This document shows positions 1-64,000 of a stretch of DNA of 64,000 nucleotides, one piece after another; the first letter of the stretch is position 1, and every line of letters starts with the position of its first letter. The DNA comes from Parapedobacter pyrenivorans (GTDB lineage: Bacteria > Bacteroidota > Bacteroidia > Sphingobacteriales > Sphingobacteriaceae): NCBI RefSeq assembly GCF_014636865.1, contig NZ_BMER01000001.1:608718-672717 (forward strand). Reading direction: 5' to 3'. A program made the position numbers and the translations under genes. The notes beneath the pieces are model-generated. The model did not search any database. It was given only the letters and a program-made list of their open reading frames with translations, and was not told where the DNA came from.

Positions 1-286
1 TAGAAAAACCCGACCACATGGCGTCGTCATAGTCGGCCATCCGTCGCCATTGGGCCTGCCGTTCCTGGTTGGCATCAATGGAGGTATGATCCGGATCGTT
101 CAGCCCCATGTCCGTGGGCAACCGGTCGTAAAAATTGGCCAGCAATCCCAAAATCTGTTTGGGATCATTCCAAACCTGTTCTTCTAAGATGATGTTCTTT
201 GGCGTCCGCTCCAACCAATCCTTCGCACAGGAAAGAAAGGCGAGCGGTAAGATGCTGAGTATGGCTAACTGATATATTCGTTTCAT
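1..286 (-). CDS. SusD-family glycan-binding lipoprotein, 3'-truncated by window edge
   Basis: Only the first 95 codons are inside the window; the frame is open to the left edge. The product starts MKRIYQLAILSILPLAFLSC, a lipoprotein signal peptide with its lipobox cysteine at residue 20, followed by the KDWLERTPKN segment typical of SusD N-termini. SusD proteins sit on the outer surface, bind oligosaccharides and cap the SusC channel. The start is only 11 bp downstream of the susC stop on the same strand, so the two are co-transcribed partners. The context (GH43 arabinanase, araBDA) points to arabinan or arabino-oligosaccharides as ligand, which is inference. This short frame was read directly from the sequence. 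Confidence 0.85.
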   Translation of the reverse strand, partial: MKRIYQLAILSILPLAFLSCAKDWLERTPKNIILEEQVWNDPKQILGLLANFYDRLPTDMGLNDPDHTSIDANQERQAQWRRMADYDDAMWSGFS

Positions 287-297
287 GGCTATCCTAT

Positions 298-3200
298 TTA
301 AAGCGACAAATTAAATCCAAACGTGTATAGTTTCTGCTGCGGATACACCAGCCCGTTTGTACTGCTTATTTCCGGATCGATTTCAAACTCCTTCACGTTA
401 TCCAAGGAGAATAAGTTGGTGCCGTTGGCAAAGATGCGTAGGCCCGATATACCCACCCGTTCGATGAGCTGCCGGGGGAAGCTGTAAGCGACCTCCAGGT
501 TCCGAAGGCGCAGGTAACGTACATTCGTGACCCAGAAATCACTTCTCCGATAATTGACGTGTGTATTGAGGTCTTTCCGCAATGCCGGATAAGTTCCCGG
601 TATCCATTGGCTGTTCGGGTCGTACGGGTCGACCCGGCGCCAGTGGTCATCGGCGAACGACTGGAGTAAGTTTCCGTTATTCTGGAAGGGATATTTCAAT
701 TCCCAATCCCGGAAAAAGGTCTGCATGCCCGCACCTACAAAATCGAAGGCAACGCTGATACCTTTCCAGCCAACGCTGCCGTTGATGCCGTAATTGAAAT
801 AAGGCAGTGCGCCTTCGGCATAGCCGATAGGTTCCAAATCCAGATCGTTGATGATACCATCACCATTGACATCCTTGAATTTGAGGTCGCCCGGAAGCAG
901 GCTGCGATTGCCCTGTCCGTCGATATTGACAGGGTGGTTATCAATCTCTTCCTGCGACTGGAATTGACCGATGACCTGATATCCCCAGTTGATGCTTGCC
1001 CAGCGGTCTTCCGCCGATCGCCGATATTCATCGTATGAATTCCCAAAGCGCGGCTTATAGGTATTCAGGCTGCGCAGGCGGGCCAAGGTCGCATTCACAC
1101 CGATGGAGTACTGCACATTGCCAGCCTGGTCCTGCCAGGTGACCATGCCGTCCATGCCTCGTGTCGCATCGGCATTTAGGTTTTCGTTGGGCAGTGTATA
1201 TCCGACTTCACTGGGCAGCAATACATCATATCGGGCAGCGGGCAACCCCGTACGCCGACGTTCAAACAAATCAAATTGACCACTCAACTTGCCGAACACC
1301 GTAAAATCAAACCCCACATTCTGTGTACGGTTGGTTACCCACGAAAGATTGGTAATGGGCAACCCGCGTGGCCGCAATCCATTCACAAAATTCCCATCGA
1401 GTACGGCACTCCGGCCAGCATTCACATTGCCGCCGCCGAAGGTATAGCCGGGCAGGTAGTCAAAGGCGCCGATACCGATTTCACTGCCCGTCTCACCGTA
1501 CGATAACCGGAGTTTGAAATCATTCAGCCAATTGCCAATACGGTCCTTGATAAACGCTTCTTCACTGAGCCGCCAACCTACGGAAACACCCGGGAAGAAA
1601 CCCCATCGGTGGTCTGGCGCGTAAAGGAATGAACCGTCATAACGACCCATTAATTCAAGTAAGTACTTTTGGGCAAAGTTATAATTGATACGACCGATAT
1701 AACCCGCACGCGCTTCTACACTCCATTCGTCCGCCAGATAGTCTTGCTCAGCAAAAAACATCAGCGGGATGTAGTTGTTAGATGGCACCGTGTGGATGAC
1801 ATTGTAGGAATTTTCCATATCTGATCGTTCAAAAGCGGCCACCGCAGCGATCGAATGCTGGCCAATCTGTTTGTCGTAGCTCAGCTGGAATTGTGCAAAC
1901 CGCGATACGACGTTGCGCTTATGTTTTTCACGCCAGGGGTTCTGGTTACCGAAACCCGGCTGGGTATAATACGTATCCGTGGCCTCGTCATACAGGTAGG
2001 CATCATAGGTATATTCGAAGCCATCGAAGTCCTCGTTGGTGAAGTTATACGAGTACAGCCCCTTCGCCTTCAGTCCGAATTTAAAATCATATTCAGCAGT
2101 GAAATTTACATTCATCGCACGCCACCACTCGTCTACCCACCCGGTCACATCGTCTTTGTAGGTAGCCGGGTTGACATTTACGTTGTGTGTCTGGTGGATA
2201 TAGTCCGGATTGTCATTCGCATAAGGGCTTTCGGTAGGCCACATGCTGAATACGCTCAGCAGGGGATTGAAGTAATCGTCTAGGCCCGGTACACCCACGT
2301 TATGCCTTTTTTCCACGCGTGCGCTAATCTGCGTGCCCACCGTCAGTCCCTTGGCCAAGTTGCCACTGATGTTGGCCTGCAGGTTCGTCCGGTTGAAATT
2401 GAAATCCCTGACGATGGCATCTTGATTAATGTGGCTCAGCGAAATGTAATAATTGGACCGCTCTGAGCCACCCGAAGCGTTGGCACTAAGGTAGTATTGC
2501 GGTACATTGGGACGCATCACTTCCTCAAAATAATCGTAGCTTTTGTATCCCTTTTCCGTTCCCGCTTCCCATTTGACTAATTGGTCGGGGCTATAGAGCA
2601 GTGCAGGGTCATTGCCAAAGTTCTGTGCCGATTCCAGCAACCCGCGGATATACTGGCCCGCGTTTGCCGGCCGGGGAAAACGTGTGAAATTCTGCATGCC
2701 GTAGTAGCTGGTCACGTTGATGCTGGTGTTTTCACCTCTCCGGCCTTTCTTGGTGGTAATGAGGACAACGCCGTTGGATGCCCGCAATCCGTAGACGGAC
2801 GCTGAAGCGTCTTTCAATACCGTGATGCTCTCGATATCTTCCAGCCCGAGGTTATTGAAGATATTCTGGCCCGATACCCCCGTATTGAATCCGAATGCAG
2901 TTGTTCCGTCACTGGTGCTGTACGGTACCCCATCGATGACATACAATGGATTCCCCAAGTTGCGCACTTGGATATTCGCGCCATTGCCCGGCCGCGAATC
3001 CGTGGTACGCGCGGTGACACCAGGCACTTTGCCTACCAATGCACTGGTCGCAGCAACAGCGGGCGTCCGCACCAGGTCTTCCGACCCAATCGTGCTGACC
3101 GCCCCTGTAATCGATGCTTTGGTCTGCGTACCATATCCCACGACAACGACCTCGCTCAGGGCCTCATTACTGGCCTCCAGTTGCACGTCTATGGTCGTGC

Positions 3201-3504
3201 GGTTGGCTATGGCCACCTCTTGGGTACTGTAACCGATGTAGGTAAATACCAATATACCGTTGCCGTTGGGCAACCGCAACGAATACACCCCTTGTTCATT
3301 GGTGGTAGCTCCACCGTTACCCCCCTTCAACAAAACGCTCACGCCGGCAATCGGTTCGCCTTCGCCATTGGTAACGGTGCCCTGCACCACGATTTCTTGT
3401 AAGTGGGCTATCCCATATCCATGCCCTCCCAACACCATACCTAGGAGTACCCCGATATGCATAAAGCGTCTAAAGATTGCTTTCTTTAGTCTATACTTGC
3501 TCAT
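298..3504 (-). CDS. SusC-family TonB-dependent outer-membrane transporter (arabinan locus)
   Basis: A 1068-aa protein with an N-terminal signal segment (to about residue 30), a carboxypeptidase-regulatory-like beta-sandwich (about 37-112), the SusC hallmark VVVVGYGTQTKASITGAV near 118-138, a plug domain with the conserved IESITVLKDASA segment, and a long beta-barrel ending in FGFNLSL. SusC proteins import oligosaccharides across the outer membrane using TonB energy. The partner SusD follows 11 bp downstream. Upstream lies a 172-bp gap to the GH43 gene that contains a candidate AraR operator, so this gene probably starts its own transcript. It is clearly diverged from the other two SusC proteins in the window, which resemble each other more. 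Substrate assignment to arabinan is inferred from neighbours. Confidence 0.92.
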   Translation of the reverse strand: MSKYRLKKAIFRRFMHIGVLLGMVLGGHGYGIAHLQEIVVQGTVTNGEGEPIAGVSVLLKGGNGGATTNEQGVYSLRLPNGNGILVFTYIGYSTQEVAIANRTTIDVQLEASNEALSEVVVVGYGTQTKASITGAVSTIGSEDLVRTPAVAATSALVGKVPGVTARTTDSRPGNGANIQVRNLGNPLYVIDGVPYSTSDGTTAFGFNTGVSGQNIFNNLGLEDIESITVLKDASASVYGLRASNGVVLITTKKGRRGENTSINVTSYYGMQNFTRFPRPANAGQYIRGLLESAQNFGNDPALLYSPDQLVKWEAGTEKGYKSYDYFEEVMRPNVPQYYLSANASGGSERSNYYISLSHINQDAIVRDFNFNRTNLQANISGNLAKGLTVGTQISARVEKRHNVGVPGLDDYFNPLLSVFSMWPTESPYANDNPDYIHQTHNVNVNPATYKDDVTGWVDEWWRAMNVNFTAEYDFKFGLKAKGLYSYNFTNEDFDGFEYTYDAYLYDEATDTYYTQPGFGNQNPWREKHKRNVVSRFAQFQLSYDKQIGQHSIAAVAAFERSDMENSYNVIHTVPSNNYIPLMFFAEQDYLADEWSVEARAGYIGRINYNFAQKYLLELMGRYDGSFLYAPDHRWGFFPGVSVGWRLSEEAFIKDRIGNWLNDFKLRLSYGETGSEIGIGAFDYLPGYTFGGGNVNAGRSAVLDGNFVNGLRPRGLPITNLSWVTNRTQNVGFDFTVFGKLSGQFDLFERRRTGLPAARYDVLLPSEVGYTLPNENLNADATRGMDGMVTWQDQAGNVQYSIGVNATLARLRSLNTYKPRFGNSYDEYRRSAEDRWASINWGYQVIGQFQSQEEIDNHPVNIDGQGNRSLLPGDLKFKDVNGDGIINDLDLEPIGYAEGALPYFNYGINGSVGWKGISVAFDFVGAGMQTFFRDWELKYPFQNNGNLLQSFADDHWRRVDPYDPNSQWIPGTYPALRKDLNTHVNYRRSDFWVTNVRYLRLRNLEVAYSFPRQLIERVGISGLRIFANGTNLFSLDNVKEFEIDPEISSTNGLVYPQQKLYTFGFNLSL

Positions 3505-3634
3505 AACTAGTTAATTTTCTGGTTGGTAATTATTTGATTAAAGCTTCCGGAAACATCGAAATGTCATGGCGGAGGGCCGATGAATAGTCGTTTCATACCG
3601 AATGGTTAATTGCGATATGCGCTTACCAAGCACA

Positions 3635-3657
3635 TATATTGTTAACAAAACACTTAT
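3635..3657 (-). promoter_or_regulatory. candidate AraR operator, site A (upstream of susC)
   Basis: Read toward susC the site is ATAAGTGT-TTTGTTA-ACAATATA. It matches the shared pattern TTAAATGT-N7-ACATTTAA at 6 of 8 and 5 of 8 half-site positions. Aligned without regard to symmetry, its core TGTTTTGTT is identical to site B in front of GH97. It is about 130 bp upstream of the susC start, in the only sizeable gap of the leftward gene block. Function as an AraR site is inference. I see no convincing -33/-7 promoter around it. Confidence 0.45.
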
Positions 3658-3676
3658 TTATAGACAAAAAAGCCTT

Positions 3677-4690
3677 TCAGTTTATCAACTCCGGCCACCC
3701 GTGCTCGTCCCAAGCCAACCGCGCTATACGCAGTTTGGAAACACCGTTATCGTCGCCATCATAACCGTGGAAAATCAAGTAATCCTCGCCGTCAAACGTA
3801 TAGACCGAATTATGTCCTACGCCTTGCCAACGCTCATCTCCTGCCAGCAGCAATTTACCGCCACCGGAAGCGAGTGGCGTACCATGGTCATCGACATAGG
3901 GTCCGGTTGCCTGCGTTGATCGTCCCACAATCATTTTATACGTGCTTTCTAGGCCTTTGCAGCAGTAATCGATGGAGGCAAATAGGTAATAGTAATCCTT
4001 CTTTTTGAAGATAAACGGCGCCTCGATGGCATTGCCGCCGGCATCTTTGGGATTAGCTGCAGTAGCCGGCGGGTTGGATGCTCCGGAGCCGGCTATCCGG
4101 CTTGCGATGGTGGGCAACTGCAATGTATCGCCAACAACCGCCATTCGATTTGGCGCGAGCTGGATCATCTTCAAACCACCCCAAAACGAGCCAAAGCTTA
4201 AATACGCCGTACCGGCATCGTCTTCCACGACATTCGGGTCGATCGCGTTCCAATTCGTTATGCCGGGATACGATTGGATGATTTTTCCGCGATCCTTCCA
4301 TTCAAATCGGGGATCCTCGGGGTCAAGCGTTACATTCGTGGCTAAACCAATGCACGATGTATTTTTCCCGAATGCGGAAACCGAATAATACAAGTAATAC
4401 TGGCCGTTGTGATAACTGATGTCTGGCGCCCAGAAATGCCCCTTAAAGGTAGGGACAGCGGCGATGGTCCACGCTGGCGGAGCGTTAAACACGGGTGATT
4501 CCCGTTTCCATTCGGTTAAGTCGGTCGACGACCACACGGCGATTCCCCGCCCCGTCGCAAACAGGTAATAAGTACCCTTGTGTTTAGCCATTACCGGATC
4601 GTGTACCCGGACGGCAGTGGGTTGCGCATAAATTCGGGTGCTTCCGATATTACATGCGACAACGAGTATAATTAAAACAAGCGGTCTCAT
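3677..4690 (-). CDS. GH43 family endo-alpha-1,5-L-arabinanase
   Basis: A 337-aa secreted protein with an N-terminal signal peptide (cleavage near IYAQ, residue 23). It has the five-bladed propeller signature of GH43 arabinanases: catalytic base Asp31 in VHDPVMA, pKa-modulating Asp151 in NAIDPNV, general acid Glu223 in NAIEAPF, and the FWAPDIS motif at 86-92. Enzymes of this type cleave alpha-1,5-linked arabinan internally. It lies 40 bp downstream of the GH97 gene on the same strand and is probably co-transcribed with it. Length is normal for a single-domain arabinanase with no extra binding module. It supplies arabino-oligosaccharides to the adjacent SusC/SusD pair. An exo-arabinosidase activity cannot be excluded from sequence alone. 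Confidence 0.88.
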   Translation of the reverse strand: MRPLVLIILVVACNIGSTRIYAQPTAVRVHDPVMAKHKGTYYLFATGRGIAVWSSTDLTEWKRESPVFNAPPAWTIAAVPTFKGHFWAPDISYHNGQYYLYYSVSAFGKNTSCIGLATNVTLDPEDPRFEWKDRGKIIQSYPGITNWNAIDPNVVEDDAGTAYLSFGSFWGGLKMIQLAPNRMAVVGDTLQLPTIASRIAGSGASNPPATAANPKDAGGNAIEAPFIFKKKDYYYLFASIDYCCKGLESTYKMIVGRSTQATGPYVDDHGTPLASGGGKLLLAGDERWQGVGHNSVYTFDGEDYLIFHGYDGDDNGVSKLRIARLAWDEHGWPELIN

Positions 4691-4730
4691 AATTTAATAA
4701 CTGAATATAAATACATTGCGAAACGATTCC

Positions 4731-6650
4731 TTATTCCAGTACGACCACAAAGCCCCCATTTGGCTTTACAGCAATCGCAATCTCCATAAGCGGGACGGTT
4801 TCCACCTTAAAATCACCGGCTTCCGGTCCATCCGTTATCAGCATGGCGTGATGAATTCCCTCAAATGTGGACAGGTCGACCGTCAATTTCTTCGCTTCGG
4901 CCTCACCATTAATCCCCGCGATATACCATCGTCCATCCGACTTTCTGGCGATGGTCACATCTTTCCCGGGAAACCCACTGATAAATCGAACATCATCCCA
5001 GGAGTTGGGTAGCGCGCGCAGAAATGCCTTGACCTGTGCCGGCACCTGTACCATACCTTCCGGCGATTCGGCATAATGCTGTATGCCGGAAATAAAGAGC
5101 ACGCTGGTAGCCAGTTCAAATGCTGCGGTGGTACGCCGTTGCACTTGGGTACGTACCTTAGACAGGTTCATCGGCGTATAATCCATGGGATCGAATGCGT
5201 TGCGTGTAAACGGCAAGATCGTTGCATGGGTAGCCTGTCGGTCCGCATCCTCCTGCATAAAGGTGACCATCTCAAAGCCACGTACAGCTTCCACGGTCAT
5301 CAGGTGTGGATAGGTGCGCGACCAGCCGCGGGGCAACGTAGCCCCATGAAAATTAACCAATAGCCCCTGCTTGGCGGCATCTTCCAAAATATCGATGTAA
5401 TATCGGATCACCGATCGCCCGTCGCCGCCGAAGAAATCGATTTTGACACCTTTGATCCCCATCGCCTTGATACGCGCAAATTCTTCGTTCCGGCCCTCGT
5501 GGGTAAGTAGTTTGTCTTTTGGTGTGTATTTGACTGTATTCCAAATGCCGGCAGAATTGTACCACAATAGCAAGCCAACATTTTTGGTTGCTGCATAGTC
5601 GGCTAATTCCGCTATCTTTTCGTAACCGATCTTGCGGTCCCAATTGACGTCGATCAGGCAATATTGCCAGTTCATATCAGCGGCGAAGTCGATGTATTTC
5701 CGCTGTTCTTCGTATACGATGCGATCGTCTTTCGAATTGATCCAGCTCCAGGATGATTTACCCGGTTTCACGACATCTTCAGCAATAACAATGGCCTTAT
5801 CAGCGACATCAAGCCCCAAATTGGATTCCACGACAGTGGCCAGTGAACCTACCGTGACCACACGCCAAGGTGAGTAAAACGGCTCGCTGGACGCTGGAAG
5901 TAATCCGCCATCTGGCATGACTTCCAACGGATCGGGGAAACCGATCCGGTATTCGCCGGCAGCCTCGCCCTGCACAAGCCGTGTTGCACAGTACGTCCCG
6001 TCCAGACCTGCCTCGGTAATCAGTGCCCATACACGATCTACTTGGAAAAGTGCCGGATACACCCAGCCCGTGGCCGGCGCTGCCGTACTTACAGGGATTC
6101 CCTGTTCATAATGTTCTTCGTACGACGGATTGGTTTGTTCCCATCCGGATTTGGCAGCAGCCATGGGTTGCAGCCAACCCTTCGCATGACTCGGAAATCG
6201 AAAGGATGTCAATTCCCTATGGATGGTCAGTTGCTGCCCCGTGGAGTTTGGGAAATAGTAACGGAAAGCGACACCATCGTCCGAAACTTGAAAAACCAGA
6301 TCATAGCCCTGATTATCGCCATTGCGCAATTGCAATATGCGTCGGTTGGCCGAATAGGTGTTCAATCGCCGTTTCCCCGTCCTGACCTCATAGGCAGCTG
6401 TTATTCGCTCCGGCTCCGATGCGGCCACAATACGTACATCGTCCCTACCCTCGGCTGAAACACCCAAAGTCGCCCGATCCAATACCGTATGGCCGTCCTT
6501 GCTTATCGAATACGAAATCTGGCCCGGACCGTCTGACCATATCTCGGTGCTCAACCGATTGTCGGGACTTGATAAGGTGTAATGTTCTTCACTGTGCGCC
6601 AACGCACCCCCATAAACGAACATGCTAATAAATAAGCAGATACCGCGCAT
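4731..6650 (-). CDS. GH97 family glycosidase, retaining type (alpha-galactosidase or beta-L-arabinopyranosidase)
   Basis: A 639-aa protein with an N-terminal signal (MRGICLFISMFVYGGALA), a GH97 N-terminal beta-sandwich (about 25-285), a TIM barrel (about 290-560) and a C-terminal beta domain. The TIM barrel carries GVKIDFF with Asp405 and TVEAVRG with Glu454. These fit the nucleophile and acid/base of the retaining GH97 branch rather than the glutamate bases of the inverting SusB alpha-glucosidases. Known retaining members act on alpha-galactosides, and some on beta-L-arabinopyranosides. Next to an arabinanase the second activity would remove side groups from arabinan or arabinogalactan, which is inference. 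It is the first gene of a leftward pair with GH43 and faces araR across a 343-bp regulatory gap. Confidence 0.87.
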   Translation of the reverse strand: MRGICLFISMFVYGGALAHSEEHYTLSSPDNRLSTEIWSDGPGQISYSISKDGHTVLDRATLGVSAEGRDDVRIVAASEPERITAAYEVRTGKRRLNTYSANRRILQLRNGDNQGYDLVFQVSDDGVAFRYYFPNSTGQQLTIHRELTSFRFPSHAKGWLQPMAAAKSGWEQTNPSYEEHYEQGIPVSTAAPATGWVYPALFQVDRVWALITEAGLDGTYCATRLVQGEAAGEYRIGFPDPLEVMPDGGLLPASSEPFYSPWRVVTVGSLATVVESNLGLDVADKAIVIAEDVVKPGKSSWSWINSKDDRIVYEEQRKYIDFAADMNWQYCLIDVNWDRKIGYEKIAELADYAATKNVGLLLWYNSAGIWNTVKYTPKDKLLTHEGRNEEFARIKAMGIKGVKIDFFGGDGRSVIRYYIDILEDAAKQGLLVNFHGATLPRGWSRTYPHLMTVEAVRGFEMVTFMQEDADRQATHATILPFTRNAFDPMDYTPMNLSKVRTQVQRRTTAAFELATSVLFISGIQHYAESPEGMVQVPAQVKAFLRALPNSWDDVRFISGFPGKDVTIARKSDGRWYIAGINGEAEAKKLTVDLSTFEGIHHAMLITDGPEAGDFKVETVPLMEIAIAVKPNGGFVVVLE

Positions 6651-6993
6651 GTAGATGATGTTTTAGTGTTTATAATCGGCCTCGCTTTAAGCAAGCAAAA
6701 TCGATAGGACTAAATTCGGATTATTTTAAATAAACGTCAACAAAACATTTAAGTAATTTTAAACTAAATGCTGCTTAATAAAATTAAAAAACTCATTTGC
6801 AAACACTTAAAATTTAAAATTCATTTGTATGTTTGCGCAACCTTGCATCCGGCATGATAAAATAATGTCATTTGCTGACAACATATCGCCATAAATTAGG
6901 GTAAAATCAGTTATTAAAAAGTTAAATTACGTCGTATAATCCCATTTGAATCCATTATTATTGTACAAATATCAACAGTAGAAACCCGACATT
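6651..6993. promoter_or_regulatory. divergent control region between GH97 and araR
   Basis: This 343-bp, strongly A+T-rich gap holds no gene. It contains candidate operator site B (6730-6752) and an interrupted inverted repeat GCAAACA...TGTTTGC at 6799-6836. The TATGTTTG at 6828-6835 matches the Bacteroidota -7 consensus TAnnTTTG in the araR direction, but I found no TTG at the usual 19-21 bp upstream. Control of both divergent transcripts from here is inferred from the layout. Confidence 0.6.
6730..6752 (-). promoter_or_regulatory. candidate AraR operator, site B (GH97/araR)
   Basis: Read toward GH97 the site is TTAAATGT-TTTGTTG-ACGTTTAT: a perfect left half and a 6 of 8 right half of TTAAATGT-N7-ACATTTAA. 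It lies about 80 bp upstream of the GH97 start and about 240 bp upstream of araR. It is near-identical to the site in front of araB and to the one in front of the susC at 59.6 kb. Assignment to AraR is inference from gene content. Confidence 0.55.
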
Positions 6994-7692
6994 ATGACAA
7001 AATACATTAAACAGACACGTATCCTGGTTGCAGTGGACTGCATTATATTCGGATTTGATGGTTTTAACCTCAAATTGTTGTTGATTAAAAGGGGGTTTGA
7101 ACCCGAAAAGAATAAGTGGAGCCTTATGGGTGGATTTGTCCAATCGGATGAAAAACCCGAGGACGCCGCCTCGCGGGTGCTTAAGCAACTCACTGGGTTG
7201 AAGAATGTGTATATGGAACAGCTATTGGTATTCGGTGAACCGGAACGGGATCCCATAGAACGGACCGTCAGTATCACCTACTTTGCGCTTATTGACATCA
7301 AAAAATATGAAAAACAGCTCAGTGACGACTATCGAGCCGAATGGTTCCAGTTGGACCGCATACCGCAATTGATCTTTGATCACGACAAAATGGTGCAACA
7401 TGCTAAAAACAGATTAAGGTATAAAGCAGCCCTGCATCCCATTTTGTTTGAATTGCTGCCCGAAAAATTTACCATCCCGCAGATCATGACCCTCTACGAA
7501 CAGGTATATGATGTGCAACTGGATAAGCGTAATTTCACACGCAAATTGCGTTCAACAGGACTGCTCATCAAACAGCTGGACAAAGACAAGGAGAACTCCA
7601 AGAAAGGTGCCTTTTACTACAAACTCGATAAAACGACGTACAAAGAAAAATTCACCAAGTTCTTGAATTTCGTGTCGAATCCCGAATACTAA
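6994..7692 (+). CDS. araR: Nudix-domain transcriptional regulator of arabinose utilisation (NrtR/AraR family)
   Basis: A 232-aa protein with a Nudix-like domain (about 8-145) followed by a winged-helix DNA-binding domain (about 150-225, with LPEKFTIPQIMTLYEQVY and the NFTRKLRSTGLL recognition region). The Nudix box region GGFVQSDEKPEDAASRVLKQ lacks the REUxEE glutamates, so hydrolase activity is unlikely and the domain probably binds a ligand. This architecture is that of NrtR-family regulators; the Bacteroides thetaiotaomicron member AraR controls L-arabinose genes. The gene lies between GH97 and araB, which fits that role. Candidate operators occur on both sides of it, implying control of GH97/GH43, araBDA and possibly itself. 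The assignment would be wrong only if the effector is another sugar. Confidence 0.88.
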   Translation: MTKYIKQTRILVAVDCIIFGFDGFNLKLLLIKRGFEPEKNKWSLMGGFVQSDEKPEDAASRVLKQLTGLKNVYMEQLLVFGEPERDPIERTVSITYFALIDIKKYEKQLSDDYRAEWFQLDRIPQLIFDHDKMVQHAKNRLRYKAALHPILFELLPEKFTIPQIMTLYEQVYDVQLDKRNFTRKLRSTGLLIKQLDKDKENSKKGAFYYKLDKTTYKEKFTKFLNFVSNPEY

Positions 7693-7753
7693 AAAATAAA
7701 CGATTGGATAATAAATAAAATTTTGCTTCGTTTTTGCTTTTAATTCTCATCAA

Positions 7754-7776
7754 TTAAATGTTATTTTGACACGACT
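7754..7776 (+). promoter_or_regulatory. candidate AraR operator, site C (upstream of araB)
   Basis: The site reads TTAAATGT-TATTTTG-ACACGACT. The left half is perfect and the right half keeps only ACA, so symmetry is poor, but the run TTAAATGTT-N-T-N-TTGAC is shared with sites B and D. It lies 30 bp upstream of the araB start. A protein bound here would block the promoter or early transcription. The function is inferred. Confidence 0.5.
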
Positions 7777-7805
7777 AATCAATTAACCTCAAGAAGTATA
7801 GCGGA

Positions 7806-9470
7806 ATGAGCGTAAAATATGTAATCGGTGTAGATTTCGGAACGGATTCGGTTCGCTCGGTATTGGTAAGTACCGAAACCGGAGAAGCGGCTGCCACGGC
7901 CGTATTCGACTATCCACGCTGGAAAAACGGGTTGTATTGCAAGGCAACTCAAAACCAATTCAGGCAGCACCCCTTGGATTATATCGAGGGGCTGGAATAC
8001 ACGATACGTGCTTGTGTTGAGCAAGCGGGTCCTGCCATTGCTGCACGTGTGGTAGGTATATCCGTAGACACGACGGGCTCTACTCCTGTAGCCGTCGACA
8101 AGCGGGGAACACCGCTCGCGCTGCTTCCCGAATTTTCCGACAATCCAAATGCGATGTTCGTGTTATGGAAAGACCATACCTCGGTAAAGGAGGCAGCCGA
8201 AATCAATACCCACGCTAAAAAATTTGCAACAGACTACCTCCAATATGTTGGTGGCATTTATTCGTCGGAATGGTTCTGGGCCAAGCTGCTCCACGTTTTC
8301 AGGCAGGATGAACAGGTCAATCAAGCCACGCATTCGTGGGTGGAGCACTGCGACTGGATTCCTTTCTTGCTATGCGGCGGAGACCAAGCCGCCGACATCA
8401 AACGGGGTGTCTGTTCAGCAGGGCATAAGTCATTGTGGGCAGCCGAATTTGGTGGATTCCCACCGAATGATTTTTTCGCCACGTTGGATCCATTATTGGA
8501 TGGTTTTACTGCAAAATTACCGCAAGAGACGTTTACCGCCGACCAAGCTGCGGGTACATTGAGTGCCGAGTGGGCCGCAAAACTGGGACTCCATACGGAT
8601 GTTGTTATCGGCATTGGCGCATTTGACTGCCACATGGGGGCTGTAGGTGGACAGATTGAACCGTACTACCTCAGCAAAATCATCGGTACGTCTACGTGCG
8701 ATATCCTCGTTGCACCCAAGCATGAAATGGAAGGCAAGCTGGTGCACGGTATCTGTGGACAGGTAGACGGCTCTGTCATCCCCGGCATGATCGGCCTGGA
8801 AGCGGGACAGTCGGCTTTCGGCGACGTATACGCTTGGTTCAAAAACCTGTTGGCATGGCCATTGAAAACGTTAGCGGAGGCAGGCCAACATGCGATCATG
8901 CAACAAGTCGAAGATCAACTGCTACACGAACTCAGCAAGCAGGCGATGCAGCTTCCGGTCACCGAAGATATCGAACTTGCTGTCGATTGGCTCAACGGAA
9001 GGCGTACACCTGATGCTAACCAGTTGCTCAAAGGAGCTATTGTGGGGCTTACGTTGGCTTCCGATGCACCCCGGATATTCCGGGCGTTGGTCGAGGCTAC
9101 GGCTTTCGGGGCCAAGAAAATCGTTGATCGTTTTATCGAACAAGGCATTCCCGTGAAAGGCCTGATCGCGCTTGGTGGAATACCTCGCAAGTCGCCATTC
9201 GTCATGCAGTTGATGGCTGATGTCATTGGCATGCCCATCAAGGTACATCGGTCAGAACAAACCTGTGCCATCGGCGCAGCCATGTTTGCAGCGACCGCGG
9301 CGGGCGTATTCACTGATGTAGCAGAAGCTATGCAGCAAATGGGCCAAGGGTTTGATCGGGAATATCGTCCCAATCCCCAACATACCATCCAATATGCTAA
9401 GCGATATGCGCGGTATACCCGTGTGGGGAATTTTATTGAAGAACAGATCACGAATCAGTCACATGAGTAG
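7806..9470 (+). CDS. araB: ribulokinase (FGGY family carbohydrate kinase)
   Basis: A 554-aa protein of the FGGY kinase family, close to the usual length of ribulokinases. The N-terminal ATPase lobe starts VIGVDFGTDSVRSVLV, and the C-terminal lobe holds the ALGGIPRKSPFVMQLMADV segment and the AIGAAMFAA region typical of ribulokinases. It phosphorylates L-ribulose to L-ribulose 5-phosphate in the cytoplasm, step two of L-arabinose catabolism. Its last 8 bp overlap the araD start, so the two are translationally coupled. The order araB-araD-araA continues downstream on the same strand. The long N-terminal insertions and the araDA context favour ribulokinase over xylulokinase. Confidence 0.95.
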   Translation: MSVKYVIGVDFGTDSVRSVLVSTETGEAAATAVFDYPRWKNGLYCKATQNQFRQHPLDYIEGLEYTIRACVEQAGPAIAARVVGISVDTTGSTPVAVDKRGTPLALLPEFSDNPNAMFVLWKDHTSVKEAAEINTHAKKFATDYLQYVGGIYSSEWFWAKLLHVFRQDEQVNQATHSWVEHCDWIPFLLCGGDQAADIKRGVCSAGHKSLWAAEFGGFPPNDFFATLDPLLDGFTAKLPQETFTADQAAGTLSAEWAAKLGLHTDVVIGIGAFDCHMGAVGGQIEPYYLSKIIGTSTCDILVAPKHEMEGKLVHGICGQVDGSVIPGMIGLEAGQSAFGDVYAWFKNLLAWPLKTLAEAGQHAIMQQVEDQLLHELSKQAMQLPVTEDIELAVDWLNGRRTPDANQLLKGAIVGLTLASDAPRIFRALVEATAFGAKKIVDRFIEQGIPVKGLIALGGIPRKSPFVMQLMADVIGMPIKVHRSEQTCAIGAAMFAATAAGVFTDVAEAMQQMGQGFDREYRPNPQHTIQYAKRYARYTRVGNFIEEQITNQSHE

Positions 9471-10167
9471 TCAATACGAAGAAATCAAGCAGGAAGCCTA
9501 TCGGCAGAACATGCAGTTGCCACAACTGGGATTGGTCTTGTTCACATTCGGGAATGCCAGTGTCGCCGACCATCGCCTGGGCGTCTTCGCGATCAAGCCA
9601 AGCGGTGTGGCTTACGTGGACCTAACCCCTGAGAAGATGGTTATTGTGGATTTTGACGGAAAGGGCGTGGAGGGCAACCTGCGCCCGTCATCGGATACCA
9701 AAACCCACGCCGTCTTGTATAAACACTGGCCGACCGTCGGGGGAATTGTTCATACACACTCCACGTATGCTACTGCATGGGCACAAAGTCTGCGCGATAT
9801 CCCCATCTATGGAACCACCCACGCCGACCATCTAACCATCGATATCCCATGTGCACCGCCCATGGCCGACGAAAAGATTTCAGGGAATTATGAATATGAA
9901 ACAGGATTCCAGATACTCAACCATTTTGAAGCGAATAATCTCAATCCTGAAGAAGTGGAAATGATATTGGTGGGCAACCATGCGCCTTTCACGTGGGGGA
10001 AAACTGGTGAAAAAGCAGTATATAATAGTGCCGTCCTGGAATATGTGGCAAAAATGGCAACACTGACTGAACAAATCAATCTAAAAGCGCCCCGGTTGAA
10101 AGATGCGCTCATCAAGAAACATTTCGAACGTAAGCATGGACCGGATTCATACTATGGGCAGTCGTAG
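9463..10167 (+). CDS. araD: L-ribulose-5-phosphate 4-epimerase
   Basis: A 234-aa class II aldolase-fold enzyme. Zinc ligands are visible as His97 and His99 in IVHTHSTYATAW and His173 in VGNHAPF. Asp78 lies in SSDTKTH, and all four are offset by two from the Escherichia coli AraD numbering. The enzyme converts L-ribulose 5-phosphate to D-xylulose 5-phosphate, which enters the pentose phosphate pathway. I chose the ATG at 9463, overlapping the end of araB by 8 bp, because the family N-terminus (YEEIKQEAYRQN) begins there. An in-frame ATG further upstream at 9352 would only read araB in another frame. Confidence 0.95.
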   Translation: MSSQYEEIKQEAYRQNMQLPQLGLVLFTFGNASVADHRLGVFAIKPSGVAYVDLTPEKMVIVDFDGKGVEGNLRPSSDTKTHAVLYKHWPTVGGIVHTHSTYATAWAQSLRDIPIYGTTHADHLTIDIPCAPPMADEKISGNYEYETGFQILNHFEANNLNPEEVEMILVGNHAPFTWGKTGEKAVYNSAVLEYVAKMATLTEQINLKAPRLKDALIKKHFERKHGPDSYYGQS

Positions 10168-10200
10168 TAGGGAGACAAAAGCCATTAGCCGAAAAGTAAA

Positions 10201-10268
10201 AACGAACAGCAAAAAACGGATAAACGAATCAGCAAATAATAGATAAGCGAATAGCAAACCACATGATA
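10201..10268 (+). repeat. three imperfect 22-23 bp tandem units between araD and araA
   Basis: Units at 10201-10222, 10223-10245 and 10246-10268 share ARCGAA-(T)-(C/A)AGCAAA followed by a variable A-rich part and GATA. The third unit contains the araA start codon (ATG at 10263). The gap between araD and araA is 95 bp, long for this operon. Unit boundaries are approximate. A role in translation or spacing of araA is possible but nothing shows it. Confidence 0.55.
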
Positions 10269-11762
10269 GACATTAGAAATTTAGAAGTATGGTTTCTTAC
10301 GGGAAGCCAACACCTTTACGGCGCAGAGACACTCAGACAAGCCGCAGCTCATGCCGAAGAAATTGTCAGACACCTTGACCAATCCGACCAGATTGCCGTA
10401 CGCGTGGTCTTCAAACCCATCGTCACGACGTCGGACGAAATCTACGCAACCATTGCAGAAGCCAATCATTCAACACATTGCATCGGGCTTATTACCTGGA
10501 TGCACACCTTCTCGCCGGCAAAAATGTGGATCAGGGGGCTGAACATCTTGCATAAACCCTTGCTGCACCTCCATACGCAGTATAATCGGGATATCCCGTG
10601 GGATACCATCGATATGGACTTCATGAACCTCAACCAAAGTGCCCATGGCGACCGTGAATTTGGCCATATCGTTTCCAAACTACGTATCAACCGTAAGGTG
10701 GTCACGGGGCATTGGAAAGATACGGACGTCATTGATCAGATCAATATCTGGAGCCGTGCAGCAGCAGCTTGGCACGACTGGCAGGGCGCACAGTTTGCTC
10801 GTTTCGGGGATAACATGCGCAATGTTGCCGTTACGGATGGTGATAAAGTAGACGCGGAGGCTAAGTTCGGTTTTTCGGTCAATACCTATGCGGTTGGCGA
10901 TTTGGTTGCGGTGGTCAACGGCGTCACTTCCGCACAAATCGATTCCCTCATCGACGAATACGAGCAGGCTTATACGCTGGCGCCAAATGTACGACATGAT
11001 GGGGCTCAGCGTCTGCACCTACGTGATGCTGCCCAAATCGAAATCGGGCTTCGTAAGTTTCTTGTAGATGGTGGATTTAAGGGCTTTTCCAACACCTTTG
11101 AAGACCTGCATGGCCTCAAACAATTACCGGGCATCGCTACCCAGCGGCTTATGCAATCGGGCTTCGGCTATGCGGGTGAAGGCGATTGGAAAACCGCTGT
11201 CCTGGTGCGTGCTGCCAAGGTAATGGCTGCAGGCATACCGGGTGGAAATGCCTTCATGGAAGACTACACGTATCATTTGGATCCAGCAAATGCATTGGTT
11301 CTTGGCGCGCATATGCTGGAGGTTGACCCTTCGCTAGCGAGCGGGAAACCGAACTTAGAAGTGCACCCGCTGGGAATAGGCGGCAAAGATGACCCAGCAC
11401 GGCTAGTCTTCGATGCTCCCGGAGGCTTTGCACTCAATGCGAGCCTTGTCGATATGGGCGATCGTTTCCGCTTGGTCGTCAACAACGTGAAAGCACACGA
11501 ACCCCAACATCAATTACCCAAACTTCCCGTGGCTCGCGTACTTTGGACTCCGTTACCTGACCTCAAGACAGGTTGTTCGGCATGGATTTATGCGGGCGGA
11601 GCACACCATACCGTCTACAGCCAAAACCTCACCATTCAACATTTCCAGGATTTCGCTACAATCGCCGGTATCGAATTACTCCATATCGGAAAAAATACTC
11701 ACCTTACTGATTTCTTGAAAGAAATCGACTGGAGCGAACGATACTTTGCTGGCAAATACTAA
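10263..11762 (+). CDS. araA: L-arabinose isomerase
   Basis: A 499-aa protein of the AraA family, of normal length. The metal ligands are conserved at the same numbers as in Escherichia coli for three of four: Glu306 in YAGEGDW, Glu333 in AFMEDYT and His350 in LGAHMLEV. The fourth falls at His448/449 in GGAHHTVYS. It isomerises L-arabinose to L-ribulose in the cytoplasm and feeds AraB. It is third in the araB-araD-araA block and is followed 23 bp later by the symporter gene. The only oddity is the tandem repeats just before its start. I see no truncation or frame break. Confidence 0.96.
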
Positions 11763-11785
11763 CCTCAATTAAATTATAAACCGTT

Positions 11786-13540
11786 ATGCAACTCCTTGAA
11801 ACACTCGATTGGGTCATCATAGGCCTTTACTTTCTGCTGGTGGTAGGCATCGCCGTTTGGTCGATGCGTAAGAAGAACGATTCGGCGCAGGACTATTTCC
11901 TTGCGGGCAAAAGTCTTGGATGGTTTGTCATCGGCGCATCCATCTTTGCATCCAACATTGGTTCTGAACACCTAGTTGGCCTAGCGGGCTCCGGGGCAAC
12001 CGATGGTGTAGCCATGGCACATTACGAACTCCATGCTTGGTGCTTGCTGATATTGGCTTGGGTGCTTGTCCCGTTCTATATGCGTTCGAAAGTGTTTACC
12101 ATGCCTGAGTTTTTAGAACGACGATTTTCTCCGCGTGCAAGGACGGTCCTCTCAGCTATTTCCTTGGTGGCTTATGTACTGACCAAACTCGCAGTAGGTG
12201 TATATGCTGGCGGAATGGTTTTTACCGGCTTACTCCCTGAGGTCAGTTTTCTGGGATTCGATAGCTTTTGGGTAGGATCCGTGCTGATTATTATCCTCAC
12301 GGGGCTGTATACCGTCGTTGGTGGAATGAAAGCGGTCGCCTATACCGAAGCATTTCAAACGGTAGTACTCATCATCGGCTCTGCATTGGTTACTATCCTC
12401 GGACTACAGGCCATGGGGGGATGGTCAGCGTTGCGGGAAACGGTAGGTGACGAAATGTTTAACCTATGGAAGCCGCTGGTTCCAGATGGCATCGAAGGCA
12501 CATGGAGTCCGGTAAAAGAAACCGACAAGATGGCCTGGTACTTCAATGATAATTATCCATGGATCGGCATGTTATTCTGTGCACCCATTATCGGACTGTG
12601 GTATTGGACGACAGACCAATACATTGTACAGCGGGTACTCGGCGCACCAAACGAAACCGAAGCCCGAAGAGGTTCTATTGCCGCAGCATTCTTTAAGCTT
12701 TTCCCTGTATTCATCTTCATAATTCCGGGAATCATTTGCTATGGGCTGGCTGCGAGCGGCAAGCTGCCAGTACTGACCGAACAACTCATCGGTGCAGATG
12801 GCAAAATCATCCGTGACCAAGCCCAGCAAGCATTCCCCTTGATGGTCGCACATGTCCTCCCGGTAGGTATCCGCGGTATTGTCGTAGCTGGTCTCCTGGC
12901 TGCATTGATGAGTTCGCTCGCGGGCGCTTTCAATGCTTCTTCTACCTTATTTACCATTGATTTCTATTCGAAGCTCCGGCCCAACGTGCCCCAAGAAAAA
13001 TTAGTATGGGTAGGCCGTACTGCTACCGTGGTCATGATTGTGATTGGCTTACTCTGGATTCCAGTCATACGTGGCGGAAAAGGGCTGTATGACTACTTAC
13101 AAGGCGTGCAAGCCTATCTGGCACCACCGATTGCGGTCGTCTTTTTTGCGGGCATCTTTCATAAGCGGTTAAACGCCCAAGGATGCTTGGCGGCGCTCTA
13201 TACGGGATTTTTCCTCGGGCTGCTGCGGCTGGTCATTGACACACCCGTGAAGTTATCGGATGGCTTTGCCTACGCCGAAGGTTCGTTTTTCTGGATTTTG
13301 AACAACATATTCTTCCAATATTACAGCTTGATCATTTTCTTGATCAGCTTAGCCGTGATGTTTGTCGTGAGCTACGCCACCGCTGCACCTTCATACGAAA
13401 AAATCGCAGGGTTAACCTTCGGCACCATAACCGACGAACATCGACGAGAAACCCGCGCGAGTTGGAACCAATGGGATGTTATTTCATCCATTGGTATCGT
13501 TGTGTTGATTATAGCGGCTTATGTATACTTTAGTGGTTAA
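11786..13540 (+). CDS. sodium:solute symporter (SGLT family), probable L-arabinose transporter
   Basis: A 584-aa inner-membrane protein of the sodium:solute symporter family with many hydrophobic helices. It starts LDWVIIGLYFLLVVGIAVWS and carries the family motif DYFLAGKSLGWFVIGASIFASNIGSEHLVGLAGSG (quoted in part: GSEHLVGLAGSGA). The segment YWTTDQYIVQRVLGA near 270-285 and the LMSSLAGAFNASSTLFT stretch are typical of the sugar-transporting SGLT branch. It is placed directly behind araA in the same operon, so it most likely imports L-arabinose with Na+ from the periplasm. Substrate is inferred from context; galactose or xylose are alternatives. The track of hydrophobic segments is continuous with no frame break. 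Confidence 0.88.
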   Translation: MQLLETLDWVIIGLYFLLVVGIAVWSMRKKNDSAQDYFLAGKSLGWFVIGASIFASNIGSEHLVGLAGSGATDGVAMAHYELHAWCLLILAWVLVPFYMRSKVFTMPEFLERRFSPRARTVLSAISLVAYVLTKLAVGVYAGGMVFTGLLPEVSFLGFDSFWVGSVLIIILTGLYTVVGGMKAVAYTEAFQTVVLIIGSALVTILGLQAMGGWSALRETVGDEMFNLWKPLVPDGIEGTWSPVKETDKMAWYFNDNYPWIGMLFCAPIIGLWYWTTDQYIVQRVLGAPNETEARRGSIAAAFFKLFPVFIFIIPGIICYGLAASGKLPVLTEQLIGADGKIIRDQAQQAFPLMVAHVLPVGIRGIVVAGLLAALMSSLAGAFNASSTLFTIDFYSKLRPNVPQEKLVWVGRTATVVMIVIGLLWIPVIRGGKGLYDYLQGVQAYLAPPIAVVFFAGIFHKRLNAQGCLAALYTGFFLGLLRLVIDTPVKLSDGFAYAEGSFFWILNNIFFQYYSLIIFLISLAVMFVVSYATAAPSYEKIAGLTFGTITDEHRRETRASWNQWDVISSIGIVVLIIAAYVYFSG

Positions 13541-13596
13541 CTGATTTGGTTTTTAAGCCGTTAACACTTACATTAGCTATCTAAAATAACCGGATT

Positions 13597-14580
13597 ATGA
13601 GTACCAATCGGCGAGCGTTTTTGAAGCAAGCGGCAGCCAGCGTGGCAGCAGCTTGTTTTGCACCATCGTTGTTTTCATGCACTCGGCAGACGACATCCAC
13701 CTCGGTATTAAAAGAAATCGGTCTCCAGCTTTTCACCTTGCGAGACCAGTTGGCTGATGACGTGGCCGCGACGCTCACGCGAGTGGCAGAAATCGGATAT
13801 GACCATGTGGAGACTTTCGGCGCAGCAGGCAACGAAGCGGGGAAAATGAGTTTTTGGGGATGGGAAACGGGGGCATTGCGCAATCAATTACGCCAAAATG
13901 GCCTGAAAAGTTATAGTGGACATTACTTGCTCGACGAGTTCCTAACGCGTGGGAATGGCAGCGAGGAACTGTTGAAAGCCTACATCGATACGGCCGCTGA
14001 GTTGGGGCAACGTTACCTCATTGCGCCCATCCCACCATTATTACTTATCGATAAACTTACTGCAGACGACTATCGTTTCATGGCCGAACAACTCAACAAG
14101 GGTGGTGAGTTGGCTGCTAAGGCTGGGCTAACGATCGGCTATCACAACCATTTTTGGGAGTTCCGTACATTAGCTGATGGCAGCATCGGTTTGGATATCC
14201 TTATCGAAAACACAGATAAACACCTCGTGGCATTTGAACTGGATCTGTTCTGGAGTGAAAAATCAGGAACAGACAGTTCCCTGTACTTCGAAAAGCACCC
14301 AAGCCGTTTCCCGCTCTGGCATATCAAAGACATGGATAAAGGAAACACCGCCACTGTCACGGGTACCGACTACGACGACAAACCCGTCATGGAAATCACC
14401 GAGGCGATCACGTATTCCGAAGTAGGATCCGGTAGTATCGACTTCAAGAAAATCATGATGGAGGCTAGCACAGCGGGATTGCAATATGCTTTCGTGGAAC
14501 AGGATTTTATCACCATTGATCCGTTTGAAAGCATTGCAAAAAGCTATGCGTACGTGACGAATGAATTGCTGAAAAAATAA
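13597..14580 (+). CDS. exported sugar isomerase/epimerase-like TIM-barrel protein
   Basis: A 327-aa protein of the AP-endonuclease-2/xylose-isomerase-like TIM-barrel superfamily. The N-terminus MSTNRRAFLKQAAAS has a twin-arginine motif, followed by a lipobox-like LFSC near residue 27, so it is probably an exported, possibly lipid-anchored protein. The barrel follows with conserved segments EIGLQLFTLRDQL, GYHNHFWEF (likely metal ligands) and HIKDMD. It is the last gene of the araBDA-symporter run, 56 bp behind the symporter. Relatives are annotated as sugar phosphate isomerases/epimerases, but an exported member cannot easily see phosphorylated sugars. Its substrate is unknown; an extracytoplasmic epimerase or isomerase acting on free arabinose-related sugar is only a guess. 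Confidence 0.8.
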   Translation: MSTNRRAFLKQAAASVAAACFAPSLFSCTRQTTSTSVLKEIGLQLFTLRDQLADDVAATLTRVAEIGYDHVETFGAAGNEAGKMSFWGWETGALRNQLRQNGLKSYSGHYLLDEFLTRGNGSEELLKAYIDTAAELGQRYLIAPIPPLLLIDKLTADDYRFMAEQLNKGGELAAKAGLTIGYHNHFWEFRTLADGSIGLDILIENTDKHLVAFELDLFWSEKSGTDSSLYFEKHPSRFPLWHIKDMDKGNTATVTGTDYDDKPVMEITEAITYSEVGSGSIDFKKIMMEASTAGLQYAFVEQDFITIDPFESIAKSYAYVTNELLKK

Positions 14581-14598
14581 GCGGTTTACAGCTTCCAG

Positions 14599-15750
14599 CT
14601 ACCTAAATCGGTACACCGTCCGTGTCTTATATTCACTGCCGGGATCCAATATGGTAGAAGGAAATTCCGGCTGATTTGGCGCATCCGGGAAATGCTGGGT
14701 CTCCAAACAAAATGCCGAACGATAATTATAGGTCTTGCCGCCCTTTGCGTGCTGCACATTGTCCATGAAGTTACCGCTGTAAAACTGCAGGCCCGGTTCT
14801 TCGGTGAGGATATCCATCACGATACCCGTTTTCGGGCTTTCCACGGTGGCCACGAGTTGCAAACCAGCATCTTTTTTCAGCACGAAATTGTGATCGTATC
14901 CCTTTCCGAGCAACAGCTGTGCATCTGCGGTGTCGATACGCGCACCAATAGCGGTGGGCTGGCGAAAGTCAAACGGCGTGTTTTCAACCTGTGCAATTTC
15001 ACCCGTAGGGATCAGGGTCTCGTCTACAGGCGTATAGCCATCTGCGCGAATGGTCAATAGATGGTCTAGTATCGTGCTGTCTCCCTCCCCGCTGAGGTTG
15101 AAATACGCATGATTGGTCAGGTTTACCACCGTTGCTTTATCCGTGGTGGCACGATAGGTAATATCCAATCCGTTATCCGACGTAAGCGTATACTTCACCG
15201 TTGCCTCCAGCTTTCCCGGATAACCCGCATCACCATCCGGTGACACGTATTGCAACGCTAAGCTGCTATCCGTCACGTGCTGCACTTCCCAGACTTTTCC
15301 AAAGAAACCGTTTGTACCCCCATGCAATGTATTCGGCCCGTCGTTCAGCTCCAATTGGTATTGTTGGCCTTCCAATTCAAATTGACCCTTGGCAATACGG
15401 TTGCCGTAACGGCCCACGACAGCGCCATAAAAACCTTCTCCGGGTTGCCGGTACGCCGCCAGGTCTTTGTAGCCAAGTACGACATCCACCAGGTTTCCGT
15501 TTTTGTCCGGCACATGCAAACTGATTACGCGGGCCCCGTAATTGGAGATAGCGGCTATCGCCGTACCGTTCGTCAGTGTATATAGTTTCACCGAATCCCC
15601 ATTAATGTCTGCCTCGAAATCAGCAGGCACTACGGTTAAGACCGACGAAGCGTTGGCATCGGATGATTGTTCTTGGGGTGCGTTACAAGCCGATACTCCG
15701 GCAATTGCCAAAATCACCGCTATCGACATGCTTATTTTGTTGTTCTCCAT
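14599..15750 (-). CDS. galM: aldose 1-epimerase (mutarotase), lipoprotein
   Basis: A 383-aa galactose-mutarotase family protein. The N-terminus has a lipoprotein signal with cysteine near residue 22 (AGVSACNAP), so it acts in the periplasm or on a membrane surface. Family landmarks are YGNRIAKGQF, LHGGTNGFFGKVW, the catalytic His in NLTNHAYFNLSG, and the C-terminal catalytic Glu in CLETQHFPDAPNQP. It interconverts alpha and beta anomers of aldoses released by the glycosidases and would speed uptake or isomerisation. It is convergent with the operon ending at 14580 (18-bp gap) and divergent from the gene starting at 15939. Related family members act on glucose, galactose, xylose and arabinose. 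Confidence 0.93.
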   Translation of the reverse strand: MENNKISMSIAVILAIAGVSACNAPQEQSSDANASSVLTVVPADFEADINGDSVKLYTLTNGTAIAAISNYGARVISLHVPDKNGNLVDVVLGYKDLAAYRQPGEGFYGAVVGRYGNRIAKGQFELEGQQYQLELNDGPNTLHGGTNGFFGKVWEVQHVTDSSLALQYVSPDGDAGYPGKLEATVKYTLTSDNGLDITYRATTDKATVVNLTNHAYFNLSGEGDSTILDHLLTIRADGYTPVDETLIPTGEIAQVENTPFDFRQPTAIGARIDTADAQLLLGKGYDHNFVLKKDAGLQLVATVESPKTGIVMDILTEEPGLQFYSGNFMDNVQHAKGGKTYNYRSAFCLETQHFPDAPNQPEFPSTILDPGSEYKTRTVYRFR

Positions 15751-15938
15751 GCTAAACCAGGTTTAATCAAAAATGTTAACTTAGCAAAGGTAACAGGAAA
15801 ATTGAAATATAAAACGGTCACTTAGAAAATTTCGGGAACCGTATTAGTGCGCATCAATATCCAAGTAAAATCAGCTAAAATTTGGCCATCGACTTAAAAA
15901 CGTCTTATTTACATTTGTTAATCAAAAATAACCATACC
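15751..15938. promoter_or_regulatory. divergent control region of the mutarotase and the DUF5695 gene, with weak operator site F
   Basis: This 188-bp A+T-rich gap separates two divergent genes. On the plus strand AAAAACGT-CTTATTT-ACATTTGT at 15896-15918 resembles TTAAATGT-N7-ACATTTAA at 5 of 8 and 6 of 8 positions, a weak match. It overlaps TACATTTG at 15910-15917, a perfect Bacteroidota -7 box, although no TTG stands 19-21 bp upstream; the nearest, TTTG at 15881, is 25 bp away. Regulation by AraR here is speculative. Confidence 0.35.
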
Positions 15939-18704
15939 ATGCGTATACCAGCTCTCCTACTTCCCCGATCACTTCACCAAATGGCTAGTCTCTCTGCTGC
16001 ACTGATTACCTTATTTGCATACACCGGATTTGCCCAATCACCATGGGAGCGCATTGCCCAGCGCCCATCCACACTAGGGTTGGAACACGGTATCACTGTG
16101 TTTACCGTTGCTCCTTTCGAACTCCAGCTTGTGAAGTCGTCGCAAACCGTGGCCGGCCTGGTCCCATTGGCAGACACGGCGTTTGACTATACACCGGACG
16201 AACGACTGGAAGCGCGGGCAAAAGACGGCCTGTATCACCTCGGTGATATCAATTTCCGAATAAGAACGGGCGAGCAAGCCGCTTGGCAATCGTATTCCAC
16301 CGCCTCCAAGCGTGCGCCGGTAATCCCGCTAGTAGCCGTAGGCCAGAATTTAGTGGGAGCAGACCTCGGACCAACGTTACCTGCGGATGCCCCCCTTTCG
16401 GTAAAACGCTTCTGGCAATCGGTGAATGGTAATTTGGTACTTCGTTTCGAACTGACGAATAAAACAGCAAATGCCCTTGAAATCGGCTCATTGGGCATCC
16501 CTATGATATTCAACAATATCCTACAGGACAAAAGCCTGGATGAGGCCCACGCCGACAACGTCTTTTTTGACCCCTATATCGGGCAGGATGCGGGTTACCT
16601 ACAAGTAAACCGGCTCCATGGTGAAGGTCCTGTGCTACTGGTCCTTCCGCATGAAAATGCGCCTTTCGAAGCCTACAGTCCTTTAAATGATGACCCCACT
16701 CCACGCAGCATCGTCTTCGAAGGCTTTCACGAATGGATGATCCACAGCAAGGCGCATGCAGAAACGGGATGGAAGGATGCGGCGCAATGGAACGCACCTA
16801 CTTCGTCCATCCTACAGCCCGGCGAAACAAAATCGGTTGCACTGCGCTTTGTCTTGGCACCCAGTATCCGGCAGATTGAGGAAACGCTTGCGGAACAAAA
16901 GCGCCCTGTTGCCATCGGGATTCCGGGCTATGTGGTACCCCAGGACGTGCCGGCTAAGCTTTTCCTGCAATATCCCAACGACGTAAAATCTGTGGAGTCG
17001 TATCCTGCCGATGCACTTGGCATTAAAAAGAGCGACCAAACGAAAAACGGTCGGAAGACATATGAAATCGAAGGAAAACAATGGGGTCGGGCCAGGCTGA
17101 CGATTACCTATACCGATGGTCTGAGACAGACCATCAATTACAAAGTCATCAAACCGGAAAAAGACGCCGTCGCCGACCTCGGTCACTTTCTTACTACCCA
17201 GCAATGGTATGAAGACAACAACGATCTTTTCGGCCGTTCTCCGTCGGTTATCAACTACGATTACGAAACCAAGAAGCAGCTTACACAAGAATCACGTGCT
17301 TGGTTTGCCGGATTGAGCGACGAAGCAGGCGCGGGCAGTTGGTTGGCTGCCATCATGAAACAGGTGCTACGCCCAGACAAGGAAGAAGTAGACAAATTAC
17401 AGCGCTTCGTCAACGAGACACTGTGGGGTGGCATCCAATATGCGGATGGCGAATTAAAATATGCGGTTAAAAAAAGCTTGTTCTATTACGAGCCAGATTC
17501 GATGCCGGCTGGCACGTATAGTGACACAATCAACTACCGCGGTTGGGCGGCATGGAAGAAAAAGGAAGCGAATAGCCCCGGCCGGTCTTACAATTATCCA
17601 CATGTGACCGCAGCGCATTGGATGATGTATCGATTAGCCCGAAATTACACGGGGCTAGTCACCGAAACACCTTGGCAGACCTCCCTTGAACGCGCATACC
17701 ACACGGCGATGGCTATGGTGAAACATGCACCACACTATGCCCAATTTGGCCAAATGGAAGGATCTATTTTCTTATTGGTGCTCAATGACCTAAAAACCGA
17801 AGGTTATACGGATATGGCCAATCAATTGGAAGCAGCCATGCGGACACGGGCCGAGCACTGGCACACACTGGCCTACCCCTTCGGCAGCGAAATGCCCTGG
17901 GACTCCACCGGGCAGGAAGAAGTATACCTGTGGTCACGATATTTCGGTTTTGATGAGAAAGCGATGGTGACGCTCAACGCGATACTGGCATATATGCCTA
18001 CCGTACCCCATTGGGGGTATAATGGCAGCGCTCGCCGATACTGGGATTTCGTGTATGGCGGCAAACTTTCCCGCATCGAACGACAGCTACACCATTACGG
18101 ATCAGCGCTCAATGCAATACCTGTACTTACCCAATACCGCGACAATCCCGACGATTTCCACCTGCTACGGGTAGGTCACGCGGGTGCATTGGGTGCCTTA
18201 GCCAACATTACCCAAGATGGTTTTGGCCCGGCCGCTTTCCATTCCTATCCTTCGACACTCGCCATCGATGGCTACGCAGGCGACTACGGCTGCGGATTTT
18301 ACGGCTATGCCGTCAATTCCGGCACATACATGGTCAAACACCCCGAATTCGGTTGGTTGGCTTTTAGCGGTATATTGAAACAGCGCGGTAATTGGGTAAC
18401 GACCAAGGTGACCACCGCCGCACAATCACGGGTTTTCATTGCGCCTATTGGCCTTTGGATCACGATGGATGCCGGACTTATTGATGAAGTTGCGTATAAC
18501 GAAAAGACAGCCGAAGTGCGCATTACCTTAGCCAAGGCAGCTACCCATGTTCCCTCCGCTTACCTGCGGCTGGAACAGACTGCCCAAACCGGCAGCCACT
18601 ATGCATTGAACGGATACAAGGAAAATGAACAGGGACAATATGTAATCCCCTTGCAACCCAAACAACAGACACTCGCCATCATGCCAAACGAACCTGTCTT
18701 ATAG
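15939..18704 (+). CDS. DUF5695-type secreted protein, putative glycoside hydrolase-like
   Basis: A 921-aa secreted protein. I prefer the ATG at 15939, which gives MRIPALLLPRSLHQM and a signal peptide ending near GFAQS, over an in-frame ATG at 15882 that adds 19 unconserved residues upstream. The N-terminal part (about 30-330) is beta-rich. The C-terminal half looks like an alpha-helical barrel, with YNYPHVTAAHWMMYRLARNY and DYGCGFYGY. This matches what I know of DUF5695 proteins of Bacteroidota glycan loci, whose activity is not established as far as I know. A second, diverged member lies at 45808-48600. It is followed immediately by a GH39 remnant, so the pair may once have worked together. 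Catalytic residues cannot be assigned. Confidence 0.65.
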   Translation: MRIPALLLPRSLHQMASLSAALITLFAYTGFAQSPWERIAQRPSTLGLEHGITVFTVAPFELQLVKSSQTVAGLVPLADTAFDYTPDERLEARAKDGLYHLGDINFRIRTGEQAAWQSYSTASKRAPVIPLVAVGQNLVGADLGPTLPADAPLSVKRFWQSVNGNLVLRFELTNKTANALEIGSLGIPMIFNNILQDKSLDEAHADNVFFDPYIGQDAGYLQVNRLHGEGPVLLVLPHENAPFEAYSPLNDDPTPRSIVFEGFHEWMIHSKAHAETGWKDAAQWNAPTSSILQPGETKSVALRFVLAPSIRQIEETLAEQKRPVAIGIPGYVVPQDVPAKLFLQYPNDVKSVESYPADALGIKKSDQTKNGRKTYEIEGKQWGRARLTITYTDGLRQTINYKVIKPEKDAVADLGHFLTTQQWYEDNNDLFGRSPSVINYDYETKKQLTQESRAWFAGLSDEAGAGSWLAAIMKQVLRPDKEEVDKLQRFVNETLWGGIQYADGELKYAVKKSLFYYEPDSMPAGTYSDTINYRGWAAWKKKEANSPGRSYNYPHVTAAHWMMYRLARNYTGLVTETPWQTSLERAYHTAMAMVKHAPHYAQFGQMEGSIFLLVLNDLKTEGYTDMANQLEAAMRTRAEHWHTLAYPFGSEMPWDSTGQEEVYLWSRYFGFDEKAMVTLNAILAYMPTVPHWGYNGSARRYWDFVYGGKLSRIERQLHHYGSALNAIPVLTQYRDNPDDFHLLRVGHAGALGALANITQDGFGPAAFHSYPSTLAIDGYAGDYGCGFYGYAVNSGTYMVKHPEFGWLAFSGILKQRGNWVTTKVTTAAQSRVFIAPIGLWITMDAGLIDEVAYNEKTAEVRITLAKAATHVPSAYLRLEQTAQTGSHYALNGYKENEQGQYVIPLQPKQQTLAIMPNEPVL

Positions 18705-18710
18705 CATTAG

Positions 18711-19463
18711 CGTTCTTACCCGCAATTCAAGCACCTGCCAGTCGTCATCGGTGAATCGGATCCAGAAGGTTGCGCAGCATGCTCCGAGGCCATCTACCCG
18801 CATAATGCGTATCGGAATGGCATGATGTATTCCAGCTATACCGCCGCATCCTTTGCTCGCAAATTGGATATCGCTGACCATCACAACACAGATTTGATCG
18901 GTGCTGTTAGTTGGTCTTTCGAATTTGAAGACCAGCCGTGGTTTGCCGGTTTCCGGGATCTGGCCACCAATGGAGTCGACAAGCCAGTATTAAACGTATT
19001 CCGGATGTTTGGCATGATGACCGGAAACCGCGTCAATGTCTCTGGTCAATTTAACTATGACTTCAAAAAGATATTGGAAAACAGCGTGCGAGGCGCTGAG
19101 CGAGACATCAACGCTCTGGCATCCAAGGATGACCGGAGTGCGGCCGTCATGGTTTGGAATTATCACGATGACAACGTCATCGGGCAAGCAGCCCCAGTGG
19201 TTGTAAATATCGCTGGCATCCCCGCTGAAAAAGTCTACCTCCAACATTACCGGATTGATCAGGAACATAGTAATTCCTACGAAGTCCGGAAAAAAATGGG
19301 ATCTCCACAGTCACCTAGTGAAGTGCAGATCCGCGAGTTGGAGAAAGCCGGACAGCTTCAACTGCTGGAGTCACCCCAATGGATTTCCACGGAGAACGGA
19401 AAGTCATCCGTGACCTTCTCACTGCCGCAACAAGGGGTGACCTTGCTGCGCTTGACATGGTGA
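18711..19463 (+). pseudogene. 5'-truncated GH39-like glycosidase remnant
   Basis: An open frame of 250 codons runs from just after a stop (18708-18710) to the stop at 19463. The first in-frame ATG is only at 18822, yet the residues before it are clearly coding (PVVIGESDPEGCAAC, then YPHNAYRNGMMYSSYTAAS). The whole reads as the C-terminal part of a GH39 beta-xylosidase-like enzyme, with WSFEFEDQPWFAGFRDLA and KPVLNVFRMFGMM and a C-terminal beta domain. The Glu in VVIGESDP is in the position expected for the nucleophile. The acid/base half of the TIM barrel and any signal peptide are absent. GH39 enzymes are normally about 500 residues. The remnant begins 6 bp after the preceding gene's stop, so a deletion probably removed its 5' half. 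Confidence 0.75.
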
Positions 19464-19532
19464 CCCGTTCAATCAAAATACGGTTGATTGTTGACAAAAT
19501 ATGGCTTGAATTATTCGGTAATTTTATTCAAC

Positions 19533-19562
19533 TTTGTTTAATATAAATACAACGTGTTTTTG
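19533..19562 (+). promoter_or_regulatory. candidate promoter of the GH31/sugar-acid operon
   Basis: TTTG at 19533-19536 is followed after 18 bp by TGTTTTTG at 19555-19562, which matches the Bacteroidota pattern TTTG-N19-TAnnTTTG at 7 of 8 -7 positions. Transcription would start near 19570 and leave a leader of about 100 nt before the transporter ATG at 19669. The 205-bp gap otherwise shows TTGATTGTTGACA near 19482, which I could not assign. Confidence 0.45.
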
Positions 19563-19668
19563 AAAAATACACTTTGTTTCATGAAGCCTCGATGACAGGC
19601 GTTATCCTTGGCTGAATTGTAACCATTCAAAGACGGTTCACATTTTGTGGCCCATTGAAGACCAAATT

Positions 19669-20958
19669 ATGAAGATAAATCACGATACCTTAGGCGATGA
19701 AAAGCCATTGAAAATACGCTGGGTGATGGTCATTCTGGCTTTTCTCGCCACGGTATTGAACTATGTACACCGGCTTTCTTTTAACTATTTGAGTGCCGAC
19801 GGTGAACTACGTGAACTGATTCCGGACGATGCATTCGGCTATATCGGTACCGCATTCTTTATCGCCTACATGTTATCGAATGCCTTCTCCGGCCTTGCTA
19901 TCGACAAGTTGGGCACGCGATTGGGCTATGCACTCTGTATGGCATTTTGGACAACCGCGGCGTTGGTACATGCCTTTGCTATTACACCCTTCCAATTTGG
20001 CTTGGTCCGCTTTTTTCTGGGATTGGGTGAAGCGGGAAATTGGCCGGCGGCCATCAAATTGATCAGCGAATGGTTTCCGCCGCATGAACGGTCAACCGCT
20101 TCCGGCATCTTCAACAGCGGTTCGGCGCTGGGGGCTATCATCGCCCCGCCTTTAGTAGCGTTCCTAGGCATCAATTATGGTTGGCAATCGACCTTCATCA
20201 TTCTGGGTATTACGGGTTACCTGTGGCTTGCCGCATTTTGGTTTACCTATTATACGCCCGAACGTGCGACCAAAGAAGCGCGGGCGAGGATTATCCCCCC
20301 CATGAAGCTATTCAAAACGCGGTTCCTGCGCATGTTTACGCTCTCTAAATTTTTCATGGATCCCATCTGGTATTTCGTGACATTCTGGATCGGTCGCTAC
20401 CTCGCAGACGTGCATGGATGGGATATGGCAAAAATCGGGTGGTATGCCGTTATCCCCTTTCTCATTGCAGATGTGGGTAATCTCATCGGCGGTTATTTTA
20501 CCCAATTTATCATCAAAAAAAGGGTGCCAATCCCCAAGGCTCGGAAAATTGCAGTGGGTATAGCCGGCGCGCTGATGTGCCTGCCGCTTTTGCTTGCGCC
20601 GTTCATCGTCGTTTCCCCGATGTCCGCTTTGATCTTGTTTGGCGTTTCGGGCTTCGGGTATACGGCCTATACGGCAAATTCACTCGCATTTCCCGCAGAT
20701 GTGGTGCCCAAGAGCGCTACTGCATCGGTTTGGGGGCTGGCTTGCGTCGGTACGGGACTCGGTGGAGCGCTTTTCCAAGCGTTGTCGGGTGTCACCGTGA
20801 AGACGTATTCTGCGGTTTACAGCTATACTACCGCCTATGATATCCTGTTTATCGGATTCGGTATCGCAGGGCTCATTGGTTTGCTTATCATGCTCTTTTT
20901 TATGGGACCACTGAAAAAAAATGAGGAATTGCATCGATACGTCGAAACGGACAAGTGA
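19669..20958 (+). CDS. MFS transporter, ExuT-like anion:cation symporter family
   Basis: A 429-aa inner-membrane protein with about 12 hydrophobic helices. It shows ACS-family features: NYVHRLSFNYLSADG in helix 1, DKLGTRLGY after helix 2, and GLGEAGNWPAAIKLISEWFP, which is the hallmark of hexuronate/sugar-acid transporters such as ExuT. I take the ATG at 19669 (MKINHDTLGDEK); an in-frame ATG at 19645 adds eight residues. It is the first gene of a tight rightward run (22 bp to susC) whose end encodes a sugar-acid dehydratase, an SDR and a FAH-family enzyme. That suggests the imported substrate is an aldonate, uronate or similar acid, with proton symport. The exact substrate is unknown. Confidence 0.85.
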   Translation: MKINHDTLGDEKPLKIRWVMVILAFLATVLNYVHRLSFNYLSADGELRELIPDDAFGYIGTAFFIAYMLSNAFSGLAIDKLGTRLGYALCMAFWTTAALVHAFAITPFQFGLVRFFLGLGEAGNWPAAIKLISEWFPPHERSTASGIFNSGSALGAIIAPPLVAFLGINYGWQSTFIILGITGYLWLAAFWFTYYTPERATKEARARIIPPMKLFKTRFLRMFTLSKFFMDPIWYFVTFWIGRYLADVHGWDMAKIGWYAVIPFLIADVGNLIGGYFTQFIIKKRVPIPKARKIAVGIAGALMCLPLLLAPFIVVSPMSALILFGVSGFGYTAYTANSLAFPADVVPKSATASVWGLACVGTGLGGALFQALSGVTVKTYSAVYSYTTAYDILFIGFGIAGLIGLLIMLFFMGPLKKNEELHRYVETDK

Positions 20959-20980
20959 AAAATAACTAACCTCCAACGAT

Positions 20981-23947
20981 ATGAAAAGCTTCAATTCATT
21001 CCAATGGTTTTGCATCGCTTATTTGATTTGCATGTACCCATTATCCGGCATGGCGCAGGCACAGCGGGAAATCAGGGGTAAAATTACCGACGCTGATTCC
21101 GGTGAATCGCTTGCCGGCGTCACTGTAAAAGCCCAACTCGCCAACGGAAGTACTTCGACCGATGTCAACGGCAATTATTCCATCGCGATGCAACCGGGCG
21201 ATACGCTAACCGTTGCTTTTTTGGGTTATGTTACCCAGACGGTCGCTGTTGGCACGCAGTCTACCATTAACATTGCACTCGCGACAGATGTTTCCGAATT
21301 GGGAGAAGTTGTCGTTATCGGGTATGGCACCCAGCGGAAAGGTGATGTAACCAGCGCAATTGCCAGTCTGAAGGAGGCGGATTTTACCAAAGGTGCTATG
21401 CGCGATGCCTCCGAGCTTATCCGTGGGAAAGTGGCTGGCCTGAATATAACCAACGGTTCGGGTGATCCCGCTGCTACGCCAAACATCAACCTCAGAGGTA
21501 TTTCGTCGTTACAGGGAAACACGGCACCCCTGGTTTTGATTAATGGGATTCCGGGCGAATTCAATACCGTTGCGCCACAGGAAATCGAGTCTATCGATGT
21601 GTTGAAAGATGCCTCCGCGGCAGCCATCTACGGAACCCGTGGCGCAAACGGTGTCATTTTAATCACGACCAAGCAAGTGGATCGCGACATTCCGACAACG
21701 CTCGATTACAGCACATATTTTTCGCAAACTGACTTCTACAAAAGGGCAGACTTCGTAGATGCCGGTCAACTGCGGGGGCTGATTCAACAAGGGCTTCTTC
21801 CGGAGTCATACGACGAAGGGCATACCACGGATTGGCTAAGCGAAATCACCCGAAAGGGATTCATCCAAAACCACAATCTCAATATCAAAGGTGGAAACTC
21901 GCGGTCTAACTACGTTGGTAACTTCAACTACCTGGGAAACGACGGTGTATTTGTACGGTCGTACAACAACGAGTTGCGATTATCGTTTGACGTCAACCAC
22001 AGTATGTTTGACAACCGGTTAAAACTGAATGCCAACATACTTAGGGGGTCGCGGACAGGCAGTGCCCTTGGTGACGGTGAACCGTTCAATCAAGAAATAT
22101 ACCGCCAGGCCCTGATTAGGAACCCAACGGAAAGGGTGATTGATGATCAGGGAAAATGGTATGAGACTTCCCTACGCGAATCCACCAATCCGGTAGCAAT
22201 GATTCAGGAAACCGATGGGATCATAACCAATGACTGGACCCGCGTAACCGCTAATGCCACGGTTTCAATCCTCGACGGCTGGGATGCAAAGCTGATGCTG
22301 GCTACGGATAGGCGTACTCGGCTGGAAGGGTATTCCGAGACTAAACAACATGCGTCCAACACGAAAAACGGGCTTAACGGCTATGCCTCTAGGGGCGACG
22401 GCAAAAGCACGACGGACTATTTGGAAATGACTTCCACCTATTCGAAAACGATGGACAGGCATAGACTGAATGCGTTGGCAGGCTACAGTTACCAATACCA
22501 TGTCAATTCAGGAGGCTTTTACACCAATTCGGACTTCCCGACGGACAAGTACTCGTATCACAATATGACGACCGGGGCAGCCCTCTTGGAAGGGCGGGCC
22601 ACAATGGGCAGTAATAAGGACGATGATCGGCTTATTGGCTTTTTTGGCCGGGTAAGCTACGGCTTTGATAACCGATACAATATCCTCGCCAGCGTAAGGC
22701 GCGAGGGATCCTCAAAATTTGGCGTGAACAACAAATGGGGGACATTCCCGTCTTTATCGTTGGGTTGGACCATCAGCAATGAGCAATTTATGCAGGATAT
22801 CGGATTTTTAACCAACCTGAAATTGAGAGGGGGTTACGGGGTTACTGGCGTGATTCCGAATGACTCCTATCTTTCGCAAACCTTACTGACCTATGAAGGG
22901 AATTTCTATACCAACAATCAATGGATACAAGGCCTTGTACCCGTTAGCAACCCCAACCCTGACTTACGCTGGGAAAAGAGCAATGAAGTGAATATCGGGT
23001 TGGATTTCTCCCTTTTTGCAAATCGGCTGAGTGGCAGCATCGACGCTTACAATAAGCTGACCAAGGACATGCTCTGGGATTATACCGTACCCGTACCCCC
23101 TTACCTCTACAATCGAATCAAAGCGAATGTGGGTGAAATGCAAAACCAAGGGATAGAAGTGCTGTTAAATGCCACGCCCGTAAAGAAAGCTAATTTTGAA
23201 TGGAGTGCCTCATTCACCTTTTCACGCAATAAAAACCAACTGAATAGCCTTTCGAACGATCTTTTTGAGGTCGTTGGCGACTATTTCAACACGGGTGCGA
23301 CGGCAGCCCCCATCCAGACGTACACACACCGCTTGCAGGTCGGAAAGTCTGTTGGTAACTTCTTTGGTTTAAAAGCGGTAGACATCGATGAAAATGGCGA
23401 ATGGGTTATCGAAACGGCTGACGGAACAAGGAAAAAAATATCAGAAGCAACCAGTGATGACGACAAACAGTATTTGGGCAACGGTATACCCGCGATGAGT
23501 GGTGGCCTGACAAATACCTTTCGGCATAAAAACATCGACCTCAGTGTTGTTATCACAGGTGAATTCGATTTTCAAATCCTCAATTTCCAACGGATGTTTT
23601 ACGAAAATCCGACGATCCAATATAATATGCTCAACAGCGCCTTTGATAAAGTTTATGGAAAAGCAACGCTCAATTATCCACAGGCCTACGTAAGCCATTA
23701 CATTGAAGACGGCGATTACCTTAAAGTACAGAATATTACCATCGGGTATAACCTACCTACAAAAACCATTAAATTTCTGAATTCCGCGCGAATATATGCC
23801 GCAGGGACCAACCTATTTGTCTTCACCGACTATAAAGGGTTGGATCCTGAAATTGAACGGCGGAATCAATTGACAGCAGGTACCGATTCCAGGGACAAAT
23901 ACCCGACCTATAAGACCTTGACTGTTGGACTGAACGTAACCTTTTAA
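20981..23947 (+). CDS. SusC-family TonB-dependent transporter
   Basis: A 988-aa protein with signal peptide (cleavage near GMAQA), a carboxypeptidase-regulatory-like domain (about 30-105), VVVIGYGTQRKGDVTSAIAS, plug motifs IESIDVLKDASAAAIYGTRG, and a barrel ending TVGLNVTF with the terminal Phe expected for BAM recognition. It imports oligosaccharides across the outer membrane. It is closely related to the susC at 56651-59611: the FTKGAMRDASELIRGKVAG and GDP-containing plug segments are shared. The first susC of the window is more distant. SusD follows after 12 bp. Substrate is presumably the product of the three downstream GH31 enzymes or their precursor. Confidence 0.93.
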   Translation: MKSFNSFQWFCIAYLICMYPLSGMAQAQREIRGKITDADSGESLAGVTVKAQLANGSTSTDVNGNYSIAMQPGDTLTVAFLGYVTQTVAVGTQSTINIALATDVSELGEVVVIGYGTQRKGDVTSAIASLKEADFTKGAMRDASELIRGKVAGLNITNGSGDPAATPNINLRGISSLQGNTAPLVLINGIPGEFNTVAPQEIESIDVLKDASAAAIYGTRGANGVILITTKQVDRDIPTTLDYSTYFSQTDFYKRADFVDAGQLRGLIQQGLLPESYDEGHTTDWLSEITRKGFIQNHNLNIKGGNSRSNYVGNFNYLGNDGVFVRSYNNELRLSFDVNHSMFDNRLKLNANILRGSRTGSALGDGEPFNQEIYRQALIRNPTERVIDDQGKWYETSLRESTNPVAMIQETDGIITNDWTRVTANATVSILDGWDAKLMLATDRRTRLEGYSETKQHASNTKNGLNGYASRGDGKSTTDYLEMTSTYSKTMDRHRLNALAGYSYQYHVNSGGFYTNSDFPTDKYSYHNMTTGAALLEGRATMGSNKDDDRLIGFFGRVSYGFDNRYNILASVRREGSSKFGVNNKWGTFPSLSLGWTISNEQFMQDIGFLTNLKLRGGYGVTGVIPNDSYLSQTLLTYEGNFYTNNQWIQGLVPVSNPNPDLRWEKSNEVNIGLDFSLFANRLSGSIDAYNKLTKDMLWDYTVPVPPYLYNRIKANVGEMQNQGIEVLLNATPVKKANFEWSASFTFSRNKNQLNSLSNDLFEVVGDYFNTGATAAPIQTYTHRLQVGKSVGNFFGLKAVDIDENGEWVIETADGTRKKISEATSDDDKQYLGNGIPAMSGGLTNTFRHKNIDLSVVITGEFDFQILNFQRMFYENPTIQYNMLNSAFDKVYGKATLNYPQAYVSHYIEDGDYLKVQNITIGYNLPTKTIKFLNSARIYAAGTNLFVFTDYKGLDPEIERRNQLTAGTDSRDKYPTYKTLTVGLNVTF

Positions 23948-23959
23948 TTCCTTATCGCC

Positions 23960-25570
23960 ATGAAGAAAATGATGAGAAACACATTCACGTTGAGCGCGGC
24001 CGTCGTCGTGTCCGCCATACTTTCATGTACGAAATTAGATGAATCGGTATACGATTCCATTATCGCGGAAAGTACAGAACTGACCTCAGACGATATCAAC
24101 AACATCGTCGCCCCGGCCTATACTTCGCTCCGGGCGCTGTATTGGGGATGGCACAGCTATTTCGACACACAGGAGGAGTCATCAGATGTAATCGTGACAC
24201 CGATCAGGCTACCAAGAGGGGGATGGGATGACGGAGGTGTGTATCGGACCATGCATATGCATACGTGGGATGCAACGCAAAGTCACACCCGGCAGTTATG
24301 GAGCCGGTGCTTCGCGGGCATCAACAACGCAAACCGCGCCATGTATCAGCTACAGCAAATAGACGGACTCGAGAACCTGGAAATAGCACTGGATGAGTTA
24401 CGCGCATTGCGCGCGTTCTATTACTATATCCTCTTGGACCATTTCCGGAATGTACCTATCGTGGATCGGTTTGACGTTCCACAGGGTTTCTTGCCCGAGC
24501 AAAATTCAGCAGACGAGGTGTTCGCTTTCGTGGAAAGTGAATTGACCGAAATCTTGCCTCGCTTAAGCGAAGAACAGAGTGCCGTTACCTACGGCCGGAT
24601 GAATAAATGGGCAGCCAAAATGGTATTGGCTAAACTATACCTCAACGCGGAAATATATATCGGTACGCCAAAATGGGAAAATGCAATGGTCCAAGTTGAT
24701 GATATCATCGACAGCAAGAAATTTAGCCTGGCAGCCAATTACAAAGATCCGTTTATCACTGACAATGAAGGATCCGTCGAACAGATTTTTTCCATACCCT
24801 TCGATGAGATATATGCTAAGGAGTTTAATTATCACATGAAAACATTGCATGCACTCAGTAGACAAACATTTGGCATCCAAGCAGAACCTTGGGGAGGGAG
24901 TTGTGCAATCCCCAAATTTATTGATACCTATGATTCCGATGACAGCAGGTTGGACGACACGTGGCTCTCCGGGCCGCAATATTCGGCTACCGGACAACCG
25001 CTGATACTGGGAAACCAACCATTGGATTATACGAATAGATTGACAGCGCTGACCGGCTCACAGGAAAATGAAGGGCTGCGTTTCATCAAATATGAAATCA
25101 AGCAAGGCTCCTTAGCCGGATTGGGTAATGACGTCCCCTTCTTTCGGTATACGGATGCGTTGATGATCAAGGCAGAATGTCTCCTTCGCCTGAACGATGC
25201 CGCCGGTGCCGCTTCCATCGTAACGTCCATTCGGCAACGCGCCTTCGCAACTACAAACCCCGACAAGGCAACGGTAACGGGCAATCAGCTAACCGCGGGC
25301 AGCCGCTACGTGTATGGCAACTATGCCAACGGCACCATGACATCGACGGAGGGCGGTGCAGACATCCCCTACGGTGGGTTTCTGGATGAGCTCGGATGGG
25401 AATTTGCTGGCGAACATCACCGGCGGCAAGACCTCATACGCTTTGGTGTGTTTACCACAAAATCTTGGTTTGCACATCGACCAAATGGAGCACATCGCGT
25501 ATATTTCCCCATACCACAGGTTCAATTGGACGTCAATGGTAACCTGCAACAAAACGAAGGTTATAATTAA
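23960..25570 (+). CDS. SusD/RagB-family glycan-binding lipoprotein
   Basis: A 536-aa lipoprotein: signal peptide with lipobox near VSAILSC (Cys about residue 23), then KLDESVYDSI and the tetratricopeptide-rich SusD fold with WSRCFAGINNANRAMY and LRALRAFYYYILLDHF. The C-terminal region has YGGFLDELGWEFAGEHHRRQDLIRFG, quoted in part as the conserved ELGWEFAGEHHRRQDL motif of RagB/SusD. It binds glycan at the outer surface and closes the SusC barrel. It is the partner of the adjacent susC and is close in length and sequence to the SusD at 55019-56629. GH31 genes follow after 20 bp. Confidence 0.93.
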   Translation: MKKMMRNTFTLSAAVVVSAILSCTKLDESVYDSIIAESTELTSDDINNIVAPAYTSLRALYWGWHSYFDTQEESSDVIVTPIRLPRGGWDDGGVYRTMHMHTWDATQSHTRQLWSRCFAGINNANRAMYQLQQIDGLENLEIALDELRALRAFYYYILLDHFRNVPIVDRFDVPQGFLPEQNSADEVFAFVESELTEILPRLSEEQSAVTYGRMNKWAAKMVLAKLYLNAEIYIGTPKWENAMVQVDDIIDSKKFSLAANYKDPFITDNEGSVEQIFSIPFDEIYAKEFNYHMKTLHALSRQTFGIQAEPWGGSCAIPKFIDTYDSDDSRLDDTWLSGPQYSATGQPLILGNQPLDYTNRLTALTGSQENEGLRFIKYEIKQGSLAGLGNDVPFFRYTDALMIKAECLLRLNDAAGAASIVTSIRQRAFATTNPDKATVTGNQLTAGSRYVYGNYANGTMTSTEGGADIPYGGFLDELGWEFAGEHHRRQDLIRFGVFTTKSWFAHRPNGAHRVYFPIPQVQLDVNGNLQQNEGYN

Positions 25571-25590
25571 TACCACTAAGCTAATACGAC

Positions 25591-27933
25591 ATGAAAAAGC
25601 CGAATCCCTTCATTACGCTATTGTTCACATTTGCGGCATGCACGCAGTCGCTGGTTGCACAACAACCCATCTTGGCTGAAGGACAGCCAGCACAGCTTGA
25701 TATCCGGGCTGCCGGTGAGCATAGCATCCGGATCACGTTGAAACCCATAAGCTTTAAGGCCGATTTCCCGAAAAACCCTGCCATTGATGACATTGCATAT
25801 CCAAAACCGGCAATCAGCCTCACCGAGATTTCAGGAGCAGTCACCAAAAAAATAGGCAATTTGAATGTATCCGTCAGCCCGGATCCCCTTACCGTAACGG
25901 TAACGAATACTACCGGACAGGAAATCCAGAAACTGGTTTTCGATAGCGAGGGACGGTTATCGTTCAACATGGGAGACGAGCAAATATTGGGAATGGGTGA
26001 AGGCGGCCCAAAGCCTGAACGGGGCGCTGACTGGAGAAACGCGACAATCGAATACGACAGAAGGGGGCGTTACCATAAGATGGAACCGCGCTGGCAGAGC
26101 GATACCTATGGCTCACGGAATCCGGTTGCGATGCTTTGGGGAACGCAGGGATGGGGTATCTTTGTGGCTACTCCCTGGGTTGAGGTAGACTTGGAAAGTA
26201 GCGACCAAAACGGGTTTTTCATTCCCTGGAAAGCGCCAACAGACGTGGAACAACCTCAAACACAGCGTAATCAGCATGATCAGAACGGCAAGGGAAGACA
26301 TCCGGTAAAGGATGTGGTCCCCGGCTTATATGACCTGTTCGTGTTTGACGCTCACGAACCGACCCTTTCAATGAAAGACTTTTCAACGATTACCGGTAAA
26401 GCAGCCATGCCGCCCAAATGGGCAATGGGATACATGCAATCACATCGGACCCTCAAGGATGACGATCAGATGATCGGCATTGTCGATACATTCCGCACAC
26501 GGAATATTCCATTGGATGCCGTCATTTACCTGGGTACGGGATTTGCTCCCCGGGGATGGAACGAAAAACAACCTTCCTTTGAGCCAAATCCCGATGTCTT
26601 CAAACGCAAACCCATTGATTTCTTCAATGACATGAAGGATCGGAACGTCAAGGTAGTCCTGCATATGGTCCCTTTTGACCGGGACAAATTGCCGACCTTA
26701 CAGGGAACCATCCCACCGAAACCCAATGAAGTGCTTGACAACTCGCACATCTTCAATTACTGGAACCTCCATGAAAACCTGGTGAATATGGGGACTGCCG
26801 CATTCTGGCCTGATGAAGGCGACTGGTTCAACCTGTTTGAGCGGATAAAACGCCATCAGTTGTATTACCAGGGATCTTTATACACCACGCCTAACGTCCG
26901 TCCCTGGAGCCTTCAACGCAATGGTTTCCCCGGCATTGCCAAGTGGGGCGGATGGGTATGGTCCGGTGATACACAGTCGACCTGGAAAACCCTTGAAGGT
27001 CAAATCGCCGTGGGCATCAACTATTCGTTGAGTATCGGACCTTTCTGGGGTTCGGATATCGGTGGGTTCTATGTCACTTCCGAACGAACTGGAGAAATGT
27101 ATACACGCTGGTTTCAATTTGCAGCTTTCTGTGGCTCTTTCCGCTCACACACCAGAACCTGGCACTTAGGCCTGCCTTGGGGATGGGGGCTGGACGATAT
27201 GGGACCGAAGGAAGACAACGGGAGAAACGAACCTTCCACAGACCCGGATCGCATTATTGCCCAGTCAGAAATGAACAACCCGCTAGTGGAACCCATCGTG
27301 AAAAAGTACGATGAGCTACGGTACCAGTTACTTCCTTATAACTACACACTGGCAGCAGAGGCCCGGAGTGAGGGATTGCCCATGATGCGGGCCATGTGGC
27401 TTTATTATCCGCAAGACGAAAAAGCAACCAGCCTGGGCGACCAATACCTTTGGGGCCGTGATATGCTGATTGCACCGGTCTATAAAAAGGGAGCAACCCA
27501 ACGGGAAGTCTATCTGCCCGAAGGCGAGTGGTACGACTGGTGGACCAACAAAAAAGAAACCGGAAAACGGACCGTTTCCCGCACAGTGGATTTGGCTACT
27601 ATGCCTATTTACGTACGTGCGGGAGCCATCATTCCGGTTGACCCCATCCGTCAATATGCCACGCAGGAGGTAGCTGGCCCGACGACCATCAAGGTATACC
27701 ATGGCGCAGATGGTGCATTTACGCTCTATGAAGACGATGGTGTGACCCTGGATTACGAAAAAGGGGAATCCACGCAGACTCAGTTTATATGGAATAATGC
27801 CGGCAATAAACTGACCATCAGCCCGGCATCATCCGGCACAGCGAAGGCCAAGACGTTCAAAGTCGAGCTGCTGCCTACAGGAACAATCAAAGAAGTCAAC
27901 TATACGGGAAAACCGGTTGACGTCACGTTTTAA
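25591..27933 (+). CDS. GH31 family alpha-glycosidase, first of three
   Basis: A 780-aa secreted protein with a cleavable signal peptide (SLVAQQ). It has an N-terminal galactose-mutarotase-like beta domain (about 30-255), a TIM barrel (about 270-620) starting PPKWAMGYMQSHRTL, and C-terminal beta domains with PIYVRAGAIIPVDP. Asp408 in FWPDEGDWF sits where the GH31 nucleophile is found, and Asp460 in WSGD fits the acid/base. The motif WPDEGDW differs from the WxDMNE of alpha-glucosidases, so the substrate is probably not a plain alpha-glucan. It shares long identical stretches with the next gene, a tandem duplicate. The real linkage and sugar are unknown. Confidence 0.88.
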   Translation: MKKPNPFITLLFTFAACTQSLVAQQPILAEGQPAQLDIRAAGEHSIRITLKPISFKADFPKNPAIDDIAYPKPAISLTEISGAVTKKIGNLNVSVSPDPLTVTVTNTTGQEIQKLVFDSEGRLSFNMGDEQILGMGEGGPKPERGADWRNATIEYDRRGRYHKMEPRWQSDTYGSRNPVAMLWGTQGWGIFVATPWVEVDLESSDQNGFFIPWKAPTDVEQPQTQRNQHDQNGKGRHPVKDVVPGLYDLFVFDAHEPTLSMKDFSTITGKAAMPPKWAMGYMQSHRTLKDDDQMIGIVDTFRTRNIPLDAVIYLGTGFAPRGWNEKQPSFEPNPDVFKRKPIDFFNDMKDRNVKVVLHMVPFDRDKLPTLQGTIPPKPNEVLDNSHIFNYWNLHENLVNMGTAAFWPDEGDWFNLFERIKRHQLYYQGSLYTTPNVRPWSLQRNGFPGIAKWGGWVWSGDTQSTWKTLEGQIAVGINYSLSIGPFWGSDIGGFYVTSERTGEMYTRWFQFAAFCGSFRSHTRTWHLGLPWGWGLDDMGPKEDNGRNEPSTDPDRIIAQSEMNNPLVEPIVKKYDELRYQLLPYNYTLAAEARSEGLPMMRAMWLYYPQDEKATSLGDQYLWGRDMLIAPVYKKGATQREVYLPEGEWYDWWTNKKETGKRTVSRTVDLATMPIYVRAGAIIPVDPIRQYATQEVAGPTTIKVYHGADGAFTLYEDDGVTLDYEKGESTQTQFIWNNAGNKLTISPASSGTAKAKTFKVELLPTGTIKEVNYTGKPVDVTF

Positions 27934-27999
27934 TGGATACCGGTAACGGTTTCATAATGCGTCAACATTAATGACTTGAAATGCTATCGTATTGAAATC

Positions 28000-30345
28000 A
28001 TGAAAAAAAGAACACTATTCTTCTTAGGTTTGTGCATATCGGCTTTTGTTGCATGCACGACCAGTGGTTCGAAGCTTCAGACGGCTGGTGTACCTGCACA
28101 ACTTGATATCCGTGAAGCAGGGGAAAACAGCCTCCGCATCACACTCAAACCCGTGGACGTCGCCGATATCCCCAAAACGCCTGCAGTTGTTGACCGGCAA
28201 TACCCCGAACCGGCAATAAGCCTTCGGGAAATAACGCAGCCGGTCAACGAACAGATCGGGAATATGCTTGTCGAGGTAACAGGTAATCCACTGTCGGTCG
28301 TTGTCAGCAACAGTAAATCCGGCAGGGTCATCCAACGCCTCATTTTTCTGGAAGACGGCACCTTGTCCTTCCAAAAGGGGGATGCCCCCATTCTTGGTAT
28401 GGGTGAAGGCGGTCCTGAACCGGAAAAGGGCAGTGACTGGCGATCGCTGGAGGTCGAGTATGACCGGCGGGGGCGCTACCACCACATGCAACCGCGTTGG
28501 CAGAGCGATGCCTACGGCTCACGTAATCCGGTGGCCATGTTAATGGGTACCGAGGGTTGGGGGCTCTTTGTGGCAACTCCATGGGTGGAGGTCAATCTGG
28601 AAAACGGCCAGGAAGCTGGCATTTTCGTTCCATGGAAACCGGAGAAAGGGGCAGACCAGCCCCAAACCCATGGCAATCAACGATTAAGGCAAACCAAGGG
28701 ACGACCACCGGCAGACCAGGTGATCCCCGGATTTTATGATCTTTTCGTCTTTGACGCGGAAGACCCAACGGCGGCCATCAAGGACTTTTCCATGATCACC
28801 GGACCAGCAGTAATGCCACCAAAATGGGCATTGGGATACATGCAATCACACCGGACGCTCGATTCCGAAAAGCAGATGATCGGCATCGTGGATACCTTCA
28901 GAACCAAACGAATCCCGTTAGATGCCGTGATCTATCTCGGTACCGGTTTCGTACCCAAGGGCTGGAATACCGAACAACCTTCTTTTGACTATCATCCGGA
29001 CATCTTCAAACGGGGAGGAAAGCCATTCTTCCAGGACATGCATAACCGCCATGTTAAGGTAGGGCTGCATATGGTGCCCTGGGACCGCGACAAATTACCA
29101 ACACTGCATGGTAGCATCCCGGCAGGAGCCGACGAAGAAGTGGATAGTGGACATCTCTTAACTTACTGGAAACAACACGAAGCGTTGGTACACGACGGCA
29201 CTGATTTTTTCTGGCCGGATGAAGGCGATTGGTTTAATCTGCATGAACGGATCAAGCGCCACCAATTGTATTATCAGGGGTCGCTTTATACCACACCAAA
29301 CGTTAGGCCCTGGAGTTTACAGCGGAATGGCTATCCCGGTATCGCCCAATGGGGCGGCTGGGTATGGTCAGGTGATACCGATGCCTCCTGGAAAACGCTC
29401 GAAGCGCAGATTGCCGTGGGTATCAATTACTCGTTAAGTATTGGGCCCTTTTGGGGATCGGATATCGGCGGATTTTACTCCAACAAGGAAAAGACTGGTG
29501 AACTGTATGCGCGGTGGTTCCAATTTGGGGCTTTCTGCGGATCATTCCGATCACACGCAAGGACCTGGAGATTGAGTTTACCATGGGCGTGGGGTTCCGA
29601 CAATGTCGGTGTCCGCGAAAACACCAATGACAACTCTCCGACCGGTAACCCTGAACGGAATATCCTGCTATCCGAGCTCAACAACCCGGCAATCGAACCG
29701 GTTGCCAAACACTATACTGAGCTGCGTTACCAGCTGTTGCCCTACGTCTACACCCTTAGCTGGGAAGCCCGCAACGAGGGACTGCCTTTGATGCGGGCCA
29801 TGTGGCTCCATTACCCCAATGATGAAATTGCCCGGACACTCGGAAACCAATACCTCTGGGGCCGCGACATGCTGATCGCACCAGTGTTCCAGAAAGGAGC
29901 CAAAACGCGGGAAGTTTACCTGCCTGATGGTGTTTGGTATGACTGGTGGACCAACAAAAAGGAAAATGGAAAACAGACCGTCTCACGTGCAGTAGATTTG
30001 GCAACCATGCCGATTTATGTACGCGCCGGAGCCATCATTCCGTTTGATCCGATCCGTCAATATACCATGGAGAACGTAAACGAACCCACCACCATTAAAG
30101 TTTACAGTGGCGATGACGGCCGCTTCACCTTATATGAAGACGATGGCGTGAGTCAGAACTACCTAAAGGGAGAAGCAGCTTTTACGACATTTGCTTGGGA
30201 CGACACGGCTAAAAAACTGACCGTAACCCCTGGTGAAAACAACAGTTACGCTGTCGGTACCCGGACGTTCAAGGTACAATTACTTCCGCAAGGGACCGTT
30301 CGGGAAATCACGTATTCCGGCGCGCCCACGGAACTTACTTTTTAA
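28000..30345 (+). CDS. GH31 family alpha-glycosidase, second of three (lipoprotein)
   Basis: A 781-aa protein. I use the ATG at 28000 (MKKRTLFFLG) because a lipoprotein signal follows, with Cys19 in AFVACTT; an in-frame ATG at 27976 adds eight residues. Domain order is as in the preceding GH31. Catalytic candidates are Asp407 in FWPDEGDWF and Asp459 in WSGDT. Segments such as RIKRHQLYYQGSLYTTPNVR are identical to the first copy, showing a tandem duplication. The change from a cleavable signal peptide to a lipid anchor suggests that one copy is surface- or membrane-tethered and the other soluble. Activity is unassigned beyond GH31 alpha-glycosidase. Confidence 0.88.
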   Translation: MKKRTLFFLGLCISAFVACTTSGSKLQTAGVPAQLDIREAGENSLRITLKPVDVADIPKTPAVVDRQYPEPAISLREITQPVNEQIGNMLVEVTGNPLSVVVSNSKSGRVIQRLIFLEDGTLSFQKGDAPILGMGEGGPEPEKGSDWRSLEVEYDRRGRYHHMQPRWQSDAYGSRNPVAMLMGTEGWGLFVATPWVEVNLENGQEAGIFVPWKPEKGADQPQTHGNQRLRQTKGRPPADQVIPGFYDLFVFDAEDPTAAIKDFSMITGPAVMPPKWALGYMQSHRTLDSEKQMIGIVDTFRTKRIPLDAVIYLGTGFVPKGWNTEQPSFDYHPDIFKRGGKPFFQDMHNRHVKVGLHMVPWDRDKLPTLHGSIPAGADEEVDSGHLLTYWKQHEALVHDGTDFFWPDEGDWFNLHERIKRHQLYYQGSLYTTPNVRPWSLQRNGYPGIAQWGGWVWSGDTDASWKTLEAQIAVGINYSLSIGPFWGSDIGGFYSNKEKTGELYARWFQFGAFCGSFRSHARTWRLSLPWAWGSDNVGVRENTNDNSPTGNPERNILLSELNNPAIEPVAKHYTELRYQLLPYVYTLSWEARNEGLPLMRAMWLHYPNDEIARTLGNQYLWGRDMLIAPVFQKGAKTREVYLPDGVWYDWWTNKKENGKQTVSRAVDLATMPIYVRAGAIIPFDPIRQYTMENVNEPTTIKVYSGDDGRFTLYEDDGVSQNYLKGEAAFTTFAWDDTAKKLTVTPGENNSYAVGTRTFKVQLLPQGTVREITYSGAPTELTF

Positions 30346-30356
30346 TTTAGTTCATC

Positions 30357-32600
30357 ATGAAAATCCTTTGGACGATAACAGCGGTTTTACTATGCAGTGT
30401 AACGGTTTACGGGCAAAGCAGCACCGAAATCCGTTACGGAAAAAGAAAAGCCGAACTTGCTATCTCACAGGTTTCCGACCTCACATTGGAAATCAAATTG
30501 TCTCCGCTTGGAGCTAATGGGGAACCCACGGTATCTCCGCCTTCCGATGTGCTCATCGACTATCCCCGTACCCTACTCTGGCGGGGAACGACCATAGCTG
30601 GCGGCGAAATAACCAAAAAAGCCGGCGCGCTCACTATCCATATCCGCTCATCCCCGCTTTCGGTAAGCATCGAAGATCGGGAGGGAACCGTGATACAGGA
30701 GTTCGCCTGGCCGGATGAAGAGACGGGTGCCACATCTTTCCAGACACCTGCACCTGTTTATGGAATGGGTGAAGGTGGAAGGCTGGATCACCTAGACCGG
30801 AGAGGCTTTCTTCACCCGATGAAGGATGGAAATGCGTCTTATGAGTTGGCTACGCATGGGGCCTACATCGCAGCTCCGATGCTGATCGGACTTAACGGCT
30901 GGTCGCTGTTTTTCCACCACCCCATTAGCAAGGGCAACTTCATTGATATGCGCCATGCAGATGGCAAATTCCTTCCAGCACTAGAAATGCTGGAACAACC
31001 GTTGACGTTCATCGCTACGTGCTGGACCAAGCCTATCGAAATTTTCACGGAATACCGGAAAATAGCTGGAGTAACGCCGTTACCGCCGAAGTGGTCGTTG
31101 GGATACATGCAGTCCCATCGTACCCTTTCGGGCCCCGATGAACTATTTTGGGTGGCCCACAACCTACGTGAGCGTAACCTGCCAACTGATGCGCTCATTT
31201 ATTTGGGAACGGGTTTTACACCCACCGGCTGGAATAACGGCCACGATTCGTTCGACTTCAATCCACTTATATTCCCTAACCCCGAGGGGATTATCGATAG
31301 TTTACAAAACCTCGATTTCAAGGTGGTGCTTCATAACTATGCCCCGCCACGCAACCTCCATGGCGCGTCCATTGACGGTTCCAATCCGACCGATACCGGC
31401 AACATCAACCATTTTTGGAACAGGCATCGTGCAGCCAACAGCCTGGTCGATGCATGGTGGCCTGATGGTGGCGAGGGACTTTCTGCCGAATCCCGCGTCG
31501 CACGGCACAAAATGTACTATCAAGGTCCGTTATACGACAAAGCCAATATCAGGCCTTGGAGCCTGCACAGAACGGGATATAGCGGTGTGAATCGTTACGG
31601 TGGCTGGATTTGGTCCGGAGACCCCAGCAGCCGATGGAAAACCCTCCAAACGCATATTGCGGTTGGCCTCAATCATTCGGTCAGCCTGACACCTTTCTGG
31701 GGTGCAGATATTGCAGCATTCGTTCCCACAAACGAGCTTACCGGCGAACTGTATATCCGATGGTTCCAGTTCGCGGCATTTACCGCTTCGTTTCGGGCCC
31801 ACGGCCGTACCTGGCATCTGCGGCTCCCTTGGGGATGGAACCAGGGTCACGTAGGTCCGCCTGAATCGTCCATCTTCGACAGCGAAAATCGCGATGCCAC
31901 GCTTCAGCACGGATATCCTTATCCCGACGAATTGAGGAATACCTTGATTGAGCCGATTGCTCGCCAATACCTCAATCTACGGTATCAACTGCTTCCGTAC
32001 AATTACTCCATTTTCAAAGAGACGTACGATAGCGGAGTCCCGCCCATGCGAGCGATGTGGGTTGCCTACCCGGACGATCGCCACGTTGCCAATATGGATG
32101 ACCAGTATTTCTGGGGTGACGACCTGCTGGTTGCTCCGGTTTACGAACGTGGACAAACCTCTCGGAATTTATACCTACCACAAGGCAATTGGTACGACTT
32201 CTGGACCAACGAAGTGATAGCGGGCGGACGTTTCATTGCGCGGAAAGTAGATTTGGCAACGTTGCCACTATACGTCCGTGCCGGAGCCATCATTCCGTTC
32301 GATCCGGTCAGGCAATATACCGCCGAAGAAGTGAGCGGCAACACCACCCTGAAGGTATACGGAGGAGCAAATGGGACATTCACCCTGTACGAGGATGATG
32401 GCAACAGCCAGGAATACCTCAAAGGCACCTTCAATCAAACAACGATTACGTGGGATGATGCCAGCCGCACCCTGACCCTGAAGCCGACGCATAGCGACGG
32501 AAAAAAGGTGGCCGACCGGGTATTCACTGTCGAATTGTTTCCGGGAGGTCAGTTCAAGACCATCACGTATAGCGGAAAAGAAGCCAGTTTCAAGTTATAG
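30357..32600 (+). CDS. GH31 family alpha-glycosidase, third of three, divergent
   Basis: A 747-aa secreted protein (signal peptide ending SVTVYGQ). It is recognisably related to the two preceding GH31 proteins (PPKWSLGYMQSHRTLSGPDE, YVRAGAIIPFDPVRQY) but shorter in the N-terminal domain. The nucleophile motif reads WWPDGGEG with Asp370, and the acid/base is Asp422 in WSGDP. The change from PDEGDW to PDGGEG next to the nucleophile implies different substrate binding. It starts 11 bp after the second copy, in the same operon. It may remove a different residue from the same glycan. No specific substrate can be read from the sequence. Confidence 0.86.
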   Translation: MKILWTITAVLLCSVTVYGQSSTEIRYGKRKAELAISQVSDLTLEIKLSPLGANGEPTVSPPSDVLIDYPRTLLWRGTTIAGGEITKKAGALTIHIRSSPLSVSIEDREGTVIQEFAWPDEETGATSFQTPAPVYGMGEGGRLDHLDRRGFLHPMKDGNASYELATHGAYIAAPMLIGLNGWSLFFHHPISKGNFIDMRHADGKFLPALEMLEQPLTFIATCWTKPIEIFTEYRKIAGVTPLPPKWSLGYMQSHRTLSGPDELFWVAHNLRERNLPTDALIYLGTGFTPTGWNNGHDSFDFNPLIFPNPEGIIDSLQNLDFKVVLHNYAPPRNLHGASIDGSNPTDTGNINHFWNRHRAANSLVDAWWPDGGEGLSAESRVARHKMYYQGPLYDKANIRPWSLHRTGYSGVNRYGGWIWSGDPSSRWKTLQTHIAVGLNHSVSLTPFWGADIAAFVPTNELTGELYIRWFQFAAFTASFRAHGRTWHLRLPWGWNQGHVGPPESSIFDSENRDATLQHGYPYPDELRNTLIEPIARQYLNLRYQLLPYNYSIFKETYDSGVPPMRAMWVAYPDDRHVANMDDQYFWGDDLLVAPVYERGQTSRNLYLPQGNWYDFWTNEVIAGGRFIARKVDLATLPLYVRAGAIIPFDPVRQYTAEEVSGNTTLKVYGGANGTFTLYEDDGNSQEYLKGTFNQTTITWDDASRTLTLKPTHSDGKKVADRVFTVELFPGGQFKTITYSGKEASFKL

Positions 32601-32643
32601 GCGATAAAAACATTAGATAAAACAAACAAATACCAACTGTCAA

Positions 32644-33813
32644 ATGAACATCAAGTCCATCAAAACAAAACTATATGTTTGGAAAGGTCCGGTAAAAACA
32701 GCAGATACGATCTTTGCAACACCCGTTAGTTTACTCCCTTTCCAAACCGATGCACAGGCGCCTTACCGCTTTTTCTCTTGGTTGGTTGTGGAAGTGGAAA
32801 CGACCGACGGGCATGTGGGGATTGGCAATGCCGGGTTGTGCCCCGATGTGACCAAACTCATCGTAGACACCAGACTTGCTCCCTTGCTCATCGGCGAATC
32901 GCCACTCCATACCGAGTACCTCTACGAAAAGATGTACCGTTCTACCGTGGCTTACGGTCGGAAAGGTGCCGTGATGGCTGCCATCAGCGCACTGGATATC
33001 GCCCTCTGGGACATCAAGGGGCAGGTGATGCAACAACCGGTGTTCATGTTGCTCGGTGGGCGGACGAAGGAATATATCCCCTCCTACTACAGCAGGCTTT
33101 ATACCCGCAATCTCGACGATCTTCAGGCGGAAGCCTCACATTACAAATCACTGGGATTCAAAGGCATGAAGCTACGCTGTGGCTATCCGCTTACAGACGG
33201 GCTTGCGGGCATGAAGAAAAATGTCGAAATGGTCCGGCTGGTACGCGAAACCGTGGGCGATGATGTCGACGTCATGCTCGAAGCCTATATGGGCTTCAAT
33301 TTTCCTTATGCAAAGCGATTGTTGCAGGAACTCGAACCCTATAACCTACGCTGGGTTGAGGAGCTTCTCCTTCCCGACGAAATCCACCTGTTCAACAAAT
33401 TAAAGCAATATACCGCGATTCCGCTCTCGGGCGGCGAGCATGAGTACGGCCATTTCGGCTTTTATGATCTGGTAAAGGCCGATGCACTTGATATTTTCCA
33501 GTTCGACACTAACCGGGTAGGCGGGTTTACACAAGCACAGAAAATCTGTACCCTTGCGTACAACGAAGGGATAGAAATTATTCCACACGGCGGGCAAATG
33601 CACAACTTACACGTGGTCATGAGCTCCTTTGCCTCGCCGATGGCCGAGTACTTCCCGAAAACCGAAATCGAAGTGGGGAACGAGCTATTCTGGTATATTT
33701 TCAATGGTGAAGCCGTAGCTGAAGACGGGAACCTGCAACTCGACGATAAAAAGCCCGGCATGGGCTTAACCCTGAAAACAACAGATCTCAGAAATTTTAC
33801 CATTATCCAATAA
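32644..33813 (+). CDS. enolase-superfamily sugar-acid dehydratase, L-rhamnonate dehydratase-like
   Basis: A 389-aa cytoplasmic enzyme of the mandelate racemase/muconate lactonising group. A capping domain (1-125) is followed by a barrel with FKGMKLR (Lys176), ligands in WVEE (Glu239/240) and SGGEHEYG (Glu265), and base His315 in IIPHGGQ. The stretches YNLRWVEE, SGGEH and HNLHVVMSSFASPMAEYF resemble L-rhamnonate dehydratase, which turns an aldonate into a 2-keto-3-deoxy acid. The first metal position reads Glu213 (VMLEAYM) where Asp is usual. It is followed after 15 bp by an SDR. The natural substrate could be rhamnonate, lyxonate, fuconate or another acid; context favours a sugar acid imported by the ExuT-like transporter. 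Confidence 0.82.
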   Translation: MNIKSIKTKLYVWKGPVKTADTIFATPVSLLPFQTDAQAPYRFFSWLVVEVETTDGHVGIGNAGLCPDVTKLIVDTRLAPLLIGESPLHTEYLYEKMYRSTVAYGRKGAVMAAISALDIALWDIKGQVMQQPVFMLLGGRTKEYIPSYYSRLYTRNLDDLQAEASHYKSLGFKGMKLRCGYPLTDGLAGMKKNVEMVRLVRETVGDDVDVMLEAYMGFNFPYAKRLLQELEPYNLRWVEELLLPDEIHLFNKLKQYTAIPLSGGEHEYGHFGFYDLVKADALDIFQFDTNRVGGFTQAQKICTLAYNEGIEIIPHGGQMHNLHVVMSSFASPMAEYFPKTEIEVGNELFWYIFNGEAVAEDGNLQLDDKKPGMGLTLKTTDLRNFTIIQ

Positions 33814-33828
33814 CAACGCTTACCATAC

Positions 33829-34605
33829 ATGACACATCCTATTTTAGAACAATTCAAACTCGATGGAAAATCTGCGCTGATATTCGGTGGCAACAGGGGG
33901 CTAGGTCTTGCGATGGCCAATGCCCTGGCTGACGCCGGTGCGAATGTCGCAATTGCCGCCCGCGATACAGCAACCAACCTGAAATCCGCGGAATCAATCA
34001 GCAGCAATTATCAGGTCGACTGCATTGGCCTTACCTGCGACGTATCCCACGAAGCGCAGATTGTATCCACCGTCCAAAATACTGTCGAGCAATTTGGCAA
34101 AATAGATATCCTCATCAATTCCGCAGGCATCAATATCCGCGGTCGGATTGAGGAGCTTTCATTTGCGGATTTCCAAAAAGTACAACAGGTAAACGTCAAT
34201 GGCGCATGGATTGCTTGCCGGGAAGTCGTGCCCCACATGAAGAAAAATGGTTACGGAAGGATCATTAATGTTGGTTCCATGCTTTCGCTGACCGCAATCC
34301 CAGAACGGACACCTTATGCGACAAGTAAAGGTGCAATCCTTCAACTTACGCGTTCACTTGCTATCGAGCTGGCGGAAGACCAAATCAATGTGAATGCACT
34401 GCTACCTGGCCCGTTCGCTACCGAGCTTAACCTGCCCCTGTTGGAAGACCCGGAAAAATACCAAGCCTTCATCTCCAAGATTCCCATGAAGCGATGGGCA
34501 CAACCCGAGGAAATTGGCGGGATTGCCCTGTATCTTGCCAGTCCGGCATCTGGTTTTGTCACTGGAGCAGGATTTGCCATCGATGGCGGTTGGATTGCAC
34601 AATAA
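33829..34605 (+). CDS. SDR-family oxidoreductase, putative 2-keto-3-deoxy-sugar-acid dehydrogenase
   Basis: A 258-aa classical short-chain dehydrogenase. The cofactor loop is GGNRGLG (20-26), followed by NSAG (97-100), Ser150, Tyr163 and Lys167 in YATSK, and the C-terminal GFVTGAGFAIDGG motif. It oxidises or reduces a hydroxyl with NAD(P). It stands between a rhamnonate-dehydratase-like enzyme and a FAH-family enzyme. That is the order seen in the diketo-hydrolase variant of L-fucose/L-rhamnose oxidation, where an SDR oxidises the 2-keto-3-deoxy acid at C4. That role is inferred from context. A simple gluconate-5-dehydrogenase-like activity is the main alternative. Confidence 0.85.
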   Translation: MTHPILEQFKLDGKSALIFGGNRGLGLAMANALADAGANVAIAARDTATNLKSAESISSNYQVDCIGLTCDVSHEAQIVSTVQNTVEQFGKIDILINSAGINIRGRIEELSFADFQKVQQVNVNGAWIACREVVPHMKKNGYGRIINVGSMLSLTAIPERTPYATSKGAILQLTRSLAIELAEDQINVNALLPGPFATELNLPLLEDPEKYQAFISKIPMKRWAQPEEIGGIALYLASPASGFVTGAGFAIDGGWIAQ

Positions 34606-34630
34606 GTTAACCCACAAACGATTACTCGAC

Positions 34631-35647
34631 ATGGAAACCATTAGATTAGTTCAATTGATTCACCCACAGCAGGGTCGTCGCGTTGCATTGGTCAACGAAC
34701 CGCACCTGATGCTGCTTGATAAAAAATTCAATTCCGCATATTTCCTTGTTTTGGCAGCGTTCGAAAAGGAACTATCCTTTGGGGACCTTGTGCGTTCTGC
34801 AGTGACCGACGAAGCATTGGACTATGGAGCCATATACCATGGTGAAACCCTGTGGAAACTATTGTCTCCCCTTGATCACCCAACTAATCCGTATGCCTGC
34901 CTCGTTTCAGGCACCGGTTTGACGCATCGATCAAGCGCGCTAAACCGACAGTCTATGCATATCAAAGAACCCGAAGGGCTGACAGATAGCATGAAAATAT
35001 ACCGATGGGGCCTTGAGGGGGGTAAACCCGAAACCGGGCAGGTAGGTACGCAGCCTGAATGGTTCTATAAAGGGAGTGGTGCAATCCTCCGGGCACATGG
35101 ACAATCTCTTCGCATACCGTCCTATGCAGATGACGGTGGTGAAGAAGCGGAAATCGCTGGTTTATATATCATTGACCGGCAAGGAACGCCGATCAGGGTC
35201 GGGTTCTGCAATGGAAATGAGTTTTCGGATCACGTGATGGAAAAAAAGAACTACCTCTATCTCGCCCCTTCGAAACTACGGCAATGCGCTATTGGTCCGG
35301 AATTAGCTGTGGGGATCCCATTTTCAACCCTTGCAGGCCGTGTCAAAATCCGTAGGAATGGAGACGAAATCTGGCAGCATGATATCATGAGCGGAGAACA
35401 CTATATGGCACACTCGCTAGCAAACCTCGAACACCACCATTTTAAGTACGATGCCCATCGTATCCCTGGACAGGTACATGTCCACTTTTTCGGAGCCGAT
35501 GCCTTCAGCTTCGGCAATCAGCTTTACCTCGAGCATGGCGATAGCTGTGAAGTGAGTTGGGAACAGCTCGGCCGGCCGCTCATCAATCCGGTTCATCATG
35601 ACCTCGGAGAAGAAGAGTTGGTACGCGTTACGCCGATTGTCCTTTAA
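34631..35647 (+). CDS. FAH-superfamily enzyme, AraD1/GguC type
   Basis: A 338-aa protein of the fumarylacetoacetate-hydrolase superfamily, AraD1/GguC group. It begins METIRLVQLIHPQQGRRVAL, and the catalytic part has DDGGEEAEIAGLYIID (acidic metal ligands), GFCNGNEFSDHVMEKKNY and LAPSKLRQCAIGPEL. I chose the ATG at 34631, 25 bp after the SDR stop; longer in-frame starts overlap the SDR gene. AraD1 proteins have been linked to 2-keto-3-deoxy-L-arabinonate dehydration, while other FAH enzymes hydrolyse 2,4-diketo-3-deoxy acids to pyruvate and a hydroxy acid. With an SDR just upstream the hydrolase role is attractive, but both fit. It is the last enzyme gene of the operon. Confidence 0.84.
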   Translation: METIRLVQLIHPQQGRRVALVNEPHLMLLDKKFNSAYFLVLAAFEKELSFGDLVRSAVTDEALDYGAIYHGETLWKLLSPLDHPTNPYACLVSGTGLTHRSSALNRQSMHIKEPEGLTDSMKIYRWGLEGGKPETGQVGTQPEWFYKGSGAILRAHGQSLRIPSYADDGGEEAEIAGLYIIDRQGTPIRVGFCNGNEFSDHVMEKKNYLYLAPSKLRQCAIGPELAVGIPFSTLAGRVKIRRNGDEIWQHDIMSGEHYMAHSLANLEHHHFKYDAHRIPGQVHVHFFGADAFSFGNQLYLEHGDSCEVSWEQLGRPLINPVHHDLGEEELVRVTPIVL

Positions 35648-35671
35648 ATTAACTCACTACAAAACAACATC

Positions 35672-35694
35672 TTAAATGATAACTAAACATTTTT
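35672..35694 (+). promoter_or_regulatory. palindrome resembling the AraR operator, site E
   Basis: TTAAATGA-TAACTAA-ACATTTTT has the same half-sites and 7-bp spacer as TTAAATGT-N7-ACATTTAA (7 of 8 and 6 of 8). The spacer lacks the T-rich TTG core shared by sites A-D. It lies just upstream of the candidate promoter of the HTH-cupin gene. It could equally be the cupin regulator's own operator or chance in A+T-rich DNA. Confidence 0.3.
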
Positions 35695-35695
35695 C

Positions 35696-35726
35696 TTGTT
35701 TGATTTGATTAAACCTTGTATAATTG
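35696..35726 (+). promoter_or_regulatory. candidate promoter of the HTH-cupin regulator
   Basis: TTG at 35696-35698 is followed after 20 bp by TATAATTG at 35719-35726, which matches the Bacteroidota TTG-N19/20-TAnnTTTG pattern at 7 of 8 -7 positions. The predicted leader is about 55 nt to the ATG at 35790. The regulator therefore appears to have a promoter separate from the operon upstream. Confidence 0.5.
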
Positions 35727-35789
35727 GTTCAACACAGTTTACCAACGAATGTGGTTTAAACGCATTTTTGTATAACACCAACAATAGAA

Positions 35790-36332
35790 ATGAGTCCTCA
35801 ACTGAATATTGGAGATAGGGTAAAGGCATTGCGGATCAACCAGAAAAGAACCCTCCAAGAAGTAGCAGATGCCAGCGGATTGTCAAAGAGCATGATTTCC
35901 AAGATTGAAAACAACCTTACCGTGCCATCGGTGGCAACGTTGGTTAAGGTTGCAAAAGCGCTGGCCACAGATATTTCGAGTCTCTTGGAAGAACAGGGCT
36001 GGTTGAACGCTATCCACACGAAAAAAGATACCGCAGAAGGAAACCTGACCTTAACCGATAAAGGATATCACATTTATCCCTTCGCATCGGGTTTCCATAA
36101 GAAAAAGATGCAGCCGTTCCTCTTTGTAGCCCGAAAGGATGAAGTGAAACTTCACCAATTATCGCACGATGGCGAGGAATTCATTTATGTAATTAAAGGC
36201 GAAATGTCTATGAAAGTAGGAGACACCGAATACCATCTTTTTGAAGGAGATAGTCTATACTTCAATTCACTGCAAAAACATGGCATCATGCCGGTTTCGG
36301 AGGAAGTGGTCTATATTGATATTTTTGTTTGA
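35790..36332 (+). CDS. HTH (XRE-type) transcriptional regulator with C-terminal cupin domain
   Basis: A 180-aa protein. Residues about 6-62 form an XRE-type helix-turn-helix (LQEVADASGLSKSMISKIE), and residues about 105-178 form a cupin barrel (LSHDGEEFIYVIKGEMSMKVG, then GDSLYFNSLQKHG), quoted here in part. Proteins of this layout bind DNA and sense a small metabolite in the cupin. The gene lies 142 bp behind the FAH gene, has its own probable promoter, and is followed by a strong terminator. It is therefore the likely local regulator of the GH31/sugar-acid operon, responding to the sugar acid or a 2-keto-3-deoxy intermediate. That is inference. Confidence 0.88.
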   Translation: MSPQLNIGDRVKALRINQKRTLQEVADASGLSKSMISKIENNLTVPSVATLVKVAKALATDISSLLEEQGWLNAIHTKKDTAEGNLTLTDKGYHIYPFASGFHKKKMQPFLFVARKDEVKLHQLSHDGEEFIYVIKGEMSMKVGDTEYHLFEGDSLYFNSLQKHGIMPVSEEVVYIDIFV

Positions 36333-36351
36333 TCGGCTGCCATTCCCAAAC

Positions 36352-36404
36352 CTAGCAAAAGAAAATCCGCCTGAAGAGCTTTCAAGCGGATTTTCTTTTG
36401 CTAG
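36352..36404. terminator. bidirectional transcription terminator hairpin
   Basis: Arms at 36352-36370 and 36386-36404 are perfectly complementary over 19 bp around a 15-base loop. The arms contain GCAAAAGAAAATCCGC, so each strand ends in a T-rich run after a GC core. It sits between the convergent stops at 36332 and 36423 and would end both transcripts. The loop can add a few pairs (TGAA/TTCA). Confidence 0.9.
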
Positions 36405-36422
36405 TTCATCACATTGTACTTG

Positions 36423-39400
36423 CTAATTGGTCACTTTCATTACACCGTGCATGATGCGCCAGTGCCCTGGGAACGTACATACATACGGATAATCACCCGG
36501 CGTGGCGGGTACCGTAAATGTTAGCTCATAGCGATCCGCGGGATTCACCAATGGCGTACTGAACAATACGTCTGGCGTAGCCGGGATATACTGCATTTCA
36601 ACACCATTGGGTTGCTTAGCCAGTTCATCTGCAGCCTGACCTACTTTTTCGAACGTACCCGGCTTCAAAATCAATAGGTTGTGTTGCATGTGGTCCGGAT
36701 TTTCAAAGACAATCTTCAACGTCTGCCCCGCCTTGGCGGTAAAGTTGGTAATGTCGTATTTCATCTCGCCGATGATGGCCTTGATGGTAATCGAATTTTC
36801 AGCCACTACGGCATCATCTTGGCCCTCCTCCTGTGTATTGACGATGACAAGCCGTGCGTTCTCCAATAACCCCGTAAAATCGAAGTCGTCCGGATAGGCG
36901 CCTACATTGGGTATAGGAGGCGCATCACCCCAGCGACGTTGGCGGTTGTTTCCTACTCGAATAACTCCTGGCGGCACTTCAGCGAATAGACCGACTGTCT
37001 TGCTTTCGGCCACTTGGTTACCATCAATCGATAAGGTCATTTTTCCGTCGGACAGCAACGAGGCCTTCACGCTAAATTCGCGAGGCAATGAATCTGTTGA
37101 GCTGATTATCACCTTCCGGCCTTTTTGGTTTACTTGAAAATGCACTTTATCATCCTTTAAGAAAACAGTGTAACCATCTTTTTGGTCTCCATGCGATAGC
37201 AATATGCCCTCCAACAGAATACGACGCATCTCCGGCCGTTTCACATCTGTTACGAAACTGATTTCCTGATTGGCGAAGTCGGGTATCTGACGCCCGCCCA
37301 CCATTCCACCGCGCTCGGTACTCAACGGCAGTACTGACATGCGTTTTCCGGCGAAAATACGCTCAGCCAACGAACCATCGGTGTTCGATAAATCCGGATG
37401 TCCGAATTTCTGATGATAGCCATCCATAAACGCTTGCCGGTGCACGGCACCTGCAATCAATAGCGCATGTGATAGCCATTTGTCGCCGATGTTTTCGGGT
37501 TGTTGCACCGCATCGAATATCGCTTTTCCGATCTCGGCCGTCGGCGTTGCGTCTGCTAACGCCAGGAATGCTGCTAATCGTACCCGCAAATCCGGATCCT
37601 GCATAACACCGGATTTAAGCAGTTCCTGCACCACCTCAGCATTGCCGATGGGGAGCGTCTGGATAGCTGCCTTCCGCACACCGGGAGCGGGGTGCTTCAA
37701 CGCTTTGATAACTACGGACAAGCTCTTTTCGTCAGTGCCATCCAATAATCCCAATCCATGCAATGTCCATATCGCGTGAGTAGCTGCACCGTTTACATTG
37801 ACATCATCAACGGATTGATCACCTATCAAGTCATGCAAATCGCCGGCGGCGTCTTTGTTCCCCGATTCGACTAACAACCGTTGCGCCGTAAGCCGCCAGA
37901 ACATGTTGTCACTCTCCAACGCACCGGTCAATGTGCTTGGGCGCTCTGCATTCAATTTATACGGCTTGTACTTTTTGGCATCTTCGTGCACCAGCCGGTA
38001 AATCCGACCTTTGGTATTATCACGCAATGGGTCGATATAAGCATTCCCCTCCCCGTTTTCAAAGCCATCTGGTGTCGGATTGTGCTGGATGATAAAGTTA
38101 TACCAGTCCAACACCCATACCGCACCATCCGGACCAACCTTTGCAGCGACCGGTCCAAACCAGTTATCGGAACTGGCCACCAGGTTCCAACCATCTCCCT
38201 TTTCCTTAAATCCAGCGCCTACTTGCTCTAGGATGTGCCGGTGAACCAACCTGCCCGTGGGTTCCGAGATGAACGCTACCCGGTTCCAGTATTCCTGTGG
38301 AAACGCCCGTGCCGTGTAAAGACTGTGCCCAGCGGCAGCGGTAAATCCACCATGCACATCCACCTGCCTCAGCTCCTTGGTCAACACATGCATATTATAA
38401 TGTCCGTCGATCTTTTCGATACCCCGCTCGTGCAAGTTTGCCTTTTCGTAATAGCGCGCCGGGATAGCAAAAAAGTCACTATGCTCATTATTAGCCGTGG
38501 AAATAAAAACATCAAAGTCCTCCGAAAACCCAAGTCCCCAGGTATTATTTGTGGTATTGCCCAAAAATTCGAAGTGCTTCGCACTTGAATCAAACTGGTA
38601 TACCCCCGCACCAAACTTGAACGGTTGCCCGCCAATGGTACCCTCAAATCCAGAATAGCCCACCGTACCCCAAATCTTGTTATCCAGCCCATATTGCAAA
38701 TGCGAAGGGCCAGCATGGGTATCATACGTACCCCAGCCTTCAATCAGCACTTCACGCACATCAGCCTTGTCGTCTCCATCGGTATCCTTGAGAAAGAGAA
38801 AATCGGGTGCTTGCGCAACGATGACGCCACCATTGGCAAAAGTGAATGAGGTGGGGATATTCAAGCCTTCCGCGAAGACCGTAAATTTATCCGCCTTGCC
38901 GTCGCCGTCGGTATCCTCGCAGATCGTGATGCGGTCATCGCCTTCGCTATTGTCATTCCGGACGGTATTGGGGTAATCGACCGTTTCCACGATCCACAGT
39001 CTTCCCCTTTCATCCCAATCCATGGCAATGGGCTTTCTGATATCCGGCTCACTGGCAAAAAGCTCCAGCTTGAAACCAACCGGCACCTGTATCAGCGTTT
39101 GCGATTCTTCGGCGCTGAGCGGCAATTGGTAACGCGGGGGCGGATCGCGACGCTCATAATTTGGCATCCGACCCTCTTCGTAAGTAGGCTGGGCAATGGT
39201 GTACGCCTCCATCTTCTTTACCGCTTCCTCGCCCACTGCCCACCGGATTCCGCTTTTCACCAGTTGCAAGAATCCCGGATTTCGGAATGTACGTTCGTCG
39301 TGGCCGAAAGCGGTGTAAAACACACGCCCTTTGCCGTACTCCTTTACCCAAGTATAAGGCTCACGACCCGTGCTGTCTACCCGTTCCATCAGCACGACGA

Positions 39401-39947
39401 TATCATCAGCGATATGATCGTGTACATACGTTTCATCCCACTCGGTCTCAAACGCTGTCACTCCCTCCATGGCGGGATGATCCGGCTTAACGATTTCGGC
39501 GGAAAAGGCCCCGCCTCCATGGCTTTTAAATTGACCACCAATAAGCGCTACTACTTCCGGTGAATTGCGGAAGCAATACGAGGCAGAATGCAATGGAATG
39601 AACCCCTTGCCCGACGCTACATAGTCTAGCAGCGCTTTTTCCTGTGCTGGGCTGATGGAATCGTGATTGGCATACACAATCAATCCATCGTACCGCTGAA
39701 GATCTTTGCGCGTGAGTTCTTCAGGATCATTCGAATACGTGATGTTGATTCCCTCGGTAAAGTACTCCTGGGCCAATATGTCGGCCAACAGCTCAGAATC
39801 GTGATGCTTACTTGCATGGCCAAGGAAAAACAGCTCCAGCCGCCTTGGTCCATCATCCCTGTTCCTTTGGCCACCGCAATTCCAAAGGAACAGTGGTATC
39901 AGTGCCAAAAACAGCATTCTAGTTAGATTTTTCATTTTATTGTTCAA
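36423..39947 (-). CDS. multidomain lipoprotein: ThuA, PVC-type beta-propeller, HEAT repeats, LamG-like and azurin-like copper domain
   Basis: A 1174-aa lipoprotein with Cys24 in FLWNCGG. Domains in order: ThuA-like (about 35-245, with LHSASYCF and SHGGGAF), a glucose/sorbosone-dehydrogenase-like propeller (about 285-680, with calcium-type loops DTDGDGKADKF and DTDGDDKADVR), HEAT-like helices (about 690-850), a LamG-like sandwich (about 900-1035) and a cupredoxin at the end. That last part has MQHN, then CTFPGHWRIM, which matches the azurin ligand loop Cys-x4-His-x3-Met. Only four cysteines are present, so the CxxCH heme motif common in related proteins is absent. A copper centre may accept electrons from a sugar oxidation in the propeller. 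It ends a leftward run with Gfo/Idh and TIM-barrel genes. Confidence 0.82.
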   Translation of the reverse strand: MNNKMKNLTRMLFLALIPLFLWNCGGQRNRDDGPRRLELFFLGHASKHHDSELLADILAQEYFTEGINITYSNDPEELTRKDLQRYDGLIVYANHDSISPAQEKALLDYVASGKGFIPLHSASYCFRNSPEVVALIGGQFKSHGGGAFSAEIVKPDHPAMEGVTAFETEWDETYVHDHIADDIVVLMERVDSTGREPYTWVKEYGKGRVFYTAFGHDERTFRNPGFLQLVKSGIRWAVGEEAVKKMEAYTIAQPTYEEGRMPNYERRDPPPRYQLPLSAEESQTLIQVPVGFKLELFASEPDIRKPIAMDWDERGRLWIVETVDYPNTVRNDNSEGDDRITICEDTDGDGKADKFTVFAEGLNIPTSFTFANGGVIVAQAPDFLFLKDTDGDDKADVREVLIEGWGTYDTHAGPSHLQYGLDNKIWGTVGYSGFEGTIGGQPFKFGAGVYQFDSSAKHFEFLGNTTNNTWGLGFSEDFDVFISTANNEHSDFFAIPARYYEKANLHERGIEKIDGHYNMHVLTKELRQVDVHGGFTAAAGHSLYTARAFPQEYWNRVAFISEPTGRLVHRHILEQVGAGFKEKGDGWNLVASSDNWFGPVAAKVGPDGAVWVLDWYNFIIQHNPTPDGFENGEGNAYIDPLRDNTKGRIYRLVHEDAKKYKPYKLNAERPSTLTGALESDNMFWRLTAQRLLVESGNKDAAGDLHDLIGDQSVDDVNVNGAATHAIWTLHGLGLLDGTDEKSLSVVIKALKHPAPGVRKAAIQTLPIGNAEVVQELLKSGVMQDPDLRVRLAAFLALADATPTAEIGKAIFDAVQQPENIGDKWLSHALLIAGAVHRQAFMDGYHQKFGHPDLSNTDGSLAERIFAGKRMSVLPLSTERGGMVGGRQIPDFANQEISFVTDVKRPEMRRILLEGILLSHGDQKDGYTVFLKDDKVHFQVNQKGRKVIISSTDSLPREFSVKASLLSDGKMTLSIDGNQVAESKTVGLFAEVPPGVIRVGNNRQRRWGDAPPIPNVGAYPDDFDFTGLLENARLVIVNTQEEGQDDAVVAENSITIKAIIGEMKYDITNFTAKAGQTLKIVFENPDHMQHNLLILKPGTFEKVGQAADELAKQPNGVEMQYIPATPDVLFSTPLVNPADRYELTFTVPATPGDYPYVCTFPGHWRIMHGVMKVTN

Positions 39948-40026
39948 ATGACGTTTATTGATTTATAACTATTATATCTATCCAACAGATAGTTTGTATG
40001 CTACGTCAATAAAAGGGGGTCGATCA

Positions 40027-41160
40027 TCATCGAACCCCCAGCGTAAATTCGGGCAACCGGACCAGCTCGCCACCCTTCAATGCCGACTCGTGTGCCAAAA
40101 TTCCCACACAGGTGATGTTGGCAGACTGCCGTACATCAGGGAATGGTCGACGGCCTTCCACCAACGCGCTGATAAACTCGTGTACCAAATGCGGGTGCGA
40201 GCCACCATGACCAGCTCCTTGGGTAAAGGAAAGATGTTGGTTATCATCCTCGTCGTAAACGCCGCCGGTCGTAAAATGCTGAATGGGCTCCGGCAACAGA
40301 TGGGCATAATCCGGGCAAACTACCGCTTCCGGGATTTCGTGCTCTTCTTTCTTAGCAGTATGCACTACCAGTGGATCGCCTTCTATCAATGGCCACTCCA
40401 CGGTCTTCTTGGAGCCATATACCTCAAAACTTTCCCGGTATTGCCGGGCTGTATCGAACAGCGAACGGTAGACATGGGCACTCAAATCCGAGTCCCTGAA
40501 TTTGATATGGGCAGTTTCAACCGCAAATGGCGATCCGTAATGTCGGTGTAATTCCTCTCTGATGGTGCCCGAGCCGAAGCACGACACATATTCGGCTTCG
40601 CTGCGTGTGAGCCCCAATACCGGACCCACGCAATGTGTGGCGTAGTGCATCGGCGGCAATCCCGGCCAGTAGTTTGGCCATCCTTCCATATCCTGTTGGT
40701 GACTGGCCTTAAGAAATTGGATCTTACCCAATTCGCCTTTTTCGTACAACTCTTTCATGAAGAGGAACTCACGGGCATATACCACGGTTTCCATCATCAT
40801 GTAGGTCAATCCCGTTTCTTCTGTCGCTTCCACCAACTGCCGGCATTCCTCTACCGTAGTGGCCATCGGCACGGTACAGGCCACATGTTTACCCGCTCTC
40901 AGGGCCTTCAATGACTGCTCGGCATGGTTAGGTATCGGTGTATTGATATGCACGGCATCGACCTGATCATCCTTCAACAGCTCATCATAGTCGCGATACC
41001 GCCTTTCGATACTGAACGTATCGCCTATCTTGTTCAAGCTTTCTTCATTCCGCTGGCAGATGGCATACATATTAGCGTCTGGATGCTGCTGATAAATGGG
41101 TATGAACTCCGCTCCAAAACCCAAGCCAACAATGGCTACATTGATTGGTTTTTTACTCAT
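40027..41160 (-). CDS. Gfo/Idh/MocA family oxidoreductase
   Basis: A 377-aa enzyme with an N-terminal Rossmann fold (NVAIVGLGFGAEFIP), the conserved INTPIPNHAEQSLKALRAGKHVACT segment around the EKP-like region, here read as ACTVPMATT, and a C-terminal substrate domain. It carries no signal peptide and is cytoplasmic. Family members oxidise or reduce sugars and cyclitols, often at C3, with NAD(P). The usual catalytic Lys of the EKP motif is replaced in this stretch, so the mechanism may differ from inositol dehydrogenase. It lies 79 bp upstream of the ThuA-fusion gene on the same strand and 62 bp behind the TIM-barrel gene. Together they resemble 3-keto-sugar gene sets, but the substrate is unknown. 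Confidence 0.85.
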   Translation of the reverse strand: MSKKPINVAIVGLGFGAEFIPIYQQHPDANMYAICQRNEESLNKIGDTFSIERRYRDYDELLKDDQVDAVHINTPIPNHAEQSLKALRAGKHVACTVPMATTVEECRQLVEATEETGLTYMMMETVVYAREFLFMKELYEKGELGKIQFLKASHQQDMEGWPNYWPGLPPMHYATHCVGPVLGLTRSEAEYVSCFGSGTIREELHRHYGSPFAVETAHIKFRDSDLSAHVYRSLFDTARQYRESFEVYGSKKTVEWPLIEGDPLVVHTAKKEEHEIPEAVVCPDYAHLLPEPIQHFTTGGVYDEDDNQHLSFTQGAGHGGSHPHLVHEFISALVEGRRPFPDVRQSANITCVGILAHESALKGGELVRLPEFTLGVR

Positions 41161-41222
41161 ATTTGTTGTCTGCTTTTTTCGTTTTATTTTTCTTGTTAGT
41201 TATTCTTGTATATGCTTAGCCG

Positions 41223-42089
41223 TCAATTGCCAGATGCCCAACGACGCAAAAATTTATATCCGTCACGTGCGAACGCATCTTGGCTTTCCGCAAGGTCACG
41301 CCAGATACACACAGCGGCTGCAAGTTCCTTATTTTCCGGTGTAAAACTTTCAATTGACACCACTCCGTGATAATCAATAGTTGTTAACCCACGATAATAA
41401 GCATCCCAACTGGCATTTCCGGTGCCGGGCGTACCCCGATAATTTTCCGAAACCTGTACATGGACTAATTTATCGGCTGCCTTGCGAATGGCCATCTCGG
41501 GGTCCGGTTCCTCAATATTCATATGAAACATATCGAGACATACCTTGGCCGCCGGATGATTAATATCACGGATAAGGCGGAGTACATCATCCACATTGTT
41601 GACTAAATCTGACTCAAAGCGATTCAATGGTTCCAACGCAATTTCCACTCCTTTGGCAGCGGCTTTGTCACAGACGGAGCGTAGATTGGTCACCGCACGT
41701 TCCCATTCGATTGTGCGTTGTTCAGCGGGCACCATACGCGCTTTTCCGACCGCCGAATACATCGGTCCGGCAAAGATCCGCGCGCCAAGCGCTTCTGCAA
41801 TCTCCAAGCAATCATCGATATAAGCTTTCCCCGTCTGCTGTAGGTTTTCGTCGTCGCTCGTCAAATCCCTTGTAGGGCCAAACGCGCCACAAATAATTAC
41901 TTCAAGCTCGTTTGCAGCCAATACTGTTTTAATAGCTTGTGTATCGATCAATCGTGGATCCTCCACGGCAATTTCCACGGCACGGTATCCAAGATCGGCT
42001 ATTTTTCGAAACAACGCAGCAGCCTCTTCGGTCCGGAACGGAGATGTCCACAGCCAAGTGCTTACACCCAGTTTAATATCTAACGCCAT
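41223..42089 (-). CDS. sugar isomerase/epimerase-like TIM-barrel protein, cytoplasmic
   Basis: A 288-aa xylose-isomerase-like TIM-barrel protein without signal peptide. Metal-ligand regions visible are IALEPLNRFESDLVN (Glu), VCLDMFHMNIEEPD (Asp and His), HVQVSEN and the C-terminal VVSIESFTPEN (Glu). This set is the one seen in D-psicose/D-tagatose 3-epimerases and related enzymes. It is the first gene of the leftward run with Gfo/Idh and the ThuA fusion and is divergent from an AraC-type regulator. A role as ketose 3-epimerase or 3-keto-sugar isomerase is plausible. Unlike the protein at 13597-14580 it is cytoplasmic. Confidence 0.85.
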   Translation of the reverse strand: MALDIKLGVSTWLWTSPFRTEEAAALFRKIADLGYRAVEIAVEDPRLIDTQAIKTVLAANELEVIICGAFGPTRDLTSDDENLQQTGKAYIDDCLEIAEALGARIFAGPMYSAVGKARMVPAEQRTIEWERAVTNLRSVCDKAAAKGVEIALEPLNRFESDLVNNVDDVLRLIRDINHPAAKVCLDMFHMNIEEPDPEMAIRKAADKLVHVQVSENYRGTPGTGNASWDAYYRGLTTIDYHGVVSIESFTPENKELAAAVCIWRDLAESQDAFARDGYKFLRRWASGN

Positions 42090-42422
42090 AAATAACTATG
42101 CAACTAAATTTTATGTACCTAATTTATCGTATTGGTTATTATTGTAACCGCTAAGGTAGCGGTTTAGCCAATTGCGGCACACCTATTAATTAACAAATAC
42201 TGACTATATTTTGTCCATTTATTGTCAATCTAACACGAATAACGGATAACAAGATAACATTTCCTTTACAATAAATTGGAATAGCCATCCGTTTATGTAT
42301 TTTTGAACGCTTCAATAAACCAACGAATAAAGTCATTATGGAAACTTGACAGGTCGGTGTTTATACAACGGCAATGAGCGATACAGGTTCCATTAGGCCA
42401 GTATAATACAAATTATGTGTTA
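42090..42422. promoter_or_regulatory. divergent control region between the TIM-barrel gene and the AraC-type regulator
   Basis: This 333-bp gap has no gene. It holds two overlapping inverted repeats: GGTTA-N6-TAACC at 42134-42149 and AACCGCT-N5-AGCGGTT at 42146-42164. A well-formed promoter toward the AraC-type gene is listed separately (42276-42305). The repeats are 45-75 bp from the TIM-barrel start and could be an operator or an RNA structure in its leader. No other pattern stood out. Confidence 0.5.
42276..42305 (+). promoter_or_regulatory. promoter of the AraC-type regulator
   Basis: TTG at 42276-42278, a 19-bp spacer and TATTTTTG at 42298-42305 match the Bacteroidota consensus TTG-N19-TAnnTTTG exactly. 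Transcription would start near 42312 and give a leader of about 110 nt before the ATG at 42423. This is the best promoter match I found in the window. Confidence 0.65.
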
Positions 42423-43307
42423 ATGAATGTCGCACTGAAAAAAACGGCTATCCAAAAGACCCGAATCCCAGAATCAAACATATTCTTTATACGGGAACTC
42501 CATGACAAGCACTTCGATGCGACTTGGCACGCCCACTCGGAATACCAACTCTTCTTGGTGGTGGAGGGCACTGGAACTAAATTCATTGGGAACACGGTAA
42601 AACCTTTTGATAGTGGTGACCTGACTTTTCTCGGCCCCAATACCCCCCATCTTTGGCGCAGTGACGAATGTTATTTTGAACCGCATTGCGAAAATATCAG
42701 TCGTGGTTTGGTTATTTACTTCAACGGCGCTGCATTTGGCCAACTCATCGAAAAGGAGGAATTTGGCCAATTGAAAATCTTATTGGAAAAGGTAAGATGT
42801 GGGATGGAGCTCTATGGAAAAACAGCCCAACGGACGGCCAAACTGATGCATGAATTGGTGCACCTCCATGGAATGGAAAGTATCATTCTTTTATTCAGGA
42901 TACTCGATTCGCTTGCAAAAAGCAAGGAGTACCGTTTGTTGCACGACGATATGGTATATTACCAACTCAAAGATGTGGAAACAAATCGCATCAATCTGGT
43001 TTATAATTATGCCGCCAAACATTTCAAATACAAAATTACCCTGGAGGAAGTCGCTGCCTTGCTGAACATGACTCCTACATCGTTCAGCCGATATTTCACG
43101 ATGAAGACCAGTAAATCGTTTTCGTATTTCCTTACCGAGCTCCGCATCCGAAATGCATGCAAACTACTATCCACCGAAGAAGCGAAGAATATTGCACAGA
43201 TTTGCTACGAATCGGGGTTCAACACGCTGTCTAACTTCAACAAGCAGTTCAAAACGTTTATAGGTATGACCCCTACGGAGTACCGGCAGAAGTTTCTGAC
43301 ACTTTGA
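42423..43307 (+). CDS. AraC-family transcriptional regulator with N-terminal cupin
   Basis: A 294-aa protein. The N-terminal part (about 20-110) is a cupin-like sensor with HDKHFDATWHAHSEYQLFLV, quoted in part, and the C-terminal part (about 195-292) has the two helix-turn-helix motifs of AraC, with ITLEEVAALLNMTPTSFSRYF and AQICYESGFNTLSNFNKQFK as landmarks. I start at the ATG at 42423; a GTG two codons earlier is also open. It is divergent from the TIM-barrel/Gfo-Idh/ThuA-fusion run and its stop directly abuts the stop of the TonB receptor gene. It probably controls the divergent operon in response to a sugar. Confidence 0.9.
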   Translation: MNVALKKTAIQKTRIPESNIFFIRELHDKHFDATWHAHSEYQLFLVVEGTGTKFIGNTVKPFDSGDLTFLGPNTPHLWRSDECYFEPHCENISRGLVIYFNGAAFGQLIEKEEFGQLKILLEKVRCGMELYGKTAQRTAKLMHELVHLHGMESIILLFRILDSLAKSKEYRLLHDDMVYYQLKDVETNRINLVYNYAAKHFKYKITLEEVAALLNMTPTSFSRYFTMKTSKSFSYFLTELRIRNACKLLSTEEAKNIAQICYESGFNTLSNFNKQFKTFIGMTPTEYRQKFLTL

Positions 43308-45704
43308 CTACAACTCAAACCGTTTCCTCACGGTTACGCCATAGGTGGCGGGTCTTCCAAGATGGACGGCAGCAAACCCGAAATCATATGCATAATCCGC
43401 GTATCGCTTATCCGCTAAATTCTGCCCCCATAAGATAAGCTCATAGCCTTGATATGAATAGCCGATGTTGGCATTTAATAAGCTATACGCCTCCTGCCCC
43501 AAGGTATTTTCGACTGTAAAATACTGTTGTCCGATAAACTTTCCATACACGCCTAATTGCAGTTGCTGGCGGTTGGAAACACCAAGCGGCAGGGTGTATT
43601 GAGCACCTAAAAATCCGGTCCACTCCGGTGTAAACACAGGTCGGTTGCCTTTCAATTGTACGTTACCCGCTTCACCCGCCGTATTCAGATCCAGGTAACG
43701 AGCGTGGGTAAAGGCCGCATTGCCCCAGAGCGTTAGATTCCGTGCGGCACGGGTGGTCGCTTCCAGCTCGATGCCCATGCTCTCCATGCGACCCGTGTTT
43801 TCGGTTACGGTGATCGCGTCGGGTAAGATCAGTGTCGGTACCTGTGCATCATTTACCCGCGAATAAAATGCTGCCAAGTTGAGCTGCAGCCGTTGGTTCC
43901 ACAGCATGTTCTTGGATCCGACCTCCACGTTATTGCTATATTCCGGATCGAACGGCCTCAAGGAACCTTCGCTCGGATCAGACGACAATTGCGAAATTCC
44001 GCCGGCACGGAATCCCCGGGTATAAGTTGCGTAAACATGGCGGGTCTCGTCAAATGCATACTTGGCACTGAAGCTCGGCGAGAGCGCGTGGAAGTTCGCC
44101 GATGCAGCTGTATCCGGTTGTGTAACCATCACATCCCCTCCGTCCGGTTGGAATTCACCTCGAGCATCCAGCTTTGCATGCTCGTAATCATAACGCAATC
44201 CTGCTTGAAGTTCCAAGCCATTTCTAAAATCATACCCCAATTGGCCGAAAACTGCCGCTCCCCGATTGATCGCCGCATTGGTCAAGATGCTCGTTGCATG
44301 GGTTGGGGTTCCTTCACCCATCATGCCGGCATCCGCACCAAAATAAGTTCCCTGCTTCGTGGGTGCGTCCTGATGGAACAAAAAGGTACCCACAGTCCAG
44401 TGTAACGGAATATCTTTGGATGGTGCCGAGGAAAGCTTAAACTCTTGCGTAACAACCTTCACGTGATTCCATGCCTTGCCATAGTCGTTGACTATCGAAA
44501 TCGCGTCCAGGGGTGAAAAATCGCCGTCGATGGGATCCTTATAGTACCGATAGTTGGATTGGAATGCCGTTTGCGAACTGAAATTAATAGAATTCCCAAA
44601 ATGGTTAACGGACAACGATACATTACGCGAATTATCCACCATTTCCGTTTTTGCATTCTGCGTTAAATGAAAGGGGTTTCCAAATGCATCATCGAGCCCC
44701 ATAATCAACGCAAATGCACCGCCATTACGGTTCTCAACGTGTTTGAAATTCAATGTCATTGCCCACTGGCTATTCAACAAGTATTTCAGGTAATAGTTGC
44801 CAAACACCGTATGCTGTTTGTCATAATGTGAGCCATCGAAATCATTGGTATAAAACCCATCCAACCCATTATACATACCCGAAGCACCGAAAAATAGCTT
44901 ATCCTTAACCAAGGGTGTACGGATGCCCAATAAGTACCGTTGCTGTCCGTAGTTACCTACGTTGATCTCGGCCAATCCACTGGTCTGATTGGTTGGCTGC
45001 TTGGTGATGATGTTGATCACCCCGGCCATCGCATTCCGTCCATACAATGTCCCCTGTGGTCCACGGAGTACTTCAATGCGTTCCACATCCTGCAAGTATG
45101 GGATATAGGTATCCAGTCCGAATTGGTTTACCCCATCCACGTAGGTGGCTACGGCTTGGTTGTAAGAAGTCGTCGTAATCCCCCTAAGGGATGCGACATT
45201 TCGACCATCACCGGGGTTGGCCATATTCAGGTTAGGCACCAATGCCGTCACGTCCATAATATTCCAAATGTACTGCTGTTCCACCTGTTTAGCACCAACC
45301 ACTGATAAGCTCGACGGGATATCATGGGGATCGCTTTCCATTTTCTGCGCGGTAACCATCGCTTCATCCAAGCGGTTCTCGATAGCAGTCAATTGAAAGT
45401 CGAGCGTCACATTACCATCAACCAGTACGGTGTGATTTTCGGTGGCGTATCCAAGCGCACTCACGCGGACCACGTGTGTACCGGATGGAATGCGATCGAG
45501 CACAAAATTACCGTGTTCATCAGTGGCTGTCGCGATATTGGAATTCAACACCTGCACGCTGGCTTTCGGTATGCCGTCGTTTGCATGCGACAACACCTTG
45601 CCACCGATCGAATACTGGGCGATTGCTGCAGGTGAAATCACCAAAAACACAACAAACAAAAAACAATGAACTGTCAGATTAAAACGTTTGGATAATGGAG
45701 TCAT
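43308..45704 (-). CDS. TonB-dependent outer-membrane receptor (non-SusC type)
   Basis: A 798-aa receptor: signal peptide ending near AAIAQYS, a carboxypeptidase-regulatory-like domain (about 32-110), a plug with HDIPSSLSVVGAKQVEQQ and VERIEVLRGPQGTLYGRNAM, then a 22-strand-type barrel ending GVTVRKRFEL. The plug motif LRGPQGTLYGRNAMAG is that of small-substrate TonB receptors rather than SusC proteins, and no SusD follows. Ligand could be a metal chelate, vitamin or small carbohydrate. Its stop codon is directly adjacent, with no gap, to the stop of the AraC-type gene on the other strand, and no terminator hairpin fits between them. Confidence 0.9.
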   Translation of the reverse strand: MTPLSKRFNLTVHCFLFVVFLVISPAAIAQYSIGGKVLSHANDGIPKASVQVLNSNIATATDEHGNFVLDRIPSGTHVVRVSALGYATENHTVLVDGNVTLDFQLTAIENRLDEAMVTAQKMESDPHDIPSSLSVVGAKQVEQQYIWNIMDVTALVPNLNMANPGDGRNVASLRGITTTSYNQAVATYVDGVNQFGLDTYIPYLQDVERIEVLRGPQGTLYGRNAMAGVINIITKQPTNQTSGLAEINVGNYGQQRYLLGIRTPLVKDKLFFGASGMYNGLDGFYTNDFDGSHYDKQHTVFGNYYLKYLLNSQWAMTLNFKHVENRNGGAFALIMGLDDAFGNPFHLTQNAKTEMVDNSRNVSLSVNHFGNSINFSSQTAFQSNYRYYKDPIDGDFSPLDAISIVNDYGKAWNHVKVVTQEFKLSSAPSKDIPLHWTVGTFLFHQDAPTKQGTYFGADAGMMGEGTPTHATSILTNAAINRGAAVFGQLGYDFRNGLELQAGLRYDYEHAKLDARGEFQPDGGDVMVTQPDTAASANFHALSPSFSAKYAFDETRHVYATYTRGFRAGGISQLSSDPSEGSLRPFDPEYSNNVEVGSKNMLWNQRLQLNLAAFYSRVNDAQVPTLILPDAITVTENTGRMESMGIELEATTRAARNLTLWGNAAFTHARYLDLNTAGEAGNVQLKGNRPVFTPEWTGFLGAQYTLPLGVSNRQQLQLGVYGKFIGQQYFTVENTLGQEAYSLLNANIGYSYQGYELILWGQNLADKRYADYAYDFGFAAVHLGRPATYGVTVRKRFEL

Positions 45705-45747
45705 CTTATTACTATTGTTGCAGAGCGGCCGAAATTACCATTATTCC

Positions 45748-45758
45748 GGTTAATAACC
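45748..45758. promoter_or_regulatory. 11-bp palindrome upstream of the TonB receptor
   Basis: GGTTAATAACC is a perfect palindrome 44 bp upstream of the receptor start. The same half-sites GGTTA/TAACC, with a longer spacer, lie in the control region beside the AraC-type gene. In the receptor direction TTG, 19 bp, TATTACTG lies just upstream and could be a weak promoter. A shared regulator is speculative. Confidence 0.3.
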
Positions 45759-45807
45759 ATCAGTAATATGTAAAAACGATGTGTTGCCAACGAGAACAAT
45801 GGCTATA

Positions 45808-48600
45808 TCATCGCGCTAAGTCGGCTTCGTAGCCGAGTTTGATCTCAACATGGTGCGAAGCTTGCTGCATGGGCAATTGAATTTCAAAAAAATGACTACC
45901 GTCCCTTCGGGTTGCGTTCAATGGTTTGCCATCGAAGGCTACCTGGACATGCTTGATGTCATTGAAAATAGCCGAAATTTTCAACGTCGTGAGGTGCACA
46001 TCCTGTGACCTATTTTCCACGACAAACGAGATACTGTTATTATTTTTGTCCGTGATGATTTCCGCATCCTTCAAAAAACCATCTCGGTCAAGCTCATACG
46101 TAACCCGTTTATCCGCTAGCACATAGACAAACCGCGCGTTGAGCCCATCCTTCGGCACGACGTATAGATTTTCCTTCTCCTCCCGGATGTTCCCGCCATA
46201 GGCAACCCATCCAAAGATTGGATCATTTGATACCACGGTAGCCGCCATCCGGATCCCAGCCCCTAGTCCAAGGTCTGCCTCACCGTCATAATACCATGGA
46301 CCCCGATCCATGTCCCTGCCCAACCAAGAGCGGCCTCGCTTTTGCTCGATGAATGCCCAGCCCATCGCTCCGTCATTTTCTTTCCCGGGAGCCCAAAATC
46401 CGTAATTGGATTCGGGCGTACCCGTGTTCATCAATGCCCAGGAACTCAAATAAGACGCATACCCCAGCTGCAACCAATCATAGGGCTTCTCTGCGAAGTT
46501 GATTCCGTAATCCAAGACCGACCACCCCCCCATCTTGGCCATATAACTCATGGAATTATCCGCACCCAATTTATAATAGTTTGTTTCCAACCATCCACGG
46601 ATGGAAAGGCCGGCACCATGTTGGCGTTCCATAAAGTGCTTTGCAGCCTGTTTACTGACGTTGGCATGTGAGTACCAGATTTCCCTATTCTTGTCAAACC
46701 ACAGATTCGAATCAGGTTCCATTTCCGTGATCATCCCATACTTTGCGAATGCATAGGTCGATTCGAACGCCGTACGATCGAACGAATACTCCGAACTATA
46801 AGGATATTCATCATCATAGATAAAATACTTCACTTTCTTCTCGTACTCGTTGCGAAGCCATTCGGCATCGTCACCCCTACCATGCCGTTCAAGCGCGTGG
46901 ATGATGTCAGGAATAAGCAGTTCATTATAGCATGCCACCTCGTATATTTTATAATAGTCGCCCCAAATCTCGTAAGGATACATAAAATAAGCTTTGGCCG
47001 TCTGGAATGTCCGTTCCAGATAACCAGCGGCATCCAAGTATTGGACCTTATCAGGGTATTTGCTAGCGATTTCATACATGTGATAGTACAACATGAATAC
47101 ATGCGGATAATCATAAGTCCGCCAAACCTGCATCCGATCAAGTTGCCGAGCCCTGAAGGCGGTACGCGCATTGATATCTCGTGCTACTTTCCAATTAGGT
47201 ACCCCGTGAATGCCATATGGATAGGGCGTCTCCTCATCCGTACGCTGCAATCCGCCCCATACAAAGTTCTTGATATGGTATTCCACAGAAGCGATCTCCG
47301 TATCATCCGGGTAGTAAACATTCTTAGCGGCTACATACGGTGCCTTGCCCAGCACCGGATCGTCTGACGCCACGACATAACTCCACCAGCCTTCAAAGCC
47401 GTCGGTATCGTCGGGGCTTCGCAATATTCCGTTTTTCATATCATAGATGGAATAAAGTCCATTGTACCATTTGCTGGTATCCCGGTGCTGCTGGTGATTT
47501 ACGATGAAAGAGCTCCTTTTCTTAATCAACGTTTCAAGGGGTTCTGTAGCGAAGAACTCCAAATATGTCTGATAACCATCGCCATAGTGAATAATCAACA
47601 TATTTTCCCCTAATTTACTGAATTGCACCTCATAAATATAATTACCCGGAGTCACCTCTTCCACAAATCGCAATTCAGTATGTGTTGGAAACTCAGCGGA
47701 GATGGAATCGATATTATGCTTGGTACGCAGGGAGAATTGCGCGCGCAGATCTGTGGGTATTGTCATTCCCGGGACCACACGGATATCGAACAGCCCTTCC
47801 TTGAACAACAAATCCCTCATTTCGTCATAGCCATCCACCCACCTCAGCTTAAAACCGTATTCCACTTCACTATCCGTTTCGCCTGCAGGATTGAGTGATA
47901 CGCTAGTATGCTCCTGCCGCCATGTGCCCTGTTGCTGCAAACTGCCCGGCAACTTGGAGTGGATATACACGCGCTCACCTCCCCCCTGGTTATCGAAATA
48001 CTCCAAGCTTGTTCCCGCCTTAGGTAGCACCATAAGGAAAGGTCCATTCCCGGAAGGCTTCGCATAGAAGATAAATGATCCATGGCCAGAAATGTACTGA
48101 TGCTTGATGAAGCTTTTTTGGAAAATTCCTTCCTTCGACTGTTCACTTCGCGGTCCGTGGGGGCGTAAGTCAAGTGATAAGTCACCAACTTCAAACGGAA
48201 ACTGCATCATGGATTTCACCCGGATGTCCAAGTCCAAACCGTCGTCCACCAGCGTAAACGTCTGTTCCATCTGCTGGGGCATCCCTTTTTCGTAGTCTGT
48301 AATACGAACCACTGAATCCGACAGCACCGCAAAATTCGTGCTGCTGCCCCGGTGGATCGCCAGCCAGCTTCCGTCCCAAATTCGATAAGTAAGGTTAGCC
48401 CTGCCCCAGGAATTACTTCCTACTATTTCAGCGCCATAAGAGTCACTGGGACTTTTAATTGAGGATATTCCGCTCCGGCTGATAATAACTTCCATTTTTT
48501 CATTTTCCAAGCGGAACTGCTGGCGTTCTTGCGCGAAGCCCATAAGGACTTTCATCTGCATCAAAACGACGAGGGATAGCATGTATTTTAATTGCTTCAT
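45808..48600 (-). CDS. DUF5695-type secreted protein, second and divergent copy
   Basis: A protein of about 930 aa with a signal peptide (MKQLKYMLSLVVLMQM, cleavage near GFAQE). I start at the ATG at 48600; an ATG three codons earlier is equally possible. Overall layout matches the protein at 15939-18704: a beta-rich N-terminal half (RLENEKMEVIISRSGISSI) and a helical C-terminal half with TYDYPHVFMLYYHMYEIA, which parallels YNYPHVTAAHWMMYRLA. Sequence similarity outside such islands is low. It could be a carbohydrate-active enzyme with an (alpha/alpha)6-type barrel. No catalytic residues can be named. It is the last gene of a leftward stretch, 43 bp after the MG2-like gene. Confidence 0.6.
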   Translation of the reverse strand: MKQLKYMLSLVVLMQMKVLMGFAQERQQFRLENEKMEVIISRSGISSIKSPSDSYGAEIVGSNSWGRANLTYRIWDGSWLAIHRGSSTNFAVLSDSVVRITDYEKGMPQQMEQTFTLVDDGLDLDIRVKSMMQFPFEVGDLSLDLRPHGPRSEQSKEGIFQKSFIKHQYISGHGSFIFYAKPSGNGPFLMVLPKAGTSLEYFDNQGGGERVYIHSKLPGSLQQQGTWRQEHTSVSLNPAGETDSEVEYGFKLRWVDGYDEMRDLLFKEGLFDIRVVPGMTIPTDLRAQFSLRTKHNIDSISAEFPTHTELRFVEEVTPGNYIYEVQFSKLGENMLIIHYGDGYQTYLEFFATEPLETLIKKRSSFIVNHQQHRDTSKWYNGLYSIYDMKNGILRSPDDTDGFEGWWSYVVASDDPVLGKAPYVAAKNVYYPDDTEIASVEYHIKNFVWGGLQRTDEETPYPYGIHGVPNWKVARDINARTAFRARQLDRMQVWRTYDYPHVFMLYYHMYEIASKYPDKVQYLDAAGYLERTFQTAKAYFMYPYEIWGDYYKIYEVACYNELLIPDIIHALERHGRGDDAEWLRNEYEKKVKYFIYDDEYPYSSEYSFDRTAFESTYAFAKYGMITEMEPDSNLWFDKNREIWYSHANVSKQAAKHFMERQHGAGLSIRGWLETNYYKLGADNSMSYMAKMGGWSVLDYGINFAEKPYDWLQLGYASYLSSWALMNTGTPESNYGFWAPGKENDGAMGWAFIEQKRGRSWLGRDMDRGPWYYDGEADLGLGAGIRMAATVVSNDPIFGWVAYGGNIREEKENLYVVPKDGLNARFVYVLADKRVTYELDRDGFLKDAEIITDKNNNSISFVVENRSQDVHLTTLKISAIFNDIKHVQVAFDGKPLNATRRDGSHFFEIQLPMQQASHHVEIKLGYEADLAR

Positions 48601-48643
48601 GGGGATCATTATTTTCTTTAGTATTGCTCCTTTCCCACTTTTG

Positions 48644-50374
48644 TCACTTCACTTCAAATGTAAATAGTTGGTCCCCACGCTGCCCAGTTGCATCGATGCC
48701 CTGTACAACGACTGCGAAAGTGCCCCCGATATCGGAAGTGAAAAATTCAACGGAAACGACGCCCAGCGAATCCGTATGAACCGACGGATTCCAATATAAT
48801 GTACTCCGCAAGTCCGGTATGCGCTCACGCCGGTCGCCTGGAACGTAAGCCGGAAAACCATTTGCGGTGGCCGGTTGCGTCCCCATCATATCGACGACCA
48901 GCGCATTGGGATTGAAAAGCGACCGATGAAAGTTTCCTTGATGCGATTTGAAACTCAGTATACCATCGAACTCGGCATTTCCGTGATAATAACGAGCCGT
49001 CACCACGTCAACCCATTCGATTTCCTGCGGGTTCAACGCCATGAGCTTATGCGCTTCCAAAACAGGTACACCGTCATACAGCATCAGCGGATTGCGCTCA
49101 AACATATATCCATCTGCTTTGTTCAATAGCCGTAGGGTCAAATCATCATCCACACCCCTTGGTGCCACTTCCAATACATATTCCCGGAATATTTCGCGCA
49201 GGGTGGCAAACTGCGTATAGTCTTCCAGTCGGTAGGTTTTGTCTGCCTCGCCGTAAAACGGCCTATAAACCGGTGTGGCTGCCGTATCCCGATGTCGAAA
49301 AACTACATCCAATTGCGTCTGAATGCTGTAAGCGTTAAGCAGGGAATCCAGCGCTGGTGAAAGGGAAATTTCCGGAAGCGGACGGTTGAGATAGGATTCA
49401 GAAAATGGATTCTCCAGCATAATCCTCGACGAACTGTCTGCATCAACGAACTGTACCACGCCTTCGAGGTGCCCCACCAATCTCGGCGGGTTGAATACGA
49501 CCCGCCCCGTATCATCGCTTACCGCCATACAAAGCACCGATGGGTCGCCGATTGCGGACAAATATGCGTTTACGCCTTTTTTTGCCTGCCCGGTACTACG
49601 GTCAACTATCTTTCCAGTGATCAATGGACCTTCTTTTTCGATCGCATACTGCGCTTCACCGCCAATTGTCACCGGCGCGATGGGATCGCCCACAAACTGC
49701 TGGCCTTTTTCAGATCCAACCCGTTGCAACTCATCCATCCGATACACCGATACCGAAAGTTCGGCGCCTATAGGCTTTTCCGAACGGTTTCGGGTACTTA
49801 GTTGCAAAGCCACCTTTTCCCTTTTACCATACACGGGCGCATCGACCGTACTGCGGATTACAAAACGCTGGTCAGTTGATAGGTCATCGACACCCGAAAT
49901 CTCGACAGGGTCACCTGTAGCGTTCCGGGATCCTATCGGCACAAACGGGTTGACGATGGCCTGCACTTGGTGGAAAAAACCGGACGGACCGCTGTTTTTC
50001 ATCCAATTGGTGTAAGCCCGCAGCACATAGTAATCCGTGCGCAAATGCTTAGGGATATCCAAGATTCCAGACCCTGAACCGTTGTTCAGTGCTATTTTCA
50101 ACTGGATGACCGGTGTGTTCGTACGGTCCAGCAATTCAAGATAAGCCACCCTACTTAAACTGGATTGCACGCTCCCTTCGGTCATGGCAACCGCATACAC
50201 CTTGAAGTAGATACGTTCGCCGACGAGGTGCAACGGCTTGTCGATATGCAAAATCAATTGTTCGCTGTACGCCGATACCTTTTCGTTAACGCGCTTTTCG
50301 GCAACGGATGTGTGGAGACTGGCCGACATGAGCAGCAATCCGGTTAAAACAACGTATCCCAATGGTTTTCTCAT
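48644..50374 (-). CDS. MG2-domain (macroglobulin-like) exported protein
   Basis: A 576-aa exported protein (signal peptide to about residue 25). The N-terminal part, ILHIDKPLHLVGERIYFKVYA, quoted in part, is the MG2-type beta-sandwich motif seen in alpha-2-macroglobulins and in many Bacteroidota proteins co-encoded with TonB receptors. The rest is a series of beta-rich domains; the C-terminal part (about 400-576) contains YHGNAEFDGILSFKSH, resembling a receptor-plug fragment. It lacks the thioester motif of true macroglobulins and is far shorter. It lies 9 bp behind the DUF4249 gene and belongs to the four-gene operon. Its function is unknown; a role as accessory lipoprotein-like factor of the receptor is inferred. 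Confidence 0.7.
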   Translation of the reverse strand: MRKPLGYVVLTGLLLMSASLHTSVAEKRVNEKVSAYSEQLILHIDKPLHLVGERIYFKVYAVAMTEGSVQSSLSRVAYLELLDRTNTPVIQLKIALNNGSGSGILDIPKHLRTDYYVLRAYTNWMKNSGPSGFFHQVQAIVNPFVPIGSRNATGDPVEISGVDDLSTDQRFVIRSTVDAPVYGKREKVALQLSTRNRSEKPIGAELSVSVYRMDELQRVGSEKGQQFVGDPIAPVTIGGEAQYAIEKEGPLITGKIVDRSTGQAKKGVNAYLSAIGDPSVLCMAVSDDTGRVVFNPPRLVGHLEGVVQFVDADSSSRIMLENPFSESYLNRPLPEISLSPALDSLLNAYSIQTQLDVVFRHRDTAATPVYRPFYGEADKTYRLEDYTQFATLREIFREYVLEVAPRGVDDDLTLRLLNKADGYMFERNPLMLYDGVPVLEAHKLMALNPQEIEWVDVVTARYYHGNAEFDGILSFKSHQGNFHRSLFNPNALVVDMMGTQPATANGFPAYVPGDRRERIPDLRSTLYWNPSVHTDSLGVVSVEFFTSDIGGTFAVVVQGIDATGQRGDQLFTFEVK

Positions 50375-50383
50375 AACCGAAGT

Positions 50384-51514
50384 TTATTGCGGCCAAAATG
50401 CCGGCCTTACATTTGTTCCCCGAATGGTGCAATCCGCACAGTGGTCAAATGTAGTCGTATAGGCTACGATACGCCCCACTGCGTCGCGAATGTGAAACAG
50501 CGGTATGTAATCCCGAATCCGAAAATATTTATCGTATTCCGGTATTCCCGCTTGTGTCAATACGCAATCGTCGTAAAACGGCACATGGATTTCCCAATCT
50601 TTCAATTCCATGTTATCAATAAAAATCCGCTTCTGCCGCATGGTAGAAATGCTGATGTAGCCGACAACCGGTTCATTGGTATCGTCCACATTCCGGATGT
50701 TACTTTCCAGATTGGAGGGTTGCGGATCGAAGATGCTCCCCATTTCTTCGGTGTTTTTTTGCAGCACTTCCCAATATTGATGAGCCTCAGCTGTCAGCAC
50801 ATATTGCTTCACCAGTATGCTGTATTTGACCCCCAGTTTTTCGGAAAGATTCGGAATGGCAAGCAGGCGCTGGCCGATCACCCGATCGTCGCTTAGCCCG
50901 GTGGTGTTCGCCAAATAGACACCGGTAGAACGCTGGCTTGACCAACAGTTATAAATGTCATTTTCGCGTACACGGACTTCGCCATCGCCCGCGTATTCGT
51001 AGTGACTCTCATATAATGACCTGAAGTGCCAGGTTTCTTCGTAAGTCCAGAAATAGTAATGCGTTTGGTTGTAGTTGTCATGGGTATTAACGAGCACATG
51101 CACCCCATCATCACGCCGTTCCCAGGTCACGCTATCAATCGGAGGGGCCATCTTCGATTCGACAAAATCAGATAGATAGGTCACATTGCCCGCAGTAACA
51201 ATCCGTAGCCGCGCTTTTTCGGTGCCTAGGGCAAGCGGCGGAGCGCTGTACAATCCATCACCGTGGAAGCTCAAGTTGAAGGCACTACCCGATTCGGTTT
51301 CGACCGTCACGGTAGCGCCGTTCTCATAGGCAATTTCCGTCTCCTGCAGTCCGCGGGTTCTGGTCAATCGGATTTCCGTTGGATTTGCCGTATCAAGGAA
51401 TCCTTCGATGACCAAGTATCCTTGCTTTGGGGATTCGATGTCCGGGGAGAATGGATCCTTGCATTGGCAGAGCAACAGGCAACAAACCGATATGATGATA
51501 GGTAAGGTACGCAT
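50384..51514 (-). CDS. DUF4249 family lipoprotein
   Basis: A 376-aa lipoprotein with Cys16 or Cys18 in LLLCQCKDPF. The sequence fits the DUF4249 family: CKDPFSPDI, LVIEGFLDT, the IRLTRTR stretch, and a C-terminal ending with paired cysteines in FDHCADCTIRGTN. DUF4249 proteins are commonly encoded directly behind TonB receptors of the STN type, as here (5-bp gap). They probably act as surface-exposed partners of the receptor, somewhat as SusD does for SusC, but no activity is established as far as I know. Translational coupling with the receptor is likely. Confidence 0.82.
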   Translation of the reverse strand: MRTLPIIISVCCLLLCQCKDPFSPDIESPKQGYLVIEGFLDTANPTEIRLTRTRGLQETEIAYENGATVTVETESGSAFNLSFHGDGLYSAPPLALGTEKARLRIVTAGNVTYLSDFVESKMAPPIDSVTWERRDDGVHVLVNTHDNYNQTHYYFWTYEETWHFRSLYESHYEYAGDGEVRVRENDIYNCWSSQRSTGVYLANTTGLSDDRVIGQRLLAIPNLSEKLGVKYSILVKQYVLTAEAHQYWEVLQKNTEEMGSIFDPQPSNLESNIRNVDDTNEPVVGYISISTMRQKRIFIDNMELKDWEIHVPFYDDCVLTQAGIPEYDKYFRIRDYIPLFHIRDAVGRIVAYTTTFDHCADCTIRGTNVRPAFWPQ

Positions 51515-51519
51515 CCGGA

Positions 51520-54258
51520 TCAGAATTTAAAATTGTAGGTGACAAATGGAATGGGATTCCCGAAAATGGACAGCTGATAGCCATTGATCTGCCCCCGTTC
51601 GGACACGAAATACGTGGAATATGCATTTTTCCTGCCGGTAACATTGTATACACCCACCGCCCACGAGCTGTGTGCCAGCTTTTTCAACTTGTGGTTGCCT
51701 TCGATATTCATCGACAGGTCTGCACGGTAATAATCTGGTATCCGGTATGCATTCCGTTCCGAATAGAATACCCGGCCCGATCCATTCATGTCATAACGAG
51801 CGATAGGCAGCGTAATGGGCCTGCCTGTACCATAATTGAAGTTGAACGAGACGGAAAATCGCTGCGTAAAGCGGAAATTGCTGACCAACGTTACGTCATG
51901 TGGCCTGTCGTAATTCGCCGGATACGGATTGCCCCCGTTTACACGTTCGGTTTGAAACGGGCTATCTGCCGTAAGCAGTATCCGCGAATACGTGTAAGCC
52001 AACCAACCATTCAATCGTCCTCCCTTTTTGCGCACCATCAGTTCCACGCCGTACGCCTCACCTTCGGTAGCCAATACGTCGCGCTCGATATCCGGGTTCA
52101 TGGTCAGTCTCGCACCACCTTTGTAATCCAGGTAGTCGTGGATAACTCGGTGGTAAGCTTCGATATAGGTTTCTACCTGATCTCCATAGAAATTCCGATA
52201 CAGCCCCAGGGAGGCCTGTCTGCCGCGTTGCGGCCGTATATTAAAATCGCTCAGCTTCCAATTGTCTGTGGGGGCCATGGTCGCGGTATTGGAAATCATG
52301 TGGATGTATTGCCGGAGGGTATGGTAACCAGCCTTTATTGCGGTGTTATCAGACAGCTTGTACCGGGCAGATACCCGGATCTCCGGACCGTGATAGGTTT
52401 TCATGAATGCACCTGACCCTTTCCGTTGAGCTTCAATAAGCGTAGCCTCACTCATCGGTGCGTCGGGCAGGTATTTCTTCACCGTCCCCGGCCCCATCGC
52501 ATTGAACATCGAATAGCGTACGCCATAGTCGATGGAAAAGCGGTCATCCACCGTAAAGTGGTCCTCCAGGTAAACCGCGTGCTCCAATGCCTGCTCGCCA
52601 GGTAATGAGACAGCCTTGACCAGCGAAGTCGTGCTATACCCGGTCATCCGACCAGGATTCAAGGCATAGTGCTTCACCTGAACACCGAATTGCAGCAAGT
52701 GTGCCGGACCCAGCCTATAGTCAGCACCTATTTTGACCTCGGTTTGCCGCAATCGATAAGTAAGCTGATAGTCGGTTGCGGAAGACAATTCATCTCGCAC
52801 CCCAAAGCGATAGCCGCTGTATGTCCCCGAAAACGCCCATCGCAACCGATCACTGCTCCGGTGAATCCACCTGAATTGCAACGCCTCATTGTTATAATGA
52901 TATAAGGTATCGCTGTTCAGCTTAAAGCGATCGTCACTGAAGTAAGTAGAAAAATGAAGCGTATCGTCATTCCTTCGAATGTGTTCGATCTGCATATCGA
53001 CGTCATAAAATGAAGCCCGGCTCTTTCCGAAATCCGCCTTGGGAAGCAGCGTCAGGAGCCAATTGGAGTACGTGCTACGTAAGCCTGCCACGAATGTGGT
53101 GCGCTCATTCCCCAGCGGACCATCCAGCGCGAGCCGACTGGTCAACAGTCCGATTCCGCCACTCCCTTTCAGTCTTTCCCGATTCCCGCGCTTCGCCGCG
53201 ATATCAAGTACGGAAGAAAGCCGACCACCGAATCGCGAGGGGATGCTGCCCTTATACAGCTCCAGGTTCTCCACGATATCCGGGTTAATCGCTGAAAAAA
53301 AGCCAAAAAAATGGGTCGGATTATAAATCGTCTTTCCCTCGAACAGCACGAGGTTCTGATCTGCTGCACCCCCACGCACATTGAAACCCGTGCTAGCCTC
53401 GCCCACGGATAATACACCCGGCAACGCCAATACGACGCGCAATACGTCAGCTTCGCCAAACACAACCGGTGTTTGCTTGATTTGCCTTATCCCCAACGTT
53501 TCAACCCCACTTAAGCTACTGCTCACGTTGCTAGACGGTTCTGCATTCACGACGACCTCGCTCAATACCGTCATCTTTTCGTTGACACCGACAATCAGCT
53601 GACCGTCACCATTCACCAGCAATTGCCTATTGGCGCTAGTTATCCCCGCGGCATTTACATACAATGTTTGGTAACCTTTCGGAATAGCCAGCCGAAAAGC
53701 CCCGTTTGCATCCGTCATAGCAGTTTTGTCCGTTTCGTTGATTCCGATTCGTGCAGCCGTAACGAACGCTCCAGACGTCAAATCGATTACCTTACCGGTT
53801 AATAGGACCGTATCCTTTCCCGCCGACGCATAACCAATCGTATACAACTTGTTCGGCAACGATGCAATCTCCGCAGTTTCCATCGCGGAAACACGTTGCG
53901 TGCCTACCACTTCTTGGATGGCTTCGCCAAAATAGGCTGCCGGAAGTTCGGTTTGGATAGGGTCGCCTTCGATGATAAATATATCATCCGCCATCCGTAT
54001 AACTTGAAACGCAGTACCTTTGAAAATTTGTTGCAAAACTTCATCCAACGATCTATCCGCCGTCTGGATGGATACCGAGAGGCCATCCAGCTGTCGCTCG
54101 TCAAAAAAGAAACGGACGGGCACTTGGTGTTCGATGGCAGCAGCTACTTCCATGAACGTGGCATTTTTTACTTGTAGGTCTACGTTAGGCCACACATCCT
54201 GGCCTTTGGCCGCCAACGCAGCCAATATCGCATAAACCATAAATAAGACCTTCCTCAT
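51520..54258 (-). CDS. TonB-dependent receptor with N-terminal STN domain
   Basis: A 912-aa protein: signal peptide to about residue 20, an STN (secretin/TonB short N-terminal) domain at about 25-95 (FMEVAAAIEHQVPVRFFFDE), a carboxypeptidase-regulatory-like domain (about 150-235), a plug (DVLRVVLALPGVLSVGEAS) and a barrel ending NPIPFVTYNFKF. STN domains often pass a signal to a FecR anti-sigma factor, but no FecR or sigma gene is nearby. It is second in an operon of four: a 226-aa unknown protein 6 bp upstream, the DUF4249 lipoprotein 5 bp downstream, then the MG2-like protein. Ligand unknown. Confidence 0.88.
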   Translation of the reverse strand: MRKVLFMVYAILAALAAKGQDVWPNVDLQVKNATFMEVAAAIEHQVPVRFFFDERQLDGLSVSIQTADRSLDEVLQQIFKGTAFQVIRMADDIFIIEGDPIQTELPAAYFGEAIQEVVGTQRVSAMETAEIASLPNKLYTIGYASAGKDTVLLTGKVIDLTSGAFVTAARIGINETDKTAMTDANGAFRLAIPKGYQTLYVNAAGITSANRQLLVNGDGQLIVGVNEKMTVLSEVVVNAEPSSNVSSSLSGVETLGIRQIKQTPVVFGEADVLRVVLALPGVLSVGEASTGFNVRGGAADQNLVLFEGKTIYNPTHFFGFFSAINPDIVENLELYKGSIPSRFGGRLSSVLDIAAKRGNRERLKGSGGIGLLTSRLALDGPLGNERTTFVAGLRSTYSNWLLTLLPKADFGKSRASFYDVDMQIEHIRRNDDTLHFSTYFSDDRFKLNSDTLYHYNNEALQFRWIHRSSDRLRWAFSGTYSGYRFGVRDELSSATDYQLTYRLRQTEVKIGADYRLGPAHLLQFGVQVKHYALNPGRMTGYSTTSLVKAVSLPGEQALEHAVYLEDHFTVDDRFSIDYGVRYSMFNAMGPGTVKKYLPDAPMSEATLIEAQRKGSGAFMKTYHGPEIRVSARYKLSDNTAIKAGYHTLRQYIHMISNTATMAPTDNWKLSDFNIRPQRGRQASLGLYRNFYGDQVETYIEAYHRVIHDYLDYKGGARLTMNPDIERDVLATEGEAYGVELMVRKKGGRLNGWLAYTYSRILLTADSPFQTERVNGGNPYPANYDRPHDVTLVSNFRFTQRFSVSFNFNYGTGRPITLPIARYDMNGSGRVFYSERNAYRIPDYYRADLSMNIEGNHKLKKLAHSSWAVGVYNVTGRKNAYSTYFVSERGQINGYQLSIFGNPIPFVTYNFKF

Positions 54259-54264
54259 GCGGCA

Positions 54265-54945
54265 TCAATGAATATCCTCACAAAAAATCAACGTCTCGAG
54301 GAGCGCTCGTTCAAAATCATGTTTAAAATCCAGCTGACGCTGGCGCGCAAATCGCTTAGCTTCCCGTCTTGCCGTTGGATAAACCCGGTAAATCGATGAT
54401 CTGCCCACAAGTGGGAAAGCATGCCCCCCTTTGACCAAATAATAGCTATCCGAACGAACTACTGAAAATTGAAGATAGTGTTGCTCATGGTTTTCCTTCA
54501 GCACGCCACGCCGCTTCACCAGCAGCTTGGTGTTGTCTCGATCGTACAACAGCTCGTAAAACCCTTGGTTAGGCAAACCCGTGAACAGCCGCTCTTCTCC
54601 CATTAAGCGATGGAATTGCCGATCTTCTAAAGAAAACGCCTGCACGTTTTCCTGTGCAGGCGTCAGCAACTGCTCATTTGGGTTGGTCGTCACTACCTCG
54701 TCCCGCATCAGGTCATACCCAATCCTCACCGAATCATAATCCACACCGTTGAAACGGATACCGCCCAGCAGTGAATGGTGCCCGCCGACCCACACACTCC
54801 CCACTAAACGCGCTCGTAGCCCCACGTATGCTCTGCCACTATAGATATGGGCATTGTTGTCGATCGTGGTAGACTGAGCCTGTACCTCCACTAACAGGAT
54901 GCATAAGAAACAACAACCAATCAGGTTCTTTATGGCGACTCTCAT
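54265..54945 (-). CDS. exported protein of unknown function, first gene of the TonB/DUF4249 operon
   Basis: A 226-aa protein with a signal peptide (IGCCFLCILLVEVQAQS) and no lipobox that would clearly be used, although two cysteines lie inside the hydrophobic part. The mature region has a glycine-rich start (YVGLRARLVGSVWVGGHHSLLGG), quoted in part, then a mostly polar body ending in a basic helix with REAKRFARQRQLDF. I recognise no domain. It lies 6 bp before the STN-type receptor and is the first gene of the leftward four-gene operon. It is likely periplasmic and connected with the receptor. Nothing in the sequence suggests catalysis. Confidence 0.7.
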   Translation of the reverse strand: MRVAIKNLIGCCFLCILLVEVQAQSTTIDNNAHIYSGRAYVGLRARLVGSVWVGGHHSLLGGIRFNGVDYDSVRIGYDLMRDEVVTTNPNEQLLTPAQENVQAFSLEDRQFHRLMGEERLFTGLPNQGFYELLYDRDNTKLLVKRRGVLKENHEQHYLQFSVVRSDSYYLVKGGHAFPLVGRSSIYRVYPTARREAKRFARQRQLDFKHDFERALLETLIFCEDIH

Positions 54946-55018
54946 GTGTCATGTTACTAACGTAAACGGCCATACGACCGAGAGCCGCATGACCATTTAC
55001 GCAAACCAAACCAATAAA

Positions 55019-56629
55019 TCAATAACCCGGATTAGGCTCGAGCTTCGGATTTTTCGACAACTCTGCAAAGGGTATTGGGAACAAGGTGCGGGTTTGTGCC
55101 TGCGCATGAGGGCGGTGGTTAAACCAACTTTTTGTCTGGAACACGCCGAAACGGATCAAATCCTGCCTACGGCGGGCCTCTGCGGCAAATTCCCAGCCCA
55201 GCTCATCCAAAAAGCGTCCAAACTTGATATCCGCTCCTCCATTCACTTCATCGACAGTTCCATCCGGATTTTGCCATCCGTATTGGTACGTACTTCCTTT
55301 CAGTAGATCAGCGCCAGTAACTGCTGCTTTTTCCGGATTATCCTTGAAAGCCCGTTGCCGCACCTCCGTTACCAGTGCTGCAGCACCGTTCGCATCACCT
55401 TTGCGCAACAGCGCTTCTGCCTTCATCATCAACACGTCGCCATATCGGAATAGTGGAAAATCATTGTCCAGGTTATTTGTCGCTCCTTGCTTGATTTTAT
55501 ACTTGCCGACCCGGAAACCAGCATTGCTGGGCACACCACCATCCCGGGCAATTTCAGATACCTCTTTCACATAGTTGATGACCTCTTCGCCCGTAGACGC
55601 GTGGTATTGCGGGCCCTGTATCCACGTATCCTGCAAACGGGTATCATCCGGATCATAGGTATCGATGAATTGAGGCACCGCGCAATTGCCACCCCACGGC
55701 CCAGCAGACATCCCATACACCAAGCGGCTTAACGGATCTAGGGTCTTCATATGCAACGAAGCCCCCTGTCCGTATATTTCGTCATAAGGAACAGCAAAGA
55801 TAATCTCACCCGAGTTCTGATTGGTATAGGTAAAAACATCGGAATAATTCGCATCCAGCGCAAACAGCTCGCTGCCGATAATTATATCCGCCTCTTCGAT
55901 TACTTTATCCCATTGCGGTGTACCGGTATAGACTTCCGCATTGAGGTAGATTTTTGCAAGCAACGCTCTTGCCGCCCATTTTGTCATCCGTCCATAGGTA
56001 TTCGGCGATACTTCTTCCGTCAAATCCGGCAATACCGTCGCCAGTTCCGAAAGGATGAAATCATACACCTCCTGCCGGGTGTTTTGCTCCGGCAGTGAGT
56101 CATCTCGGTAGTCGGTCACAATCGGTACATTACCGTGGTTGTCTAACAAGAAGTAATAGGCCAACGCACGGACCGCCCGCAGTTCAACCAGCGCCGCTGC
56201 GGCAACATCTTCAGGTAAAGTAAGGGTACCATCCTCAATCTGCATAATGGTCATGTTGCATCTGGAGATGCTGGAGAAAGCCATCCCCCATGCATTGTTG
56301 GGTTGGGACTGCTCCGATGTCCAATTATGCTGATGCATGCGACGGTACGTGCCCCCATCGTCCCAACCATTGGGGCGCACCGGCGTCACGACGGCATCGG
56401 CCGACTCCTCCTGCAAATCAAAATAACCGTGCCAACCCAACATCGAACCCCGGAATGGCGCATATATCGGCGCTAATATATAGGGTAAATCGCGTTCGGT
56501 CGGTTTGAACGAGCTGGCCAGCACTTCCGAATAGACTTCTTCATCCAAGTTTGTACAAGAACTGATCCCGGCCCCTAAGGTAACCGCCAAGAGGGAACCA
56601 TAGGCTACTATTTTCGTTTTCATTTTCAT
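55019..56629 (-). CDS. SusD/RagB-family glycan-binding lipoprotein
   Basis: A 536-aa lipoprotein (lipobox GAGISSC, Cys about residue 25) with SusD landmarks NLDEEVYSEV, AFSSISRCNMTIMQIEDG, LRAVRALAYYFLLDNHGNVP and the C-terminal ELGWEFAAEARRRQDLIRFG. Length and many stretches match the SusD at 23960-25570, so the two SusC/SusD pairs are paralogous. It lies 21 bp behind its susC. No glycosidase gene follows directly; the next genes are a separate receptor operon. Substrate unknown, but a candidate AraR operator in front of the susC suggests arabinose-responsive expression. Confidence 0.93.
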   Translation of the reverse strand: MKMKTKIVAYGSLLAVTLGAGISSCTNLDEEVYSEVLASSFKPTERDLPYILAPIYAPFRGSMLGWHGYFDLQEESADAVVTPVRPNGWDDGGTYRRMHQHNWTSEQSQPNNAWGMAFSSISRCNMTIMQIEDGTLTLPEDVAAAALVELRAVRALAYYFLLDNHGNVPIVTDYRDDSLPEQNTRQEVYDFILSELATVLPDLTEEVSPNTYGRMTKWAARALLAKIYLNAEVYTGTPQWDKVIEEADIIIGSELFALDANYSDVFTYTNQNSGEIIFAVPYDEIYGQGASLHMKTLDPLSRLVYGMSAGPWGGNCAVPQFIDTYDPDDTRLQDTWIQGPQYHASTGEEVINYVKEVSEIARDGGVPSNAGFRVGKYKIKQGATNNLDNDFPLFRYGDVLMMKAEALLRKGDANGAAALVTEVRQRAFKDNPEKAAVTGADLLKGSTYQYGWQNPDGTVDEVNGGADIKFGRFLDELGWEFAAEARRRQDLIRFGVFQTKSWFNHRPHAQAQTRTLFPIPFAELSKNPKLEPNPGY

Positions 56630-56650
56630 GAGATACTTATAATCAATTTT

Positions 56651-59611
56651 TTAAAAAGTAACATTTAGTCCCAATGTATACGTGCGTGTCGACGGATACT
56701 TGTCGCGGTGATCCATCCCCGGCGCAAAGGTAAAGTCGCCGGAATAGCTCACCGCCTCCGGATCGATACCTCTGTATCCGGTGAAGGTATGCAGGTTCAA
56801 ACCTGAGAAATAAATGCGCAGATTACTTATCCCCTTAATTGAGTTGGGTTTAAAGGTATACCCCAAGGTTACGTTGTCGATTTTGAGGTAATCAGCGTCT
56901 TCGATGTAATGGGACACATACACCAGCGAGTTCCGCAACTCTTTGCCGTCAATTGGGTCAAACGCTGTTTTAAGCACGTTATAAGACCGGTTTACCGGGT
57001 TGTCATAGTACAGGCTCTGCATGTTCAGCACCTGATGGCCGAAAGCCCCGCGGAAATTTACCGAAACGTCAAAATTCTGGATATTCACCGTGTTGTTCCA
57101 ACCCACATTGAATTTGGGAATACCGTTTCCATAATATTGCCGGTCTTCGGGCGTCGCATCTTCCATGGAAATCACTTCACCCTCACGACTCTCAACCAAC
57201 CAGCCACCATTCTCATCCAAACCGACGCTTTTGTAGACAAAGTATTGGCCAATCGGGCCACCCACAGCTACCCGGTGCGTACTAATCTGGATGGGCTCTC
57301 CGGTATGCCCAGCGTCGAAAAATTCCCGCGTCACATTGAACTGTTCATTGGAAAGATTAACCAGCTTATTCTTATTGGTCGAAAAGGTTACATTGGTATT
57401 CCATTTCACTGTTTTGGTTTCTACTGCCCGGACGTTGACCAGAACCTCAAAGCCCGAATTCTGCATCTCACCAGCATTGAGCATCATATTTCCAAAAAGG
57501 TAAGGAGGGGTCGGGACAGGGAAATTATACAACAAGTCTTTCACATTGCGGACATAATAATCGAGTGAGCCCGTCACCCTGTTTTTCATGAAGCCAAAAT
57601 CCAGACCCACGTTCCACTCTTCCTTTTTCTCCCACCGCAGGTCTGGGTTGAAATTCCGAGCTGGCACAAAACCCGGCACCCATTTCCCATTGATGTAGGC
57701 GCCTTGAGATGTGTTAAAATTATAGCTTGTTTGCGACTGATAAGGATTGTTCGCAATGGTACCGGTCACCCCGAAACCACCCCGTAGTTTGAACTCAGAC
57801 ACAAATGCAACAGGTTGCATAAACTCTTCATTAGCTACATTCCACGCCGCTGAAACGCCGGGAAATGTACCCCACTGGTAGTTCGCTCCAAAGGCCGAAG
57901 AACCTTCCCGGCGTATACTGGCCGTCAACATATAGCGGTCCTTCCACGAATAATTTACCCGACCGAAGAAACCGGCCAGTTTCCACATGTCCTTTTCACT
58001 TTCCATTGTAGCCAGCCCCCGTTGTAAGGCCGTACCACTTTCCAATCGGTTATACGTGTATTCATCCGTCGGAAAATCAAAATTATACACTTCAAAAGAT
58101 TCGCCGACGTTATACTGATAACTGTATCCCCCAAGTAGGGTAAAGCGGTGATCGCCAAATGACTTGTTATAATTGGCTGTCAGTTCCAACAAATCTTCCG
58201 TATTGGCACCGGTTGAACGGCTAGCGGTACCATTTAGGTTGTTCTTCGTGGTGTTCACGTGATCGAACGTTGTGGAATTGCCCGTGAGGTCATTATTGAT
58301 AACCCGCGATATCAACATTTTTAGGCTCAAATCACCTATCGGGCGATAATCGACCGAACCGCTGAATCGGCTTTCCCGAAATATACGATCGTTTATCGAC
58401 TCGTGTATCAAACCCAGCGGGTTGTCGTATGCGTAATCATTGCGTTCCTGCCATCCACCGTCTTCATTATAGATATTGTCCGTTGGGTTACGAATCATCG
58501 CCTGCCTCCAAATGTATCCACCGGTACCACCTTGATTCGATTTTGAAGTCTGGTTAATCACCTGGATATTCGTACGCAATTTGCCATCAAACATATCGTG
58601 GTTCAAGGCAGCGCGCACGTTAAGCCGCTCCTGGCCGGTTGTTAACATAATACCTTCCCAATTCCGGTAATTCAATGACCCGGTGAAGTTCGTCCGTGAA
58701 TTGCCCCCAAAAAACGTCAGGTTATGGTTATGACTCACCGGAGTCTGGAGAACCTGATCAAGCCAATTGGTGTTGCCCCCGTAATCCGTGTATTCGTAAC
58801 CTTCGCTAATCAGCCTCCGGAAATCGCTGGCATCCATCATATCCGGTCGGCGCTGTATCGTTTGCACGTTGGCATAGCCATTGTACTCGATAGACGTCTT
58901 GGATTCAGAACTCCGGTTTTTTCGCGTCGTGATCAATAGTACCCCGCCAGTAGCACGTGTACCATAAATGGCTGCGGCCGAACCGTCCTTCAAGACGTCT
59001 ACAGATTCTATGTCCTCCGGAGCAACGGTAGCGATATCTCCAGGGACACCATCAATCAGTACCAATGGATTCTGCGATCCGTTGATGGAATTAAGGCCCC
59101 GAAGGTTTATCTGCGTACTGCCGGTTGGATCACCACTCGGTGTGGTGATACGCATACCCGCTACCTTTCCCTGGATCAGCTGAGCAGCATCGCGCACCGT
59201 TCCCTTGGTAAAATCTTCCGCTTTCACACTGGAAATCGCACTGGTTACTTCTCCTCTTCGTTGGGTTCCGTACCCAACCACCACGACCTCTTCCAAGGTC
59301 TCCTCGTTGGCCAGCAGACGGATTGTAAGCGTAGTTTGATTGCTTAAATTCACATCTTCGCCAACAAACCCCAACGCTGTCACTACCAAAACCGCGGGCG
59401 AAGTATATTGGATGGTAAAATTACCGGATTCATCGGTAGCAGTAGCGGTTTGCGTACCCTGTAAACTAAGTGATGCGCCCGCTATCGGGACACCGGTTTC
59501 ATCGAGGACCTTTCCCCTGAGGGTGGTCGACTGCTGTGCAAATCCCAGATGAGCACCCAGCATACCTAATAGAAAGAGATAAATGGATAACTTTTTCATG
59601 CATTTGGTCAT
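56651..59611 (-). CDS. SusC-family TonB-dependent transporter
   Basis: A 986-aa protein if started at the ATG at 59611 (MTKCMKKLSIYLFLLGMLG); 59599 is also possible. An ATG at 59677 would add 22 residues and run through the operator, so I reject it. After the signal peptide come the regulatory-like domain, VVVVGYGTQRRGEVTSAISS, the plug IESVDVLKDGSAAAIYGTRA, and a barrel ending TLGLNVTF. It is closely related to the susC at 20981-23947. It imports oligosaccharides with its SusD partner 21 bp downstream. Candidate operator site D lies 32-54 bp upstream of the start, linking it to the arabinose regulon. Confidence 0.93.
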   Translation of the reverse strand: MTKCMKKLSIYLFLLGMLGAHLGFAQQSTTLRGKVLDETGVPIAGASLSLQGTQTATATDESGNFTIQYTSPAVLVVTALGFVGEDVNLSNQTTLTIRLLANEETLEEVVVVGYGTQRRGEVTSAISSVKAEDFTKGTVRDAAQLIQGKVAGMRITTPSGDPTGSTQINLRGLNSINGSQNPLVLIDGVPGDIATVAPEDIESVDVLKDGSAAAIYGTRATGGVLLITTRKNRSSESKTSIEYNGYANVQTIQRRPDMMDASDFRRLISEGYEYTDYGGNTNWLDQVLQTPVSHNHNLTFFGGNSRTNFTGSLNYRNWEGIMLTTGQERLNVRAALNHDMFDGKLRTNIQVINQTSKSNQGGTGGYIWRQAMIRNPTDNIYNEDGGWQERNDYAYDNPLGLIHESINDRIFRESRFSGSVDYRPIGDLSLKMLISRVINNDLTGNSTTFDHVNTTKNNLNGTASRSTGANTEDLLELTANYNKSFGDHRFTLLGGYSYQYNVGESFEVYNFDFPTDEYTYNRLESGTALQRGLATMESEKDMWKLAGFFGRVNYSWKDRYMLTASIRREGSSAFGANYQWGTFPGVSAAWNVANEEFMQPVAFVSEFKLRGGFGVTGTIANNPYQSQTSYNFNTSQGAYINGKWVPGFVPARNFNPDLRWEKKEEWNVGLDFGFMKNRVTGSLDYYVRNVKDLLYNFPVPTPPYLFGNMMLNAGEMQNSGFEVLVNVRAVETKTVKWNTNVTFSTNKNKLVNLSNEQFNVTREFFDAGHTGEPIQISTHRVAVGGPIGQYFVYKSVGLDENGGWLVESREGEVISMEDATPEDRQYYGNGIPKFNVGWNNTVNIQNFDVSVNFRGAFGHQVLNMQSLYYDNPVNRSYNVLKTAFDPIDGKELRNSLVYVSHYIEDADYLKIDNVTLGYTFKPNSIKGISNLRIYFSGLNLHTFTGYRGIDPEAVSYSGDFTFAPGMDHRDKYPSTRTYTLGLNVTF

Positions 59612-59916
59612 TATAGTAATCGCTTGGTTAAAAGACTTATAATTTAATGTCAAAACAACATTTAAATAACTGTGCAAAAATGCCTCAATGTAAGACGGCC
59701 TATAATTCGGTATAAAATGTCATAACGACATCTTTATAATACAAAGGTAAGGAGTATGCGACCGCTGGACTAACCACATATTGTCCGATGCAAACCATAA
59801 ATTGACGAGCGTATCGGGAAGCCAGACATACAAAGTTAGCCTGAAAAAAGACGACGGATAAAGCAAAGCTTCATATGAACGATGCATTAACACTCGACTC
59901 TAATTCGCATACGACG
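59612..59916. promoter_or_regulatory. control region upstream of the third susC
   Basis: This 305-bp A+T-rich gap contains candidate AraR operator site D (59643-59665, listed separately) and an inverted repeat ATGTC-N5-GACAT at 59717-59731. I found no clean TTG-N19-TAnnTTTG promoter; TTGTTTTG within site D could serve as a poor -7 box. No terminator hairpin for the gene ending at 59917 is evident. Confidence 0.5.
59643..59665 (-). promoter_or_regulatory. candidate AraR operator, site D (upstream of the third susC)
   Basis: Read toward susC the site is TTAAATGT-TGTTTTG-ACATTAAA: one half is perfect and the other matches at 7 of 8 positions. This is the most symmetric copy and supplies the consensus TTAAATGT-N7-ACATTTAA. 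It shares TTAAATGTT-N-TTTTGAC with the araB site 52 kb away. Binding by AraR is inferred. Confidence 0.55.
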
Positions 59917-61761
59917 TTATTCAAGGGTGATATGAAATACAAATGTAGCCTGTACCGTTTGGCCCGGCTCGTATTCATATACCAACGCCTGGTTGATGAT
60001 GTATGTATGATTTGTAGTCGCCTGGCCGGGATACTGCCCAATGGTAAACACCTGGGTACTTTCATTGAATTCCGAAAATACCCGTGCGCCCGCACCCCAA
60101 GCAATGACGTCTCCCACGGAGTCGAACCAGTGCCCGTAGCCATTGGCTGTTGTCATCGCATTCAGTCCGCCATCGCTTTCCACGGCATAGAACGTGATTT
60201 CATCACCCAGCATATCCGTGATCTGACTCGGCTGCAACACGAATGCCCTAGCGAGTGCGGATTGATCGACGGCTACCGTCGTGCCGGAATAGTTTACCGT
60301 GTCGCGAGGGAAACTGACATTGAAGGTAAACGTGGTATCTCGCGGTTCGTCGTCATCGAATGTGAGGTATCCGATGACTTCGGTATTGGTAACCTTGATC
60401 TGGTAGGGCCATTGCTCGTCGTTGGCCTCGTCCTCATCCCAGGCATGCGGGGCATAGGATGTGGGGGCGCCGGTGACGACAAAGAATAGCCGGTCACACC
60501 CTACCGGCACCGTAAAGGAAGCCATGCCAGTTGCACCACTGTGCATATCGCCATACACGCGCGTGCCATTTTGCAGCAATGCCACGTAGCCATAGCGCCA
60601 GCCTGCGCGGGCAGGATCGGCTATCGGATTGAAGCCGGGCTCCGCTGTCAATCCAGTAAAATCGATTGAAACCACTGTGCCTGCAGCTGGCACCTCCAAG
60701 GGTATGATGTTATACCCCGTTGTGCCGGGTGCACGTTCGTAAGTAACACACAGGCTGCCATCGCCAAGCACGGTAAACTTGTAGGTCAATGCCCCGATGT
60801 AATCGCTCCCTAAGCTACGCAGTGGATCAATATCCCATGTAGCATACTTGGTTGCCATATCGTAAATCTCCTCATTGAACTGTACATCGGAAATACCGGT
60901 GATGCGCTTATACGCTTGAATCGGATCTTCAGGTTGTACGGCCTCACGCCATACCCTGCCGACGATATCCAGCCCATATTTATCCACCCAATAATGGTGG
61001 ATAAAATAGTTGGCGTAGCGGTACCATTCATGGAATTGATGCCGGTGATAGTTTTCGGCATAAACGGAGAAGTGATGCGATTCGAAATTTTCCAACGGAT
61101 AGCTTTGATGGGCCTGCCACTGGGCGGTCTGTTCCCAGAATCCGTTGCCGCCATTGCCCCCGAAACCGTAGCGGAATCCATGCGCACTACCCAGATCGCA
61201 ACGTACTTGGTACTGGAAACTGTGCCCGATTTCATGTGCGATGGTAGCGCCTACCGGCTGCGCGGTATTCGGGCTGATCCATAGTGCGCCGATGACATCG
61301 TCATACCCGCCACCATAAGCCATCCAATCTGTCGTATAATGCAGGAAAATCATCATCTTATACTGGTCCAGCTTCGATTGCCCTACGCCGCGCTCCGCGA
61401 ATTTCAATGTATCGATATTCAGCGCGTAAAATGCCTCGGCTTTTTCCAACAGATCATCGATATCCACACGATACGCAGTCTCCACCGAAGCAGATCCGGG
61501 ATCATGGGTACCATAGCCTTTGCCCCAAAACACCACAAAATGCGTCGAATGCCGACTGCGCTGGTGTGACCAGGTACTGGCATCGTCGTTGAAATCCATA
61601 TCCGAAAACTCGTTTGGCATATACACCGCAAGTGTATCCGTGGGTTCTTCTTCTTCCGCTTCGACTACAGCTACTGGCTTTTTGCAGGAACCTGCAGCCA
61701 ATGCCAGAAAGAGTGCGAAGAACAAATAAGCCGGTCGGATGTTGACTAGTACGTTGACCAT
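59917..61761 (-). CDS. DUF6055-like metallopeptidase lipoprotein with C-terminal DUF4859-like module
   Basis: A 614-aa lipoprotein (lipobox LAAGSC, Cys26). The N-terminal half contains HEIGHSFQ with His176, Glu177 and His180, a zincin-type zinc motif, and Glu210 in GFWEQTAQW as possible third ligand. This resembles DUF6055 family proteins. The middle (about 320-470) is beta-rich. The last 110 residues have GYGHWFDSVGDVIAWGAGAR and FTIGQYPGQATTNHTYIINQ, a module repeated in the two genes upstream. It may be a surface protease or glycoprotein-directed peptidase in a glycan locus. It lies 71 bp behind the next DUF4859 gene. Confidence 0.75.
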   Translation of the reverse strand: MVNVLVNIRPAYLFFALFLALAAGSCKKPVAVVEAEEEEPTDTLAVYMPNEFSDMDFNDDASTWSHQRSRHSTHFVVFWGKGYGTHDPGSASVETAYRVDIDDLLEKAEAFYALNIDTLKFAERGVGQSKLDQYKMMIFLHYTTDWMAYGGGYDDVIGALWISPNTAQPVGATIAHEIGHSFQYQVRCDLGSAHGFRYGFGGNGGNGFWEQTAQWQAHQSYPLENFESHHFSVYAENYHRHQFHEWYRYANYFIHHYWVDKYGLDIVGRVWREAVQPEDPIQAYKRITGISDVQFNEEIYDMATKYATWDIDPLRSLGSDYIGALTYKFTVLGDGSLCVTYERAPGTTGYNIIPLEVPAAGTVVSIDFTGLTAEPGFNPIADPARAGWRYGYVALLQNGTRVYGDMHSGATGMASFTVPVGCDRLFFVVTGAPTSYAPHAWDEDEANDEQWPYQIKVTNTEVIGYLTFDDDEPRDTTFTFNVSFPRDTVNYSGTTVAVDQSALARAFVLQPSQITDMLGDEITFYAVESDGGLNAMTTANGYGHWFDSVGDVIAWGAGARVFSEFNESTQVFTIGQYPGQATTNHTYIINQALVYEYEPGQTVQATFVFHITLE

Positions 61762-61832
61762 TTCCCGATTTTTGATTTTTTTGTAAAAAACGTTTCCGGG
61801 CCGCTACGCTCCGGAAACGCGCTTCAACCAGA

Positions 61833-63227
61833 TTACTCAACCGTAATGTTAAATACGAAAATTACCTGCACGATCCCCGACCCACTATTGTATACCAGGG
61901 ATTGCTTCAGCGTGAAGGTGTCTCCGGCAAAATTCCGGTCGGGAAACTGCCCGATATTAAACACCCAGTCGTTGATTTTTAATTCGGAATACAACCTTGC
62001 CCCATCTCCCCAATTGAGTGCATTTCCATCGGCTCCAAACCAGTGTCCCGGGGCGGCAGCCGTACTGTTCGGATTAAGCGTACCGTCGGGTTCGATGGCA
62101 TAGTAGGTGATGTCCGAACCCAACTTGCCGACAATCTCGCTGGCAGGTAGTCCAAATACGCCTTCCAGCTCTGTCGGATCGAGGACGGCCGGCGTGGCTG
62201 CATATCCCGCGCCTTCGGGCAGTGTCACATCCCGGGTAATCGTAACGACCTTCGCAACGGAACGTCTAACGGAATTCAACTTAAACCGGATAATATGCGT
62301 TCCGGGTTTATAAAACCTAGCCGTGGTCGCCGTGTTGATGTTTTTTCCGATATCCACCGCATCACCCATGACGCGATAGTTGGCGACGGGGTTATCGGTG
62401 TATTCACTCGCCCCCACGGTGATCCTATTCTTGACCGGATAAACCAATCCTTTAAAATAAGGGTATTCGTAGACGATTGCGGTGTCGGTAAGTTCCTCCG
62501 GATGGAATGGCGACCAATCCGCGAAACTGGGCAACATAGCCCGCCGGATCACTTCACCGTCTGCGGGATTGAAGGGCTCACCCTCTTTATCCAACCACAT
62601 GTAAATGATCTTATTCTCCGCCGATGGGCGGTGCTCGACCGTGACTGAATACTCGCTGCTGGGCATGGTAGTTGTGGCAGACTCCGATCCGATAACGCTG
62701 GTATTGGCCGTTGCCGCAAAAAGCGAATCGGGTTTCATCGGAATGAGATTGATTTCCAGCGCATCTTTATAGATCTTGGTGCCAGATATGTTGCTCACCT
62801 GCAAATCAATCGTATAAACACCTGGCGGGATATCTTCCGTAGCCGGAGAAAAGGTCACCTTGCCGCCGATGCTATTCACACCGATCGCAGGGGCCGAGCT
62901 CATGCCAATCTTTGCGGCAAGCTGTTCCAAGGTAAGGTCTGCGGCACCGACCTCTGCCAAATACACGGAAAACTCTTTGGATACCAAAAACTCAGGCACC
63001 GCGGACCCCGTCGCTTTATTGCGCACTTCGAGCAGCTCCACCTGCATAGGCGTCGAACTGCCATTGGCAATCAACGGGTCCGTACTAATCGATGTTCCCT
63101 GCACCACCTGTATTTGGGCGACACTGTACCTTAAATGGTCATTTAGGTATCCGATCTGCTCCGGTTTGCACGCTTGCATGAGTACAAACGGAACCAGTAT
63201 CAATCGCCATAATTTTCTCGATTTCAT
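61833..63227 (-). CDS. lipoprotein with DUF5007/DUF1735-like N-terminus and C-terminal DUF4859-like module
   Basis: A 464-aa lipoprotein (Cys20 in LMQACKPEQ). The N-terminal part (about 25-170) is a beta-sandwich of the kind found in surface glycan-binding proteins encoded with SusC/SusD; I cannot tell DUF5007 from DUF1735 with certainty. A middle beta domain follows, and the C-terminal 110 residues hold DITYYAIEPDGTLNPNS, GHWFGADGNALNWGDGARLY and NIGQFPDRNFAGDTF. The same module ends the neighbouring genes on both sides. It is 22 bp behind the right-edge gene and on the same strand. The likely role is surface glycan binding, inferred from family context. Confidence 0.72.
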   Translation of the reverse strand: MKSRKLWRLILVPFVLMQACKPEQIGYLNDHLRYSVAQIQVVQGTSISTDPLIANGSSTPMQVELLEVRNKATGSAVPEFLVSKEFSVYLAEVGAADLTLEQLAAKIGMSSAPAIGVNSIGGKVTFSPATEDIPPGVYTIDLQVSNISGTKIYKDALEINLIPMKPDSLFAATANTSVIGSESATTTMPSSEYSVTVEHRPSAENKIIYMWLDKEGEPFNPADGEVIRRAMLPSFADWSPFHPEELTDTAIVYEYPYFKGLVYPVKNRITVGASEYTDNPVANYRVMGDAVDIGKNINTATTARFYKPGTHIIRFKLNSVRRSVAKVVTITRDVTLPEGAGYAATPAVLDPTELEGVFGLPASEIVGKLGSDITYYAIEPDGTLNPNSTAAAPGHWFGADGNALNWGDGARLYSELKINDWVFNIGQFPDRNFAGDTFTLKQSLVYNSGSGIVQVIFVFNITVE

Positions 63228-63249
63228 ATGATTTAAGATTAAATTCCCG

Positions 63250-64000
63250 CTAAATAATGGTCACATTAAATACGAATTCGGCACGGATCTGCTCATTGCT
63301 TCGATTGGTATACACCATGGCTTGTTTGATCGTGTAGGTGTCACCTACGGCAGACCGATCCGGGAATTGCCCGATGGTGAATGTAAACGACGTTGCCGCA
63401 TATTCAGAAAACAGCCGTGCATCCGCACCCCAGGCTACTACATTACCATTGGCTCCGAACCAGTGTCCCGGTGCATTCGCCGTGGAAGTTCCGTTTAATG
63501 TGCCGTCGGGTTCAATGGCATAGAAGACAATCGAACTACCCAGCAAACCCGGTATTTCGTCCGCTTCCACACCGAATGCATCCGCAATCCAAGCACTCGA
63601 CGCCACGACCGAAGCACCGACGTAAGCACTGGCGGGCTTAAATTTGACGCTGTACGTAAAGCGTATCCCGCCATCTTCCAGATCCTCGATGAATGGGCCG
63701 CTATCGGCAGTCGGATTAAAATCGGCGATAAATGTGTGCCGATTCTCCAATACATTCAATATCGTACCCGAAGCCGTCTTTATGCCCGTCGTCTGGCACA
63801 GTACACGGGTATCTGCCAGGTCATTCCGGTCTACCCGTACACTGCCATCAGGTGCTGTGGCATCAGGCTCACCCCGCACCTTGATGTAATACAGATAATA
63901 GACATCCTGGTAAGACCATGCTCCTTGGGGAACCAACTGCTTATTATAGGCAAACCCATTGATCTCCGTGCCGTTATCCATGGTGGTATAATCGGTTTTT
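63250..64000 (-). CDS. surface lipoprotein-type protein with C-terminal DUF4859-like module, 5'-truncated by window edge
   Basis: The frame is open to the right edge; an internal ATG at 63981 is not the start, because the codons before it (KTDYTT) are open and continuous. The visible 250 residues start with a beta-rich segment (YYLYYIKVRGEPDA, NRHTFIADFNPTADSGPFIE) of the kind seen in SusE/F-like or DUF1735-associated proteins. They end with VFYAIEPDGTLNGTS, GHWFGANGNVVAWGADARLF and TIGQFPDRSAVGDTYTIKQA. This is the third copy of the shared module. Upstream genes, probably another SusC/SusD pair, lie outside the window. Confidence 0.75.
   Translation of the reverse strand, partial: KTDYTTMDNGTEINGFAYNKQLVPQGAWSYQDVYYLYYIKVRGEPDATAPDGSVRVDRNDLADTRVLCQTTGIKTASGTILNVLENRHTFIADFNPTADSGPFIEDLEDGGIRFTYSVKFKPASAYVGASVVASSAWIADAFGVEADEIPGLLGSSIVFYAIEPDGTLNGTSTANAPGHWFGANGNVVAWGADARLFSEYAATSFTFTIGQFPDRSAVGDTYTIKQAMVYTNRSNEQIRAEFVFNVTII

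Follow-up and report, generated by a model that had tools for sequence, protein, structure and literature searches.

The window, that is, the whole stretch of 64,000 nucleotides of Parapedobacter pyrenivorans DNA analysed here, contains ten co-directional genes in a single rightward run at 19645-36332, as judged from gene calls and family models. Every gene of the run lies on the + strand. The run begins with an MFS transporter of the anion:cation symporter-like kind (19645..20958; MFS_1), followed by a SusC-family TonB-dependent transporter (20981..23947; TIGR04056 at 710.7 bits, above the cut-off), a SusD-family lipoprotein (23960..25570; PF07980, PF14322), three GH31 enzymes with DUF5110, an MR_MLE dehydratase called DehR here (32644..33813), an SDR (33829..34605), a GguC/AraD1 protein (34631..35647) and a regulator with the Pfam domains HTH_3 and Cupin_2 (35790..36332), which has relatives close to the cassette in three further genomes (L004, L005, L050). 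The intergenic gaps from the MFS gene to the GguC gene are 22, 12, 20, 42, 11, 43, 15 and 25 bp, and 142 bp separate GguC from the regulator; ATG 34631 is the likely start of GguC, and its longest open reading frame begins at 34514. Scans for promoters and terminators gave site counts no higher than in shuffled sequence. With an adjacent susC/susD pair and co-directional glycosidase genes, the run has the composition of a PUL. The first-pass annotation had described the same single run, from transporter, SusC, SusD and three GH31 enzymes through dehydratase, SDR and FAH-fold enzyme to the HTH-cupin protein, and the gene calls and models confirm it; gene order and families also bear out its broader claim that one operon combines glycan utilisation with a non-phosphorylative pathway for a sugar acid. 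Its remark that kinase and isomerase are absent holds within the run, but genes for L-ribulokinase, ribulose-5-P 4-epimerase and L-arabinose isomerase (araBDA-type, each above its model cut-off) lie upstream on the same strand at 7806-11762.

The first GH31 enzyme (25591..27933; PF01055, PF21365, PF17137) has an N-terminus that looks lipoprotein-like by eye; the second (27976..30345, with an internal ATG at 28000) and the third (30357..32600) match it at 66% and 43%. GH31 domains are present in all three, and so are Asp408 and Asp460, presumably the catalytic Asp pair of GH31. A predicted GH31 structure had a pLDDT of 39.6 and was left out of the analysis. Before the MFS gene there is also a 5'-truncated GH39 remnant (18711..19463, + strand), which the first-pass annotation did not record. 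By tblastn it is 54-67% identical to the intact GH39 of the relative loci L005, L007 and L050 and 49% to that of L010; it covers residues ~318-575 of these ~575-residue proteins, the N-terminal half with the WNEP motif being gone, and nothing else in the window genome matches this GH39. Its first start codon is at 18822, and the frame is open until the stop at 19461. Stops inside the remnant were considered and dismissed, because the two TAG triplets, at 18702 (the stop of a DUF5695 gene) and 18708, both fall at its 5' border. An ancestral GH39 appears to have been replaced by the GH31 trio. At a strict threshold the GH31 clade occurs in 1/6 other Bacteroidota genomes with the cassette (G638, at 59%) versus 0/394 other genomes of the phylum. 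An initially strong co-occurrence of GH31 clade and cassette (Fisher p 1.9e-4) counted a 157-residue match at a contig end in G637, which would miss the strict threshold; when this partial match is left out, the value weakens to 6/400 = 0.015.

DehR is 50% and 49% identical to PDB entries 3sqs and 3stp, the latter of which we take to be the L-lyxonate dehydratase LyxD; the DauB structure 5olc is also among its PDB matches. LyxD is marked by a KxR motif on strand 2, a His-Asp dyad and three acidic metal ligands. The DehR residues K176-x-R178, Asp288, His315, E239 and E265 are invariant in 39/39 labelled rows, and position 213 is E in 34 of these rows and D in 5. If, as we assume, these positions are the catalytic and metal-ligand set of LyxD, that set is complete in DehR, with L-lyxonate as a candidate substrate. 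Seven nearly fixed positions separate the GH39-linked from the PdxA-linked DehR proteins, however, so that the substrate may not be L-lyxonate; the pentonate could be L-lyxonate by family or L-arabinonate by context. DehR scores far below the cut-off of the L-rhamnonate dehydratase model, and for this reason annotations of the family as L-rhamnonate dehydratase may be wrong.

The product of the ninth gene had been called an FAH-family enzyme. Its predicted fold is indeed FAH-like, but it has no Pfam match at the threshold used, and NF040903 places it in GguC/AraD1 (417.8 bits versus a cut-off of 340). As a single sequence GguC finds no relative in the PDB at 1e-5; a match appears only with a profile of 17 GguC proteins, whose sole significant hit is 2q18 KdaD (E 2.6e-8; next 0.1), with Glu143 of GguC aligned to Glu114 of KdaD. 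A Foldseek search with the predicted fold, which is poorly modelled at residues 101-150 and 201-210, returned KdaD at ranks 1-4 (best E 8.1e-17), Cg1458 at rank 5 (3.7e-12), an entry whose title begins '2-keto-3-deoxy-D-xylo...' at rank 6 and an L-2,4-diketo-3-deoxyrhamnonate hydrolase at rank 19. The PEWF motif, which contains Glu143, is present in 17/17 GguC rows; numbering from the MR start puts this Glu at 138 in five of the six proteobacterial rows and at 139 in L040. Glu138 is also the number reported for the assayed FAH/MhpD-type L-KDP dehydratase C785_RS13710 in the available part of PMC6336799, and C785_RS13710 would itself be a GguC. That enzyme also accepts D-KDP (same part of PMC6336799), so the L-stereochemistry of the GguC step is not certain. 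The DHAxE motif, by contrast, occurs in 0/17 GguC rows versus 4/4 hydrolase-type relatives, the two groups being 18-24% identical. GguC has an invariant D200-H201-x-x-E204 of its own (17/17) at a different alignment position, and this, with the poorly modelled regions, blurs the motif test. Family, profile, fold and the Glu of the active site all predict that GguC is the 2-keto-3-deoxypentonate dehydratase of Route II, and it lacks the catalytic His-x-x-Glu, in the form DHAxE, of the FAH-superfamily hydrolase of Route III.

The dehydratase gene was found in 3/251 genomes of the family (its own included) and in 1/395 genomes of the phylum (its own only). In other genera DehR occurs together with the SDR and mostly with GguC, a recurrence arguing that the grouping is not due to chance. 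DehR-SDR-GguC is accompanied by MFS and ALDH genes in the equivalent clusters of G034 (L004) and G022 (L005/L138), and DehR-GguC-ALDH occurs in L012, L034, L035 and L040. An incomplete MAG (G635) has DehR-SDR-MFS and no GguC, and Sphingomonas L010 has a 3-hydroxyisobutyrate-dehydrogenase-like gene with no adjacent SDR or GguC. The window operon contains no ALDH gene. ALDH relatives are present in 9/9 genomes tried, the window genome included; the best model for the cluster ALDH of relatives is 2,5-dioxovalerate dehydrogenase, far below its cut-off. Two candidates elsewhere in the window genome are 45-48% identical to the G034 enzyme, one of them in a 4-hydroxyproline operon that would by itself explain its presence.

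Import of an acid, another element of the first-pass annotation, is probable in view of transport and oxidation genes. The MFS protein, which matches those of other cassettes at 65-77%, has TIGR00893 (D-galactonate transporter) as its best NCBIfam model, at 192 versus 395 bits and thus well below the cut-off; in L050 the GguC gene overlaps by 4 bp with the TRAP genes behind it; and a GSDH-family protein and cytochrome c are encoded beside GH39 in G034. Family models reveal no lactonase and no clear aldose dehydrogenase within the run, where the candidate aldose 1-dehydrogenase is the SDR. According to the available part of PMC6336799, P. aeruginosa grows on L-lyxonate and not on L-lyxose. Given the GSDH-family protein and cytochrome c in one relative's cluster, it is as simple to suppose that an aldose is released and then oxidised outside the inner membrane as that the GH31 enzymes release the acid, and we propose C1 oxidation at that site tentatively.

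The reading that we favour, with a probability of about 0.6, is a glycan-utilisation operon feeding an L-pentonate Route II (Weimberg-type) cassette. Read from gene content, order, families, conserved residues and recurrence, and with every substrate putative, the pathway would begin with import of an oligosaccharide or glycoside by SusC/SusD. Three exported GH31 enzymes, in place of the ancestral GH39, would trim the glycan, and the released five-carbon sugar would enter through the anion-type MFS as an aldonate, either after oxidation outside the inner membrane or because it was an acid from the start. In the cytosol, DehR would dehydrate the L-pentonate to 2-keto-3-deoxy-L-pentonate, GguC would carry out the second dehydration to alpha-ketoglutarate semialdehyde, which would be converted to alpha-ketoglutarate by an aldehyde dehydrogenase whose gene lies at another place in the genome. 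A role for the SDR ahead of DehR or alongside it is probable, in dehydrogenating or reducing the sugar or the acid derived from it, and the HTH-cupin protein may sense the acid. The two-dehydratase core, DehR then GguC, is likely on sequence and model grounds, our confidence having been lowered slightly because GguC has its own invariant DHxxE.

The first-pass annotation had instead favoured a diketo-hydrolase branch, in which the 2-keto-3-deoxy acid is oxidised at C4 by the SDR and then split by the FAH-fold enzyme into pyruvate and a hydroxy acid. The gene set does resemble Route III, SDR-type L-KDP 4-dehydrogenases and a DKDP hydrolase exist (available part of PMC6336799), and L006 has DehR-SDR without GguC. 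In G034 genes for L-fucose oxidation (fucP, SDR, hydrolase, lactonase, L-fucose dehydrogenase) lie immediately ahead of the cassette, and DehR is the only dehydratase in the stretch that was read, so that it could serve L-fuconate in that genome. Even with the DHxxE of GguC in its favour, this branch is quite improbable: GguC groups with the dehydratases, related clusters carry an ALDH, and two further loci of the same genome encode hydrolase-type enzymes along with SDRs of their own. In an SDR phylogeny with many long, weak branches, the window SDR and its cassette orthologues form a clade of their own with no function assigned, outside the L-fucose-locus and Pelagibacter SDR clades. Route III was rejected on its FAH-fold enzyme, which is here the dehydratase-like GguC/AraD1. 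A wholly cytosolic Weimberg pathway, with a free aldose such as L-arabinose imported by the MFS and oxidised by the SDR as aldose 1-dehydrogenase before DehR, GguC and ALDH act, is unlikely but has more to recommend it. The SDR scores above the cut-off of PRK07231, a broad 'glucose 1-dehydrogenase' model (228.6 versus 215 bits), the araBDA genes lie upstream, a galM gene is present in the window (14599-15750) and a galM relative near the Gemmatirosa cluster, GH127 genes adjoin the related GH31, and SDR-type aldose 1-dehydrogenases serve pentose pathways in the available part of PMC6336799. Against it, the transporter families suggest acids, the nearest solved match of the SDR is a gluconate 5-dehydrogenase, and Sphingomonas L010 and Gemmatirosa have no SDR relative in the searched stretches of their GH39 clusters.

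The acid could also be freed by the GH31 enzymes themselves, from an aldonate aglycone or as a uronate, as was first proposed. Acid-type transporters and the order GH39-MFS-DehR in Sphingomonas L010 and Bryobacteraceae L021 would fit, yet the proposal is improbable: the best-scoring solved GH31 enzymes are mostly alpha-xylosidases and alpha-glucosidase-type enzymes, the solved GH39 relatives are beta-xylosidases, alpha-L-iduronidases and one unspecified glycosyl hydrolase, and a uronate does not suit an L-pentonate pathway. We know of no GH31 enzyme acting on aldonate or uronate glycosides. Least probable is that the cassette handles L-lyxonate arising when L-ascorbate is broken down, its position within a SusCD operon being incidental. 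Many proteobacterial DehR relatives do adjoin PdxA, and one plasmid carries cytochrome b561, gluconolactonase, YncE, PdxA, dehydratase and AraD1 genes close together, which we take to be L-ascorbate catabolism genes. An ascorbate pathway needing a COG4948 enzyme is named in the available part of PMC10444878. The window, however, has no PdxA, YncE or SMP-30 relative at E 1e-4, and one 100/100 branch parts the PdxA-linked DehR proteins of ascorbate-type loci from the GH39-linked group, which spans four phyla; PdxA and GH39 are present together in 0/47 loci. Four Bacteroidota loci (L005, L007, L050 and the window), moreover, have a SusC gene within the run that holds the cassette; SusD was recognized by model in L005 and the window, by clustering for L007 and by eye for L050. 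A beta-propeller gene of G034, tried as a relative of the ascorbate-cluster YncE, gave no usable score.

The favoured Route II cassette has parts of known kinds. The L-lyxonate pathway of Pseudomonas aeruginosa and the L-ascorbate pathway of Cupriavidus, reportedly described by Ghasempur in 2014 and Stack in 2020, are said to draw their acid from ascorbate via PdxA. They share with the window an enolase-superfamily dehydratase (~50% identical), AraD1/GguC and ALDH, but the window lacks PdxA and has SusCD, glycosidases, an SDR and an MFS. Pentose oxidation in Herbaspirillum huttiense is alike in its FAH/MhpD-type L-KDP dehydratase and its SDR and KDP chemistry; for D-arabinonate it has a dehydratase of the UxaA/GarD type (COG2721), and the available part of PMC6336799 mentions no polysaccharide operon. 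The carrageenan regulon of Zobellia galactanivorans, dauA-dauD, likewise joins SusCD to a built-in oxidative sugar-acid pathway with the enolase-superfamily DauB, so glycan loci of this general design are already known; it differs in using anhydro-galactose, a kinase and aldolase and a GH129-like enzyme, and the available part of PMC5698469 does not mention GguC. Route III, the non-phosphorylative L-fucose/L-rhamnose route, also combines a dehydratase, an SDR and an FAH-fold enzyme, but that last member is a hydrolase with DHAxE, and such a set lies elsewhere in the window genome (L120). 'FAH' in a sugar-acid operon would be insufficient for calling a diketo-hydrolase route. A literature search at the level of hit lists found no locus joining SusCD, GH31 and a Route II-type pathway, and the combination and its substrate look undescribed.

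More speculatively, the GH39/GH31-linked branch may be a catabolic system that has so far gone undescribed, with representatives in at least four phyla. It would act on glycosides of an L-pentose not yet recognised, or of the corresponding acid, and would be made up of a glycosidase, an anion transporter, a LyxD-type dehydratase and often GguC and ALDH; in this lineage a rare GH31 clade with a new specificity would have replaced GH39. On the midpoint-rooted tree the ascorbate-linked L-lyxonate dehydratases would be derived from an older grade, that of the glycan-linked dehydratases. If the Route II reading is right, a GH39 clade of unsure natural substrate and a GH31 clade of few genomes would be tied to a named downstream chemistry, and the sugar that they release could be deduced by assaying two cytosolic dehydratases.

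Ten co-directional genes occupy 19645-36332 of the window, in the order MFS transporter, SusC, SusD, GH31a, GH31b, GH31c, DehR (an enolase-superfamily sugar-acid dehydratase), SDR, GguC/AraD1 (an FAH-fold protein, GguC below) and HTH-cupin regulator, which bears out the rightward run of transporter, SusC/SusD, three GH31 enzymes, dehydratase, SDR and regulator described in the first-pass annotation. Intergenic gaps are 11-43 bp from the MFS gene to GguC, and 142 bp between GguC and the regulator. Upstream on the same strand lie an L-arabinose operon (isomerase, ribulokinase, epimerase; 7806-11762), an SSF transporter (11786-13540) and a xylose-isomerase-like TIM-barrel gene; galM, on the opposite strand, separates the last from the first of two DUF5695 proteins (15882-18704, plus strand; the second at 45808-48609, minus strand). 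The first stops just ahead of, and in frame with, the 5'-truncated remnant of a GH39 gene that precedes the MFS gene. Just downstream, convergent with the operon, is a large ThuA, DUF7133, HEAT and cupredoxin (Copper-bind) protein (36426-39947, minus strand), a candidate outer-compartment sugar dehydrogenase carrying its own electron carrier. The GFO_IDH_MocA oxidoreductase, xylose-isomerase-like protein and AraC regulator at 40030-43304 presumably form a cluster of the 3-keto-sugar type. Three tandem DUF4859-domain proteins, one also with DUF6055 (59920-63981, minus strand), lie beyond a SusD-type gene at 55022-56629.

The dehydratase had been called rhamnonate-dehydratase-like. It is indeed an enolase-superfamily dehydratase, but it falls far under the rhamnonate-dehydratase cut-off (224 versus 393 bits) and is 50% identical to 3sqs and 49% to 3stp. 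The latter is presumably an L-lyxonate dehydratase, whose hallmarks are a KxR motif and a His-Asp dyad. Residues K176, R178, E239, E265, D288 and H315 are invariant in all 39 labelled relatives, and position 213 is Glu or Asp. Within the family, 3 of 251 genomes were found to carry DehR (its own included); across the phylum it was found in 1 of 395 (its own only).

The proposal that the FAH-family enzyme is a diketo hydrolase fares less well. GguC scores above the NF040903 GguC/AraD1 cut-off (417.8 versus 340 bits), and when 17 GguC proteins are searched as a profile, the sole significant PDB match is the 2-keto-3-deoxy-D-arabinonate dehydratase KdaD (2q18; E 2.6e-8, next 0.1). In the profile alignment Glu143 of the window protein, within a PEWF motif present in 17/17 rows, aligns with KdaD Glu114. 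DHAxE, found in all four aligned relatives that are hydrolase-type by similarity, is absent from the 17 GguC rows; a counter-sign is a second string, DHxxE (D200-H201-x-x-E204), which is invariant in the 17 rows and aligns at the 'DVS' stretch of KdaD and the hydrolase types. Foldseek with the AlphaFold model of GguC (pLDDT 79.9; poor at residues 101-150 and 201-210) places KdaD at ranks 1-4 (E 8.1e-17 to 2.2e-15), Cg1458 at rank 5 (E 3.7e-12), an entry whose title begins '2-keto-3-deoxy-D-xylo...' at rank 6, and L-2,4-diketo-3-deoxyrhamnonate hydrolase only at rank 19. PMC6336799 describes an assayed FAH/MhpD-type dehydratase of L-2-keto-3-deoxypentonate (the D form is also a substrate) with Glu138, and a hydrolase with His83/Glu86. 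In five of six proteobacterial GguC rows the PEWF glutamate, counted from the MR start, is residue 138; in the remaining row it is 139. By sequence and model, the window enzyme looks like a dehydratase.

A two-dehydratase core of DehR and GguC has a probability of about 0.7. DehR and then GguC would yield alpha-ketoglutarate semialdehyde, and an ALDH would complete the route. The best model for the ALDH is 2,5-dioxovalerate dehydrogenase, a hint only at 80.6 versus 750 bits. ALDH relatives occur in all nine genomes tried, and stand inside the cluster holding the DehR/SDR/GguC cassette in genomes G034 and G022; the own genome has two, both away from the cassette and one within a 4-hydroxyproline operon. 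In the SDR tree the window SDR groups with its cassette orthologues in a clade of their own (100/100); among solved proteins it matches a gluconate 5-dehydrogenase best.

It is improbable that the window SDR and FAH-fold enzyme carry out diketo-hydrolase chemistry instead, although the invariant DHxxE of GguC and the L-fucose oxidation genes immediately ahead of the G034 cassette make this slightly likelier and the two-dehydratase core less sure. Hydrolase relatives in the own genome sit at two other loci, a separate L-fucose-type locus (fucP 52%, SDR 73%, hydrolase 69%, lactonase 54% and fucose dehydrogenase 71% versus G034) and a third locus (54%), so that this chemistry seems to be encoded by dedicated genes elsewhere. 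Since GguC is dehydratase-like and the hydrolase sets lie at other loci, the cleavage to pyruvate plus a hydroxy acid proposed earlier is disfavoured. At C2:651000-668000 the own genome encodes a galactarate-dehydratase-like protein with ALDH, SDR and MFS relatives, possibly one more non-phosphorylative sugar-acid cluster. Another cluster, in G036 (C3:128400-148300), combines relatives of GguC (39%) and DehR (31%), ALDH, two SDRs and a hydrolase-type FAH protein (70%) with GH20, and may hold both end routes side by side.

Relatives of DehR fall into two groups. A scan of named genomes kept the best 80 of 584 relatives. In the 47 loci L004-L050, PdxA was found in 28, GH39 in 7, both in none and neither in 12; 12 of the 28 are Pelagibacteraceae and hence non-independent, and several of the 12 'neither' loci are short contigs, L031 among these 12 having a partial PdxA relative by clustering. 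Loci L051-L085 (≤37% identity) were covered in one neighbourhood survey, and some of their SDRs in the SDR tree. L138, which extends L005, encodes a PdxA relative (34%) at a distance of some 18.5 kb from DehR. In a tree of 50 dehydratases (9 GH39-linked, the window counted through its remnant; 30 PdxA-linked; 11 neither; L043 dropped), a single branch with 100/100 support parts the PdxA-linked from the GH39-linked labels, and seven positions (131, 235, 244, 287, 324, 325 and 350) are nearly fixed differently between the groups. A Sphingomonas plasmid of the PdxA type carries cytochrome b561, gluconolactonase, YncE, PdxA, the dehydratase and araD1, a set that we take to be consistent with an L-ascorbate pathway. 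Ascorbate breakdown products include L-lyxonate and L-xylonate (PMC11066805), and an ascorbate pathway requires a COG4948 enzyme (PMC10444878). On the Pelagibacteraceae contigs (L011, L013-L020, L022, L023, L025) the LyxD-type (L-lyxonate dehydratase) gene adjoins PdxA, and three conserved genes are tripartite tricarboxylate transporter-like by eye; a hydrolase-type FAH protein and an SDR are additionally present in L016, L018, L020 and L022, which suggests L-lyxonate/ascorbate use through another end route.

The candidate pentonate of the window operon would be L-lyxonate by family and L-arabinonate by context, the latter because of araBDA, AraD1 and the GH127 genes adjoining a related GH31. 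A TRAP swap in L050 and the GSDH (glucose/sorbosone dehydrogenase) and cytochrome c genes of G034 suggest that the acid may arise outside the inner membrane. DUF7133, present in the window cupredoxin protein, has a weak match in the G034 GSDH protein.

By eye, the N-termini of GH31a and GH31b are lipoprotein-like and that of GH31c signal-like; all three keep Asp408 and Asp460, presumably nucleophile and acid/base. The trio was found in 0 of 250 other family genomes (E <= 1e-150) and 0 of 394 other phylum genomes (E <= 1e-130). Among ten genomes picked for DehR or GguC, that of L050 has a 59% GH31 relative adjoining two GH127 genes, and that of L043 a GH31 fragment at a contig end. At equal thresholds, relatives of the trio accompany the cassette in one of six other Bacteroidota cassette genomes, versus 0/394 other phylum genomes, which is suggestive only. 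The first-pass annotation knew of no described locus with this combination, and the literature searched, with most subscription journals outside it, likewise held none joining SusCD and GH31/GH39 to a LyxD/GguC cassette; an oxidative sugar-acid pathway built into a PUL is nevertheless a feature shared with carrageenan PULs (PMC5698469).

The GH39 type is spread over Bacteroidota, Sphingomonas, Bryobacteraceae and Gemmatirosa. Dyadobacter (L007) has the order SusC-SusD-DUF3823-like-GH39-GH39-DehR-SDR-GguC-MFS (its SusD and DUF3823 assignments come from clustering with L005), and L050 has SusC, SusD-like (by eye), GH39, GH39, DehR, SDR and GguC, with TRAP genes where MFS is expected. G022 (L005/L138) encodes SusC, SusD, DUF3823, GH39, DehR, SDR, GguC, GH3, MFS, ALDH and two further GH39, and G034 (L004/L139) HTH-cupin, DehR, SDR, GguC, MFS, ALDH, a beta-propeller protein, two GH39, a GSDH-family protein and cytochrome c. 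A Chitinophagaceae MAG (L006, 537-3995) has DehR-SDR-MFS, and no GguC was found in its genome. In Sphingomonas (L010) and Bryobacteraceae (L021) the order is GH39-MFS-DehR; in the window it is GH39 remnant-MFS-[SusC-SusD-GH31 x3]-DehR-SDR-GguC. The remnant, whose frame is open over 18711-19463 with a first start codon at 18822, lacks the half bearing WNEP, and is the only match of this GH39 found in the own genome. The GH31 module would have been put into an old gene order by insertion or exchange, while GH39 decayed.
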